Below are positions 1-64,000 of a stretch of DNA of 64,000 bases, one piece after another (the first letter of the stretch is position 1; each line of letters starts with the position of its first letter). The stretch lies in contig CM038926.1 of NCBI GenBank assembly GCA_021904315.1, positions 3,396,390 to 3,460,389 on the forward strand, read 5' to 3'. The notes under the pieces were generated by a model that ran no database searches, was not told the origin of the DNA, and saw only the letters and a program-made list of their open reading frames with translations. A program made the position numbers and the translations under genes. The DNA comes from Sphagnum magellanicum. Its lineage: Eukaryota > Streptophyta > Sphagnopsida > Sphagnales > Sphagnaceae.

Positions 1-1030
1 TTGCACGCTAACATCATCTGCTTCTGCACAAAAAAATCAATTGCAAATGTTCTAATTATAGCTATGTCTTGAATTATCGTCTACATAAATTGTATCTTCA
101 CATTATACGCCTTCCCTTCTACACATTTCAAAGATGATGATGAATGTGGCAACGACCTTATAGCCAATGGCTAAATATTCAACACTCCTCTTTTTGCTCT
201 TCTCAACTCCTATTCTACTTTTTTCTTATCAACAATTCTACTTCCTCCTCCTACCTTCATCTGTATTCACTCCTTTGCGCTTCCTTTTCCCTTGCTATTC
301 ATTGTAGTTTTTCAATTGCACTCTCGACACTCATGGTGCTGTGAATTCCAATAATAAACGCAAATTGCTTTCGACAGTTACCCCATTTTTTCTCGTCCTT
401 GAACATCTCGCCCGTCACATTCATTTTTTCATATGCATGTCGTTTTTTAATTAATGCATGATCTTCAAAATTAATACAACCCATCATTACAAGTTTATGT
501 GTCCCTTGTAGCGCGACATGGAAGCATTTAACATTGTCATTATGAATGAACGTTGGATAATTCATCTTCTAATTACTCCACATCCGTAATCGCCCTACAT
601 TATCTATATTGAATCCATTTCATTCACCCTATACACCTTTTGCTAACTATGCCCATTTATTCGTTGATTATGAAAAAACATTTGGTGATTGTACCGATTT
701 TTATGTTGATTATGCCCATAATTATGATGATTATGTGAATACTGCTAATGACCACATGAATATTGCTTATGATTCAGCCAATACTCCTAGCATATCATTT
801 GTAGATTTTTGCATCCCAAATCCCATGCTATTACAATTATTGTTTTTTCGAAAATCGAAAATAAAGATTATGTTTATTGCTATATATGTGATTTTTTTTT
901 ATCTTCATCATTCTTCATTTGTGGTTTCTGTAGTTGACATCCTTCATCGTCTTCCTTTGTGTCAAAAGTTTTGCCTTTTAACTCCACCTGCACTATTTTC
1001 CCAATATATTGACATTTTTTGTTATTTTTT
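1..1030. other. A+T-rich flank, no gene recognised
   Basis: This stretch holds short open frames on both strands with no recognisable domain. It lies beyond the 3' end of the minus-strand gypsy fossil and may include remnants of that element's 3' untranslated region or LTR. I could not find a TG...CA boundary or a repeat partner near 8 kb to prove this. The pyrimidine-rich runs around 180-300 have no clear meaning. Confidence 0.4.
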
Positions 1031-1674
1031 TCTAAACTTCAGATTCCACGTATTTATAAAGATTGAACTTATTCATGTTGACCAACATAGGGTTAGATTC
1101 AAACTTCTCGATGGTCATTAATAACATAGTGTTATTTGGCAACACATATTGTACTTTACCAAACCATTTCCTAATAAACTTCCCTAGGTGTGACTTATTG
1201 CCCTTTGGAAACCACAAAACATAATCACTAAAACTAAACTATTTTTTTCAGATTCTTTTGTTGACTCCATAATGCTCTATTCCAATACTGAATTCCTACA
1301 ATTTTTTAAACTTGCATTCTAGTTTCCTACAACTTCTCGAGCTCTATAATTCTACTAGTTAAAATTTTCATTGGAGTATTGTCTCTCTCATCTCCACCAA
1401 CAACTAGAACGATGTACTCTGTGGGCATTAATGGATGTAATCCATACACCAATTAATATGGTGTATACCATGTTGCTACTTTGTATGCAGTTCTATATGA
1501 AAATAACACTGTCGACAAATGTTCATCCCAATATGTTCTATTTTCACTAACTAAGTCAATAGTGTCCCAAGTACTTTGTTAGTAGATTCAGCTTGCCCAT
1601 TCCCCTAAGGATAATAAGTTGTAGAATTCGCATGTTTCATCAAAAAATAATTTGTCAAATACTTGATGGCATCA

Positions 1675-2040
1675 TTAATAAAATGAACTCCTTGGTATGT
1701 GACTATAGTTAAAGGACCATCCAAACCTAGTTAATATGCACTCATATAGAAATTTTGTTGTGACTACTACTGTATTGGTTCTCAATGTTCTTTCTTCCAC
1801 CCATTTAGTAGCATAGTCTATGGTAACAAAAATATATTTGTTCCCTGTATATTTCCCTATTGGCTTAATTGGCCCCACAAAATCAAATCCCCATTTCATA
1901 AATGTTTCCTTTGGAAGGCTTGTGACCAACTTTGCAAGAGTTTGAGTTACCAATCCTTTTGTTCTTTGACATGCATCACAAGAGCTGCAGTAATCATGCA
2001 TGACCCTATACAAAGTTGGCCACCAATATCCAACATCCAA
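1675..2040 (-). pseudogene. Gypsy integrase domain (fossil)
   Basis: The N-terminal part carries the second half of the HHCC zinc-binding module ([12 protein letters not shown]). It is followed by the start of the catalytic core with [11 protein letters not shown], where the first core aspartate lies, and [14 protein letters not shown]. The family role is joining cDNA ends to the chromosome. A short related segment at 1032-1217 (WFPKGNKSHLGKF, VQYVLPNN) matches the region after integrase in gypsy polyproteins. It is part of the same minus-strand fossil. Confidence 0.88.
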
Positions 2041-3099
2041 TATCTTCCTTTACATTATTTCAATTGTAAAATGCCCTCCTGAAGGTCCTTCATGCAAATT
2101 TTTCATCACCATCTATGCTTCTATTGTTGTCAAACATCATCATAGTTTATTGTCTTGGCCCATTTTGTACAATTCACCATTCTTCAATGTAAAAGGCTTT
2201 GTTCTCTTAACCAATCTCTATTTCTACTACACTAATAATGTGTTTTCAATCTATCCTATTTTTAAAAATTCTTTTACATAATTTAGCCACTCAGGCCTTA
2301 TATAAAACAAACTTGCATTTGTGGTTTGATTAGGCACACCTATGGGTTCTATACTATTCGGTAATCTTGACATGCATGTATAATGACATGAGTTCTACTT
2401 GGCTTATACACTATTGTGAAATCATATTCGAAAAACAATAACAACCATCTAGTTATTCTCCCCGAAACATGTGGTTTGTTAACTAGATAAACCAATGCCA
2501 TATGATCTACATAAAAACAAACTGATTGCCTAACAAATAATGTCTAAAATTGTGCAAACAAAAAACCATTGCTAAAGCCTTTTTTTTTTGTGCTATAATT
2601 GTGTTCTATTTTGTTCAAAAGCCTATAAGCATAGACTATTAGTTGATCACTATTCCTTATTACATTCTAAAACAACATAGCCCCCATAACTAACAAGGAC
2701 GCATCTATATGAACATGAAATTCCACCTACCAATTTGGTGATATCAGTATCAATGCTTCAATATACTTATGTTTAATCAATTCCCAAACCTTTTAATATT
2801 CCTTGTCCAAAAAAAAGTCTTTGTCTTTTTGGTTAGTTTAGTAATAGGTGTCATAATCGTAGCAAAGTTTTTTATGAAACATTTGTAAAATTGTGCCATC
2901 CCATTGAATACTTGAATCTATTAGGGATTCTTAGGTGGTGGCATGTTTACGATTGCTTGTATTTTCTTTGGATCTGGTAGTTTCCCTTCCTTATAAACAT
3001 AAAACCCAAGATCATCCCCAAAAATACCATTAATGCACATTTGTCTATATTCAAATTAATGCCATATTCTCTACACTTTTGAAAACATAGTTTGAACTT

Positions 3100-3495
3100 C
3101 TACAAATGACTCTCAATATCACTATACACCATAAAATCATCTAGGAATATCTTCATAAAATTGTCCAAATACTCTCTGAATGTTTTGGTCATCACTATTT
3201 GATATGTTAGAGGTCCATTTTTAACTCCAAACAACATCACCTTCCATATAAAAGCCCCCCAATATGTAAAAAATGTAGTCTTGTACTTGTTCTCTAATGC
3301 TATAGATATTTGATGATATCCTAAATATCCATCTAGGAAGGAATATCCCTCATACCTTGCTATTGTGTTCAGCATGTCATTTATGAAAGGTAATGGGTAT
3401 GGATCCTTCTTTGTGGCTACATTTAGTTTTATGAAATCTATACATATTTTCAACTTGCCATTTTTCTTGGGTATTATGACTATGGGTGATACCAT
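3100..3495 (-). pseudogene. Gypsy reverse transcriptase domain (fossil)
   Basis: This open stretch reads as the palm and fingers of a Ty3/gypsy reverse transcriptase. It contains the IPKKNGKLKICIDFIKLN segment, the YPLPFINDML segment, the FLDGYLGYHQI segment and FLDDFMVYS, the catalytic box equivalent to the usual Y/F-x-DD. The family role is copying element RNA to cDNA inside the particle. It lies between the protease-like motif (higher coordinates) and RNase H/integrase (lower coordinates), as expected on this strand. The solo LTR at 3772-4576 interrupts the element just upstream of it. Confidence 0.9.
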
Positions 3496-3771
3496 GTAGC
3501 TTCTTTTACAAATTCAATGAATCTAGTTGTTAACAACTTATCTATATATTGTTTGACCGTTGTAGCATAATTTAGATTTAATATGTACATGGCTGGATGC
3601 GTTGGCAATATAGTAATGTCCAATTCAGTTATGTGTTATGTTAGCTTTGGTGGAATCCTTTTCAGATCATTGTATGTCCATGCAAAAACATCTTTGAATT
3701 CCTTCAATAGTTGCTCCACTTCCAGCACCACGCTAATTTCCAAGTATGCATTAATTTTCACCATTTGTGGT

Positions 3772-4576
3772 TGTCGCAACCCCACTTTGCCCACTCCCAC
3801 TCCCAAAAGTGGGAAACTTGGAGTCCTCCGAGACTCCCAAAAACTCAGAAGACGATTTGAGGGGTCAAATCTCCTTGAATTGGTGCGCTCTTTATGTCAT
3901 TGAAAAGGTCTTGAAGTGTAGATGTCCAAAATGGCCTCGCATGAACCATTTGGAAATTTGCAGCCCAAGTTATGGGCAAAAGAAGGGCCGGGAGTCAAAC
4001 TGGCAGTTTGACTCTCGACCACTAAAAGTCGGGAGTCGACCTCTTCCCGATGTCCGATTCTAGAGTGCAACTTGGCGTTGGAAAGCTCTCAAAGAGAGAT
4101 ACAACTTTGGTTTAGACCTCATCTTGATCGGATTTTGTAGTCGGGAGTTATGAGCTCCCAAAGTCCCGGGGCTCCAACCCAGGACGGTTTCGGGACTCCA
4201 ACTTGGGAGTCTTGGGAAAAAAGTGCCATTTGGATGTAGCCTCGGCGGAGAGCTGCAGAGAATACTATATGGGGGAAGGTGGTGGCTTCCCCCGAGTCCG
4301 GGCCGTGGTGAGTCTTGTGTGTCAAAGTGCCCGTGGCTTGTCCCAACACCCAAGGGTGTTCCCGAATGCTAACTAACCCTCTTGTGGTTGGTTTTGGATG
4401 CAGATTCAAGCTTGATAATCTAGTCCCTTTTCCTAGTATAATCCAGTGATTTTTAGCACGCCCCTCTACCCCCTTTTAGTGCTAAAAGTCGGGAGCAGGC
4501 CCCAAGTCCTAACTTTTCGCAACCCTATATAGTTGGACCTTCAAGTGGGTTCAACAAGGGACTTGGGAGCGCGTCA
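3772..4576 (+). mobile_element. Solo LTR, GC-rich family (copy A), TSD GTGGT
   Basis: This is an 805-bp unit beginning TGTCGCAACCCC and ending GGGAGCGCGTCA, so it has canonical TG...CA ends. The 5 bp before it (3767-3771) and after it (4577-4581) are both GTGGT, an exact target-site duplication. No internal coding region or partner LTR is present, so it is a solo LTR left by LTR-LTR recombination. It is nested in the gypsy fossil between its protease and RT parts and is therefore younger. It contains the conserved palindrome cluster and a GTGAGT (4308) to GCAG (4403) interval of 96 nt, shared with the other copies. It is visibly richer in G+C than its surroundings. Confidence 0.93.
4308..4403 (+). 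promoter_or_regulatory. Putative leader intron within LTR copy A
   Basis: GTGAGT matches a strong plant 5' splice site and the interval ends in a T/G-rich tract plus GCAG. The same pair is kept at matching positions in copies D, F, H, I (63115-63210) and, on the other strand, C and E. Copy G has GTGAAT. A short TATA-like ACTATATGG and a GGGGGAAG...CTTCCCCC hairpin lie just upstream, fitting a transcript start before it. Transcription and splicing are inferred, not shown. Confidence 0.45.
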
Positions 4577-5624
4577 GTGGTTCTGCATCAATTCCCATAT
4601 TGAACTTCATCAATTGTTGATTTTCAATTAATGTCCATCCAACTATCTATAATCCTTGTGTTTTGATGTTTACTAAAGTTTCATCCATTACAACACTCCC
4701 TAGTTGATGTCTGTAGTACATCTTTAGATACACCTTATCCTCCAAAGCTATTTTTGGTTCATATCTATTGCCAAGTATCTTCTTATTTGTCCTTTGGACT
4801 TCAGATCCTTGTTTTGAAATACTCGTCTTCACAGCTATATCCATGATCCCCACATCTATGGTTTTCAAAAGTTAAATTGACTCAGGTAAACTAATTGTTC
4901 CTATGGAGAACAATTATGGCTATGTAACAAAGATGATATCTTTTTCATCATCTATGATGCCATTCTGATAATCATAATACAATAACACTTTTGGTCTTCT
5001 TACTTCACTTCCCAAATTTTGGTAATTGTAATTATTTGAGTTATAACATTCCCTTATATAGTAACAATGTTACTTCCTGTATCATGTGCCACTTTAACAT
5101 CCCTCAACCATGGTCTTTCCAACAACATGGAATAACTAGAATCTACCACATTATTTTAAAATACAATAAACATAATTATGTAAGGAATGCCATGAACATA
5201 TATCTTTAAATCTCTTATCAACCCTACTAGTTTTGTGGTTGTTTAATTTTCCATCTTCAAATTATATGATGCAAGTTCAGGCTTTGGAAGCCTCATGCCT
5301 CAATCTCAACAATTTTGTGATAATATTAATTTTAAAACCTCCATCCAACAACACATTTTTTATTGTATTCTTCCCAATCTATACTTGGATAACTACCATT
5401 ATTTATTACTATAGTAGCTATCCCAACTTCAGGTACTGAAGAACCAACTTGTTTCTTTGTGGTTGCTTTACTTACATTATAAGTTTTCTCTGGTTTCAAC
5501 TTTTGCCAAAGATATTTCTTTAGTTCAAGAGCTATTTTTTAAAAATGTCCTAAGTTTAAAGAATAACTTGTTTTTAACACATGCTTACTAATGTCCAAAA
5601 AACTCTCTTCTATTGTGATCAGTT

Positions 5625-5762
5625 CACTAGTAGAAATTTTGTCTTTTGCAACTAAAATATGTCGCATGCAACTGCACATGTTGCATGCAACTCCAAAATA
5701 GTTACATGTGAGATTTTTTAGTTGCATAAGACAAGTTGCAAAAGACAAAATTTCTAGTAGTG
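5625..5762. mobile_element. 138-bp CACTA-type MITE, TSD GTT
   Basis: The left end reads CACTAGTAGAAATTTTGTC and the reverse complement of the right end reads CACTACTAGAAATTTTGTC. The terminal inverted repeats continue for about 29 bp with one mismatch. It is flanked by GTT on both sides (5622-5624 and 5763-5765), the 3-bp duplication typical of CACTA (En/Spm) transposons. It contains TTGCAACT-like subterminal motifs and no coding capacity, so it must have been mobilised in trans. It lies inside the gypsy fossil and is younger than it. Confidence 0.9.
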
Positions 5763-6134
5763 GTTTCCCTTGTGAACTCATTACTTCCTGAAACTTATGT
5801 GCTTCCAGAAGTAGTATTTGGCATACCTAACTAGGTTGTGTTCCATCCTTCCATGGATATGGATGGCCCTTCAATCTAGGTTTTTTTTTTCTGAATCTAT
5901 TAAATTGTCTCCACCATAGATTGCTTCAACCAATCTTCTTTTTCCCAATCAACAACATTCTTTACTTTTCTTGGCTTTCTATCCTTGAAAACTTGTTCAT
6001 TAGTTACTTTACTTCTTGTGGTAATATTAACATCCACCACATTCACATCCACAATGATAGTTTGTGTCTCAACAACATGTTGAACCTCTGCTATTGTCAT
6101 GGATTTCCCATGAAACATTTTCTACATCTCAACA

Positions 6135-6960
6135 AACTTTGGACAATCTATCATTTTATGGCCATTCAAACCACAAATGTGACATGCATATGAAAATGTC
6201 TTGTGTGCTTTTTGACTTGGTTATGTCACCTTTATGGTTGCCACCATGGTCTACTCTTTCTTCTTTCTACATGTTTTCGCATTGTGATTTGTCATCCCAT
6301 AATTTATGCAATGTTTGTCAATTTTCCTTGTATTATTTTGCGTTTTTGTTGGTACTACCTATTTGATATTCTATGGTATTGGCAGTGCTCTCTTTGCTTC
6401 TTCACACAACATTGTCACCTCTTTATATTGTTGTAATGTTGATTGTTTCATCCTTGCAATCATAATTTTGAGGTATGATTATAAACCTGCTATAAACATA
6501 GTAGTTAGAAAATTGTCTATGGTTGGTATTTATAAACCATGAACCAATTTTTGAATCCACTCATAATAAACCTCCACCCTCTGAGTTTCCTCCTATTTCA
6601 TGTTTTTTAGCTCCATGTATATTTGTTCATAATTCTAAGTCTTCTAATGATGTTTGTAAAATGCATGAGTAAACTCCAAAAAAATACAATTAGGAAATTC
6701 TAACATGTAATTATGGCACTAATCCAATGCCATATCTTTTAACATATAGTTAAACGCATTGATGATATACTCTTCAAAAGTTTTTGCATTTTTTTTATTA
6801 TAAAATTGAACACTCTGACATGAGCATTTGGATTAGCATCTTTTATGAAGTCAGGATACTTAAAAGCTACCATGTTTGGCCTAACATAATGGCCATCTCT
6901 ATGATCAAGAATTGGTGTAGTTGCAACAATCGATTTTCGATATCCTCCTCTTGAATGCAC
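6135..6960 (-). pseudogene. Gypsy gag-like block with CCHC zinc knuckle (fossil)
   Basis: The most readable part is near 6739-6960, with HYVRPNMVAFKYPDF followed by KDANPNAHVRVFNF. I recall this kind of gag signature from non-flowering-plant gypsy elements, but the comparison is from memory. About 600 bp further on in element sense lies a CCHC knuckle, C-X2-C-X4-H-X4-C, the RNA-binding motif of gag nucleocapsids. The order gag, knuckle, protease, RT supports one element. A second DCPFVPFHI-like segment lies near 7.62 kb. Confidence 0.72.
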
Positions 6961-7830
6961 GACATCTACATTTCAGCACCTTCCAGCAACCATTGAGTTC
7001 ATCAATGGTCGATTTGTAGTCTTGTTCACATGACTAATCATTATCATATTAGTAAACACCATTTGAGTGTGCCAACAACTCTAATAGTAGCTGCTGGTAG
7101 TGCCAAACTTCCACTCAAATTCCTTCATGCTAATACTCCACTTAATCCGCTACCCAATTTTACTACAGATCCAATTAATATTCCCCTTCTAACAACATCT
7201 ATGTTGGTCTCAACAATTGTTCCCACTCTTGTGGTTGTTATACTTGCATTAAATGATTGAATAACTCTTACTCTAACATGTTATTTCCGGGTCTCAACAA
7301 CTACCACTTTTGACATTATTGGTGAAGTTGTGTTGACTTTAGATTGACATTGTTTCAGTTTGTGGTTACCCATTGGTATCCTCTGTGGGGTAGTATGTGG
7401 ATGTGAATACCCTTTTGGTTCTCTATTCTTGGTCTGAATAAATGAATAAATTTTTCGACTATGTGGTCCCAATTAGCTTCCCAACTCCATGCCTCTAAAT
7501 CTGTTTTGGATTATAGGAATTTTAGATTCCTATTCTTGTGGTTGATTTATTAATGCTCCTACCACATTCGGTAATTCCACTGCTTAGGAATACCTACTCT
7601 AATGTGAAAAGGCACAAAAGGACAATCCATGATTGCATGTCCTTCCGCATAAAATGCATAGACCCTTGAAACTAACATTAGATTCTGATATGGTGTTTTT
7701 ATAAGCCTTGCATATTCCTGTCCATTTTCAAAATCGTTTTCTATCTATCTTTCAATAACTTGCCAATCTGCCTCCAAGTCCAATTATTGATGTAAACTTC
7801 GGGTCACCATCCGATTCATCTTGTTTCACA

Positions 7831-10320
7831 ATTCTTCGTTTTCAAAGCATGTAGATGTTTTATAGTAGGCATCAACCGTGTAGACCTCTAATATTTTTTA
7901 ATATACCCCTTAAAATTATGAATGAAAAAAAAACAACACTACTTATTTGGACTCTTTCATCTACATGATATAACATGATTTGCATAAAACCTTCCCATTA
8001 CTAAAAGAAAGAACATTAAAAAAAAAATCCCCACAAGATGGTCACTAAATGGTAGAAATGAAATTTAAATTCCTATAGAATATTTCACACTATTATCACA
8101 ACAAATTTACATTTCACATGCCTATGTTTAGTATTTTTATCTTAAGTTTCAACAAACTTAACACTACCATTTATTCCAATATCAAATTCATGGTTATTGC
8201 ATATAACCAGAACCTGCACTTCAAAATGCATTATAAAAAAATTCCAAAAACAATATTACACTTCATTCATCATAATCTAACACTACATGAAATTCACACA
8301 AAATATGAACATGGAATTCACTGTAGAAGTCTATGCTTCTCTGTATTACTGAAAACATGAATCCAAATTACAGCGTAATCCCATGTTTTGTTGAAAAAAA
8401 ATCTCAAAACAACACTTAAAATTTATGCTAATTCAAAATAGAGTTTATGGTTTTCTACTGCAAGTACCTCTAACTTTTCTTATATTCTTTCAAAATAAAA
8501 ATTCCCTTGTTTCATCTTCTTCTCCTCCTTTTAGAACCATCCCAAGTCACATCATACTGATCCAAAGTAACAAGAATTCAAAATTCAAACTAACAAAGTT
8601 CCCTTATTAGTCCCTATCCTAACTGCCTTGTTCATCCCAAATCACATACTCATCTTACCCCCTTAACAAGTTACATCATTAGCAAGTAATAAGGCCTAAG
8701 TTCAAAATCTGCCAATGAAAGAAATAGCCCAAGAGTTTGAACTAATTACATCTCCATTTTAGCCATGTAAAAGAGGTGGTATCAAAAAGCAACCTAACAA
8801 AGGGCAAAATTTTAGGTCTATGAACATGATGAAAAAACTGCAAAATTTCCAACAAAGAAGGCTAAAAAGCTAAAAATCCCTCTTGCTCAAAAGGTTTTTA
8901 TAACCACAGCCACTAGATCTACAAATGTAAAGACTCAAATGAAAATAAAGTAGAATTCTCATCCCAAAGGTAATTACATTCTACAATTTTTTGCATATTG
9001 TTAATTTTTGTTATAATGAACAATTTTTCTCTCCCTTTTTTTACCTTGGATGTTGTTCAAGTTGTGGGTTGGCTTGGTGTAATTGCTAACATCTTTGGTT
9101 CTACAACTTGATGTAGGTGCAGTTCACAATTTTGGTTGTATAGACCAAAGATAAAAATTGTCATTCATGATGACATTTTGGAATTTTGTGTTATACTACA
9201 AGCAAACCCATTTTGAGTGGTAACCAAATGGTTGTCAAAGTTTTATGAGGCAAGTTTGATCTTCCTTATAAGTAAGCAAATTAGCATTTGATAACCATTT
9301 ATTACATAATTGGTTATAAAATTGGTTGTCCAATGTAATTTTATGTGGCCAAAACTTTTGGCTCTATGGCTAGAAGATTACATTTGGACATGGTCTTGAT
9401 GCCTTTTGTCATGAAGTTACAATTCAACATCAAATTTTGTAGTTACTGAAAGGTATGAATGAAGATGAGCAAAAAGATTTGTTAAATTTGTAATAATGAT
9501 TAAAATTGTTAAAATGCAAGTGACCACATGTTGCATGCAGAGCTGGAATTATTAGGAAAAACTTGCTTCAACTTGAATATCAAGTCCATGTAAGATCCTG
9601 TTTTTGAAGACCACATGTATTCATGATCTTCAACACCAATTTAACTTAGGATGGGAAGCTTTAATTTGTAGAGGCATTATAATGCTTGTAAACTTGCAAA
9701 TATATAAAGATAATTCAACTAATATACTCCATACCTTTATTGTGTGTGATGTGGCAATTGATTAGGGGAAATGGAGTTGTCAAAATGAAGACATTGGTCA
9801 TGTGATTTCGTATTTTATTGAATTGCAAGATGTAACATTATGCAAAATAAAGTTGGAAATGTAGTGAGTTATATTTATTTTTAGTTTGAAATACACTAGA
9901 CCTTAAATGATCCAAGGAGTGTTTTGAATCACCAAGTTTCTTGCCCTATAGATGAGTTATATATGTCCTTGGACCACAAAAGTTTTGGTAATTTAGACTA
10001 AATCATCATATTAAATTATATCCCATTTACAAGCTTACGTGCCATCCCAACATTGGTTATTACTTTGGTTATAATATTAGCCTCGTGGTTCCTTTTGTCA
10101 CTTTGAAAGTCAACCATGCACGAGTTTAGATTATGTTTTTTTTCTTTTATAGGCTAATGTTTCAGTTAACCAAAATTAAAGTCTTTCATCTGCCATGGAT
10201 TAGTCTTGTAGACTAATTGAATGTTGTTAACTGTGGTTATTGGTGAAAATAGTTGTAAATGTCCACAAATTGACCACAATATAAACTATTAGTACTACAA
10301 ATCCACTTGAAGACATTTAA
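7831..10320. other. A+T-rich spacer, nothing recognised
   Basis: Only short open frames are present and none shows a known motif. The part next to the gypsy fossil (7.9-8.7 kb) could include its 5' LTR or leader. I saw no TG...CA boundary, no primer-binding-site match and no repeat of sequence near 1 kb that would establish this. Confidence 0.35.
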
Positions 10321-10329
10321 TTATGGATG

Positions 10330-10630
10330 TCCAAACAGTTTTAAATGTCCGTCCATCCAATCCTAAATGTCCAAATTGTCTTGAATGTCCATCCATCTAA
10401 TCTTAAATGTTTAAATAGTCTTAAATGTCCATCTATTAAGTCTCAAATGTCCATACAATCATGAATGTCCATCCATCCAATTTTAAATGTCCATATAGTC
10501 CTAAATGTCCATCCATCCATTCTTAAAATGTCCATACAATGTTGAATGTCCATTGGATCTTGAATGTGCATTGAGTCTTGAATCTCCATACAATCTTGAA
10601 TGTCCATCCATTTTTCCATTCCACTCCTAA
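10330..10630. repeat. Degenerate tandem array based on AAATGTCCATCCATCC
   Basis: Short units of roughly 18-22 bp alternate between forms like AAATGTCCATCCATCCAAT and AAATGTCCATACAGTC. The long open frame on the minus strand (repeated W-M-D-I-Q-D) is a by-product of this periodicity and not a gene. Similar TGTCCA/AGTCCA-rich spacer recurs near 18.0 and 20.0-22.2 kb. Confidence 0.8.
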
Positions 10631-10639
10631 TGGCCATTT

Positions 10640-13310
10640 ATATGTCTAGGTCAATGGAAACAACTTAATTTGCATATTGTCCATTCAATGTCCACATACA
10701 TCCATATGAACAAGGACTCTCACTAGACAATTTCTTAAAAATGCATCCATTCTTGAACCTACGTTTCTACCACCTAAGCTCAATAAATATGTTGGTTTAA
10801 GACTACTGAAGATCAATATTAGATAAAATAGTAACAGATCTTGGACATATTGGCAATAACATATCTATCACTTGCAAGGACTATCGGCCCTTTTAAGCTA
10901 TCAATTGCGTGTACAAGTAGATTATAAAAACACCCATTGGAGATTTTTAGTAAGAAATTGGTATTCTGTGTATGTAGGTATAGATTGGAAATCAATACTT
11001 GTAATACAAACATTATACAACCTCTAGAGTCTAGATAAAATGTAGTAATTCACTACTTTATAAATATATAAAAACATGTTATCTTGACTTTTTAAAGTAC
11101 CTTTGGAAATCTACATATAATCATAGTACAAGAACTCACTTTTGTATAGTCTCCTCAAAGTCTAATATGTCCTTTTGAAAATTTATACAATCACCTGAGG
11201 CAAACTATCTAGATGTGAACTTGATGTCATGAAAGATAAAATCATATGTGAACTTCCAATGCCCCACATTGTCGTTCATGAAAAATTCTGTTCTAAACCT
11301 ACCATTAACACACAAATTTTGGGATTAAAACTTATATCTTATTACATCATAATTGTCATCTTTGCATTGTTGGAACTTGGCTATAGGAAAATGAACTACC
11401 CATTTGCTTGGATGGATCAAGTTAACACATAATTCAACCCCCATGTTATCTCATTAAAAAAAATCTCGATGTTATGCACAACCTATATCCGTTTTCACCA
11501 ATTTGCATAATGAAATATGATGATACAAACTTGTAAGAGGAGAACTCATTGGGACCCTAAAAAATTTACAACTTCTAGAGCCCTGGAATTATTTAATTAA
11601 CATAGTCAATTCATATGTATTAACTATTCCATGTTTCTGATTGGCTAGATAGTTTGATTGGTCTAAGTGGGTTGCTATTGATAGTCTCCCACCTCCTTGC
11701 AATCCCATTTTCAGTTTTATGGGTGGGGTTGGAAAAAAATTCATAACTAAAACTTAGATGTGAAAAACATTTTTGTAAGGTCACATATTGAGTGAAAGTA
11801 CAAAATTAAAAGGAGCTTCAACCATAACAATAGAAGGTGAATTATAGGTTAACAATTGAAGAGAGGAGCATTCTTGAAATAAGTGCCCTCAAAAGAGGAC
11901 CCAAGGGGCGCTTATTTGGAGAGTGCTTTAATCAAGGGCGTTACCCAACATAAAGCACCTCGACAAAATTTTCTAAAAGGGAGTGGGCATTTTTCATTTT
12001 GAAATGCACTACCTTTTGTGGAAAAAACATCCATTGCATATGGCACCCTATAAATATACTAAGAAATCTCAATCAATGCTTTATGTGTGTGGGAGCACAA
12101 TAAAATGAGTAACAACAAATGAAAATAAGCATAAAAGTTGACCTAACCCTACTAACATGTTTCCTCATGATCATATATTAACCAATCCAAAGTTTACAAA
12201 ACCTAGGCTTGAATTTTCACGATTTTGTTTTTCTTTTGGAGTCAATTTTATTTTTGTTAAACTATGTTTGTTCCTTGAATTGATATAGTTACCTAATCAC
12301 CATTTTGACTCTTGAATCAAATCTTGGGATGCATGTTTGACACTAGCATATGAAAAATTGACCTTGCAAACAATCAACAATGCCCACTATGAAAAAGACG
12401 AATATTGGGCAAACATTAGAACCCTCATCAAACCCCTACCAGGTATTAAGGTGGTTTTTGATGTTTCCTAATTACCATTCTTGAAATCCAATAGCAAAAA
12501 CTAGTGGTTCCCAAAAATCAAATACCCATAACCTGAGTTTTTTTTATTCTAAAATTTTTAAAAAAATCAAAACCAACGGTTATAAAAAAATTCAAATACC
12601 CATCCAACACTTAAAAGGATAGAGGGCTAAAAAGACTTAACACTCACCAAATTTGTTAAACCAAGTTGACCACACCACTTCCTATTGATACACTCCATAT
12701 TGCTTATGATAACATTAAATCATTCCAATTGAACTAAATAGGAAGGAAAATAAACATTTATAAATTTGGAAGTTATATGTCAAGTCACTAAGTTAATGTA
12801 AAATACATGTGGACAAATCTAATAATAGGATTATCTCACATGTGAAAGCTATCAATGTAGCATTTAACACAAAATTGAAAGGAGCTTGTACATGAAAATG
12901 TCTAAAATGCCACATTCCTACTGCATCACTCATCTCCAACATAGAAAACAAGTTATGGGCCTTATTAAAGATGAATGGTACATATACTTGAATGTTACCC
13001 AACATTTGTCCCAAAAAAAGAAGTCATCATGATTTCAAATTATCCAATATTAATTTCAAACTCCAAGGCATGTAATAAAACACGAATCACCTTCAACTTT
13101 TTTAGCTTATTTGGTAATGTTAAAAGAATAAGTCCACATCAATTAAAAGATTGCATTAAATTTTTATAATAATTCAATACAATTTGGACTTGGTGGCCAA
13201 AATTCAAAAAAATTATTCAAAATCTTCAATCAGAATCAGAAGCAACAACTATTTACCTAATACCAGCCAAAGAATAATCAGGTAAAGTATAGGCAAGATC
13301 ATTGTTTTAC
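10640..13310. other. A+T-rich spacer, nothing recognised
   Basis: No coding signature, inverted-repeat element or tandem array was found in this stretch, apart from scattered A and T runs. It lies downstream, on the minus strand, of the C-terminal block of HGK-family member I and could include its 3' flank. Confidence 0.35.
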
Positions 13311-13319
13311 ATCCTATGG

Positions 13320-13925
13320 TCACATGGAAGCATAGGGAATTTTGATAGCTTTGACATGTGCCACATGTAAAAAAACAATCGGAAAACTTATAAGAAAAAC
13401 ATAATGACCTTCACTGGAGCCCCATTTCTGGTAGTACTTCCCTACAACAACTACATCGCCTGATTTAAATTTAGTCCCCCATTCACATGTGAAATCCTTT
13501 TCCATAGTATGTACAAGTTGCATACAAAGAACAAAAAAAAATTCCACGCTTTCATTGTTACCTTCTTTTACATTTACAACAAAGTTATCATCAAGTTCCA
13601 GGTAGTTCACCACATTGTCCAAATTCATCCCATTCATCTTCAATGGCAACAATTTCATTGGCAGACTAGACATACCTAACATTGTTTGGAATGAGAACTT
13701 CTACATCCTAATCTTTTGTCCATGCCAAATTCACACACTTATTGTAGTTTGAATCCATGTAGAAACAGTAGAAGCAAACAAGGCCTTTTCTAAATAGTTT
13801 ATTGATATCACCAACACCAACAAATTTAATTGAATGCACATTTCAACTCCCTTTAATTGAATCACAAGTATACTTGATTTGACAATTAACATCTAATGTT
13901 TTGACATGTTATAATACATGCGTAA
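13320..13925 (-). pseudogene. HGK/DGC family member I, C-terminal block
   Basis: Read on the minus strand from the CACTA edge, the block has CDSIKGS, then CFYCFYMDSN and NLAWTKD, then an open frame with LDDNFVVNVKEGNN, FFFVLCMQLVHTMEKDF and GDVVVVGKYYQKWG. It aligns with the plus-strand copy at 41.5-42.0 kb: CEIMKGSRKLHHV, CLCMHCIDCN, and VHTISKSFEDDD followed by DVLVKGY. The pattern suggests a Cys-rich stretch followed by a small beta-rich C-terminal domain. Function is unknown. It is the downstream continuation of the block at 16418-16950, from which a CACTA insertion separates it. A few in-frame stops show it is dead. Confidence 0.75.
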
Positions 13926-14435
13926 CACTAATAGAAATTGGTCAAAATGTAACCACTTTATTTGCGACTACATGTGACTACACTTGGTCATTTTTGCAAC
14001 TATTTATTGTGTTGGTCATATTTGTGACTACAGTGCAATTAGTTTGTGACTATTTTGGTGTTCATCCTTACATGTGAACAACATTCAGATCAATTTTCAT
14101 CCAAGAAGAACAATTTATGTCCCATTAATTACAAATGTGACCAATTTAATTACAACCCTATGAATATACAAAGGTGTATTTTGTGAATTCAAAGGAATAT
14201 AATTGGACGTATTAAGATTTATAAACATATGTTTTGAATTTATATGAACAACCATATTAGATGTGTATTAAAGTATTATTACTAACATAAATGGCCTTGA
14301 TATTATGGTTACATTAAATAATGTATATTTTGAGTATATTAAAATTTTATGTAAAATATCTGCTAAATATATTGTGCCCATATTACAAGTTTATCCAAAC
14401 CATATGATTATAATGCTTAAAATTATTACAAATGA

Positions 14436-14436
14436 C

Positions 14437-14477
<41 letters not shown>
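14436..14477. repeat. (ATT)n microsatellite
   Basis: This is an uninterrupted run of about 14 ATT units inside the CACTA element. It sits in a broader A+T-rich internal region and has probably expanded since insertion. Confidence 0.95.
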
Positions 14478-14479
<2 letters not shown>

Positions 14480-15844
14480 TACATGTGATAAAAAACTAAA
14501 TTTCAATATTATCTTTGATTATAATTTTCAAATAATAATTTCTTATTACATAATGATCATAATGATGACGACGATGACGATATTAGAACGATAGGAAAAA
14601 TAATTATATAATTACTGAAGTAATTATTTAAAACTTAATATATTATCATATTATTGTTATTAAATTATATTCAAATCACTAATGTACGTATTAAAAATTA
14701 ATTTTTATTTACTAAAAAATGAAAAAAATTATAATAAATCATAATAGTTCTAACAAGTGACATAATAATATATTATAATAATAAAATAATTAACATAGGC
14801 TAACTACAAATTACATTATTATTATTATTATAAGTAATCAAATATGAAGTATTATTAGATTAATACAATAATTACTAGGAAATATTAATATATATATTAA
14901 AATTTTTATATTAAATGTTTATAATTGATATTAATAATTCAATAATTATAATCAATTATCTATATATAAATTTTACTTTTAGTTTCATTATTTTAAAATT
15001 TTATAATAATTAATGTTTTAGTTAAAATGGAAATCTAATAAATTATTTTAGAAGGAAATTTTACTTATTAAAAATATAAAATATTTATTGTAATAGTTCG
15101 TAAATAGCTTTAATGAATGAAATAATAGTTGAATAGTAAAAATGAAATAGTTAACCTTGGCTACTAATTAACTACAATAATATCAAATTAATGTTATTTT
15201 TATTATTAAATATTTACATTTATATATATTATTAACTATATAAATGAAAATATTAATGGGATTAGTTATAATAAAATAATTAACCTAAGGTAGGTTTTAG
15301 TTATATTATTAGATATGTAAAAACTAGTAGTCAATATTTATAATTAATAAATACATAATATTTCAGTTATTATATTAATTCATTTGGTTACGAAATAATG
15401 ATTACTTCTTAATTAATTAAATATAATATTTAATTGTTTCAATATTAACCAATTACTAGTTAAGTAAATTGGTTGATGTATTGTTATAGATAATATATAT
15501 TTAAAATAAAATATCATTAATATTTATCTAGCTAATAAATTAAGTAATATTCAATAATAACTAATAATATAATTAATTCCATAATCATAAAAAAAGATGA
15601 TTATTATTATAAATAATTAGTTAGTTGGATAGTTTATAAAGTGAATTAGTTATTTTTAATTGAGTTGTTAATTAATTAATAAGTAAGTTTATTAATTTAT
15701 TTTTAAATATTATATTCATTAAATAATTAGTAGTTTTATTAATTAACAAGGTGTTTTGTATTTTCATATTTACAAAGATGGGCATATGGGATGAGTCAAT
15801 AAAAACGACTTAACCCAAAATAAAATAAAAATATTCATGTACTT

Positions 15845-15995
15845 GTACCTAACTACCTACTTCCCTAACTTACTTACCTACCTATTTAAGTAGGTATTTG
15901 GCCTAGGTAGGTAAATAGGTCCTATCTAGATAGGTGCTTATCGTAGATGGGTAGGTAGGTATTTAGGTAGGTAGGTACTTAGTTCAACCTATATA
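15845..15995. repeat. Inverted CCTA/TAGG tetranucleotide arrays (long hairpin)
   Basis: A left array rich in ACCTA/ACCTACC (about 15848-15890) is followed by a right array of TAGGTAGGT units (about 15895-15985). The two arms are complementary over much of their length and could extrude a cruciform. The structure lies inside the non-autonomous CACTA element. A similar mix of CCTA and TAGG occurs near 46.85-46.95 kb. Confidence 0.75.
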
Positions 15996-16417
15996 CCTAA
16001 ATATGGATTTAAATTTAATTTGAAAAAAATCAATTAATATGCCACGTTACAAATTTATATTGCACCATGTGTCACAATCTAAACCATCCAAACATCAAAT
16101 TAAACATCAAATTATTTCAAAATAATATTAAAATATTTTTAATTATTAAGAGTTGGGACATGTGGCAACACATAACTTGTTCCCATTGTTCGCCAAAAAA
16201 GTTGCATTTTAGTTGCAAGTAACAATATGTATATGACTAATCAAAGGATGAAAACGTATTTTGTTGACTTTTTCTTTCATCCAAAATTCATTGTCGTTTG
16301 AGACTAGTGTTAATGCGACTTGTCCAACATGACTATTAAGATTTTAGTTGCAAATGTTGCTTGCAACTAAAAATTAATTGCATGGACCAATTGCAAAATG
16401 GCCATTTTCTACTAGTG

Positions 16418-16950
16418 TAACTAACTTCTGCAGTTGAGAATATGAAGTTTCTAGCTGTGAGGATAAATATTTCTATGACAAAACAACATCTTCAACATTC
16501 TATAGTTTTGGACCATTTGAATCTAGCTAGTTATGTTTAATGAATCTTTTCACAACTACACTTAGCCCATCATGGGGCCTTTTACCATGATTAATGCTAA
16601 AAAAACTCCAAAACATCATACACCCACCTATTAAATATGGGTATCTGATAACAAAATACCATGGGGTTCAACTCTTGAATTAAAAAGAACACCCATCTAA
16701 CCACATCCAATGTTGAGTGGGTTCAAACCCACTATCCAACACACTTTGCTAATGTAGTAACAAACAATGTTGAACAAAGTAGTTGTCTTGAGACTTATCA
16801 TTTGAAATATAAAAGTGGTATTTCATGAGTATTTATCAATCTTCATCATTGGGATCCAAATGCGAATTTCGTTGAAGTAATTTGCACCAATATTGTCACT
16901 TGATGCAAGTGCTAGTGCATACTTTACACTTCATTTTTATTTTTTAGCAT
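16418..16950 (-). pseudogene. HGK/DGC family member I, core block with D-G-C and HGK..HDG motifs
   Basis: On the minus strand the segment reads, in order: SMHxHLHQVTILVQIT, LDPNDED, KYHFYISNDKSQDNYFVQHC, WMWLDGCS (D-G-C at 16689-16700), PWYFVIRYP, MMFWSFF, NHGKRPHDG (16566-16589), VVVKRFIKHN and LDSNGPKL. The copy at 41.0-41.5 kb gives matching blocks: VHYYVFDDTSHDSLFMQHG, MVWNDGCS, IWNFF, DHGKGEMDGAG. The two invariant D-G pairs lie about 42-48 residues apart and could be metal-binding carboxylates of an RNase-H-like nuclease. That role is inference. Stops and one or two frame changes show it is a pseudogene. The upstream coding junction near 16.95 kb is unclear. Confidence 0.8.
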
Positions 16951-17297
16951 AGCCAGTCCTTTTGATGGCATTCTGTTGATCATGAATTGTTGTTAATTTT
17001 TTATCGGCGTTTATGGTCTTCCAAGAGGCGTCAATTTTCTGTCCATTTGTTCCAAAAATATTTTCAGTCTTATAATCGTATTTTTTGTAGATGGGAGAGC
17101 CTGAAGCCACCAACCTGATGGACATGCCCTCAAATGTTCGAACTAACATCCTCAATTTTTTATGGGCCGGGGAATACGATGCATGGGAATACGAGGAGAA
17201 TGGTTACGTTTTAACTGTTGACCTGCATAAGTTGCTTGCCCCTGCCACTGATGAGTGGGAAAAGCAAATGCCAGACATTCTAGCCCATGTTCAATAA
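16937..17297. other. Exon-like segment with overlapping antisense open frames
   Basis: The plus strand has an open frame 17091-17297 beginning MGEPEATNLMDMPS and ending in LLAPATDEWEKQMPDILAHV. It is preceded by TTTTTTGTAG, which would make a good 3' splice site. The minus strand has an open frame 16937-17155 with IYKKYDYKTENIFG and KTINADKKLTTIHDQQ. Both have balanced codon composition unlike the A+T-rich surroundings, and they overlap by 65 bp. I do not recognise either. The stretch interrupts HGK-family member I between its core block and its N-terminal block, so it could be a captured host exon, part of an inserted element, or an inversion junction. Confidence 0.4.
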
Positions 17298-17299
17298 CC

Positions 17300-18132
17300 T
17301 TATAAATTCAAAGCTATAATTTTCAACAAAGTCAATCACTAAAAGAATTGTATCAATACGAAAATGTTTTAAACATTATCTGAATTGTTGGTCTTGCCAA
17401 CATGATACAAAGTTGTGGCATACAAAGTACTGAAGCTTTGGCTTTAAATAAATAATGAGCATAACTAAAAAAATAGATTTGTAGACAAGTTTTTGTTTTT
17501 TTTTTCCCTTTCATTTCTTGGTTACAATGGTCTCTAGAGAAAAACACTTCCAATAAACTAGAAAATCTGACGAGACATCTTCCTCAATCGGACAAATTGG
17601 GAGATTGTCTACTACATAATTTTCACATTCTCCTAGTAAGAACTCATGAATTCTTTTGAAGGTAGACCACTAATTCCCAAAGTGAAATAAGGTTAGGGTA
17701 TGTGTTCTTGTTCAAGCTACCATAACAAATAGAGGAGTTTAAATTGTTAGATTGATAAACCTCCTCACAATTATAACCATAATTTCAATGAATATTGGAT
17801 GTGGTGTGCATGTTTAAACCAATATGTAGTTTATTCATTTCCGCATGGTAAATATAATAGTAAATGTTGTGCTCCTTCATTTTTTTAACAAATAATGGAC
17901 ATTGCACATTGCACATCCTCTTCCCAATGATAATTCCAAGATGCGCTTTTTTAAATCACATGTAAAACTCCATATGCAAATCTAAGAACATAACCCACTT
18001 TTAGCCCAACTTGCCAATGTCCATTATAAACCTTAACATCATTAACATATCAAAAAATCCACCTATTACAAGTCCAAATGTCCAACCACCCAAGTCCACT
18101 AGCACATATTACATGTAAAAGACAAAATCAAA
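17300..18132. other. A+T-rich spacer, nothing recognised
   Basis: No coding signature was found. The last 200 bp are rich in TGTCCA/AAGTCCA, similar to the spacer between 20.0 and 22.2 kb. The GC-rich LTRs in between appear to have landed in that repeat environment. Confidence 0.4.
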
Positions 18133-18210
18133 ATTAGACCATGAAGACTGAATTGTTTGTAAAATATGAGCACTTTGGAGATATAAACAATTCAATCTTC
18201 ATGGTCCAAT
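18133..18210. repeat. 26-bp inverted repeat (foldback)
   Basis: The arm at 18133-18158 and the reverse complement of the arm at 18185-18210 agree at 24 of 26 positions, starting with ATTAGACCATGAAGA against ATTGGACCATGAAGA. They are separated by a 26-nt loop. It could be a small foldback element or encode a hairpin RNA. I saw no target duplication. Confidence 0.8.
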
Positions 18211-18257
18211 AACGTTGCAAAGATCAATATTGGATATTTTGTCCACAAATACTATTG

Positions 18258-18765
18258 TGTCGCAACTTCACTTTGGGATAAATGTGAGGATGAAACTCAC
18301 ACCCCTAAAAGTGGGAAGTTGGAGTGCTCTGGGACTCCTGAAAACTCAGAGCTCGAGTTCAAGGGTAAAAACACCTTGCATTGATGTGGTCTCTATATCA
18401 ATGGAAAGTTTTTGAAGTGTAGATGCCCAAAATGGCCTCGCATGTGCCATTTGGACATCTGTAGCCCAAGTTATGGGCAAAAGAAGGGTCGGGAGTCAAA
18501 TTGACAATTTGACTTTCGACCACTAAAAGTCGGGAATCGACCTCTTCTCGACGTTGGCTGAAGGAGTGCGACATGGCACTAGAAAGCTCTCGAAAAGAGC
18601 TACAACTTTGGCTTAGACCTCGTCTTGATCGGACTCTACAGTCGGGAGTTATGAACTACCAAAGTCCCGGGACTCCAACCTGGGACAGTTTTGGGACTCC
18701 TCCTCGGGAGTCCCGGGAAAAAGAGCCATTTGAATGTAGCCTCCACCGACAGCTGTAGAGAATAC
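18258..18765 (+). mobile_element. Truncated LTR, GC-rich family (copy B), plus orientation
   Basis: The segment begins TGTCGCAACTTCAC and follows the LTR family through the palindrome cluster to AGAGAATAC. There it changes abruptly into gag-like sequence that runs in the opposite sense. In its palindrome both arms carry the same change relative to other copies (AATTG / CAATT instead of AACTG / CAGTT), so pairing is preserved. It belongs to the rearranged unit with copy C (18258-19999). Confidence 0.85.
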
Positions 18766-19134
18766 CTTGGCAACATGCATGTAGTCTTCCATTTCAGCAA
18801 ACCAAGCATCCACAACTTTTCGATCTCAGGCACCATCGAAGTTCTCGGGCTTGGCCGGTTGAAACCTTTCACCCTTGGAGGTCCCCGTTTTGAGGGCCGC
18901 CACCAACTCACCAAAGTCGGGCCTATTCATCTTGAGGAGGACTTCAAGTTGCTCTGGGGTGAATAGAACCGAGCTCCGTTGTTCCTCTTCGCTTTCGAGT
19001 CCAACCTCGGGCTCATTTTGGTCCTCTCGGGAGTTTGGTTCCTCCTCCCCAATTGATTCTGGCGAGGCTACTAGGTCTTCGAGTTCCTCGGGCCTAGTCT
19101 CGGAAGCTTGCTTACGGTTCTTCTTGGGAGCCAT
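18766..19134 (-). pseudogene. Gag N-terminus fragment of the GC-rich LTR family (fossil)
   Basis: Read on the minus strand it starts MAPKKNRKQASETR right after the primer-binding site. It continues through an acidic Glu-rich stretch to SVLFTPEQLEVLLKM, GERFQPAKPENFDGA and DAWFAEMEDYMHVAK, which resembles the N-terminal gag of plant gypsy elements. It stops where it meets copy B. This is the only internal coding sequence of the family in the window, and it suggests a Ty3/gypsy affiliation. It is a broken fossil. Confidence 0.75.
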
Positions 19135-19163
19135 TCCAACCCAAGAAGTGAGCTTCACCACTT

Positions 19164-19175
19164 GCTCTGATACCA
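19164..19175 (-). other. Primer-binding site, initiator-Met tRNA type
   Basis: On the minus strand, two bases after the LTR end ...GCGTCA, the sequence is TGGTATCAGAGC. This is the classical plant LTR-retrotransposon primer site complementary to the 3' end of tRNA-iMet. It fixes the LTR boundary and the orientation of the family. Confidence 0.92.
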
Positions 19176-19177
19176 CG

Positions 19178-19999
19178 TGACGCGCTCCCAAGTCACGGGG
19201 TGAAACCCACTTGAAGGTTTCACAAAGTCAAGTTGCGGAACGTTGAGATTTGGTAGCACGCTCCCGGCTTCCAACTCTAAAAAGGGGGTAGAGGGTCGAG
19301 TTGGGAGCCCAGGGATTAGACTAGGAAGAGGGACTAACTTATCTCGTGTGAATCTGCATCCAAAAACCAACCACAAGAGGTTAGTTTAGCATTCGGGACA
19401 CCCTTTGGTGTTGGGACTTGCCACGGGCACTTGGACACACAAGACTCACCACGGCTCGGACTCGGGGGAAGCCACCACCTTCCCCCTTATAGTATTCTCT
19501 GTGGCTGGTCGCGGAGGCTACATCCGAATGGCACATTTTGTTGGGACTCCCGAAATGGAGTCCCGAAACTGTCTCGGGTTGGAGTCCCGGGACTTTGGAC
19601 GGTCACATCTCCTCGTCCCAAACTCGGATTGGGACGAGTCCTAAACCAAAGTTGTAGCTCTTGTCGAGAGCTTTCCAACGACATGTCGCACACCTCAAGG
19701 AGACGTCGAGAGAGGTCGATTCCTGACTTTTAGTGGTCGGGAGTCAAACTGCTAGTTTGACTCCCGGCCCTTCTTTTGCCCATAACTTGGGCTGTAAATG
19801 TCCGAATTGCTAATGCGAGGCCATTTTCGATATGTACGTTTCAAGACCTTTCCAATGACACCAAGAACATCTCAATGCGATGTGTTTTGGGCCTTGCCGT
19901 CGAACTCTAAACATTCGGGAGTCCCGGAGGACTCCAAACCTCCAACTTTTCCAAGTGTTGGGCTTCACCCCCACACTTGGCCAAAGTGGGGTTGCGACA
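19178..19999 (-). mobile_element. LTR, GC-rich family (copy C), minus orientation
   Basis: This 822-bp unit starts TGACGCGCTCCC and ends GGGGTTGCGACA on the plus strand, the reverse complement of the family ends. It is followed in its own sense by the primer-binding site and a gag start, so it is a genuine 5' LTR. The next 5 bases after 19999 (ATAGA) do not match the 5 bases before copy B (TATTG), so the B-gag-C unit is not a simple single insertion. Its outer ends are both U3-type ends, head to head. Confidence 0.9.
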
Positions 20000-20891
20000 A
20001 TAGACATTGTTGAATTGCAAGTCCACAAAATGGCCATAATTTAAACTATTGCAAGTCCATAAGATATCCACAAACTTTTGCAAACCCAAATTGTCCATCA
20101 ACAAATCCATGCTAATTTGAAAATATCACAAATTAACTTGACAATATAATAATTCCTAGATGGAATGTTTACACACTATGTCCTTAGACTTAACAAATAA
20201 ATCTGAATGTCCATCAATTTGAGTATGTCCATAGATTGTCCATAAAAATTGTTGTTACAAGTCCACATAATCCCCACATGGATTTTATAAGTCCACAAAA
20301 TGGCCAAAAAGACTATTGCAAGTCCATAGGATATTTGCATAAATTTTTGCAAATCCTAATTGTCCATTAACAAATCCGATCTAGATTCAAAACATCACAA
20401 ATTAATTAACTTGTTTACAACATAATTCCACATGGACTATTTAGAAGTGTACAGACTTCTAACAAATAAATATAAATGCCCATCAATATTGCCATTCCAA
20501 ATTCAAAATCAAACATGTCCATAGATTGTCCACATAATTATTGCAAATCCATGGATATAACAAAAAGTCTCAAGGACAAATTCATCAATAAACTTACATT
20601 CCAAACTTTAAAAACTCACCAATGTTGATAAATTACCCATAGAGACAACATTATAAGTCCATGGACTCAATAGATAGTCTTGAATGTCCATCAAAACATG
20701 CATTCCAAATTAGATAAATCCACATATTGTCTTTCAAAGTTTGTTGCAAGTCCATGGACTTCACATGGAGTCATAAACATCCATCATTAGTCCCATACCA
20801 AATCTAAAACCATAAGAGTTGTTCACAAAATGTCGAATGAGTTTACTGCAAGTCGATAGACTTAATAGAAATTCCTAATTGTCTTGAATAG
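20000..20891. repeat. AAGTCCA-rich spacer with a ~267-bp duplication
   Basis: GCAAGTCCATAAGATATCC at 20051 recurs as GCAAGTCCATAGGATATTT at 20318. Similarity continues through AATTGTCCATNAACAAATCC and later blocks, so a unit of about 267 bp is tandemly duplicated. TGTCCA and AAGTCCATGGACTT motifs fill the rest. No gene was seen. Confidence 0.65.
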
Positions 20892-21848
20892 TGTCGCAAC
20901 CCTAGCTTTGCGCTCGCGACCAAGGCAAAGGGAATTACAAAGGTGCGGGCCAAGAGGAAGCCCGGGAGTTAAAGCCAAGAGGAAGCCCGAGAGTGAAGCC
21001 AAGAGGAAGCCCGGGAGTCACATCACATACTCCCGGGAGTGCAAGAAAGTGTGAGGGAGTGTGAGGGAGTGAACCCTCACACTCCCAAGGCAACTCCCAC
21101 TTTGGGAGATGGAGTCCCGATGGACTCCTGAAATTTCAGAGAGCGATTGCAGAGGTCAAAACTCAATGGCTCATGGCGTTCCTTATATCATTGGAAAGCT
21201 CTTGAAGCGTAGATGTCTAAAATGCGCTCGCATTGTTCATTTGGACATCTAAAACACAAGTTATGGCCAAAAGAAAGGCCGGGAGTCGAATTGCCAGTTT
21301 GACTTCCGACCACAAAAAGTCGGGAATCGACCTCTTTTCGATGTCCGATTCGAGAGTGCGACACGGCGTTGAAAAGCTCGCGACGAGAGCTACAACTTTG
21401 CTTTAGACCGCATCGTGATCCAAGGTCTGCTCGCAAAGTTATGGGGCTCCAAAGTCCCGGGAGTCCCATTTGGCGCGATTTCGGGACTCCCGCGCGGGAG
21501 TCCCAGGAAAAATAGCTCCGTGGAGAGTCACAGAGTATACTATAAGGGGGAAGGTGGTGGCTTCCCCCAAGTCCGGGCCGTGGTGAGTCTTGTGTGTCCG
21601 TGTTGCCTGTGGCTCGTCCTAGCACCAAGGGTGCTCCAACTTTGCATTAACCACTTTGTGTGAGTTGTGTGCAGGCCCGTGTGAGTGACTAAAGCTTGTC
21701 AACTCTTCCTAGTCCCATCCCGGAGCTCCAACACGCCCCTCTACCCCTCAAAGTGTTGTGAGCTAGGGAGCGTTCTCCGACTCTTCCTTTTCCGATGTTT
21801 TCTACTTGGGCTCACATTTGAGCCCTTTAAAAAGTTGGGAGTGCGTCA
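20892..21848 (+). mobile_element. Solo LTR, long subfamily (copy D), 957 bp
   Basis: It starts TGTCGCAACCCTAGC and ends GGAGTGCGTCA. It belongs to a longer subfamily with an extra U3 segment carrying CTCGCGACCAAGGCAAAGG and three copies of a 22-bp motif with GCCAAGAGGAAGCCC (about 20949-21012). The flanks share 8 bp, TTGAATAG (20884-20891 and 21849-21856), longer than the 5 bp of other copies. There is no internal region. It sits within the 104-bp tandem repeat. Confidence 0.9.
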
Positions 21849-21856
21849 TTGAATAG

Positions 21857-22165
21857 TTCCCCTCCAAATCAAACAACTTCAAATGTGTCCACAAATTGTC
21901 CATAGATAGTCCTATTGCAAGTTTATGGACTTAACAAAAAGTCCTAATTATCATTAATACTTCCCTTCCAAATCAAACAACTTCAAATGTGACCATGAAT
22001 TTTCCATAGATAATCCTATTACAAGTCCATGGACTAAACAAAAAGTTTTAATTGACCTCAATAATTCCCCTCCAAATCAAACAACTTTAAATGTGCAAAC
22101 AAATTATCCACATACATTGCAAGTCGATGGATTTAACAAAAAGTCCCAAATGTCCATCAATATAA
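21857..22165. repeat. 104-bp tandem repeat, three copies
   Basis: Units begin at 21857, 21961 and 22065 with TTCCCCTCCAAATCAAACAA or a near copy. They continue through AAATGTGTCCACAAATT and CAAGTCCATGGACTTAAC. The sequence just left of LTR D looks like a further partial unit, so the LTR inserted into the array. Confidence 0.85.
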
Positions 22166-22660
22166 CTCTTCTATTCCAAAGATTATTGCAACTCAAAAAC
22201 TTTTAAAAAATTTTCATGTCCTAGAATTTATCACGAGTTGCAATTTTAGAACACAAATTCAATGTTGTCATAGCTTTTAATTCAAATTCACAAAGCTTCC
22301 TACAATACAATAGTAATTTGGAGAAAAGGTCAATGGCAAAACAAAAAATGACCAATTCATTAAACTCACTACAACCTTTAAACACTTGACATGTATATTC
22401 ATTTCATGAAACTTGTATAAAAAGGAACAAGTGACCTTCCAAGTTGCATTATGTGTTCATTCTAGAGTTATAATCCCAATCTGCATCTCTAAGTCTACAA
22501 CACTCTTTAACCAATTTCAATGTTCTTTCCAAGAGAAGTAAAATCGAGAGAACTATTTATACATATAAAGTTTCTTGCAGTTCATGATGTCCATTGAAGT
22601 TTGAAATCCAAGATACAATTCATAGACATATTATAGAAAAAAAGGAATTAAAATCAAGCC
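22166..22660. other. Spacer, possible intron of HGK member I
   Basis: No coding signature was found. It immediately follows, on the minus strand, the GTGAGT donor at the end of the N-terminal block of HGK-family member I. It could therefore be the start of that intron. Confidence 0.4.
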
Positions 22661-23290
22661 ACTCACTTGTGTCTCCATTAAGAATTGGGTAGGCTTTTCA
22701 TAAAAAACATTGACTACTACACGCTTGCGTTTCACCTTCTTTCTATCAGGACTCACTCTTGTCTCTTGAATCCACTAGGTAATAATTGTAACTTTTGTGG
22801 TAGACAACAAGGCATCATATCGTCTGTTCCTTATAAATAAAGTCCATAAAAAAACATCATTCAAATTCATAAACCTTTGCCATTGCATCGCAACAAAAAT
22901 ATTCTAATGGTGGAGAGCTAGAGTGCAAACTTTTTGTCTACATGACACATTGTTCCTAATGTTGTTGACAATAGCAGTTAACGAAACATGTTTGGTAGTT
23001 AATTTTGCAGCAAAACATGAATTTCTCACCTCTTCCAAGCTTTTCACCAAACCTACACCAATTTCATTTTGCAATGCAATGATTTTGGCAACTTCGATGT
23101 TAGTAGTCTTTGGAACTATGTCATATATGAAAGGATTAAATAGAACCTTTAACATTACCAATTTCTTGGATTTAAAAGGTAGGTGATTCCAGGCCTATTG
23201 AATGTACTGAACAATATTAATTACAACTCTCCTAACCTCCCTCTCCTTTACTAGTGCTTCTAGCGGTTGAACGGTATGAGGAACTAGATC
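22661..23290 (-). pseudogene. HGK/DGC family member I, N-terminal block ending in a splice donor
   Basis: On the minus strand it reads VMLKVLFNPFIYDIV, then NIRNNVS, NLNDVFLWTLFIRNRRYDA, WIQETRVSPDRKKVKRK and FYEKPTQFLMETQ. It then meets GTGAGT (22661-22666 on the plus strand), a consensus 5' splice site. Member II at 36.7-37.17 kb has matching blocks: VIEKFISHPLVKNIV, TKKDVFWIGQRQTRRSNS, VIQWWTNEPTISHVEDI and a GT at almost the same place. The basic R/K-rich segment suggests DNA binding. Stops are present. The next exon, expected to carry a C-C-C motif, was not found downstream, so that part is missing or beyond recognition. Confidence 0.72.
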
Positions 23291-23299
23291 ATTTGTGGA

Positions 23300-25930
23300 C
23301 AATGTTATTGCCTTTCCCCGAACCGTTCATATGTGTCACTTTTCCACATTCTAATCTCATACAATTGCTCATTGGGCAAGTATGGGTCTTATGATGTCTG
23401 ACCTTTTCTCACAGTCTCTACCATTACCCATTAAAGCTTCAAGCAAAGATGAAATGCACACTTCATTAAATGAGCATAACTTGTTGTAGATCAATGCCTC
23501 CAAACAACCACTTGAACATCTTGCTCCCACCCTAAACATATGCATCTAATTAATGCACTTGCGACCAAGTTTTCTTGCATGTTGATGCACACATGCAACC
23601 TTAAAATTTAAACAACCCTTGTCAAATTACATTGTTCGATTTCCAAAATGCTTTGGAATATAATGAAAACTTGAATATAAGGGTTGGTGAAAGGTTATGA
23701 CTTGAAAGCTTGTTGAAGTTTGTCAAAGGTGCAGAACATGGTGGCAATTCCAAAGTGATTAGTCGATGCCAATGTAGAGAAAGAAACCAAGGCCATGAGT
23801 TCTATACAATGGTGGATGTGAAAACATGTTCTACAACATCTACAACAAAAAACACAAAAACTTCAAGATGCAAAGAAAGAAGAGGTGATTGTTTTCATCA
23901 TGCTCAATGCAAAATCGAAGGCAAGAGGTGATCGTAAGTGATGTCACACCAAAATTCTAATGTCATTTAGTCAACTAGACATGGTTATTACTAGAAAAAA
24001 TTTCCCATTGATTCCTAAGGAAAAAATTCCATATGATCTAAAGTGGAATTAAAGGTTTCTATTTCTAGCATGTGTACACAAAAATAATTCAAGAACCTCT
24101 TTTTTTTAGTATGCTAGGGACTCTTGAAAAAACCACATGTTTTAACCTATTCAAGAGTCCATAATTACAATGTCATTTTGTAAAAAACTTTAAACTTAAT
24201 TTCTTTAATATGTTATCTATCTAAAATCAATTCCTTAACAAACATATCTCAAATTATAGGACCATGGCAAAAGTCCTTTTAAAAGTTGCTACCAAGATTA
24301 TAGTCTATAGTTTTCAACTTTGAAAGTTCATAACTCTAACACTTTTTGTAATTATGCAAATATAAAATGTGGAACAAATACTTAATCAAGTTAATATTTT
24401 CAAAATAAGTCCATAAATGGAAATCTTAAATTTATCCTACCCCATATGGTCATTACAATGACAACCACTTTACAAAAATTGTTAAAAAGTCCAAAAATTG
24501 GTCCACCTATTCATGCATTTACCCTACTATGTTAATAAAAAAACTACAATGAACTTTAAATTCATGGGTGTATGTAGGAAATTTTCATGTGAGCAAGGAG
24601 CCCCCTTTTAAGCCCATTCTTTTGGATTTTGGCCTCACTAAGAGCTTGTCATTTTCCAAAAAATAAGCACTTGCAAAAATGTTTCTTTCCTACATAGAAG
24701 TATTTGGACTTATTTTCTTGAATTTTTGATAATGTGAGTTTTTTCACCTAAGATAATTGAAGTGGGATATTTTAGTGGGTTGGTAATGTTGGCTAAATTT
24801 ATTTTGTGCAGGGTGATTATTTTGCAACATAATCACCTTGTTAGCACTTTTGTCATCATTTGCTAAATTAAGGTTGAAGCTTCGGATGGATATGTCAGAG
24901 GATGCTATGGCGATTATGAATTTCTTCTTTCATCATTCCATTCTAGGGAAGGAGTCCCTGGTATGTTTGTTTTTCTGAAGTTTTACCTAGAGTAGGTAAC
25001 AGAAAGTTCTTTATATTTTCATGTCTATGACAAGGTTCTTTGATGAAATGTCACTTGTAAATTCCCTTTGATCCATTAACCACTTGAAAGCTAGGAGCTA
25101 AGGTGCCCATAATCAAGTTGTGACAATGATGTATAAAGATTATTAGTCTTGCTTTTGGCAAATACCAAAACAAAATTTTAATGAAGCATGAACAAAATGT
25201 TGCAAAAATGAAAAGAACTTTTGGATTAGAAGACATCAACGTTCTTCAACTTCATTGTCTTTCTTAAATTAGGACTACTCCAAAAAATAGACATACACAT
25301 CTCAACAAATTTCATTGGTGTTTCATTTGCATCTAAGCACATGGAGACGTGAGTTTGGAAAAAATGTGTGAAACTAGCCAATTTTTTGGAGTTTACCTTT
25401 TGTAAGGTCCTTAAGACTTGACCATAATTTATTGTCCGACAAACAATTAATCATTTGATACAAACCTTTGGCTACAAAATCAAATCTATTTTGGTCACAT
25501 TCTTTTGGTTTATAACTAAAGGAGGCCTGTAAGATTACATAATTTGGTCAAAATTGCTGTAATAATTTCAAAGATGAGTGGGCTTCTTGTTTTAGTTTAT
25601 GAATATAGGTTGTAGGAAGATATGGATAAGTGGAGTTGGAAAGAGATGAACATAGGAAACAATTTCAGGACAAGTAAAAAAAGGAAGAGAATGGGTCAAG
25701 TCTTCACAAAAATCTAGTTCATTGCTCAACCCACACTCTAGATTTCAATTGTCTGATGACCTTCACATGTTTGTTGAGCTGCATTTTATTGTCCTCTAAA
25801 GTTTTTATCTCAAAGTTCTATTTCTTTTTACTTTTTGTTTTCTTTCTTTTTTATTGTTTTGGGTTTTTTTTGTCTTACATTTTCCCCTTTCTATAGTCCT
25901 CTTTCTTCTTAAGGCCTCTTGATCTTCTTT
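23300..25930. other. Spacer with scattered exon-like fragments, nothing assigned
   Basis: The only coding-looking patch is near 24.87-24.97 kb on the plus strand (LRLRMDMSEDAMAIMNFFF style). It is preceded by a TTTGTGCAG acceptor-like site, but I do not recognise it. The remainder is A+T-rich with no repeat structure that I could define. Confidence 0.3.
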
Positions 25931-25939
25931 ATCTTCTTT

Positions 25940-26110
25940 GTTGAACTAACCAACATCATGGCTAAGTTTTCTTGCTATTGCTAGTCTTGTGACATAAACT
26001 CAGTTTGATGGTTAGTGTTTGATTCATTGTTATGGTAGTTGGTCACTGCCATACATGTTGTTATTGGCGGTCTAGGAACATGCATATGACCATTGTTGTT
26101 GTTCAAACCA
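25940..26110 (+). repeat. Dispersed repeat shared with 43.50-43.69 kb
   Basis: AAACTCAGTTTG followed by GGTTAGTG, TGGTAGTTGGTCACTGCC, TACATGTTGTTATTGGCGG and CTAGGAACATG matches, with substitutions, a block near 43.55-43.68 kb. The two are diverged copies of one interspersed sequence of unknown class. Confidence 0.6.
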
Positions 26111-26119
26111 CTCTTGCTA

Positions 26120-28800
26120 TTGTTTATTATGTCTTGTGGTCTTGTTTTCACTTTTCGTTAGGGAGGGGTTTCTTTTTCATGCTTGCCGATTGTTGCCAGT
26201 TTGTTATCCAATTTGAAATATTCATAGCTTTGTCAATTCTTTTTAGGTTAATTTAAATTGTTTTCATGAATATATTTGGTGAATTCAATTGTAGTAAGAT
26301 AACAAATTGTGTATTAATCCTCATTGTTAGTATTCAAGTCACTGAAATGCATTAGGTTTCCCATTTGATGCCATTTATCGAATTGAAGACTAGAGTGCAA
26401 TGATTGGTGCAATTATTTTTATTTGTTGCCTTCAATTTTATGGAGTATTAATAATCAATGTTCAATTGGAGGTCTCCATGGTCTTTAAAAAAATGGATTA
26501 TCAATTAGTTTGTGTAATGTGTAGATTATACATCAAGGTGCTCCTAGTTTTTTAATCAACACTACAAATATTATTGGAATGTTGGTAAAGTTGCACTTGA
26601 AGGTTGTCACATTGATTCATCAAATGGAATTTTTGGTGGAATTAGTCTTATCCAGGTCATTAAGAGAGGACACGATCTACGTGCAGAGAGTCAATCCGAT
26701 CCCTCATATGTGTGGATGCACGTGGTGGCTTGCATCATCAAGTAAGGATGAGACTGTTTCAACATCTAAGTCAATACGGAATATGGCATGTGGTCTATGT
26801 GCTACATTCACTCTAACAACATTAGTAACATCTTTTGCTACCAAAAACTCATCGGTACTGCATTTACTTTTGTATTTTGTCATATTTCTTTTCCCATCCA
26901 GGTTTATAGTTTTGGGATACAATGGGCATTACACAAAATTCTACTGCAAACATGTGAAAATATACTTAGGCAAGTATCTTGCCTCCATGGAATAGTTATA
27001 TGCATCTATAGGTCATTATGTGTTTTTAGCATGACTTGATATCAAAGCATTGAGCATGGGTGGGTTGTGCATAAGTGAGGTTACCTCCATTGTCCAACGA
27101 CCCATTTAGATGTGAAAAAGGCATTTATAGGAAACACTGTTGGGCAAGCAAATGGAGTTGCCAGCACTCTTATTGATCTCTAGTTTTATGACTTATTAAA
27201 TGATACAAAAAACCTAAAGGGCAAAAGTTTGATAGTAACATTGATGGTAAATGCCAAGTTTGATGGTGTTGAGTTGACTATGGTTGTCATGTCTAAGGCT
27301 TATGCTATGAATGTGAGTTTCAAAGGTAGGCATATCATAGTCTAGGCAATGAATCTGATCTAAAACTTCTTTTTTTTTTCAAATTTCAGCTAAATTATGC
27401 ATAATTTACATGTTGTTAACATGAGAATGATTTTGTATTAGACCCATGATTGTAATATATGGTGAATGAAATTGGCACCAAAAACATTTGTCCTTGTTCC
27501 ACACAATGAATTGTCAAATACCATAGATAGGATCAACTTGATGTTTATAGATATGATTTGAAGGAACAAGATGACCTATAATGAATGTATTGCAACTCCA
27601 CATTGACAATCTTACATGATGCAGTCCCATGCTCAATGAGTAGCATCCCAATGTCTTTTATTTAATGATGATATAATGATTCCACTAGACTAGGTTGTGT
27701 TTCTAATTGGATGAAGAGTTGTCCACCCTAAAGCCCAACATTTGTGGTGCAATGGTTGGAAAGTTTGACTTTGAAAATAAGACAAATTAATGGTATTATG
27801 TGTAAGGGCTACTTATGGGCTGATTTTGGCGTGTGAATAGGCACAAACTTTACAGATGTAATTGTGGACATGTGAGTTATACTAAGAGTTTGTTTGATTC
27901 ATGGACCACCTAAGCACGTCAAATAAGAAGGCATGTTACTTTTCTATTCATTGATAAGGTGATCCATGTTTCAGAAAGTACCAATTTAAAGAATACCCTT
28001 CATGTTATCTATCATGACATTTAGAAGTCCTTTCCTATTGGAAACAAATAGTAGGTATTCAAAGGTAAAATCTTGTTTGTTGTTTTGCCTTTGTTCTTTA
28101 TGGAAATTGTGGGAAATTTGTTCATAAAATATGAGGAATTTCTTAGTGTAATTATAGGGCACCTTATATCTTTCAATATTCCCTAGAAAAGACAAGGAAT
28201 CTTATAAGTATACATGTATAAGTGTAACACCCCTCCCACTCTCAAGAATAGGCATAAAATCACTCCTCTTTTATAGGAATGATATGGATTAAGGAGCAAA
28301 TTCTCATGTTGCAATGGACTCAAGTCTTTCAAAGTAAACCCATATGGGCTATGTGCCACCTGCATGCGGTTGAGATGCTTATGGAGCTCCAGTAGTGAGG
28401 GAGGTGGTGGCATATGTAAGAGAAGGTTTTGTTCAAGAATCCCAAGGGTTTCCTCCTTCTCCTCCTCCTCATCACCATCACATAGACATAAGCACCTATC
28501 CTCATGATGCTAATCCTTAAGATGGTTTGCAAGGATGGATAGGTTTTCCATACAGACAATAGTTTGATGAGAGATAACATAAGTAACAACAAGAAACAAA
28601 AAGGCATAGATTGGCAGCATGAATCACAAGGGAGTGAACAACCAACTAAAGCTCCAAAAGAAGACATTGACCCCAGTAGTAATTATCATGTTGTCACCAT
28701 GATTATGCCTTTTTCATTTGGAGGAGTGGTTGGGTTCCTAGGTATAGTATTAAGGAGCCAAATGGTTGGAGCATAAGGTTAAGCAAGGAGCATGGAGGAA
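26120..28800. other. Spacer, nothing recognised
   Basis: Several short open frames on both strands lack motifs. A TGTAACACCCC string at 28223 and a TGATATCAAAGC string near 27030 resemble an LTR start and a primer site. Neither is supported by other features. Confidence 0.3.
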
Positions 28801-28879
28801 GGAGAATGTGGAGGCAATAATGGAAGAGGTGTGGGGATTGGAAAGGAAGAAGATGATGATGATGAAGGAGATGGAAAGG

Positions 28880-29250
28880 AGTGATCTAAGAAAGAGGGGA
28901 GTGCAAAGAAGAAGAGAGTAAAAATGTGGCAAGATCTAAAAATGGATGCACTAATGAGGTCTTACCAAGAGGTTCACATGAAGTTGACAACATCAGGGAA
29001 GAAAGAGAAATAGGTCTTCAAGTCAACAACAAATTAGTGGAAGGAAGTTTAGACCTTGCAATGTGGGTATAGACCGATAGCCAAAGGAGATTGAATGTAA
29101 GTGGTCCAATCTCTCCATTGCCTTTAAGTAAATTGCTAACCAGAATAAGAAGGTTGGGCACCCTAACTATTGGGAATTGGATGAGACTTTAAAGAAAAAG
29201 AAGATATACCAAGGCCAAATAATTACCTACTACATTTTGTGTTCAATTCT
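28880..29250 (+). pseudogene. Trihelix / Myb-SANT-like DNA-binding domain relic
   Basis: The clearest part (about 29.09-29.21 kb) reads IECKWSNLSIAFK, then NKKVGHPNYWELDETLKKKK. This is the second and third helix region of plant trihelix or Myb/SANT-like domains, with the C-K-W core and the Y-W-E-L-D motif. An upstream stretch rich in Lys/Arg/Glu would be the first helix. Such domains occur in transcription factors and in the accessory protein of Harbinger transposons. An in-frame stop and the lack of a long frame mark it as dead. No nuclease partner was found nearby. Confidence 0.5.
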
Positions 29251-29259
29251 TTAATCCCA

Positions 29260-32200
29260 TGGCAGAATTTCTTAGTGATTAGGTTGGAACTCAGTATAAT
29301 CGCTCATTTGTTTTCTCTCACATGACCTTGCTAGGGATGCCTTATGTTGTCAATTGTACATGTATGTGAAAGGTATTATTAGACTAGAAGTAGAGATCCC
29401 CTTAATTCTTAGCCTTGCACTTTATGTGATGGACATGCAAAACAAGATCAGAGGCACCTTTCTTCTACTATGCTCCAAATTCAATTTAAACATTATATGC
29501 ACCGAAAGTGGAACTTGAAGGCTTTCAAAGTCTAGATGTTTTGTAATCACATAATGCTAGAGTGTCTATAATGGTCCATGTTGATGGGTGGTTGGAACTC
29601 ATGCATGTCCTTCCCTCTTAAGGTTTTGTGAACCAAGGGTTCATTGATGAAGGGGTGGATTAAAAAACTTTCATAAAATGTAGAAGTATTTTTATTCCTA
29701 TAGAGGTGCAGGCATTCACAGAAAGGGGCTAAACAACCCAATATTCATTTTGTTAATGCCAAATTTGAAGGCTATGGTGTTGAGCATATAAGGATTTGCA
29801 AGTGGTTCAGGGGTGGTAGAGGTAACCTTGCCCATGGATGAACTTAATGTTCACACTATACCACCGATTGACAACTATCAGTATGTCATGCTATTTACAT
29901 ACCTAGGTTGCATTTATTTTATTTGTCCATTGCGTTAGATCTTAAGCCATCAATGTTTGCTTGGTTTGTATTATATTCTATAGACATCCTTTTGATTATT
30001 GAACTTGGGTGCTTAGATTTACTATAAATTGTAATATCCATATTCACCAAACTTGGCTTGTAGGAAACACATGCAAGTGGTGCTAGTATCAACAAGTAGT
30101 TTCAATCCACCAACTCACATGCGTCTATGCATGTTTGGTCTGTCATTTCTCCCATTCTCTCACCCCTACTTTCCCTTCTTGCCACTTAATTTCTGTTGTG
30201 AAGTGTGCTCATGTTAGAGAGTCATGTAGTTTTCAACAGGCTTCCATATTGAAGTTGTTGAGACCTCCAATAATCTTGCCATCCACTTGTTGTCGTCCAA
30301 GATAGACATAACTAGGTGCACATACTTGCTAAATGTAAATCTTTTGGGACCTTTGCCTTTGCATATTTCTTTCTTTCTTGGTCATGAATACTAGGTATAT
30401 ATAATATTCATTTTTTTATCCATATTAAAACTTGGATGGTGTAGAGTTGGTAGAAAATGCCCTACTAAGTGAAGGATATGATGTGTTGGGATGCTACATG
30501 TCACATGTTGGTGATGCTTATAACAAAAAGGTGTTTCCCCTTTCCTTGACATTATTTCAGATAATGTAGTTGTCTAGTGCTAAAAATTGAGTGTGGCCCT
30601 TGTGGGATAATATAGTTCACTACGCATTTGCTTGTTTATGTTGTGGTTTGTGGTACGATCTAAGGTAGAAGGGAAAGGCATACACACAAAGTTACCAATT
30701 GTTGTGAAGGTGTCATATCCTTTAGCTAGTGTCCATGGAAGCCTCTTTGTTGCAAAAATATGTGGGAACCAATCGACCAAACATTCATTTCCATGACAAT
30801 AAACAAATTATGAACTATATCAAGTTACACTCCCACATAAGACCACCAAATTGTAGGTGCATAGAAGATGCTCCCTTATCAATGAACATAGGTGCATGGA
30901 TTGAGAGTACTGTCCTTGCCATAATGGAGCAAAGATGAAGTTTACTCTTAAACATGGGAAATCATGAAATGACATGTATTAATATAACATGCCTCCCTCA
31001 CAATTTCTTTTTTTCTTTATCTACTTTGGCAACAACTTGAAATGCCCTTGTTGTCATCTCAAATCCCAAAACATATCTTGTCAACTAACAACACCATTAG
31101 AGTCTTGTCACACAAATGTATGGAAATGGGGTGAGTTCACAATAAAAGGATTGCTTGCACGTGTAACCAGTGCTAAAAAATACATGTCTTTTGATTCAAT
31201 TTTTTAGAGACTTTTGAAGTATTCAAAAATTTTACAAGATCTTGGGTATTATAGAATTGTTTATAACATGTAAAAATTTCAATAAAGTCCAACAATTTTG
31301 TAGGGTCCAAAAGCACTCATTTAGCAGTGTAACTAGTCCTAACACTCTTGAAATGGATTAAAATATGTCCAAAAATTTGATATCAAAGTGTGTTTTGGAG
31401 TGTTACAACACATGAAATTTGATATTATTTCATAATAATTGAAATCCCTGGACATATTGTACATAAATACATGGTCATTAATTTTATGCACATTTATCAT
31501 AATCAATGTAGCAATGGAAATCTTCAAATTAATCTGATATTTCATTTTGAATAATTATTGTAAAATATTACATTGTGAATGCACAATAATATTTCCATGA
31601 TCCATGCATCATTACTTGTTTTAAAAATGTGTGAACAATGCTATGGATTATTATTTAAAGTAAGAGATTTGATAGAATTAACTTTTGGTTACATTTAAAA
31701 TAGAAATGGAAGATGAAGTGAAGTATACAAAGATGAAAAAGATATATATGTTAAGTTATTATTAGGGTTCATAACAATGGTGGAGATGATAAAATGATAA
31801 AATGCATGCATCGCAACCATTCAACCACGTGTGTTCGAAAATGTGTAGTTTTCATTGCACCTTGCATAAAAAATTGAACCCTAAAAGGTTGAAGCTCAAG
31901 CAGGAAGGTGAAGCTCACCTTGTTGCTTGAGTGGGAAACACAATTTCCTTATATCGTTATTACATAAGCTATTGGAACAACATCACAATTGTTGCACGGA
32001 GTTTCTACTAGGGATCGAAATGGACTCACGTTTTTTGCGTGAAGGATTTGCAAAGGAATCACATTCTAGTATCGAGTTTTATATATTACATCATGAGCCA
32101 CCTTAAAAAATTATTGCAAGGGTATCCTTTTTGTTGAACTATCGGAGTTATATAAATAGGGTTTTAACCATGGATCACGAAGCTTGGCTAGGGGGCTTAC

Positions 32201-33060
32201 AAAAAGAGAGGAAGCTTGAATCGACAAAAGTGTTTGGGAAACTATCAAATGTATAATCACTTCTCTAGAATAACAAGATTTTGATTCTAATAATGGCCTT
32301 TTTTACACACCACCTAGTAATCCTTCAGAGCCCATTTTTGAAGAGCTTGAAACACATTTGAGGGTTGATCAGGGCAAAAGGTGAACATGTACACTATTTG
32401 ATTATCATATAAGGATTTATGATTATATCATGAATCTTGAGCTAGCAAAATGGCATGCTCCACCTTGAACAATCTTGAAATAGGTTAATTTGCGTGTTCA
32501 ACATGGATGCACCCAACAAATTGAAAAGAAGTTTTACAAATTGTCACCTATTCAGATGCCATTTGGTAATGAATCCTTTGCTTCAACAACAAGCTTGAGG
32601 GATTTGTGGGTTTTTCGTGCATGCATGTATTTCATTGTTAATTTTTTCTTCCAAATCATGCTTTGAAATTCTTTGTTGATTTAGGTTAGACAAGTTTGGC
32701 CCCAAATTGTTTCATTCCAAAATTTTGTGCATGTTTATCTGTTGAAAAAAATATAGGGTATTTCAAATGCTTTTATTGTTCCTTTGGTTTTGGTGTGCTT
32801 AACCTTACAAAAATTTTAGTTATGTTCATATGGATTGTTTTGGTTGTTCAATCTATATTTCATTACATTGGATTCCATGGATCAAACACTAAAAGGTTCA
32901 AGTTTTATTTTGATTTGAAGCTTAGTATGTATCTCCTCTTATTGTAGTGATTTAAGTTTGTTTTATATCACATCTAGGTTGGATGCTACCTTTTGTTATA
33001 AATATATGAAAATAAAATATAAAGGTGGAGAAATTAATAAAAAAACAAAGGCTTGCACCC
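29260..33060. other. Spacer with a TATA-like promoter segment, no gene assigned
   Basis: Around 32150 the sequence TTATATAAATAGGGTTTT resembles a strong plant TATA box. It is followed by coding-looking but interrupted text near 32.30-32.60 kb (YTPPSNPSEPIFEELETHL, LELAKWHAPP, KLSPIQMPFGNESFAS), which I do not recognise. This could be the promoter and first exon of a decayed gene or the leader of an element. The rest is plain A+T-rich sequence. Confidence 0.3.
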
Positions 33061-33064
33061 GATT

Positions 33065-33380
33065 TTGTGAAGGGCAGACCTTCTAAAAAGGTTATGTCCA
33101 TGAGTGAACCAAGATTCTCTCATGTCACGTCTATTTGTAGTTCTTGATTTAGGCCTAAGTTTTAATTTCAAGTGTCTAATATTTTTCTATTTGCTCATTG
33201 TCATTTTGTATTGAAGCATTCTTGTTTTACAAACCCTATAATAAGGTTGTATCTATGATTGAACCAAGATTCTCTTATGATATGTCTATTGGAGTTTTTG
33301 ATTTAGGTTTCGGTTTAAGTTTTAAATGTCTAATGTTTTTGAATTTGTTCACTACCACTGGCATTGAAACATTTTTCTTA
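33065..33380. repeat. ~155-bp tandem duplication
   Basis: GGTTATGTCCATGAGTGAAC at 33090 recurs as GGTTGTATCTATGATTGAAC at 33245. Both are followed by CAAGATTCTCT and later TTGATTTAGG and AAGTGTCTAAT or AAATGTCTAATG. Two diverged copies lie in direct orientation. Confidence 0.75.
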
Positions 33381-34029
33381 TTGTGTAGCTAGTAAGCTTT
33401 GTTGTTTTTATAAATAGTCCATGTTTGTTCACATGTTGAAATTATATTTCAACCCATTTAATGCCAATATGGCCAACCACAACACTTTTGGATGCGCAGA
33501 AAGAATCAATTGTGAATCATGGATTATAATACCATAAATTGTTAAACTTTAGTTCCATAGTTTTCCTTAGTATTAATGATTTGAATCTTGATAAACCTCC
33601 AAGTAATAATTATTAAGAGTTGAATTAGCCTTTGCATATTTTAGCATAGAAGACTCTTTTAATTAAATTGATGCAAGGCTTAGTTAATTTTAGGACCTAG
33701 TAAACCTTTTTAAGTGCATTATCCTTTTATGTTGTAGAAAAAGGAAAGGGGATGTAGAATTAGATGTGATTTATTGATATATTGGGAATACAAGCCCATG
33801 ATTAACAATAACATTTTGCCATGACAATATTAAATTAGTTTGTAGAATAATCTTCAGGCACGAATGATGTACTTGAAAGATTTCAAGGATGCAGTCCTAA
33901 TAAGTCTTTATTTAGTCTTCACTTTTATCAAACTCTTAAATAGAATCAAAATCAAACTTCAGTATTAACATTTCCACCTGAATGGCCTCAGGTGAATTAC
34001 AACTTAGTAAACAACTTTAAGGGGATAGA

Positions 34030-34442
34030 TCACAATTGCAAAAACTTTAGAACGCAACAAATGGTGCGAGCTAGGTATTCGACTCGATGCTCCATGGAAA
34101 GGGGATTGATTAGGCCTCGCAACCAACGATAATGGCCATCACAGGGAACCCAAGTTCGACAATGAAGACGAACATTGTCATCTTCACATTGACATTCTTC
34201 AAACCTTTCTAGTGCGGCTCCACAAGCAGGAACAAATTTTAAATAGATTGCTAAGGCATGTGGGTTAGGAGATAATCGACGATCCCATGTTAGTAATCGA
34301 CTTGAGTGCGCACCATTCTTCTAGACAGTTCTTCTTCGCGCGACCGTTGAGAGACATTCATTTCAAGCGGTGTTTCTTTAAGCTCTTTTTTTTCTATCAG
34401 TGAAACTGGAGGATTCGAGGGTGTAGCGACATCATCTGCCAT
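34030..34442 (-). pseudogene. Unrecognised ~140-residue protein family, copy 1
   Basis: On the minus strand it starts MADDVATPSNPPVSL and, after a small frame change, reads RLLTWDRRLSPNPHALAIYL, ALERFEECQCEDDNV, DGHYRWLRGLINPL and VEYLARTICCVLKFLQL then stop. It aligns almost without gaps with the copy at 61452-61874: M-A...A-T...P, L-x-x-W-x-x-x-x-S-P-N, L-E-x-x-x-E, H-Y-x-W-L-R, Y-L-x-R-T-I, L-x-F-L-Q-L-stop. The locus is 10 bp shorter than the other copy, which accounts for the frame change. AAACCCTAA, a plant telo-box, lies upstream at 34617-34625. I do not recognise the family. Composition is richer in G+C than the flanks. Confidence 0.7.
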
Positions 34443-34449
34443 GACTAAA

Positions 34450-35320
34450 TTCTCACCTGCATCAACAAAAACCAAGAGGGTAACAGAAACAATGGGGTAC
34501 TTGCATTCAGAAGGGGTTGAAGCTTTTTTATTTAACAAATTAAGGTAGGCATAAGGTGTGGGAGTGACGACAGAACCTCATGAAAACTTGAACATCCTAG
34601 ATCTAATGGATTCATCAAACCCTAATTTTGACGGTGCATCTAGAAGTATGTGGGGGTTTTTGGTGATGCAAATTTTAATTCTAATTTACTATGTACTACA
34701 TAGTTAATTAGTGCATGGAAAAAAAAAAGTAGGGGATATCAAAAGAGTAAATGGCATGTGGAGATGTTATTTCAAACATTGAATTGATTTAGTCAAGTAA
34801 GGACTCAAGGATGTTTACTTATTACTACTGATAAATTATCCTAATAGTTAGTTACTTGAAATAATTAGGATGAAGAAATAGGATGTGAGGGTCAATGGAC
34901 GGAAAGGATAAGGATCAAGCTCAAAAACCTTGTCAAGATATCCAAGATAAGGGGAAGGATGAGTTCTCCAAAACCATTAGTCATGAGGATTGTCATCCTA
35001 TTTGATTAGAGGATGGAATATTTTTTTGTGTCTCATTGGGCCCAAGAATTCTCATCCTAAAATCAATTGGAAGGCAAATCATTTTTAATTCTCATTGGTT
35101 CTTGAAGGATGAGGAGGCCATTGATTGGAGGGAAGGATTTTGAAGCTTTCATTGGACAAGGGGAACAAGCTTAAGGAAAGGTCATGGAGGCTTACCAAGG
35201 GAGAGAGGAGTATCTTGTGTTGGGGAAGGGAAAAGGAAGAAAAGGAATGTGTGAGGAAAATATTAATTCTTATGTGTGGAAAGGTGTTGTTCATGAAAAA
35301 GATGTGTGCAAGAAATAAGC
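34450..35320. other. Upstream region of copy 1 and spacer
   Basis: It contains the telo-box at 34617-34625 (AAACCCTAA), common in plant 5' regions. Purine-rich DNA of no clear function follows, around 35.1-35.3 kb. The open frames there lack motifs. Confidence 0.4.
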
Positions 35321-35327
35321 ATGGAAG

Positions 35328-35906
35328 GATTTCCATGACAAAGCCTCTAGAGTTTTATTTCAAATAGTTGTTCCTCCCAAATCCATTGTTGGATTCGAGT
35401 CAAACTTAAAATAATTCTTGTTTAAGAGGTGTAGAAGGTTCTTTCCAAATTTCAGCATCATCGGTTTGGCTGTAAGGGAGCTACATTTCCTGGGAGTAGA
35501 CGGTGTTGTAGGGGAATTCATAAAATGATTTCCATGACAAAGCCTCTGGAGTTTTATTTCAAATAATTGTTCCTCTCAAATCCACCATTGGATTTGTGTC
35601 AAACTTAAAAGAGTTATTGTTTAGGAGGTGTAGAAGGTTCTGTCCAAATTTTAGAATCATTGATTTGGTTGCAGGGAGCGACACTTGCCGAGAGTAAAGG
35701 GTGTTATAAGGGAGTTCATGGAAGGATTTTCATGACAAAGCCTCTAGAGTTTTATTTTAAATAGTTCTTCCTCCCAAATCCACCGTTGGATTTGTGTCAA
35801 ACTTTAAAAAATTCTTGTTTAGGAGGTGTAGAAGGTTTTCTCCAAATTTCAGCATCATCGGGTTTGCTATAAGGGAGCGACACTTGCTGGAAGTACAGGG
35901 GGTTAA
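35328..35906. repeat. 198-bp tandem repeat, three copies
   Basis: Units start at 35328, 35527 and 35725 with GATTTCCATGACAAAGCCTC or a close variant. They run through GAGTTTTATTTCAAATAGTT, AGGTGTAGAAGGTTC and GGGAGCGACACTTGC-like blocks. The spacing is 199 and 198 bp. The unit joint CATGGAAGGATTTCCATG is itself a near palindrome. The unit length is close to one nucleosome repeat. Confidence 0.92.
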
Positions 35907-35966
35907 ATTTGTCTATTCTTTCTTCAATCTAAGCAAAATGATTTTTAGTCCCAAGGCTTAACTCTT

Positions 35967-35987
35967 GATCAAAAAAAAAAAAAAAAA
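35967..35987. repeat. Poly-A run after the 198-bp array
   Basis: About 18 consecutive A residues follow CTTGATC. It could mark the 3' tail of a retroposed sequence. No upstream A/B box or LINE frame was recognised, so it is only noted. Confidence 0.5.
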
Positions 35988-36429
35988 ACATAAAATTTTG
36001 TAACATGGCTCCTTTTTAGATTAGTTTTTAAAAAATCTAATGCATGTTAGATTAGGAGGTTGTATGTAGATGTTATGACGAATAGAACAAAAGGGGTTCA
36101 ACCATCAAGCGTGACATTGAATGAACATCGACATAATGCCCCTTCACATTCCATCATGGTGAATTATGATTCTCCCACAATGTCTTTGTATCTTCCAAGT
36201 GGATACAATGCATTAGATTCTTAGTGAACTTCATTGCATTACATTGAACCACCTTACTTGTTAGACTACAACTACATAGTAGTTTCATTTCCAAGTGGGT
36301 TTTGTGAGTGCATATCTTCATGTTGAAGTTGTGCAAGAATGCCTCACACCAACATAAATGAACATTGCATCCAATAACTATTTTTTAAATAACAAGTTCA
36401 AAGATGACAAACATATGAAAACACCAATG

Positions 36430-37169
36430 TAGAGAAGAAAAAGGCCGATACACAAGAATGTGTTAAAAAGTGTAGACAACGGGCATTTGCTATACATGCA
36501 ACTATTATAAGGGAAAATCTTCAAGTAAATAAGGAATTTGACAATTCTTTAGGAATTTCAACCCCTAACTCTCTTGATTCACATGCCAAGCAGTCACAAA
36601 AAATCACAATTGATGTATCTTGAAAAGTTACAATGTTTATTATTGAACAAGTGAAGAATCTAAAGAGCAAAGTTTAACAAGTTGTAATCGAGAAGTTCAT
36701 TTCTCATCCACTTGTTAAAAACATTGTTCTTGATTATCTTAGCAATTTGAATGTTGTGCAACATAACCATGAAGTGATGTCTAGTTTAAATTTTGGTATT
36801 ATGAGTCACATGACTAGTCAAAAGCCCTCTAAAGTTGTGGTTGCCAAAAATGTGTTTGCATGCTCGCATCAAACCAATCAAGAGGTTGTAATGCTAGTCA
36901 AGTTGCAAAGGCCTTGGGTGTTGATAGGTGTAATATTAAGAAGGCCATGCCAAAAAGGCGTTTTCAACTAAACACAAAGAAAGATGTTTTTTGGATTGGT
37001 CAAAGGCAAACAAGAAGGTCTAATTCCCTGTTGCAAACATTCAAAGAACTGGTTATACAATGGTGGACAAATGAACCTACAATCTCTCATGTTGAGGACA
37101 TTGTAAGACAATGCATTGGTATTAAATTGGATGAGAAGCACAGTTGCCATTATCTTCAAAGTTTTGCAG
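36430..37169 (+). pseudogene. HGK/DGC family member II, N-terminal exon-like block
   Basis: It reads KKKKADTQECVKKCRQRAFA, ENLQVNKEFDNSLGIS, VIEKFISHPLVKNIVLDYLS, then SRGCNASQVAKALGVDRCNI, KKDVFWIGQRQTRRSNSLL and VIQWWTNEPTISHVEDIV. The SQVAKALGVDRCNIKKA part looks like a helix-turn-helix. The block aligns with member I at 22661-23290 and ends at a GT (37170) close to the place where member I has GTGAGT. A DNA-binding role is plausible. Stops and a frame change show decay. Confidence 0.72.
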
Positions 37170-37404
37170 GTGCATTTCAATTCAAAAATTTTATGTTTAT
37201 CCCTTTAGCCATTATGTAATTAATCAATTTAGAAAATCATTGAACAAAATTTGTTTAGATTACTAGCACTTTTTTAAAGTGGTGAATTTGAATGTTCTAT
37301 TCATTGTAACCGTGGGCTTGGGAATGTATCTAACCTTATGGAAAAGGACAACTGATTATTGTTGTTTTCAAAATGAGAAAGGTTTGCTATAATGTATATG
37401 TCAA

Positions 37405-37960
37405 TTTTGGTTAAGTGCTTAGGTCTATTTTAGTCTTAATATAAGTGGACTTGTGGTGTTGGTGTGCTAACTAATATGGGGTTGGAATGCTTGGGTGTGT
37501 TTCGGTCCTAATATATGTGGACTTGTGGTGTTGGTGTGCTTACTAATAGGGGCAAGAGTTCTTGGGTGTGCTTTGGTCCTAATATAAATGGGCACTCATG
37601 ATAACTATACAACAAAACTCGACTAGACCCCATGCTATGGTTCCCTACGGTCTATTTATGCTACAAGCTTGTGTTGTTGGTGTGCTAACTAATAGGGGCA
37701 AGAGTGCTTGGGTGTGTTTTGGTTTAAATATAAATGGACTTATGTTGTTGGTGTGCTAACTAATAGGGGTAGGAATGCTTGGGTGTGCTAAATAGTCCTC
37801 CCATAAGTGGGCTCAAGGTGCTTGTGTGTTTATTGGTAGGAGTAGGAGTGCTTGGGACCTTCTGTAAGTGGGCTTAAGGTGTTGGTGTGCTTATTGATAA
37901 AGGTAGGGGTGCTTATGTGTGTTTTGGTCCTTTTGTAAATGAACATGGGGTGTTTGTGTG
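37405..37960. repeat. ~71-bp tandem repeat, about six degenerate copies
   Basis: Units have GTGTTGGTGTGCTAACTAAT, then GGGCAAGAGTGCTTGGGTGT, then GTCCTAATATAAGTGGAC. The first two starts are about 71 bp apart (37455, 37526). One interval near 37.60-37.67 kb is occupied by unrelated sequence. Later units are more diverged. Confidence 0.8.
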
Positions 37961-38689
37961 TCATTGACACACATGCAAGAATGCTTGTGTTTTTTTTGAA
38001 ATGAACGTTTAGGTTGGTCATGAAAATTTGTCCTTTGAATGGTATGTCCTTTTTAAACTAGTTAGGGGTGTTAGGTTATTATGATTTTGGACTCTTAGTG
38101 CTTGAGTCCTTGGATAAGTGGACTTCAAGGGTACTAATTTCCTAGTTCTAATAGGTGGGATGCTTTCGTCTTATCTATGAAGGAACATGAAAGGTTGCCA
38201 AGGTATTGTTGTCTTTAATGAAATGGGAAATATAATGTTTTGTCCTTTTAGAAATGGATGGGGTGCTAAATTGCTTGTGACAATATGGTTGAAATACTTT
38301 TGCATGTCGTTGAATGACTAGATCAACATACATGTGTGTCATTTGTTTTGTAAATTTTGCTTCTTTGCCATTTTTTTTTAATATGTCCTTTGTATCATAG
38401 AACTTGGTTCTTTAGATCTATAAAAATCCATGAAATTGAATTTTAAGGATCAATTTTGTCAATCTTGATCAACACCCATATGCCATGTTTTTTCCTTGAC
38501 ATATCCAACAGAGGTTAATTTTGTTTTGAATGTTGTTACATCAATTTGGTTAATGGCCAATCCAATTAAGTCTCTACATCTTCCTATTTTCTTCAATTTA
38601 TGGACCAAGGACTGCCCATTCTAATTTTCATCTTAATTTTTTCAACTATGATTTCTGTTTTTGCCCTTTTAGGAGTTGCGCCTTTGTTT

Positions 38690-40060
38690 GCTAGTAAATC
38701 CATGTTGAGCTTCTTGCAAGAAAATTGCAACAAGGCTATTATGCCATAGATTAGTTATTTCTTTTCTTTTAAAATTGTGACTTTCCTTTTTGTCACTTGC
38801 TTTGAATTAGTTTGCAATTGTTTCCATAGTTGAAGCTTTGTGGCTTGTTGTTGTGCCCATGTTCCTTTTAATTTTCAATTTGTATGTCATCTATTTTGTA
38901 GATCTTATCGCTTTGCTTGGATCCATGAGTTTGAATTCCCAGGATCAAACAAAATTCAATATTAAATACCTATTTTTGTGTCTTCTTCCAACTATGGCTT
39001 TGATTTGAAAATGGTGCTCCTTCAAAGGCACACGGGTTAAGTTTTTTCATCTTGTTGTTCTCTACATATATGTTGGGATATACTTTTTATTTATTTTATT
39101 TACTTTCGTTAAAATCATGCTTTGCATTTCTTTCCATTATGTGAGTTGTGGATTTCTTTGTCAACAAATCCATGCTAAGATTTAATCCAACATAGCTTGT
39201 TGCGCCATGGATTTATTCTAATCCTTTTTCTTCTTTCAAATTTGTGACTCTCGTTTCTACCCCTTTCTTTGAAATCGTAATTAATTCCATAATAAAATAT
39301 TTTGTGGTTGCTTTGTTGTGCATGTGGTCCTTTTTTATTATCAAATTGTGTGATCTAATTTGTAGATCTTGTTGTGCCCATGGATTGGTCAACTTCTTAC
39401 TTTAATGTGCAGATTTTGTTGCTACCACTTGCTTTGTTTACAACATAACTATTGTCAAATGCCCATGTGGTCTTGTTTTGTTATCAAATTACGTGTCATT
39501 GACAAAATACATATATTGCTTTTGATATGCAGATTTCATGAGACTATTTTTCCATTATTTTACACAATACAGTAGAATGTCATTTCTTTGAATTTTTTTT
39601 TTTAACCACACATCATTTTTATTGCCATGTACTTACTTCTATTGGTGACAAATTATCCATGTGATGAAATTTTTTTGCAACAATTATGTGTTGACATCAA
39701 TCTTATTATGACCATGGATTGGTCAACTTCTTGTTCAAATGTGTTCATTTTGTTGTTATCAAGTGCCCATGGTCTTGTTATGTTTTCAAATTATCTGATT
39801 GACAACTTGTACATATATTACTTTTGATTTCTAGATTTCATGAGATTGTTTTTCCAATTTTGTACATAGTAGTTCATGGACTATCATTTCTTAGATTTTT
39901 TTTTTAATAGTTCACACAATTTGTGTTGCCACTAGCTTCTATTGTAACACAATTATTGTTGTTCATTTTGATGCTTCCATTTTTTTTGTTTAATTTGGAA
40001 CATGGCTACTATCAAGTGCCCACGGTCTTCTTCTATTTTTAAGTTGTGTGTCATTAACAA
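38690..40060. repeat. Nested diverged duplications (~460 and ~334 bp)
   Basis: CATGGATTGGTCAACTTCTT at 39379 recurs at 39713. CAAATGCCCATGTGGTC near 39459 recurs as CAAGTGCCCATGGTC near 39760 and CAAGTGCCCACGGTC near 40013. At a larger scale, GCCATAGATTAGTTATTTCTTTTC near 38745 recurs about 460 bp later as GCCATGGATTTATTC, followed by TTGTGACTCTCG. These are layered tandem duplications within the intron-like interval. Confidence 0.7.
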
Positions 40061-40279
40061 TTGATACCTAACACGTTTGATCTACATAATTTAACATTTT
40101 TTTTTCCATTGTTTTACACATAATGTTAATGTTGAATCAATGTGTTTAGGCGCAAATTATGTTGCATTTATGTGTTGTAAAGTGATGGGTTGCCTCTAAT
40201 GTCCAATCAAAATGGTTAGATTGTTTGTTAGGACTTTAAATATTGTTTTCCAAACTAACCATTATTTGTTTTTTGGTAG

Positions 40280-42140
40280 TCAGAGTTTTGAACTGCCTTC
40301 AAGGCCAACGATCCATAGGTTCCTATGATGTTTACATTGTTTCAAGCATTGAAGCCTTAGTTTGTACATCAATTGAAAGCTTGGAATACATGTTGTTGTC
40401 AATATCTTATGGAGTTGAGGGAGTTGTTGTTTGGAATAAATGAGATGCAAATTGTAGGAAAGGGCATTCACACAAATTGTACATGTAGATGTGGTGAAGT
40501 TTGCAATGCCCAACAAATAACAACAGTAACAACATATATGTGTATTGCTAATTCTTCTATCTTTTCTGGCTTCACTACTTTGTGGACGTCAATTGTTTGT
40601 CCAAAGTTTGAAATGTCATTATGGCATGCTAGACCATGCTTATTGGGTGAATGCCAAAATTATGGGATTAATACCTTGAGAATTTGCTTAGAGGAAGTTC
40701 GGTCTCAAAGCTTGATTTCATGGAGAAGTATAGGGTATGAGGTTGTGGGTCATACAAAAGATGGCAAGGAGAAGGCCTTAAAATTAAAGTATCACGAAAC
40801 CCCACCATCAAACCTCATAAATTATCTGAAACCATGCTTGAAGGAGTTTGTGTTCCATAATTACATGGCTAGATGGTGGGATACACAATTCTGATAATTA
40901 TTGAGTAATGTGTTTGTTGACATGGTGGTCTCCTACATTGACTTTTCTCATAACTACACAATGAAAATATAAAATGAAATTCAAAATATGCAGTAGCATA
41001 ACTTCCAAGTTAGCATATTGGTGCACATTACTCATCGTCGAAATCCAAAATATGACATACTAGATTCAAATTCATTACCTCTTCTTAAGGAAGTTCATTA
41101 TTATGTGTTTGATGACACAAGCCATGATTCCTTATTTATGCAACATGGATTCATGTTATATTGGGAGTTTCTACAAACGAGAAGATGTTTCCCAAGCCAA
41201 CACATGGTGTGGAATGATGGTTGCTCAAGGTAATTCAAAAGTGCAAGAACATGGTACTTTGTCTCTCTTTACCTAAGTTTGACCACATGTTTTGCCTTAC
41301 CAACTGGTTGCTAGATGATATGGAACTTTTTTACAACCGACCATGGCAAGGGTGAAATGGATGGTGCAGGAACATTATTCAAGCATGAGGTCAAAAAGGA
41401 ACAACTCAAGCCTAGGGGGCAAAAGATATAAAATGTTGTTGATGTTGTGGCATTTTTGAAAGCAAAATCAAACAAGTATCATGTTGCCCACCTTGGGGCC
41501 AGGCGACATGAAGTGAAAATTGGCAATGTTAATAGGTCTAGGCCTTTTGATTGTGAAATAATGAAGGGGAGTCGAAAATTGCACCATGTTCAATCTGTTT
41601 CAAATAAAAATCCTACCCTTGGCCAATTTCAACAATTGTTTTGCCTATGCATGCATTGTATTGATTGCAACTTGGAATCTTTATGTGCCCATAGAGATCA
41701 TGTTCTTGAATGGACCTTAACTAGATTGAAGCCCAAAAACCCATTAAAAGTTAGCGAAATGATCTATGAGAGTGACAAGGAAATAAAGGCTAGCATAGGA
41801 GGTGAATGGATAGCTGACAATCTACACCTAGGTGACAATATTACAGTGCCTACTTCGAGAGCCATTTTGGCTTATGCTGGTGCACAAGGGTGTTCACACT
41901 ATTTCTAAATCTTTTGAAGATGATGATATGAATGAGTGGACCACACGAGATGTTCTGGTTAAAGGATATTAGTATGAGAGATTACAACTTGGCAGTTGAT
42001 CATATCAATTATGAAATGATAAACCACTAGCTTATGTTGTTTCACATTTGGTTTTAGATTCAATATGTCTCCTATTATTCATTATGTAAAGGGGAGGTAC
42101 GTTACATATGAACTCATTAATGAAGTGGCAAAAGTGATTG
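40280..42140 (+). pseudogene. HGK/DGC family member II, core and C-terminal block
   Basis: In order: FQALKP, WNTCCCQYLMELRELLFGIN (C-C-C at 40391-40399), CTCRCGEVCN, ISWRSIGYEVVGHTKDGKE, ALKLKYHETPPSNLINYL, FVFHNYMARWWDTQF, VHITHRRNP, KEVHYYVFDDTSHDSLFMQH, MVWNDGCS (Asp at 41216-41218), WYFVSLY, IWNFFTTDHGKGEMDGAG (HGK...DGAG at 41342-41371), KHEVKKEQLKP, YHVAHLGARRHE, FDCEIMKGSRKLHHV, CLCMHCIDCN, WIADNLHLGDN and VHTISKSFEDDD. The Cys clusters suggest zinc binding. The N/S-D-G-C...Q-F-K and H-G-K-G-x-x-D-G-A-G motifs look catalytic. This is a pseudogene with several stops and frame changes but is the most complete copy here. It could be a transposase or a domesticated derivative. Confidence 0.82.
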
Positions 42141-42254
42141 TGGAGGCATTAGAAGTAGTTAATTTGTTGGATTGAACTACTACATATACCTACATGTATA
42201 TGTAATGTAATTCAATTATTGTCCCTTGATCTCTAGTGAGGATCTTGGGTGTTT

Positions 42255-42745
42255 CATGGCACTATGAAAAAATGGGGTCTTTTATAACTACCTTTGCAAT
42301 TTAGTTTTTGAGTTGCAATGGACACTTGTAACTGATCCTATTTTTATAGTGTGAGTGCTAATGACAAGTTGCACTAGTTACAAGAGTTGCAACTCACTAT
42401 ATATATGGTTGAATACTTGTGTAACTATGTGTAATTTAATTGCAACTCACATTGAGCGATTCACTTTCAACTAATGTACAACCCATATGCGACTAAGCTC
42501 ATGATGTCACGTTGATGTGGCTTTTCATCCAAATTAGCATGATGAACTTTGTCAATTTCCTTTGCAACTTACTTGCAACTCAAGATTCATTCAATACACA
42601 CTACTAGTGTAATTAATGTACAAAAAATCTACAACTTTTAAATATTTCTTTTGATTCTAATGTGTAACTAGTGTCCAACTAAAAATACATTGTTTGCAAC
42701 TAAAATTGGATGCATTCGCAACATAACGTTTTCATTGGTGTTATT
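42255..42745. mobile_element. Possible CACTA-like relic
   Basis: It starts CACTATGAAAAAATGG (42260) and ends near CGTTTTCATTGGTG, whose reverse complement is CACCAATGAAAACG, so the ends are weakly inverted. Inside are many TTGCAACT / GAGTTGCAA motifs like the subterminal zones of the element at 13926-16417. No 3-bp duplication could be read, so the boundaries are uncertain. Confidence 0.4.
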
Positions 42746-42749
42746 TTTT

Positions 42750-44340
42750 GTAATCTATGGTTTAATCAAATGTTGAAGCTTCATTGTTTTCAAATTTTGA
42801 TGGTTCAAAAAATAGCTTTGAAATTTAGGTTTTTATGGCTAAAAAATAAAGTAGAGATTAATTTGTTTGAAAAATCTTCATAACTTCAAAATCGCAGAAG
42901 CCTCAAATTTGATTTCTTGGCTGGATTTTTTATTAAACAATTTGTGAACATAATGTACTTTAACTAGGACTATTTTGGTAGTGGCATATACCCAAAAATA
43001 TCTTGTGAATTGAATTGTACATCTAAAGGCTTCTCTTGTAATTTATTATTTCTAGGTGTGAAACAAAATCCTCAAGGTCTATCTTGCAAAATTTTTGACA
43101 AACGCTCTTAACTAGAGTTTGCAAGTATTGAAATGATTAGATTGCCTCATGTTCATTTCAATATTTTAATGATTGCGAAGCTAGGGGTTATCAATAGTCA
43201 GTTTTACAAATTTTTGAAACTTTGTAGTTGTAAGAAATTTTTTGTCTTCTAGATGGTCAGTCTTATTATATTTCTAAACGGAAAAGGCTACCCTTTAAAA
43301 GTTCTTCTAAAAAGAACTAGAGGGTTGCTTCTTAAATAAGAATTCATGTTTGGAATTTCTACTTTTGGCATCTTCAAAACAATTTTGCTTCGGATCTTGT
43401 AAGTGGGGAACTTTTTATAAGGCCAATTGTTCTTAGTCTTTCCATGTTTATCTTATCCTTTAGTTTTTCTTTTCCCTTTCTGTCTAGGTTTGTTGTTAGC
43501 TAGTAGTATGGTTGAGTCTTCCCATTGCTTCTGAAATTGTAGCAAAAACTCAGTTTGTAGGTTGGTGCTTGTCATCAACCTTTACCCGTTGTAGGGAGTT
43601 GATGCAGTTAGTGGGGAAGTTGTGGTAGTTAAGTCACTATCGTACATATTATTGTTGATGGTCCTCGAACAAGTGTGAAACTGGTATTTTTGTTCATATT
43701 GACGTGTGTTTTTTTGTTTATGTTTTCATTTGTTTGGTTCTTTATGTGGCTTCCCAAGGAAGAGTTAACCTCGTTGTTTTTTCTTCATCATTAGTATGGA
43801 AATTTCTCTATGTTTATGAAAGATATTATGTTTTTGGTATTGATGTTGGGATGCTTTACAATTGTATAAAATTATGAACAATTTTATTAAGGGAATGTTC
43901 CTTTGTTCATCCCCATTTAATGTTTTTTTTTGTAAGTAGAGATCTTGATATATCTACCTTAGTTCCTTTTCATATGGATGGTTTAAATGTCTTTTCCATT
44001 TTAAACCCATTGCAAACTATACAATATTTTTTTTCTTGTCGATGTTTCCTCAATGAATCTATTTTAGATGGATTTGACACTACCTTTGGTATCCTTATTT
44101 TGTTGTCATATTGAACATGCTACAATATAATAAATATTTGTTTTGTGACATTTGCCATCCTTTCTAGTAGTTTTGATTATTTGACCATAGAAGACAATGC
44201 AGGGCAATTGGTTCTCCAATTTGTATAATACTTTAATGTATGACCTGGATGTTCCTTGCGTGGTATTATGATTACAATTAGCTAGAAATTGTGTAATGAA
44301 GTTGTTATCCATGCTTATAGACATCGATTGGAAAAATGTG
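42750..44340. other. Spacer with dispersed repeat, nothing assigned
   Basis: The part at 43.50-43.69 kb is a diverged copy of the sequence at 25.94-26.11 kb. The rest is T-rich sequence without a recognised frame. It precedes the Ptta-like relic and may include its 5' region. Confidence 0.4.
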
Positions 44341-44439
44341 TTGGATGATGCAATGCGAGGGCTAGCACCCCGCCTTTTAAACCTAGCAGTGGTGAAGGTT
44401 AGTCAGCATAACCTAATAGACATGGTAGAACTTTGAAAT

Positions 44440-44754
44440 CAAATGGACGCCAATTTTGAATACCTAAACCATGAACTTATTGTAAGAGGTTTTAGGGATT
44501 GTGTGAGGCACTTTATGAAAGGGGAGAGCTATCATTTGAAGAAGTTGTATGCCAAAGGAGGGCAATGGGAGTATCCTATTGGAGTAAAACGAGATGAATG
44601 GAATGCATTTGTTCAGTATTGGCAAGGACATGAAACACATAAGAAGGCTAACATCATGTCAAGTGCAAGAGGTGTAGTACATACTGAAAACACTTATGGA
44701 TGTGGTGGGAAGGTAGGTGCAAAAAATAAGCTAGTAAGTATTATGTTTATATAG
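44440..44754 (+). pseudogene. Ptta/En/Spm plant transposase (PF03004-like) relic
   Basis: The frame reads VRGFRDCVRHFMKGESYHLK, KRDEWNAFVQYWQGHETHKK and ANIMSSARGVVHTENTYGCGG. This follows the pattern of plant transposase_24/Ptta domains: a W-x-x-x-V/F-x-Y-W core, then K-x-x-x-N/M-x-x-x-R and a H-T-x-G-x-x-x segment. Such proteins are encoded by CACTA elements alongside TNP2. The downstream part (44.85-45.26 kb) has Ser/Leu-rich helical frames that may be its C-terminus. It is not continuous with the TNP2 copy at 53.5-58 kb, which lies on the other strand. Confidence 0.6.
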
Positions 44755-45299
44755 TTAAAAGATAGTAAACATGTGGTGGGACAACATTTGTGATAAGTTT
44801 TGACACATTTTTTGTACATTATATGTACAACCATAATCAGACAAGTAATCTCAAAGTTAGCACATGGTAGAAAAGTATCAATCGGAGGAGCCCAGAAATA
44901 TTAGAGATGGTAGTTGCAAGCATGGACTCTATTAGCAAATCTGTGAGTGCACTGGCGTTTCTTGGCCATGGGTTGGTTAATGTTGCATAATAGATGAGGT
45001 CTATAAGTTTAAATTGTTGCTAACTCTCTCTAGAAACAATGTTGGGCACTTGGTGGTCATGTGGGTAAGGGTCACAATTAGTTCAGTTGTCCTATCGAAT
45101 CATGCCTTGGAAAGCAAGTTACTATTAGTGAGTGGGGAGGTTGCAAAGGTGTTAGAAGCTTGCAATGAAAATGCAAAGGGCATTGATAAGCTTAGTGACA
45201 CCATGATAAGCTTCACGAAGCAATTGTTAGGACACCTTGAAGAGGGGCTATGGGGGGTACACTAGGCCTTGGAATTGCTAGCTCTATTATTGTTTCAAT

Positions 45300-46660
45300 A
45301 GATAGTCACAATCATCAATCCACCCAATCCAAGGTATGCATTCAATGATTCCATAATGGTGCCAATTGTGTCTATGTAAGGTGGGTTAATTATTATTTTT
45401 GTATGTGCAAATGAATAAAGTATCCAATAATGAAGGTGGATGTTCCAGCCATTGTGAGGTAGAAAAAAACTCAGTATGTAATCAACATAGTATGACCTAT
45501 AACTGAAAAGGGTTTTGGGCTTGGGTGGAATGGCGAACATGTTGGGGGGTTGGTGTGATAGAGTGCTAAGAAAAGGAAAATTGTGCCTTTGATGGGTGTA
45601 ACCATTAGGCAATGTTCTGGTGCCCCAAAACAGGTGCCTACAACAAGAGGGTCAGGATGGCAATAGGTGCATCCCCGCCCCCCCCCCCCCCCCCCCCCCC
45701 ACCCCCTCAAAACCCCTTGTAGGAAATTAGTTGAAGCCTTACATTTCCTACTTTGAAGTGGTATGCCTTTGAAGATTAGTTCATGTTTGCCATTAGTTTG
45801 ATTTTTTTCTTGGTTGTGTTTAATTAAAAGTTGGGAATATAATTTTGTTGTGTAATCTTGAGATCAAAGGAGAGATTGTTGGGAAAGGTTGCATATTAGG
45901 TATTAGGGGAGATGGATGTGTCCACCATGGGAAGCTTGTTGGAGAATCATGGTTTCGAGTGCAACTTGGAAATTTTTTGCCAAGCAAGGGGGGCATTCCA
46001 TTGCAAGTGCCTAATCTAAATGTGACCCATCGTAATCAGAGCTAAAAGATGTAGAGGTAGTAACATGGTTGTGGAATGTTATTTCCTATAAAGGTGTGAT
46101 TGAATTCAACATGCATGTTTAAGTGTATGGCAATGTTGTATGGAAAAGTAGTAGTTGTAGCATGACTGCCCAATATGTGCCTAGAGCAATAGGAAGCATT
46201 TTGGATTATGTTGACAATGCCTTGATGTGTGTAGACACAAGTTGCGAATATATTTATTTTGTGATGTAAACAATTTGCAAATGTTTTATTTTTGGTGATG
46301 GAGGATTGATCATCTTTTACAAATGATTAAGGACAACAATTTGATACATCAAATTGACATTTGAATGCAAATGATAAAATTTGCCAAATGTATGGCATTG
46401 TTGGGTTGGGTTATATGTTAAACACTACTATAATTCCTAGTTTTTTTACTATAAATTTTGGTAAAAAAAAACCCATTTTGGACAGGCGTAAAAAAAACCT
46501 CTCAATCATTTTAGACAAGTCGTTTTGAACTCGTCCATTGTGACTAGGCCATGTACTTTGTGACCAAGCCTAGGTTGGCATTTTTTACTATTATTTTTTA
46601 CTATACATTTTGACTGGTCAATACAATAGTCAAATGATTTTTTGACTAGTCAAACACCAT
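45300..46660. other. Spacer, nothing recognised
   Basis: It contains a long poly-C run and short frames without motifs. A CACTACTATAATTCC string at 46423 could be a CACTA end, but no partner end was found. Confidence 0.35.
45678..45700. repeat. Poly-C homopolymer (~23 nt)
   Basis: An uninterrupted C run is followed by A and five more C. It is striking in A+T-rich DNA. Long C/G runs can form i-motif or G-quadruplex structures and are also prone to sequencing and assembly error, so its exact length is unsure. Confidence 0.85.
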
Positions 46661-46680
46661 TTTTATTCAGCAAATGCCAT

Positions 46681-46827
46681 GTGGCATTTAAATAGTGGCC
46701 ACCCAAGTTAAGCCACGTGACATTTAAATAATGGTCACCTAGGCTATGACACATGGCATTTAAACATGGGCCATCTAATCAAGCTATGTCACGTGGCATT
46801 TAAACATTGGCCACTAGGTTATGTCAT
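46681..46827. repeat. 35-40-bp tandem repeat, four units
   Basis: Units start at 46681, 46717, 46753 and 46793 with GTGGCATTTAAATAGTGGCC or variants and end in GCCAC / GACAC / GTCAC. Each unit has CATTTAAA and a CCAC/GTGG pair, so the array is also weakly palindromic. Confidence 0.85.
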
Positions 46828-46829
46828 GT

Positions 46830-48750
46830 GGATAGAACCTAAACAATTTAGATTAAGCCTAAAATTAGATACCTACTCCTAAGGTCCCTATGTTTAGGAA
46901 CCTACAACCTAAGCTCCTAGGTCTAGGAGCCTATAACTAATGATTAGGTAAAGAAGTTTAAAATAGGTTAGGGCAACTTAAGCTATGACCTTCACTAAGC
47001 TTAAATGTACACCACCTAGATTAAGCCTACACCTAGATGGCTTAGGTAGGAAAATCCTATTTCATTTTGAATTTGGCCTTTAAGGTTGAACCTTTTCAAT
47101 TGGTTCATCCCAAGTGGCCTTCCTTTTTAAAATATTTCTTATGTATTGGATGCTTATGGTGCATCTATTTATATTGTTCATTATTTGGAGAGGACAACAA
47201 ACAATATGGGACAAACTTTAGGGAAGGAAAAACATTTTCATGTCCACATAACACTAAAGCCTTTTAGTTCACACAACATTATTCTTAAATAACTATGTAA
47301 GATACATAAAATAAATAAATAAATCAATAAATAGCCAGGTAAATATGTATGTTAATTAAGTTAAAATAAAAACTAATAAAATTCAATGTATAATTATTTA
47401 GTTCTAATTAATAATTACAACCATATTATAAATTTTTGAATTATATAATTTATATTAAGATAGTTATATGTGCTATATTGTTGATTGATAATTATAACCA
47501 AATTATAACTAATCCTTACAAATTTGACTTAATTCATTATATATTATCAAAAATGTATTTGTAATAATAAATATTTAACTACTTAATTACACATTCATTA
47601 ATGTATTTTAAGTAAATAACTAGTTAACCAACTAATAATTTATCATAGGTATATAAATGGCCTACCCAAGCCTATATAAAATTAGGTTACATGTAGGCTA
47701 AAATATAGGTAAATAGGTGGAATATTAATAGGGCATGTATAAATAAATACACCTACATATAAGCTACTTGCATATAGGCTATTTAATCACATACTTACAT
47801 TACATAAGTTAAATAGGTGGTTAATTTGACCCATGAAAAATTAATTATGCCAAAATGGTAAATACAAAATCTTTAATTCTATATTCTGGTCTAAATTCTA
47901 GATTGAAATGCAATAAAACTAATATTAACAAAGTTTATTCATTTAGATCTACTTAGAATCAGTTTTAGAATTAAAATCCAGTAATGAAAGTATGATTAAA
48001 AACATCAAAATAACAAATTTTGGCTATGAAAACAAAATTTTCCAAAAATCAAAATATATTTCTCTCATATTCCCTTAAAGTTCTAGTATCTACAAGGATA
48101 GAATGGTCATCATCTCTTCTACTTCTTCTCCCAATATATTTTTCAATAAAAACAATCCTTTGTTTTATTCAAATTCAAATGGTGGTAAAAACTATGTAAT
48201 CTAGCTAATTATTCTTAAAACAATGACTAAGTAAATAGAAATATATTAACTACTAATTACAAGAAGTAACTACTCCCTTAACATTACCCCACTCGTATTC
48301 TTAATTATGTCCTAGAATTCTAGATCAAAAATGTGTTTAAAAAGCTAAATGTTTTATGGTTTTTCTAATCTTGTGATTCAAAAATCTAATCTATCTACAC
48401 AATAATCTACTTTATTTGTCCTACAACCTATTTTGCATGTACTTCAAATTAAAGCATTGTTTGATTCTCTATTGTATACAAAGTTTATTGTTACTCTTCT
48501 AATGCTTCTATTGACAATTGTACAGTTGTTTGTTGATAAATTGTTCTTTACTCTTGTGACTGCAACTCTATTGTCACTTATAGCTACTAGTTAAACTATA
48601 GATTTGATGTGATTTGATTTTGACCTTGATGTTGCAACTCTGATACAACTTGTAATTATTGATTTGACTATAGATCTGATGTAATCTGAGTCTTATCATG
48701 TTGTTGCAACTCAGAAAAAAGCTTAATCTAACCTTGCTAATCCTCCTGAA
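46830..48750. other. A+T-rich spacer, nothing recognised
   Basis: It contains CCTA/TAGG-rich text near 46.85-46.95 and 47.65-47.72 kb, resembling the interior of the CACTA element at 13.9-16.4 kb, and AAAT-rich stretches. It may be the interior of another non-autonomous element, but no ends were found. Confidence 0.35.
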
Positions 48751-48779
48751 TAATATGTTCATTAGGTTGTCTCTACTCC

Positions 48780-50100
48780 CTTATTTCTGTGGCTACAGAT
48801 GCATACTCCTGAAAATTGACTTTTTATTGAACAAATTTTTCTTATTCTAGAGTCTATTCAATAGCTTCCTCTCAAGGCTATCCTTTCCTCCTCTAAGGTT
48901 TCCTGGTTCCTTTGCTATTCTTGTACTTGATGGTCTTGCCCCATATGTATCTCCTTAATTTTTTTCCTCATCTAAAGTCTCTAATTTTGGAGATAAAATT
49001 AGAAGCTCATATTCAAATAATGGCATAACTTTTTCCATATGAGAAATTGTGTGTTTGTACAACCTTTCATTCCTTTCATACTACATCCCACCATAAGTTT
49101 GCATCTTTTTCTTCCATTGATAGTGCCTTGAGCTTTACTTGAAATAAAGTATTCTACTTCTGTAATTCATTATTTCCTCCAAAAATAATATCATAATTGA
49201 AAGGCTTTTTCTTTTGAGTTTCCTCTAGAAGTTTGTTTAACTTTTCATTAAAGGCCATATGCTTCTGCAAATTTTTATCCATCTATGCACGCCTCTGGTT
49301 AGCTTGCCTTTGTATCTCATTCTTAGTTTGATATGCATTGGCATTGTCCACTTTGAGCTCCTCTACCTCCTTATGCTACTTCAAAAGAATTTCCTCCATG
49401 TTCTTATAATCTCTTTGAAGTTTGCTATGCTCTATACTTAGAGTATCCTTTTTTGATTTAAAACCCCAGTAATTGGCATCTATCTCCTTTAAAGTTGCAT
49501 GCAAGGAATCCTTTTTTATTTTGATGTTCTCGAAATCCTTGATCTACTTTTCCATGTTATTAATTTTTTGTTTAGCTATGTGGAATTCTGCCAATACCTA
49601 ACTATTCTCACTATTCCTATCCTTCAACTCTATTTTGAGCTTTTGCTCCTTCTCCAAAGCTCCTTGCAAATTTTGAACTGATCTATCCTTCTCCTTTATA
49701 ATCTTCTTATTCTTGATCTCCAAATCAATATATATATATATATATGTCATATGTACATTATATTCTACAATTTGTTGAAACATAGTAACAACTATGTTGT
49801 GTTCATCCAATTTTGCTTCTATCCCTTGCACAAACCCTAGTGTATGAAACCTAGGAGTCTGACCCTTAGAACTTGTACCTAATGAACCTAGACTCTTGTG
49901 TGCAGTCCAAACTTCTCCAAATGCATTCGTGCCTATTTAAAAACTTGGTCTTGAAGGTAGCATACCTTCATTATTCTATGGTGATGGAACAAACTATTAC
50001 TTTTGGTGGATTTTGGTCAAAATCATGTATTGATTTTCTTGTATTGATCTTCTACTAACTGTTGAGCTTGAGACTTTGGCTCCTTCTTGAGCCATCTCTA
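48780..50100 (-). pseudogene. Coiled-coil protein relic, unrecognised
   Basis: On the minus strand a start-like MAQEGAKVSSSTVSRRSIQE (near 50.09 kb) is followed, with interruptions, by QGIEAKLDEHNIVVTMFQQI and NLQGALEKEQKLKIELKDR. Further on come HMAFNEKLNKLLEETQKKKP, FQVKLKALSMEEKDANLWWD and EYELLILSPKLETLDEE. Heptad-like Leu/Glu/Lys patterning over several hundred residues indicates a long coiled coil. Multiple stops are present. It could be a host structural gene copy or an accessory frame of a mobile element. I cannot tell which. Confidence 0.45.
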
Positions 50101-50422
50101 AGGCTCATGCCCTTTTAACCTCTATTCTTGCTTGGTCATTTGAACACCATAAGCACTAGTTTTGTCCAGATGATTTGAATCATTACGTCGGTGGAACATT
50201 ACAAAAATTTGTAATTGTTAAGTATGTAGTTCCAATTATATGGCCCATCTAAGAAGATACTAACTTAACTCAAAATGAATTAACAACTTTAAAAGAAGTG
50301 AGATTTTCCTTTGACCACCTTTGTAGAAATAACGTTTGAAGTTTATTTAGCTCCCAATCTTTTTGTTCAAATAATTCCCATGTGCTTACTATATGGAGTT
50401 TCCCTAGTCTTGTGAAGCCTTT

Positions 50423-51298
50423 TGACACACCCCCAAACTCCTTGATAGACTCCAAGGTGAGTCTAAAGTGAAAATAACGAAAGAGTAAGGAGTTGGGGCA
50501 TGTTCCCTGACTCGTAGCACTTTGGGGGTACAGGGCACGCTAGAGTTCCGGGATGGGACTAGGAAGAATGACAAGCAACTAATCACTCACACGGACCTGC
50601 ACAAAACCAAACAACAAGTTGGGTAGTGCATAGTTGGAGCACTTTTGGTGCTAGGAGCCACAGGCAAACTCGGACTCATAAGACTCACCATGGCTTGGAC
50701 TTGGGGGAAGCCACCACCTTCCCCCTTATAGTATACTTTGTGCCTCTCCATGAGGCCCACATCCAAATGGCATTTTGTCCCGAGACTCCCAAATGGGAAT
50801 CCCGAAATTTTTAAAGTTGGAGCTCCTTCGACTTTGGGCCCCCATAACTTTGTTTTCAGACCTCTGATTGAGATGAGGTCTTGAGCAAAGTTGTAGCCCT
50901 TGTTGAGAGCTTTCCAATGGTATGTTGCATGCCACATGCACACAAGGAAATTAGGTCAACTGCCAATTTGACTCCGACTTTTTTTTGGGCCATAACTTGT
51001 GTTTCAGATGTCCAAATGGGTCGTACAAGCCCATTTTAGACATTTACGTTTCAATAGCTTTTCAATGATATAAAGAACTCTTCAATCCAATGGGTTTTGA
51101 CCCTTGCAATTTCTCCTTGAAGATTCGGGACTTCATCGGGATTCTAACTCCTCGAACTCACTTGGGAGTGTGAGAGTTCATTCTCTCACACTCTCTTGCA
51201 CTCCCGAGAATATAAGATGTGCCTCCTGGGCCTCCCTCTTGTCCCGCACTCTTGCAAGCCCTTGCCTTAGTCGCGAACCTAAGGTTAGGGTTGCGTCA
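50423..51298 (-). mobile_element. Solo LTR, GC-rich family (copy E), TSD CCTTT
   Basis: This 876-bp unit starts TGACACACCCCC and ends GGGTTGCGTCA on the plus strand, the family ends in reverse. CCTTT lies at both sides (50418-50422 and 51299-51303), an exact 5-bp duplication. It belongs to the long subfamily by its U3 part (CCTTAGTCGCGAACC) but lacks part of the palindrome cluster. No internal region is present. Confidence 0.92.
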
Positions 51299-51303
51299 CC
51301 TTT

Positions 51304-51811
51304 TAATGCAAGTTATTAGCCTATAACTCGTGGTGGCAAGAAGGTGAGACAACCTTCAGTTCTCAAATTGACACAACACATTAACAATTGAGAGTTTGGC
51401 ATCTTGTTTTTTTAGTGCATTGTTTTCCCTACTGTTGACGTCCCCCGCCTGGGTATGAATGAGTTTACAATAGTCTTTCAAATGACATGCAATACGATGT
51501 GACTATTAGAAATTTCCCTAGATGTTCATGTGTTTACTTTGTGGCAATGTTGGTAGGTCCTTTAGGTGGCCCTGGCAAATATGTGCAATGTAAACATGTG
51601 TATCATATCTTGTAGTCAATTATGTTCTACAAGCTCATGAAAGACTTCATTCATTACTACATGTGGAGTTGGGATGAAGTTTGATGTTTGTTACAATGCT
51701 TTAAAGTCTTAGGACTCCAATGGGGTCCAATTTTTTTAAGGTGTACTAAAATCTTGTCACAGTGTCACCCTTTTCAATCTTTTTTACTTAGTCCTTTTTA
51801 ACCATGTAAAG
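51304..51811. other. Spacer between two solo LTRs
   Basis: About 500 bp of ordinary A+T-rich sequence without recognised features. It ends with the left TSD of copy F (51807-51811). Confidence 0.5.
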
Positions 51812-52762
51812 TGACGCACTCCCAACTCCTTAAAGGACTCAAATGTGAGCCCAAGTAAACAGCGGAAGAGGGAGGAGTCGGAGCACGCTCCCTAGCTCAC
51901 AACACTTTGAAGGGTAGGGGGGCATGTTGGAGCTCCGGGATGGGACTAGGAAGAGTTGACAAGCTGCACTCACTCACACGGGCCTGCACACAACCCACAC
52001 AAAGTGGTTAGTGCATAGTTGGAGCACCCTTGGTGCTAGGACGAACCATGGGCAACACGGAGACACAAGACTCACCACGGCCCGGACTTGGGGGAAGTCA
52101 CCACCTTCCCCCTTATAGTATACTTTGCAGCTCTCCATGGAGGCTACATCCAAATGGCTTTTCTCTCCCGGGACTCTTGAGTGGGAGTCCCGAAATCCCG
52201 CCAGCTGGGATTCCTACAACTTTGGAGCCTCATAACTTTGCAAGCAGACCTCCGATTGAGTTGCAGTTTAAAGCAAAGTTATAGCTCTCGTCGAGAGCTT
52301 TCCAAGGATATGTGGCACGCCCCCTTCAGCTAAGTAAATCGGGTCGATTCCCGACTTTTTGTGGTCGGGAGTCAAACTGGCAATTTAACTCCCAGCCCTT
52401 CTTTTGGCCATAACTTACGTTTCAGATGTCCAAATGAGCAATGCGAGGCCATCTTAGACATCTACGTTTTAAGAGATTTTCAATGATATAAAGAATGTCA
52501 TAAGCCATTGAGGTTTGACCCCTGCAATCGCTCTCTAAAGTTTCGGGAATCCATGTCCCAAAGTGGGAGTTGCCTTGGGAGTGTGAGTGTTCACTCCCTC
52601 ACACTTTCTTACACTCCCGGGAGTATGTGATGTGATTCCCCGGCTTCCTCTTGGCCCACACCTTTGCAATGCCTTTGCTTTGACTCTCGAGCTTCCTTCC
52701 TCTTGGTCCGCAACCTTGCAACCCTTTGCCTTGGTCGTAAGCCCAAAGCTAGGGTTGCGACA
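51812..52762 (-). mobile_element. Solo LTR, long subfamily (copy F), TSD TAAAG
   Basis: This 951-bp unit starts TGACGCACTCCC and ends AGGGTTGCGACA. TAAAG occurs at 51807-51811 and 52763-52767, an exact duplication. It shares with copy D the extra U3 segment related to CTCGCGACCAAGGC and the CTCTTGGC repeats. Read on the minus strand it has the GTGAGT...GCAG leader interval. It is in the same orientation as copy E, only 0.5 kb away, but each has its own duplication, so they are separate insertions. Confidence 0.93.
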
Positions 52763-52767
52763 TAAAG

Positions 52768-53520
52768 ACACATTTATGCATAATTATGATGGAATCTATA
52801 ATTGTAATGGTCTAAAATATAATCCTTTTGAAAATTTGACAACCTTTGATTCATTATTTTTTATGGGGATCAAAATATAGGGGCAAACTGGACTACAATA
52901 AGGACTAGGCCCTTTTTGTCCAATGTGGTACACCTTAAAGGATTTTCACCTAATGATAGTACATCACAATTATATATGTATCAAATCAATTGTGATTTTC
53001 TCATTCATGAAGCTTGTAATCAAACTTTTAACAATCATAACATGCTTCTTTATATATTGTTTCTTTGTGTATAGTATCATAATACTTTGACCATTTCACA
53101 AATATTTCTCAACCATGTAGTTTCCAACCATTTTAGCAATTCTTAAAATCGAATAATTTTTTTGACCCCTATGCATTTTGAATATTAGTTACACCATGGA
53201 TTTTGAAATGCATATTTTATTTTATTTTTGTCTTCAAATCTTCACATGAGGCTGCACTCGAGAGCTTTGGTTGCCAAGCCCATGTTCAGAATTAATAAAC
53301 TTTTGTTGATTCCAAAAAATACTTTGGTGACAAGCATAATATTTGATGACATGTCATCAAATATGTTGCCACATCACTTGAAATTATCCATGTGGAAAAT
53401 GAATATATCAAAAATATTCCATGACATGGCATGGAATATTTCAAATATTTTGTCTTGCTCAAGTGAACCAACTCACCTGCTAATATTGTTGCTCTTTGCC
53501 TCATTGGCATGAAATCTTAC
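52768..53520. other. Spacer with two strong palindromes
   Basis: It lies just beyond the C-terminal end of the TNP2 fossil and may contain its 3' part. It has a perfect 26-nt palindrome at 53339-53364 and a 28-nt near-palindrome at 53413-53440. No gene was seen. Confidence 0.45.
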
Positions 53521-54071
53521 ATGTATTCTATCACAAATCCCATCAATTCTTCCATGGCATAACATTTGGCCATGCACCCCTTGGGTTACCGCATGCATTG
53601 CACATACCTTTTTAAAAACTTGTTCATCCATTATATGCAATACATCCACCTAGTGTGGACTGAATCACACACATCAATCTTTTTAACGAAATGTACCACG
53701 AGGTGTGTCATCACATCAAAGAAAAAAAGGGGCATCTCCATCTCTAACATGCATAATGTGGTTGCAACATCTTCCTTGAACATTGGCATCTCATTGGGGT
53801 TTATGATTTTCCCGCATATTTGTTAGAACACCCTATTTAGCCACATGATTATTTTTCGAGTGTTCTCTTGCACGAGTCCCCTTAAGCATAAAGGGAATAA
53901 ATGTTGCATGACCACATGCCAATCATGTACTTTCACGCTAGCCCACCTCTTGGTTGACACATGTTTGGCCAAAAATGCAAAGTAGTCAAATGGTATTTTT
54001 AGGGATGCAAAATGATTTTGGAAGATGGATAGTTCCTTTTTAGATAGCATATAATATGCATGTGGCATCAT

Positions 54072-54222
54072 TACTACAAAATGTGGGTGTAGTTCATTAG
54101 TCCCCGTTCATTAGGCCAGTGAATTCACTACTTCCCCATTAGGTCTCAATCATTATGACTAGTGAGTTCATTCAACATCCAATGAAATCATTTGGCGTAC
54201 AAGGACATCTTTTGTTGTAGTG
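54072..54222. mobile_element. 151-bp MITE in the TNP2 fossil
   Basis: The left end is TACTACAAAATG and the reverse complement of the right end is CACTACAACAAAAG, so short inverted ends are visible. CATCAT flanks both sides (54066-54071 and 54223-54228), longer than the 3 bp needed for a CACTA-type duplication. Coding similarity to TNP2 stops at its left edge and resumes beyond it, confirming insertion. Confidence 0.65.
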
Positions 54223-54449
54223 CATCATTAATCACACTAGATTTTGTGGGTTTCGAGTAAGCCATTAGTGTGGGCGTATGTTTTATCCCTCCAAGTTTTG
54301 CATGACCTCCTTATTATCTTTCTCACTACATACGGACTGAATTATGTTTTCACGTACATTTTTTTCGACATGCATGACGTCTGTGCAATGCTTAATCAAA
54401 AGATCATGCCACAATTCAATAGGTCAAATTGAATCACATAGTTACGCAT

Positions 54450-55270
54450 TGATGCGTTCTCAAGTCCAAAGTTAAACCTAAGACGGGTCTAAGTTACTCA
54501 CATAGCGGAATTGTGAGGAACTTGGGGCACACTCCCAGCTCTCAGCACTAGAAAGGGCAAAGGGGCGTGTTGAAGTTCTAGGATGGGACTAGGAAGAAGT
54601 GACAAGTTATTCACTTACTCGAACCTGCATCAAACCAACCAATAAGTCGGTTAGTTCACTTTCTGCAACACCCTTGGTGCTAGGACAAGCCACGGGCAAC
54701 TCTGGACTCACTTGATTCACCATGGCCCGGACTCGGGGGAATCCACCACCTTCCCCCATATAGTATATTCTGTGCCTCTCCGTGACACCCACATCCAAAT
54801 GGCTTTTTGTCCCGGGACTCCCAAGGAGGAGTCTTGAAACTATCCTGGTTTAGACTCCCGAGACTTTGCAAGGTCATAACTCTTTGCTCAGACCTCTGAT
54901 TGAGATGAGGTTTAAAGCAAACTTGTAGCTCTCCTTGAGAGCTTTCCAACAATTTATTGCACTCCACTTGCACGCACCGAGGTCAAGTCGATTCCTGACT
55001 TTTAATGGTTGGGAGTCAAACTACCAATTTGACTTTCAGCCTTTCTTTTTGCCATAACTTGTGTTTCAAATGTCCAAATGGCCAATACAAGGCCATTTTT
55101 GACATCTACACTTTGCTAGCTTTCTAATGATATAAAGTGCACCCCATTGCAAGGTGTTTTGACCCCTAAAATCGAACTCTAAAATCTTAGGAGTCTTGGA
55201 GGACTCTCAAGTCCCAATTTTGGGAGTGTGAGTTTCATCGTCACACTTCTTTCAAAGTAGGGTTGCGACA
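54450..55270 (-). mobile_element. Solo LTR, GC-rich family (copy G), TSD CGCAT/CGCAC
   Basis: This 821-bp unit starts TGATGCGTTCTCAAG and ends GGGTTGCGACA on the plus strand. The flanks CGCAT (54445-54449) and CGCAC (55271-55275) agree at 4 of 5 positions. It carries more differences from the family than copies A or I, including in the palindrome and at the leader donor (GTGAAT), so it is probably older. It is nested in the TNP2 fossil. Confidence 0.9.
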
Positions 55271-55500
55271 CGCACAACCAAGTTGCCAACTACACACAAC
55301 TATTTTGGAACTACCATGAGAGTTCCAAGACCATTTTGCAACTAATACAAGACCAATTTAGTTGCACAAGTTGTAAGGAGTTTTGTGCAACGTGTCATCT
55401 ATAACCCAATTAAGATTAATATCTAATTATGTTGTAACTTATACACAACTCAAAGATGATTTGCTAGGACAATCAACATAATTTATTCTCACCTTGAAAT
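55271..55500. other. Non-coding insert between LTR G and the next TNP2 block
   Basis: The sequence is rich in TTGCAACTA, CACAACT and AAGTTG motifs, like the subterminal zones of CACTA elements. It does not translate as TNP2. It could be the other part of an inserted element that LTR G split, or an intron. Confidence 0.4.
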
Positions 55501-55884
55501 AAGGCAAGTCATATAAAATAGACCACTATTTCACCCCATACACCTTGGAGGGCCATTGGCAAACCTTGGTCAATTCCCTTTTCCAATCCACCATTGGTAC
55601 TCCATGCCTCTTGCAACCACCTTGATGCCCGTCATGACGACATGTTTACCTCTTTCTTTAGGTTGCCCATCAAAAGCATTGTTGAATTGATGTAGTCGAT
55701 AAGGATACCTATGCCAAAGCCACCTATCATGCCCCATATACACAAACTTCTTCAAGCTAATTGAATGTCGAGATGTGGTTTAAAGCCCACATTTTGGACA
55801 AGCAACATAGCCTTGGTGTACGCACCCAAATAAAAGTTCAGACCTTGAGAAATCATTTATGGTCCACATGACCATGGCACAAAG

Positions 55885-56711
55885 TGTCGCAACCCCATTT
55901 TGAGGGAAGTGTGAGGTCGATTTTCACACTCCCGAAAAATGGGACTTGGGAGTCCTCCGGGACTCCCGAAAACTTAGAGCATGATTGCAGGGATCAAAAC
56001 ACTTTGCATTGAGGTGTTCTTCATAATGTTGGGAAGGTCTTGAAGTGTCGATGTCCAAAATGGCCTTGCATGAGCCATTTGGACATCTGCAGCACAAGTT
56101 ATGGTTGAAAGAAGGGGTTAGGAGTCAAACTGGCAGTTTGACTCCTAACCACTAAAAGTCAGGAATCGACCTGATCCCAGTGCGTGTAGGTGAAGTGCAA
56201 CACTCTATTGGAAAGCTCTTGAGGAGAGTTACAACTTTGGTTCAGATCTCGTCCCGATCCGAACTTGGGGCGAGAAGTTATGAACACCCAAAGTTCCGAG
56301 AGTCCAAACCGGGACAATTTCGGGACTCCACCTTGGGAGTCCCGGGAAAAAGAGCCATTTGGATGCAAGTGCGGCAGAAAGCCGCAGAGAATACTATATG
56401 GGGGAAGGTGATGGCTTCCCCCGAGTCTGGGCCGTGGTGAGTCAAGTGAGTCCAAGGTGGCCAGTGGCTTGTCCCCAACACTGAAAGTGTGCAGAATGAG
56501 TTCAAACCAACTTGTTGGTTAGATTTGGATGCAGGACCGAATAACTAAGTAAGCTTGTCCCTCTTCCTAGTCTAATCTCGGAGCTTTCAGCACGCCCCTC
56601 TCACCCCCTTTAGTGCTGGAAGTTGGGACCATGCCCCGAGTCCCCCATACTTCCGCAACTTGAGTGACTTAGCCCCAACTTGGGGCTAACTAGGGACTCG
56701 GGAGCGCGTCA
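55885..56711 (+). mobile_element. Solo LTR, GC-rich family (copy H), TSD CAAAG/CTAAG
   Basis: This 827-bp unit starts TGTCGCAACCCC and ends GGGAGCGCGTCA. The flanks CAAAG (55880-55884) and CTAAG (56712-56716) agree at 4 of 5 positions. Its palindrome reads GGTTAGGAGTCAAACTG with a fully matching opposite arm. Copy I has CG in place of TA on both arms, a compensatory difference. It is nested in the TNP2 fossil between the LPPWL block and the YMGHDRW block. Confidence 0.91.
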
Positions 56712-57999
56712 CTAAGAATGAAAAAGTGATGGCCTTCCAGCTTGGCAAAATCAAGCGCTTGGATGTTAGGCCTCCAAAACATCTTCAACTCCTCCACAAG
56801 TGGTTGCAAAAATACATTTATATTGTTCATGTTGACAATTTCCTTCCTCGGTATGATTAATGCAACCAACATCAAAAATCTCTTTGTAATCAACCATGGT
56901 GGTAAGTTATAAATTAGGATGTACATGGGCCAAGTGGACCATTAGCATAACTTCTCCAAGAATGGGTTAAATCCATCCATGGAAATTACCACCTCAAATT
57001 TCATGGTTCAATTACAAAATCTGGCCATGTTGAATCTATGTGTTCCCATGTTTTGTTATCCGCAACATGGCACATTAACCCATATGTGCTCTTGTTCTCT
57101 ACATGTCATTGTAGTAGTTGTGACATGGTAGGAGGTCGGTACATGTGTTTCAACCTTGGGATTAGGTGGAAATGGCATAAAACCTTCATGGGTATCGATG
57201 TTCTTCCAACTTGTTTATACCTCTCCTTCCCACACTTTGGGCAATGAATGTAATTTTCATATTGCCCCCTATACAATACACATTTAGAAATGCATGCATG
57301 GATTTGCTTATATTTCAAGCCAATGTGTTGTGTCGATGTCTTGGCACCATACATGCTACTAAACAAACAATTATCCACATGCAACAAAAATTTGTGCAAT
57401 ATGGAAAATAACTCATCCACAAATTTATTACAACACCCATGAATCATGCACATATTCATTAACATCAGTGTGGTTGCAAGTTTGCTACATTATGCACCAA
57501 CATAGAGCGGTGTACAAGCATTTTCTAAGGTGTTTACATTGTCCATTGCAACATCGTCACTTATGCCTAGGTTTGGGTCTTGGTATGTAGTATCATCCTC
57601 ATCATCATCTATGTACAAGTCTTGATCTTATAATGCAGGACCCTCTTCTTGGCCTAGGTCAGAGTCTTGTAATGCAAGACCGTCCTCTTGGGGGGTGACT
57701 TTTGCTACACCTATTGTTACAAATTCAAGCATCTTGCACACATGTTGGATCTCCTTGGCTATGTTTGTGGGCGGCCTTGGGGTGTGTACAGGCTTGCTTG
57801 GCCCTACTTCTAACGAAAGGTCCTCCCTTGTAAAAATATTTGCCAAAAGCCATTCCACTTCTATGTCTTTGTCCAATTGTCCTTCTAGCCCTTGGGGAGT
57901 CGAATGTGTTTCACATGTTGCCATGGTAGGGCAAGTTGTAGTTGTTTCCCATTCCTCGTCAGAAGAGTCTTGTTCCCCAGGTCCTTTCTAGACATGGTA

Positions 58000-60465
58000 G
58001 AGGGGGGTGTCTTCCATGTTTTATCAAGTGTTTTTAAACTATTTTTATGGACACTTATTGCCTACATCCCCTGCACTTTGAACAAGTGCAAACCAGAATG
58101 TTCATGCCATTTTGATGAACTAGTTAATACTCACTACACCATAGTTTTTCATCTCGCCATTGGATTCAAGTTTGGTGGGACAATGACATTGCATTTTGTG
58201 GGATGTCCACCTGCCCTATTGCATCCATGGCATGTGTTTAGTGTGAAGGTCCTTGCACACTATTATGCTTTGTCGTGAACACCTTCGCACTATTAAGCTT
58301 AACCTTGAACCATATTTCACAGCTATTGCTTGAGTCGTCTAGTCACTTGGGTGTTAGTAGGTCAGGTGGTTAATCGATTTAAATGTAATGAATGTCGTGG
58401 TTAAATTTACAATGGTGCTTGGATTCAACTTATGAAGGTTTATGTTTGGGCTTTGTGGAGCTTAAGGTGATTGTGCATTTCGGCCAAAAGACAACCTTAG
58501 GGTATCTTGTTGCATTTTCTAAAGTCCATAGGTGGGAAGGTATGTGTTCCTTCTTTTGACTAGGTTACAATTTTTTCCAATATAGTTGTTAATTATTTAG
58601 TTTATGTTTATGCAAGTGGCCACACTACATGTACTTCTAGGAGCTCAAAGCTACAAGGCACGATGGGTGACATCAGTAGTGCAATTAGAAGGGGATTGAT
58701 TACAATGTACATATCCCTTTTAAGAAGAAGCCATCGCCTAGTTGTTTTGAAGTTTCCCATGAGGCTCTTGAACATTGCACAACCATAACTTGATGTCAAC
58801 TTTCACAACCTTAATGCTCTACAATGTCAGTACTATTGCCACGTAAGTTGTTTCTCCTTTCAACCTTCCTTTACTAGTTTCACCGCTTCATGTTGAAAGA
58901 GGTGTCAGGTTTTCACAACTGATAATGGAAAAGATTACATAATGTGCATGTTACTATTCCTTTTGAAGTAAAATGTCCCATTGCAGATGTGTCTAGTGCA
59001 TGTAGGAGGGACTAAAACACATGCACCATGTAATATTGTGCAACATATAATTATTAAGATAGGTGTATGTCTTGTTTGTTTGGATTTGATCGTGACTTGA
59101 TTTGGACAAGCCATGGGGTCCACACTTTACTTTTGGCCCTACTAGGATTAGGGTTTAAAGTTTGTTTGGTGATGTTACAAAAGAATAAACATGCAAAGTG
59201 ACAAGATGCCAATAGTTCTGTAGGTAAAATACTTGCAAATACGATGGAAAATTGGTGAGAAATTGAAGATATCACACTCACAAGTTTGCATTTCTAAATG
59301 AAAGGTTTATGTATTCACAACCACGTCCTTCACATGCACTTAATTTTTAAAATTTGTTTATACAATGATATTGAATTGCATTATGTGAGAGCAGGTCAAT
59401 ATTGCGAATGATTTAGAATTAATATGCACAAGATTAAAGTTGATGTTCACAAAAGGTTGTTTGATTGGAACAAAATATCAACATGTTGACCCATAGGTAC
59501 TAGGTGAGGACATTAGATTTTGATGATGGGTTATGGTTTGCCCATTGTTACTTGTGGTGGCATTCAAGGTCTTTGAAACAAAAGAGTTATTTCCAGTGGA
59601 TTATGTACATTGTTGCAATTAATGATATGAGTTACCAATTACAACGATTATATTTATGTGTTCAAACATAGGTCTGTTAAATTAGCAAAATGTTATTATT
59701 CATGTAGAAACAATGTGGAGGTAGATTAAATTAACATTTAAGGATGTAGACACTTCAAGCATAGAGCTTGAGTGCATTTGGGCCTTACATCACCATAGCT
59801 AGCAACACCCTGTCCCACAAAAAACCTATAGAATGTTATAAAACAACAAAATGAGAATAGGGCATATGTTACAACTTTGTCATGAAAACCTTTTTGTAGA
59901 ATAGGATAATTTGAATACATTCATCCACAATCATGATATTGTAGATGCAAAAGCCATTACAAACATCAAGATTATATAGAGAAGAAGTAGCTAAAAGTAG
60001 CATAATGTTGCTTTTTATGGTAAGGCTGGTTTCTCATTGTCATTTAAATAGATTTGTTGTACATATATGTCAGAATAGGAAAAACTTTACCCCTTTGGTC
60101 ATTTTTGTGGGATTTGGGTTCTTTATGATAAATTTGGTTTGTATCCCTTTAACATCAGTGCCATCTTTTTCTAGCATCTCTAGCAACTAGTGTTTCAAGG
60201 TGCATGTGAGGTGACTTTTTGTCCATTTACTCCCAGTTCTATGAAGTGACTATACTTGAAAGTACATATGCTATTGCTGAAAGAAAAAAATGCAAAATGT
60301 ATTTCTAGATGTTAAATTGCATTTGTAGTTGAAACCAAATAACTTGCCTCCTATGCATCATTTATGATTTAGAATTGATAGATATATTATCCAAGTCTAA
60401 ATATTCCAAAGCCTAGAATTTTATGTTAAATTGTCATTCATTCAAACCAACTTTTAAGGATTCAA
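58000..60465. other. Spacer, nothing recognised
   Basis: It lies upstream of the TNP2 start in the sense of that gene and may contain the 5' part of its CACTA element. No CACTA terminus or duplication could be read. Open frames are short and motif-free. Confidence 0.35.
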
Positions 60466-60467
60466 CA

Positions 60468-60845
60468 CCATGTTTAACTTGGTAGCAAACCACCATTCAT
60501 TTAAAATATTATTCCTATCACATATGTTGTCCAAATCTAGCTTGCCTTAACACATTACAAAGTTAGCTACAAGGCACATTTGTTTACCAAATTTTAGGTT
60601 TTACATCCAAACCTGTAAGAAGTTGTGTTACTAAACCCGAGAGGATTTTATAAAGGTAGAAAGTTCAACTTGGTTGCAAAGCACTAGTCACTTAAAATAT
60701 TACTCCTATCACATATGTTGTCCAAATTTAACTTGCTTTAGCTCATTAAAAAGTTAGCTACAAGGCGCATGTGCTTACCAAATTGTAGCTTTGCACCCAA
60801 ACCAATATGAAGTTGTGCTACCAAACCTAAGAAGGTTTGTGAAAT
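60468..60845. repeat. ~192-bp tandem duplication
   Basis: AACTTGGTAGCAAACCACC at 60476 recurs as AACTTGGTTGCAAAGCACT at 60668. Both are followed by CCTATCACATATGTTGTCCA, GTTAGCTACAAGGC and AAGTTGTG blocks. Two diverged direct copies are present. Confidence 0.85.
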
Positions 60846-61095
60846 TCCTTTAAAATTTCAAGCTTCCAACATTATCCCTACTCACTTCCATTCTTTCAAA
60901 AGTACTACAAACATCAATCCACTTTCCCTCTTTCCACCATCTACTAAAATGATCATTTTTTTCCTTCCAAGAAAGGTTATAGGAACAAACATTTTCAAGA
61001 TTCAAATAAAAAATTATGTTCAGAAAAAAAAAAACCCTCAATGATCCGAATTCACCCTTTTAAAGAGAACGAGAAGGAAGGAAGTGAAGGAAGAT

Positions 61096-61230
61096 CCCGA
61101 TTTGGTGGCCAATGGAAGGTTCCAATGCTTGGTGGCCAATGGAAGGTTCCAATGTTTAGTGCCAATGGAAGGTTCTAATACTTGGTGGCCAATGGAAGGA
61201 AAAGGAAAAGGAAAAGGAAAAGGAGAAGCA
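61096..61230. repeat. 27-bp tandem repeat plus GGAAAA run
   Basis: Four units with GGTGGCCAATGGAAGGTTCC are followed by a run of AAGGAAAAGG repeats. The array lies directly upstream of the ~140-residue gene copy 2. The intervening sequence includes CTTATAAATTATAAC near 61360, a TATA-like element. Confidence 0.85.
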
Positions 61231-61451
61231 CCTTTTCACCTCTTTTCACTTTCCCCCAACAAATTTTACTTAAACCTTCATTTTTTCCATTGATTTTAAG
61301 GTTTTATGTTACCATGGTTTTAGGCCGTTACTTACGCATTTCCTTCCTTTTCCTTGACTTATAAATTATAACTACACATTTCAATGTAACAAGTCTTCCA
61401 CACATTCATTGCCTATTTTGATTGAAGATCTTTTTTCCTTTCCTTGAAATT

Positions 61452-61874
61452 ATGGCATTGTGTATGGCCACGTCTTACGGGCCCCAAACTGTACAAGTGA
61501 ATGAAGAACCGGTTCTGGAGTCATTTCTAGATTTGACATTGACGCAACATCTTCATGCTGAAGATCCCAAACCACGAAAGGTGTGTGCTCGTCTCAAAAT
61601 TGATCCCCTTCAAGCTTGGTATTATTGCATTTCTCCGAATTCTCGCACCATGGTGATTTTGTTGCAAGTTAACCCTACTTCTAATGATGAACTTGAAACC
61701 ACTTATGAAGGTTATTACGAGACTAAAAACACTTATATCTTTGCATGGTCTTCAATTATCAACATTAGACATTATTGTTGGTTGCGTAGTATGATTCGTT
61801 GACTATTTCTTAATAGTAAGGTGAACTACTTAATTCGCACCATTTGACGCATCTTAGATTTCCTACAATTATGA
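61452..61874 (+). pseudogene. Unrecognised ~140-residue protein family, copy 2
   Basis: The frame starts MALCMATSYGPQTVQ and runs through EEPVLESFLDLTLTQHL, EDPKPRKVCARLKIDPLQAW, YYCISPNSRTMVILLQVNPT, DELETTYEGYYETKN, IRHYCWLRSMI and VNYLIRTI to LDFLQL and stop. The reading frame is kept for all 140 codons apart from two internal TGA codons. These would be CGA by CpG deamination, and copy 1 has no stop there. It aligns almost gap-free with copy 1 at 34030-34442. An alternative start lies 10 codons upstream (MKIFFPFLEI). No signal peptide or known motif is visible. A TATA-like element and a tandem array lie upstream. Confidence 0.7.
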
Positions 61875-61879
61875 AATAT

Positions 61880-62560
61880 CATTGTGGCATAGCCTAGGAT
61901 TCAACATGTAATTGTAGCTCTTCGTTGAGCTTATCCATAATCTAAATAAACGTTTCACTCATTATGAAACTCATGTTGCCATTGCCACCCTATCACACTA
62001 TTTATTTAATTGTTAAATTGTTTCGAATTAAACTTATGTTCATAAGGCTTGAAGATTATTCTATTTCTATTGGAACTTTCATTGACACCCTTTCAATTGC
62101 TTCATAAATCTCAAATATCCTTGCTATTCACTAAATACTTGAAACAAAACCAATGTTTTGCTGAACACCACAAATTTTGGTGTCTACTTCTACCCCCAAC
62201 CCTCTAGAGATTTTTCACCCTTAATTACACAACTAAGGTTCTAAAACTATGGTTACCAACTTTTTGTTGAAGAAAAGAACTAACCCAACACCTTATTCAC
62301 CAATATTGTATTTTGGAAAAGAAAACAACCCCCCCCACACAACTATGCGCATTCATCATTTTTTATTCTAACATGACGTTGCTAAAAACCTTTAATAACC
62401 TTACCACACTCAAATATCCCTTATGTAACTTTCAAAAATTGAGACTACTGCACATGGTTATGTTAGTATGGCTCACAGTGCATTAAATCTTGCTTTTTGT
62501 AATGGTATATCATTGGCACCACCATTTATGGTCTATGGTCCCATGCTTGGTAAACATGTT
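61880..62560. other. Spacer, nothing recognised
   Basis: A+T-rich, with short frames only. It ends in the TTATC target duplication of LTR copy I. Confidence 0.45.
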
Positions 62561-62563
62561 ATC

Positions 62564-63383
62564 TGTCGCAACCCCACTTTGGGGCTAAGTGTGAGAATGC
62601 AAGTCACACTCATGAAAGTGGGAAAATGGAGTCCTTTAGGACTCCTGAAAACTCAGAGCTCAATTTGAGGGGTGAAATCTCCTTTCATTTGAGTGTTCTT
62701 GGTCTCATTGCAAAGTTCTTGAAGTGTAGATGTCCAAAATGGCCTCGCATGAGCCATTTGGACATCTGCAGCCCAAGTTATGGGCAAAAGAAGGGCCGGG
62801 AGTCAAACTGGCAGTTTGACTCCCGACCACTAAAAGTCGGGAATCGACCTCTTCCCGATGTCCAATTCTAGAGTGCCACATGGCTTTGGAAAGCTCTCGA
62901 AGAGAGCTATAACTTTGGTTTAGACCTCGTCTTGATCAGACTCTACAGTCGGGAGATATGAGCTCTCAAAGTTCCAAGACTCCAACCCGGGATAGTTTCG
63001 AGACTCCAACTTGGGAGTCCCGGGAAAAAGAGCCATTTGGATGTAGCCTCGACGGAGAGCTGTAGAGAATACTATATGGGAGAAGGTGGTGGCTTCCCCT
63101 GAGTCCGGGCCGTGGTGAGTCTTGTGTGTCAAAGTGCCCGTGGCTTGTCCCAACACCCAAGGGTGTTCCCGAATGCTAACTAACCCTTTGTGGTTGGTTT
63201 TTGGATGCAGATTCAAGCTTGATAATCTAATCCCTCTTCGTAGTCTAATCCCGGGATTTCTAGCACGCCCTTATACCCCCTTTTAGTGTTGGAAGTTGGG
63301 AGCGACCTTCAAGTCCCAACTTTTCACAACTCTACATAGTTGGACCTTCAAGTGGGTTCAACAAGGGGCTTGGGAGTGCATCA
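62564..63383 (+). mobile_element. Solo LTR, GC-rich family (copy I), TSD TTATC
   Basis: This 820-bp unit starts TGTCGCAACCCC and ends GGAGTGCATCA. TTATC flanks both sides exactly (62559-62563 and 63384-63388). It is close in sequence to copy A throughout, including the leader interval GTGAGT (63115) to GCAG (63210), again 96 nt. The palindrome arms CGGGAGTCAAACTG (62797-62810) and CAGTTTGACTCCCG (62812-62825) are perfect. No internal region is present. Confidence 0.94.
62797..62887 (+). promoter_or_regulatory. Chain of competing hairpins in the LTR (reference copy I)
   Basis: The first pair is CGGGAGTCAAACTG with CAGTTTGACTCCCG around a single base. The second pair reuses the end of that arm: TCCCGAC pairs with GTCGGGA across CACTAAAA. 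The third pair reuses GTCGGGA: TCGGGAA pairs with TTCCCGA a few bases on. So each segment can pair with either neighbour, as in a switch. Several copies keep the pairing although bases differ. A role in RNA folding or transcription end is inference. Confidence 0.55.
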
Positions 63384-63388
63384 TTATC

Positions 63389-63732
63389 AATGTAGGATTT
63401 GTATAATACTATTATAATTGATATGGTATTGTACACTATCCAAGTCCATGAATCTACCTTTGGCTTTCTTCGTTTGAAGGGGATTTATTGATAGATCTAT
63501 TTTGAGGTGTGTTACCATGTTCGTACGGGAACTTATCTCTAGCAGGCTTCATTATAATGGATTGTATATGATTCCAAGTTTGCAACATGGAGACATTTTC
63601 CATTCTTAAACATTGTGTTTAGGTGAGTTCATATTAGGTTTCTCATAGTATATCGTCTTTTGTGCATGCTTTTAATGTTGTTATTTAGTAGTTATCATCG
63701 TGGTGCTTATGTGTAAAGTGAATCGTTATAAT
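63389..63732. other. Spacer between LTR copies I and J
   Basis: Short A+T-rich sequence with no recognised feature. Confidence 0.5.
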
Positions 63733-64000
63733 TATCGCAACCTTAACCTTAGGCTCAGGCCCAAGGTAAGGGCTTGTAAAGGTGCAGGTCAAGAATGAAC
63801 CCATGCTCCAAGGAGTGTAAGAAAATGTGAGGGAATGAACCCACACTCTCCCAAATGGGCTCCCACTTTGGGAGTTGGAGTCCAAATGGACTTTCGAATT
63901 TTCAAAGGGCAATTGCAAGGGTCAAAACTCATTAAATTGAAGATTCCCTTATACCATTACAAATCTATTGAGACGTAGATGTCTAAAAGGAGCTCACATG
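63733..64000 (+). mobile_element. LTR, long subfamily (copy J), cut by the window end
   Basis: It begins TATCGCAACCTTAACC, the family start with one difference in the terminal dinucleotide. It follows the long subfamily (GGCTCAGGCCCAAGG, GTGAGGGAATGAACCCACACTC). The window ends inside it, so solo or full-length status is unknown. Confidence 0.8.

Follow-up and report, generated by a model that had tools for sequence, protein, structure and literature searches.

Within a window of 64,000 nucleotides of Sphagnum magellanicum DNA lie two broken coding relics, member I on the minus strand and member II on the plus strand, which share D-G-C and HGK-type motifs and raise the question of what kind of protein they once encoded. 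A sequence-only reading had proposed a metal-dependent nuclease of transposase type from a superfamily that it left unnamed. Based on the evidence below, both members are probably dead DNA transposons of a single cut-and-paste family, and that superfamily is most likely Sola.

The two relics belong to the same family. A tblastx comparison of window positions 12001-24500 with 34000-44999 gives collinear matches on the two opposite strands with a sum E of 2.66e-38, in which 17582-17307 of member I pairs with 40691-40966 of member II (37% over 92 codons), 16832-16641 with 41081-41272 (42%) and 16625-16440 with 41306-41491 (39%). The ORF at 17514-17669 of member I also matches member II in blastp (E 1.5e-6). 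Every block matches other genome copies as well, and the outer blocks, which are weak between I and II, are genuine according to tblastn matches to 20 fetched family copies (A, B and C, longer pieces of L028, L029 and L034, are counted once). The shared block order read from the letters is therefore borne out, as is the Asp-Asp spacing of 42 residues in member I and 48 in member II; the blocks listed at that time are real; the member I block at 17307-17669 and the Asp in VDFxxNYT had been overlooked. In the tree, the two members fall in different lineages, member II with L038 and L039 and member I with L041, L043 and L045. Neither the stop counts nor the tree include the frame-shifted stretches L034 and L040.

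Table 1. Features of the two relics and of the repeats beside member II, in window positions.
Feature	Position	Strand	Evidence
Member I Cys-rich stretch and C-terminal domain	13287..13977	-	E 1.1e-18 to L046, 1.5e-18 to L045, 3.9e-18 to L043
Member I putative catalytic block, with Asp codons at 16695-16697 (second) and 16569-16571 (third)	16440..16832	-	tblastx to member II
Member I block with first Asp (VIDFVENYSF, codon 17331-17333)	17307..17669	-	tblastx to member II
Member I N-terminal block	22556..23173	-	E 1.1e-8 to L046; 7/20 copies
High-copy repeat of another kind, immediately before the member II N-terminal block	33510..36349		genome matches
Member II N-terminal coding block (relic with shifted frames), containing VAKALGVDRCNIKKAM, a helix-turn-helix-like stretch	36573..37159	+	tblastn against family loci
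Member II putative catalytic block, single frame with 7 in-frame stops	40361..41908	+	tblastx and genome-copy matches
Member II first Asp (IDFxxNYT)	40940..40942	+	Asp in 17/19 alignment rows that have letters there
Member II second Asp (WxDGC)	41216..41218	+	Asp in 16/21 rows
Member II third Asp (HGKGxxDG)	41360..41362	+	Asp in 14/18 rows
Member II C-terminal domain, partly shifted frame	41859..42172	+	E 1.2e-24 to L039; 12/20 copies, best frame
High-copy repeat of another kind, shortly after the member II C-terminal block	42760..43827		genome matches

The N-terminal block of member II is matched by tblastn in frame 2 (E 5.5e-21 to L037) and in frame 1 (E 2.0e-17 to L031), and in 11 of the 20 fetched copies when the best frame is taken. 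Its helix-turn-helix-like stretch gives a weak, below-cut-off match to Pfam Cro (E 0.02). Past 40361-41908, the coding of this member goes on in a shifted frame. For member I, the copies matching the N-terminal block are L033, L036, L041, L042, L043, L046 and L047, while the C-terminal part is matched in six of the 20 copies in their best frame, with L046, L045 and L043 on top.

The family alignment and the profile comprise 22 rows (L044 was fetched and left unaligned). In this alignment, the Asp is kept in 17 of 19 rows at VDFxxNYT, in 16 of 21 at WxDGC and in 14 of 18 at HGKxxxDG, so calling the D-G contexts invariant was an overstatement. The Asp of VDFxxNYT, added to those of the other two motifs, makes up a DDD triad, and this pattern of residues suggests that the three Asp may be catalytic. 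The family is dispersed over many contigs, with at least 79 and at least 100 matched stretches in two overlapping sets of genome searches, unlike a single-copy host gene. All copies examined are decayed, and none of them is intact. A recoded TAG in the TAG-rich copies was considered and rejected, as all three stops are present, mostly at Trp and Gln columns. The decay pattern of the family copies suggests methylation-driven transposon loss in mosses.

Conserved ends and a fixed-length duplication, the features proposed as a check of the transposase idea, were found in a lineage sister to the window copies. Genome-search matches pile up at both ends of a 12.5 kb element (copy A, 12524 bp): seven match rows begin at A 1914-1917, three stop at A 14438-14439, and the junctions were read at both sides. 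The ends of this lineage, to which A, B and C belong, carry inverted repeats of ~26 bp, GGGTNCRAATAYARTAAAATGACCCA, of the form GGGT...GACCCA; among these three longer pieces, A shows both ends and C just the left one. The inverted-repeat pattern occurs at 63 + 71 = 134 genome places, with 0/0 for the reversed control. The same ends delimit short MITE-like copies of 353-631 bp, and end positions give sizes of 5.6 kb for C17 and 11.7 kb for C13b.

An exact 4-bp target duplication flanks 8 of the 13 elements with both ends (the sister lineage and short elements sharing its ends), compared with 0 to 3 of 13 at lengths of 2, 3, 5, 6 and 8, and a null of mispaired flanks gave 0 in 20000 mispairings. 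The eight exact duplications are CATG, TCAT, TATA, CAAA, TTTA, ATAA, TGTT and TTTT, none being TTAA; the other 5 of 13 elements have no exact duplication (6 of 14 counting L072). Fifteen short candidates were fetched, with partner ends taken at up to 5 mismatches. L070-L074 stand outside the count because a good partner end is missing from the fetched DNA; the partner end of L072 has 4 mismatches, lost first bases and no duplication, and was dropped. Together with the multicopy dispersal, the ends and duplications of the sister lineage support the transposase-type reading.

At up to 4 mismatches in the fetched DNA, the inverted ends were not found in either window copy, in 17 other family loci or in extended copy B. 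In the window copies, the best edit distances to these ends lie within shuffled controls, and a relaxed end pattern gave no match. For member II, the ends were not recovered by genome search because its flanks are other repeats. Among the 40 candidates scored per search, matches to the upstream repeat begin at or a few bases beside window position 33510 and stop near 36349 in many places, and the downstream repeat consists of two abutting pieces found in many genome places.

Domain and structure libraries gave no credible relative. With raw pieces, Pfam returned two weak below-cut-off matches, the one to Cro and one to Phage_SSB (E 0.01). The 22 rows matched eight Pfam and four NCBIfam families, which are taken as chance since each occurs in a single member and none lies below E 0.02. 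No Pfam transposase or integrase model, piggyBac included, was reported for these rows at E up to 1, a limit at which the program filters discard most matches above about 0.1. Against PDB, a sequence search found nothing and the profile produced a single match, at E 0.25. An AlphaFold2 model from a 3-row window alignment has a mean pLDDT of 36.9, too low to be informative. Anonymous animal proteins carry the motif WSDG...QxK...HGKGxxDG, in the order and with a spacing similar to that of the second and third Asp motifs of the family. Scans of viral contigs with patterns built on this motif gave 0, 0 and 61 stretches, and the family profile matched 0 of the 61 while recovering the positive control L022; 27 and 22 stretches from other pattern scans of viral contigs contained no relative. 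Among 19 stretches picked up by a pattern scan of prokaryote contigs, the profile recognised none. Eight of these were translated and rejected as relatives, being five long frames and one truncated frame of one protein, presumably resembling polysaccharide deacetylase, and two short frames.

These searches bear on the alternative of a DDD superfamily distinct from Sola, characterized by the D-G-C / HGKGxxDG signature and 4-bp duplications. The 22 rows without a credible Pfam or NCBIfam match, the profile without a credible PDB match and a strong HGKGxxDG signature that is tied to no reference sequence all agree with it, and it would mean that a superfamily absent from the domain libraries searched expanded greatly in moss and left MITE-like derivatives. 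We nevertheless regard it as unlikely, as the family displays the testable Sola marks, moss occurrence included, set out in the relevant part of PMC10741241. 

Known superfamilies other than Sola with a similar target duplication are very unlikely sources. In their favour, Ginger and Academ can give duplications of ~4 bp, and piggyBac and Kolobok give TTAA; however, TTAA is seen in 0 of the 8 exact duplications, and the Pfam search of the 22 rows reported no integrase, piggyBac or other transposase model at E up to 1. It is more improbable still that the transposase-like ORF was cargo of a larger element, i.e. of the 12.5 kb span. Copy A is indeed long, with further short open frames on each strand, but the same ends also delimit the 5.6 kb and 353-631 bp copies, and by eye no other gene was recognised among the A frames of at least 75 aa. 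Least probable of all is a decayed host gene family or a domesticated, non-mobile protein: broken window copies and the lack of any intact element seen would fit it, but the family is dispersed over many contigs, and a sister lineage has inverted ends, duplicated target sites and short derived copies.

For the preferred reading, a DNA transposon probably of the Sola type, the following mechanism can be proposed. The N-terminal helix-turn-helix-like part of the transposase would bind the GGGT...GACCCA inverted ends, and the window lineages presumably used the same kind of ends as the sister lineage. The three Asp, in a protein expected to have an RNase-H-like fold, would cut the DNA with metal ions, and joining of the element ends to staggered target cuts would leave the 4-bp duplication. 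According to a section of PMC9946827, unclassified repeats make up 7.8% in published Sphagnum genomes. A protein family unrecognised by Pfam and NCBIfam here can now be given a likely name, together with its ends and its rule for targets. Its motif order and ends could help annotators to find and date such elements across non-flowering plants, mosses included, and could keep transposon remains out of gene counts.

Bao and others reportedly distinguished the groups Sola1, Sola2 and Sola3 in 2009. Sola3 targets TTAA, unlike the present family with no TTAA among its eight exact duplications. Ginger resembles the family in its ~4-bp duplication. It differs in coding for a Gypsy-like integrase, as stated in a passage of PMC10741241, whereas the 22 rows gave no integrase model. 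The passages on Sola in the same paper describe a DDD-TPase, a 4-bp TSD, TIRs of 11-1124 bp, elements of mostly 2-9 kb with some over 15 kb, and an occurrence in the moss Physcomitrella, with Sola seemingly uncommon in flowering plants. Judged from these published marks, membership in Sola is likely, though not proven: the conserved Asp triad matches the DDD mark, the duplications of the sister lineage and of the short elements sharing its ends are 4 bp long, the ~26-bp inverted repeats fall within the TIR range, A, C13b and C17 fit the published sizes, and the family likewise occurs in a moss.

A tblastx comparison of member I (the minus-strand relic, 13320–23290) with member II (the plus-strand relic, 36430–42140) yielded collinear matches (sum E 2.66e-38), which bears out the block-by-block match claimed in the sequence-only reading. 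The weak N- and C-terminal blocks described there hold as well, because each also matches further copies of the family. Member II reads in a single frame from 40361 to 41908 with seven in-frame stops and is shifted in frame beyond it, while member I is broken into pieces; one of its best-matching pieces, 17307–17669, had been overlooked. The initial observation of two related relics is supported.

Within the moss's own genome (438,994,042 bases, 31 contigs), where the window lies at C20:3396390-3460389, the read-through of member II matches at least 79 stretches, one being the window itself and the rest having 34–66% identity. One of the 79 is stop-free, spanning 56 query residues. A query copy from another lineage matches at least 100 stretches, of which one, a partial one, is stop-free; both counts are lower bounds for overlapping sets, and refer to stretches rather than elements. 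Twenty copies were fetched with their flanks, 19 of which were aligned with the window pieces, and the protein alignment holds 22 rows (two from member I). In the phylogeny, built from 19 sequences after exclusion of L034 and L040, member II clusters with L038 and L039, and member I, on a long branch, with L041, L043 and L045. FastTree supports for these groupings are 0.87 and 0.80 at the nearest nodes, and one step further out they are 0.99 and 0.93, with an IQ-TREE bootstrap of 76 for the node uniting member I with its group. Since they cluster with different copies, the two relics belong to separate lineages of one family.

The putative catalytic triad consists of the Asp of VDFxxNYT (17 of 19 rows), which is an addition to the D-G motifs noticed before, and those of WxDGC (16 of 21) and HGKxxxDG (14 of 18), the latter two being spaced 48 residues apart in member II and 42 in member I. 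Read by eye, strand-like stretches surround the three Asp and a helix-like run follows the third, suggesting a resemblance to RNase-H-like transposases. The N-terminal part carries a helix-turn-helix-like stretch (weak Pfam Cro match, E 0.02, below cut-off), and a Cys-rich block and a small C-terminal block come after the catalytic part. A search of the 22 rows returned no convincing Pfam or NCBIfam model, no credible PDB relative was found, and the structure model built from the window rows alone is too poor to be informative (mean pLDDT 36.9).

Element ends were located in a lineage other than that of the window copies, represented by three copies, A, B and C, on C10, C18 and C19 (87–89% identical over two aligned stretches). 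When the genome was searched with the outer 3 kb of both sides of copy A, seven match rows began at A 1914–1917 and three stopped at A 14438–14439. In copy A, the left end is GGGTGCAAATACAATAAAACGACCCA and the right end, reversed, GGGTCCAAATACAATAGAATGACCCA; ends of other copies vary from these at few positions. With up to three mismatches, the pattern GGGTNCRAATAYARTAAAATGACCCA occurs at 63 + 71 genome places, and the control, the same pattern read backwards, at none. No such end occurs in the DNA read for the window copies, for 17 further loci of the family or for copy B in its extended form.

Several pairs of GGGTNCRAATAYARTAAAATGACCCA matches enclose short elements, a usable partner end being present in 10 of the 15 short candidates fetched. 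Together with A and two longer elements found by their ends, C13b and C17 (in which the last base deviates), these make up 13 elements, 8 of which have identical 4-bp flanks; at lengths of 2, 3, 5, 6 and 8, identity is seen in 0 to 3 of the 13, and 20000 trials with mispaired flanks gave 0. L072 was excluded from this count (8/14 with it). Both the inverted repeats and the fixed-length target duplication that had been suggested as a check were found for the A/B/C lineage. Copy C and a copy at C19:663525, neither counted among the 13, have their left flank in common and look like one insertion duplicated along with its surroundings. Variant ends such as GGGTGCAAACACAATAACATGAGCCA recur among the matches listed (100 of 134); with the MITE-like elements of 353–631 bp, they suggest that several non-autonomous subfamilies exist.

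The decay of the copies fits methylated-cytosine loss. In A, B and C, derived C-to-T changes are found at 7 of 16 CG and 8 of 23 CHG sites (small counts) and at 200 of 2564 CHH sites, compared to transitions at 113 of 5018 A/T sites. In Gln columns of the protein alignment, 15 TAG stops stand against 11 CAG kept, and 9 TAA stops against 119 CAA kept. Across the aligned stretches of A, B and C, CHH decay is very uneven, being high in CTA (44/193), CTC (19/89), CAA (67/586) and CTT (39/340) and low in CAC (1/248), CCC (2/100), CCT (3/144) and CAT (13/540), which may reflect a sequence preference of a moss CHH methyltransferase. A nested repeat also sits inside several family copies, with three matching pieces between the blocks of member I.

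Short elements, target duplications and other repeats observed
Feature	Location	Strand	Details
MITE-like elements	L063-L069, L075-L077, own genome		353–631 bp; family's inverted ends
Exact 4-bp duplications			CATG, TCAT, TATA, CAAA, TTTA, ATAA, TGTT, TTTT
High-copy repeat, ~2.84 kb	window 33510-36349		directly upstream of member II N-terminal block; mostly 85–90% alike between places, among 40 candidates scored
Another high-copy repeat, ~1.07 kb	window 42760-43827		genome search, 40 candidates scored
Ty3/Gypsy-type integrase zinc finger and reverse transcriptase-like pieces	window 1675-3513	minus	frames read by eye
Nested repeat, up to ~0.9 kb	L029 5914-6824; window 20996-21848, 19178-19999, 18257-18765		

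The earlier proposal of a transposase is supported, and the first Asp and the ends with their 4-bp duplication make naming possible. The N-terminal part of the transposase would bind the inverted ends, its DDD centre would cut the DNA with the help of metal ions, and the element would be inserted at cuts staggered by 4 bp. Ends and duplications are documented in one lineage, and we infer the chemistry, fold and end binding. No description of this family was seen in a search of a collection of openly available papers. Sola, a superfamily of cut-and-paste DNA transposons, was reportedly first described by Bao and others in 2009. According to the parts consulted of a review (PMC10741241), Sola elements encode a DDD transposase, generate 4-bp duplications, have inverted repeats of 11–1124 bp and mostly measure 2–9 kb, some exceeding 15 kb; they are known from the moss Physcomitrella and seemingly uncommon in flowering plants. 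Each testable one of these published marks is found in the moss family, as compared by description rather than by transposase sequence, and the family is therefore filed as probably, though not provenly, Sola.
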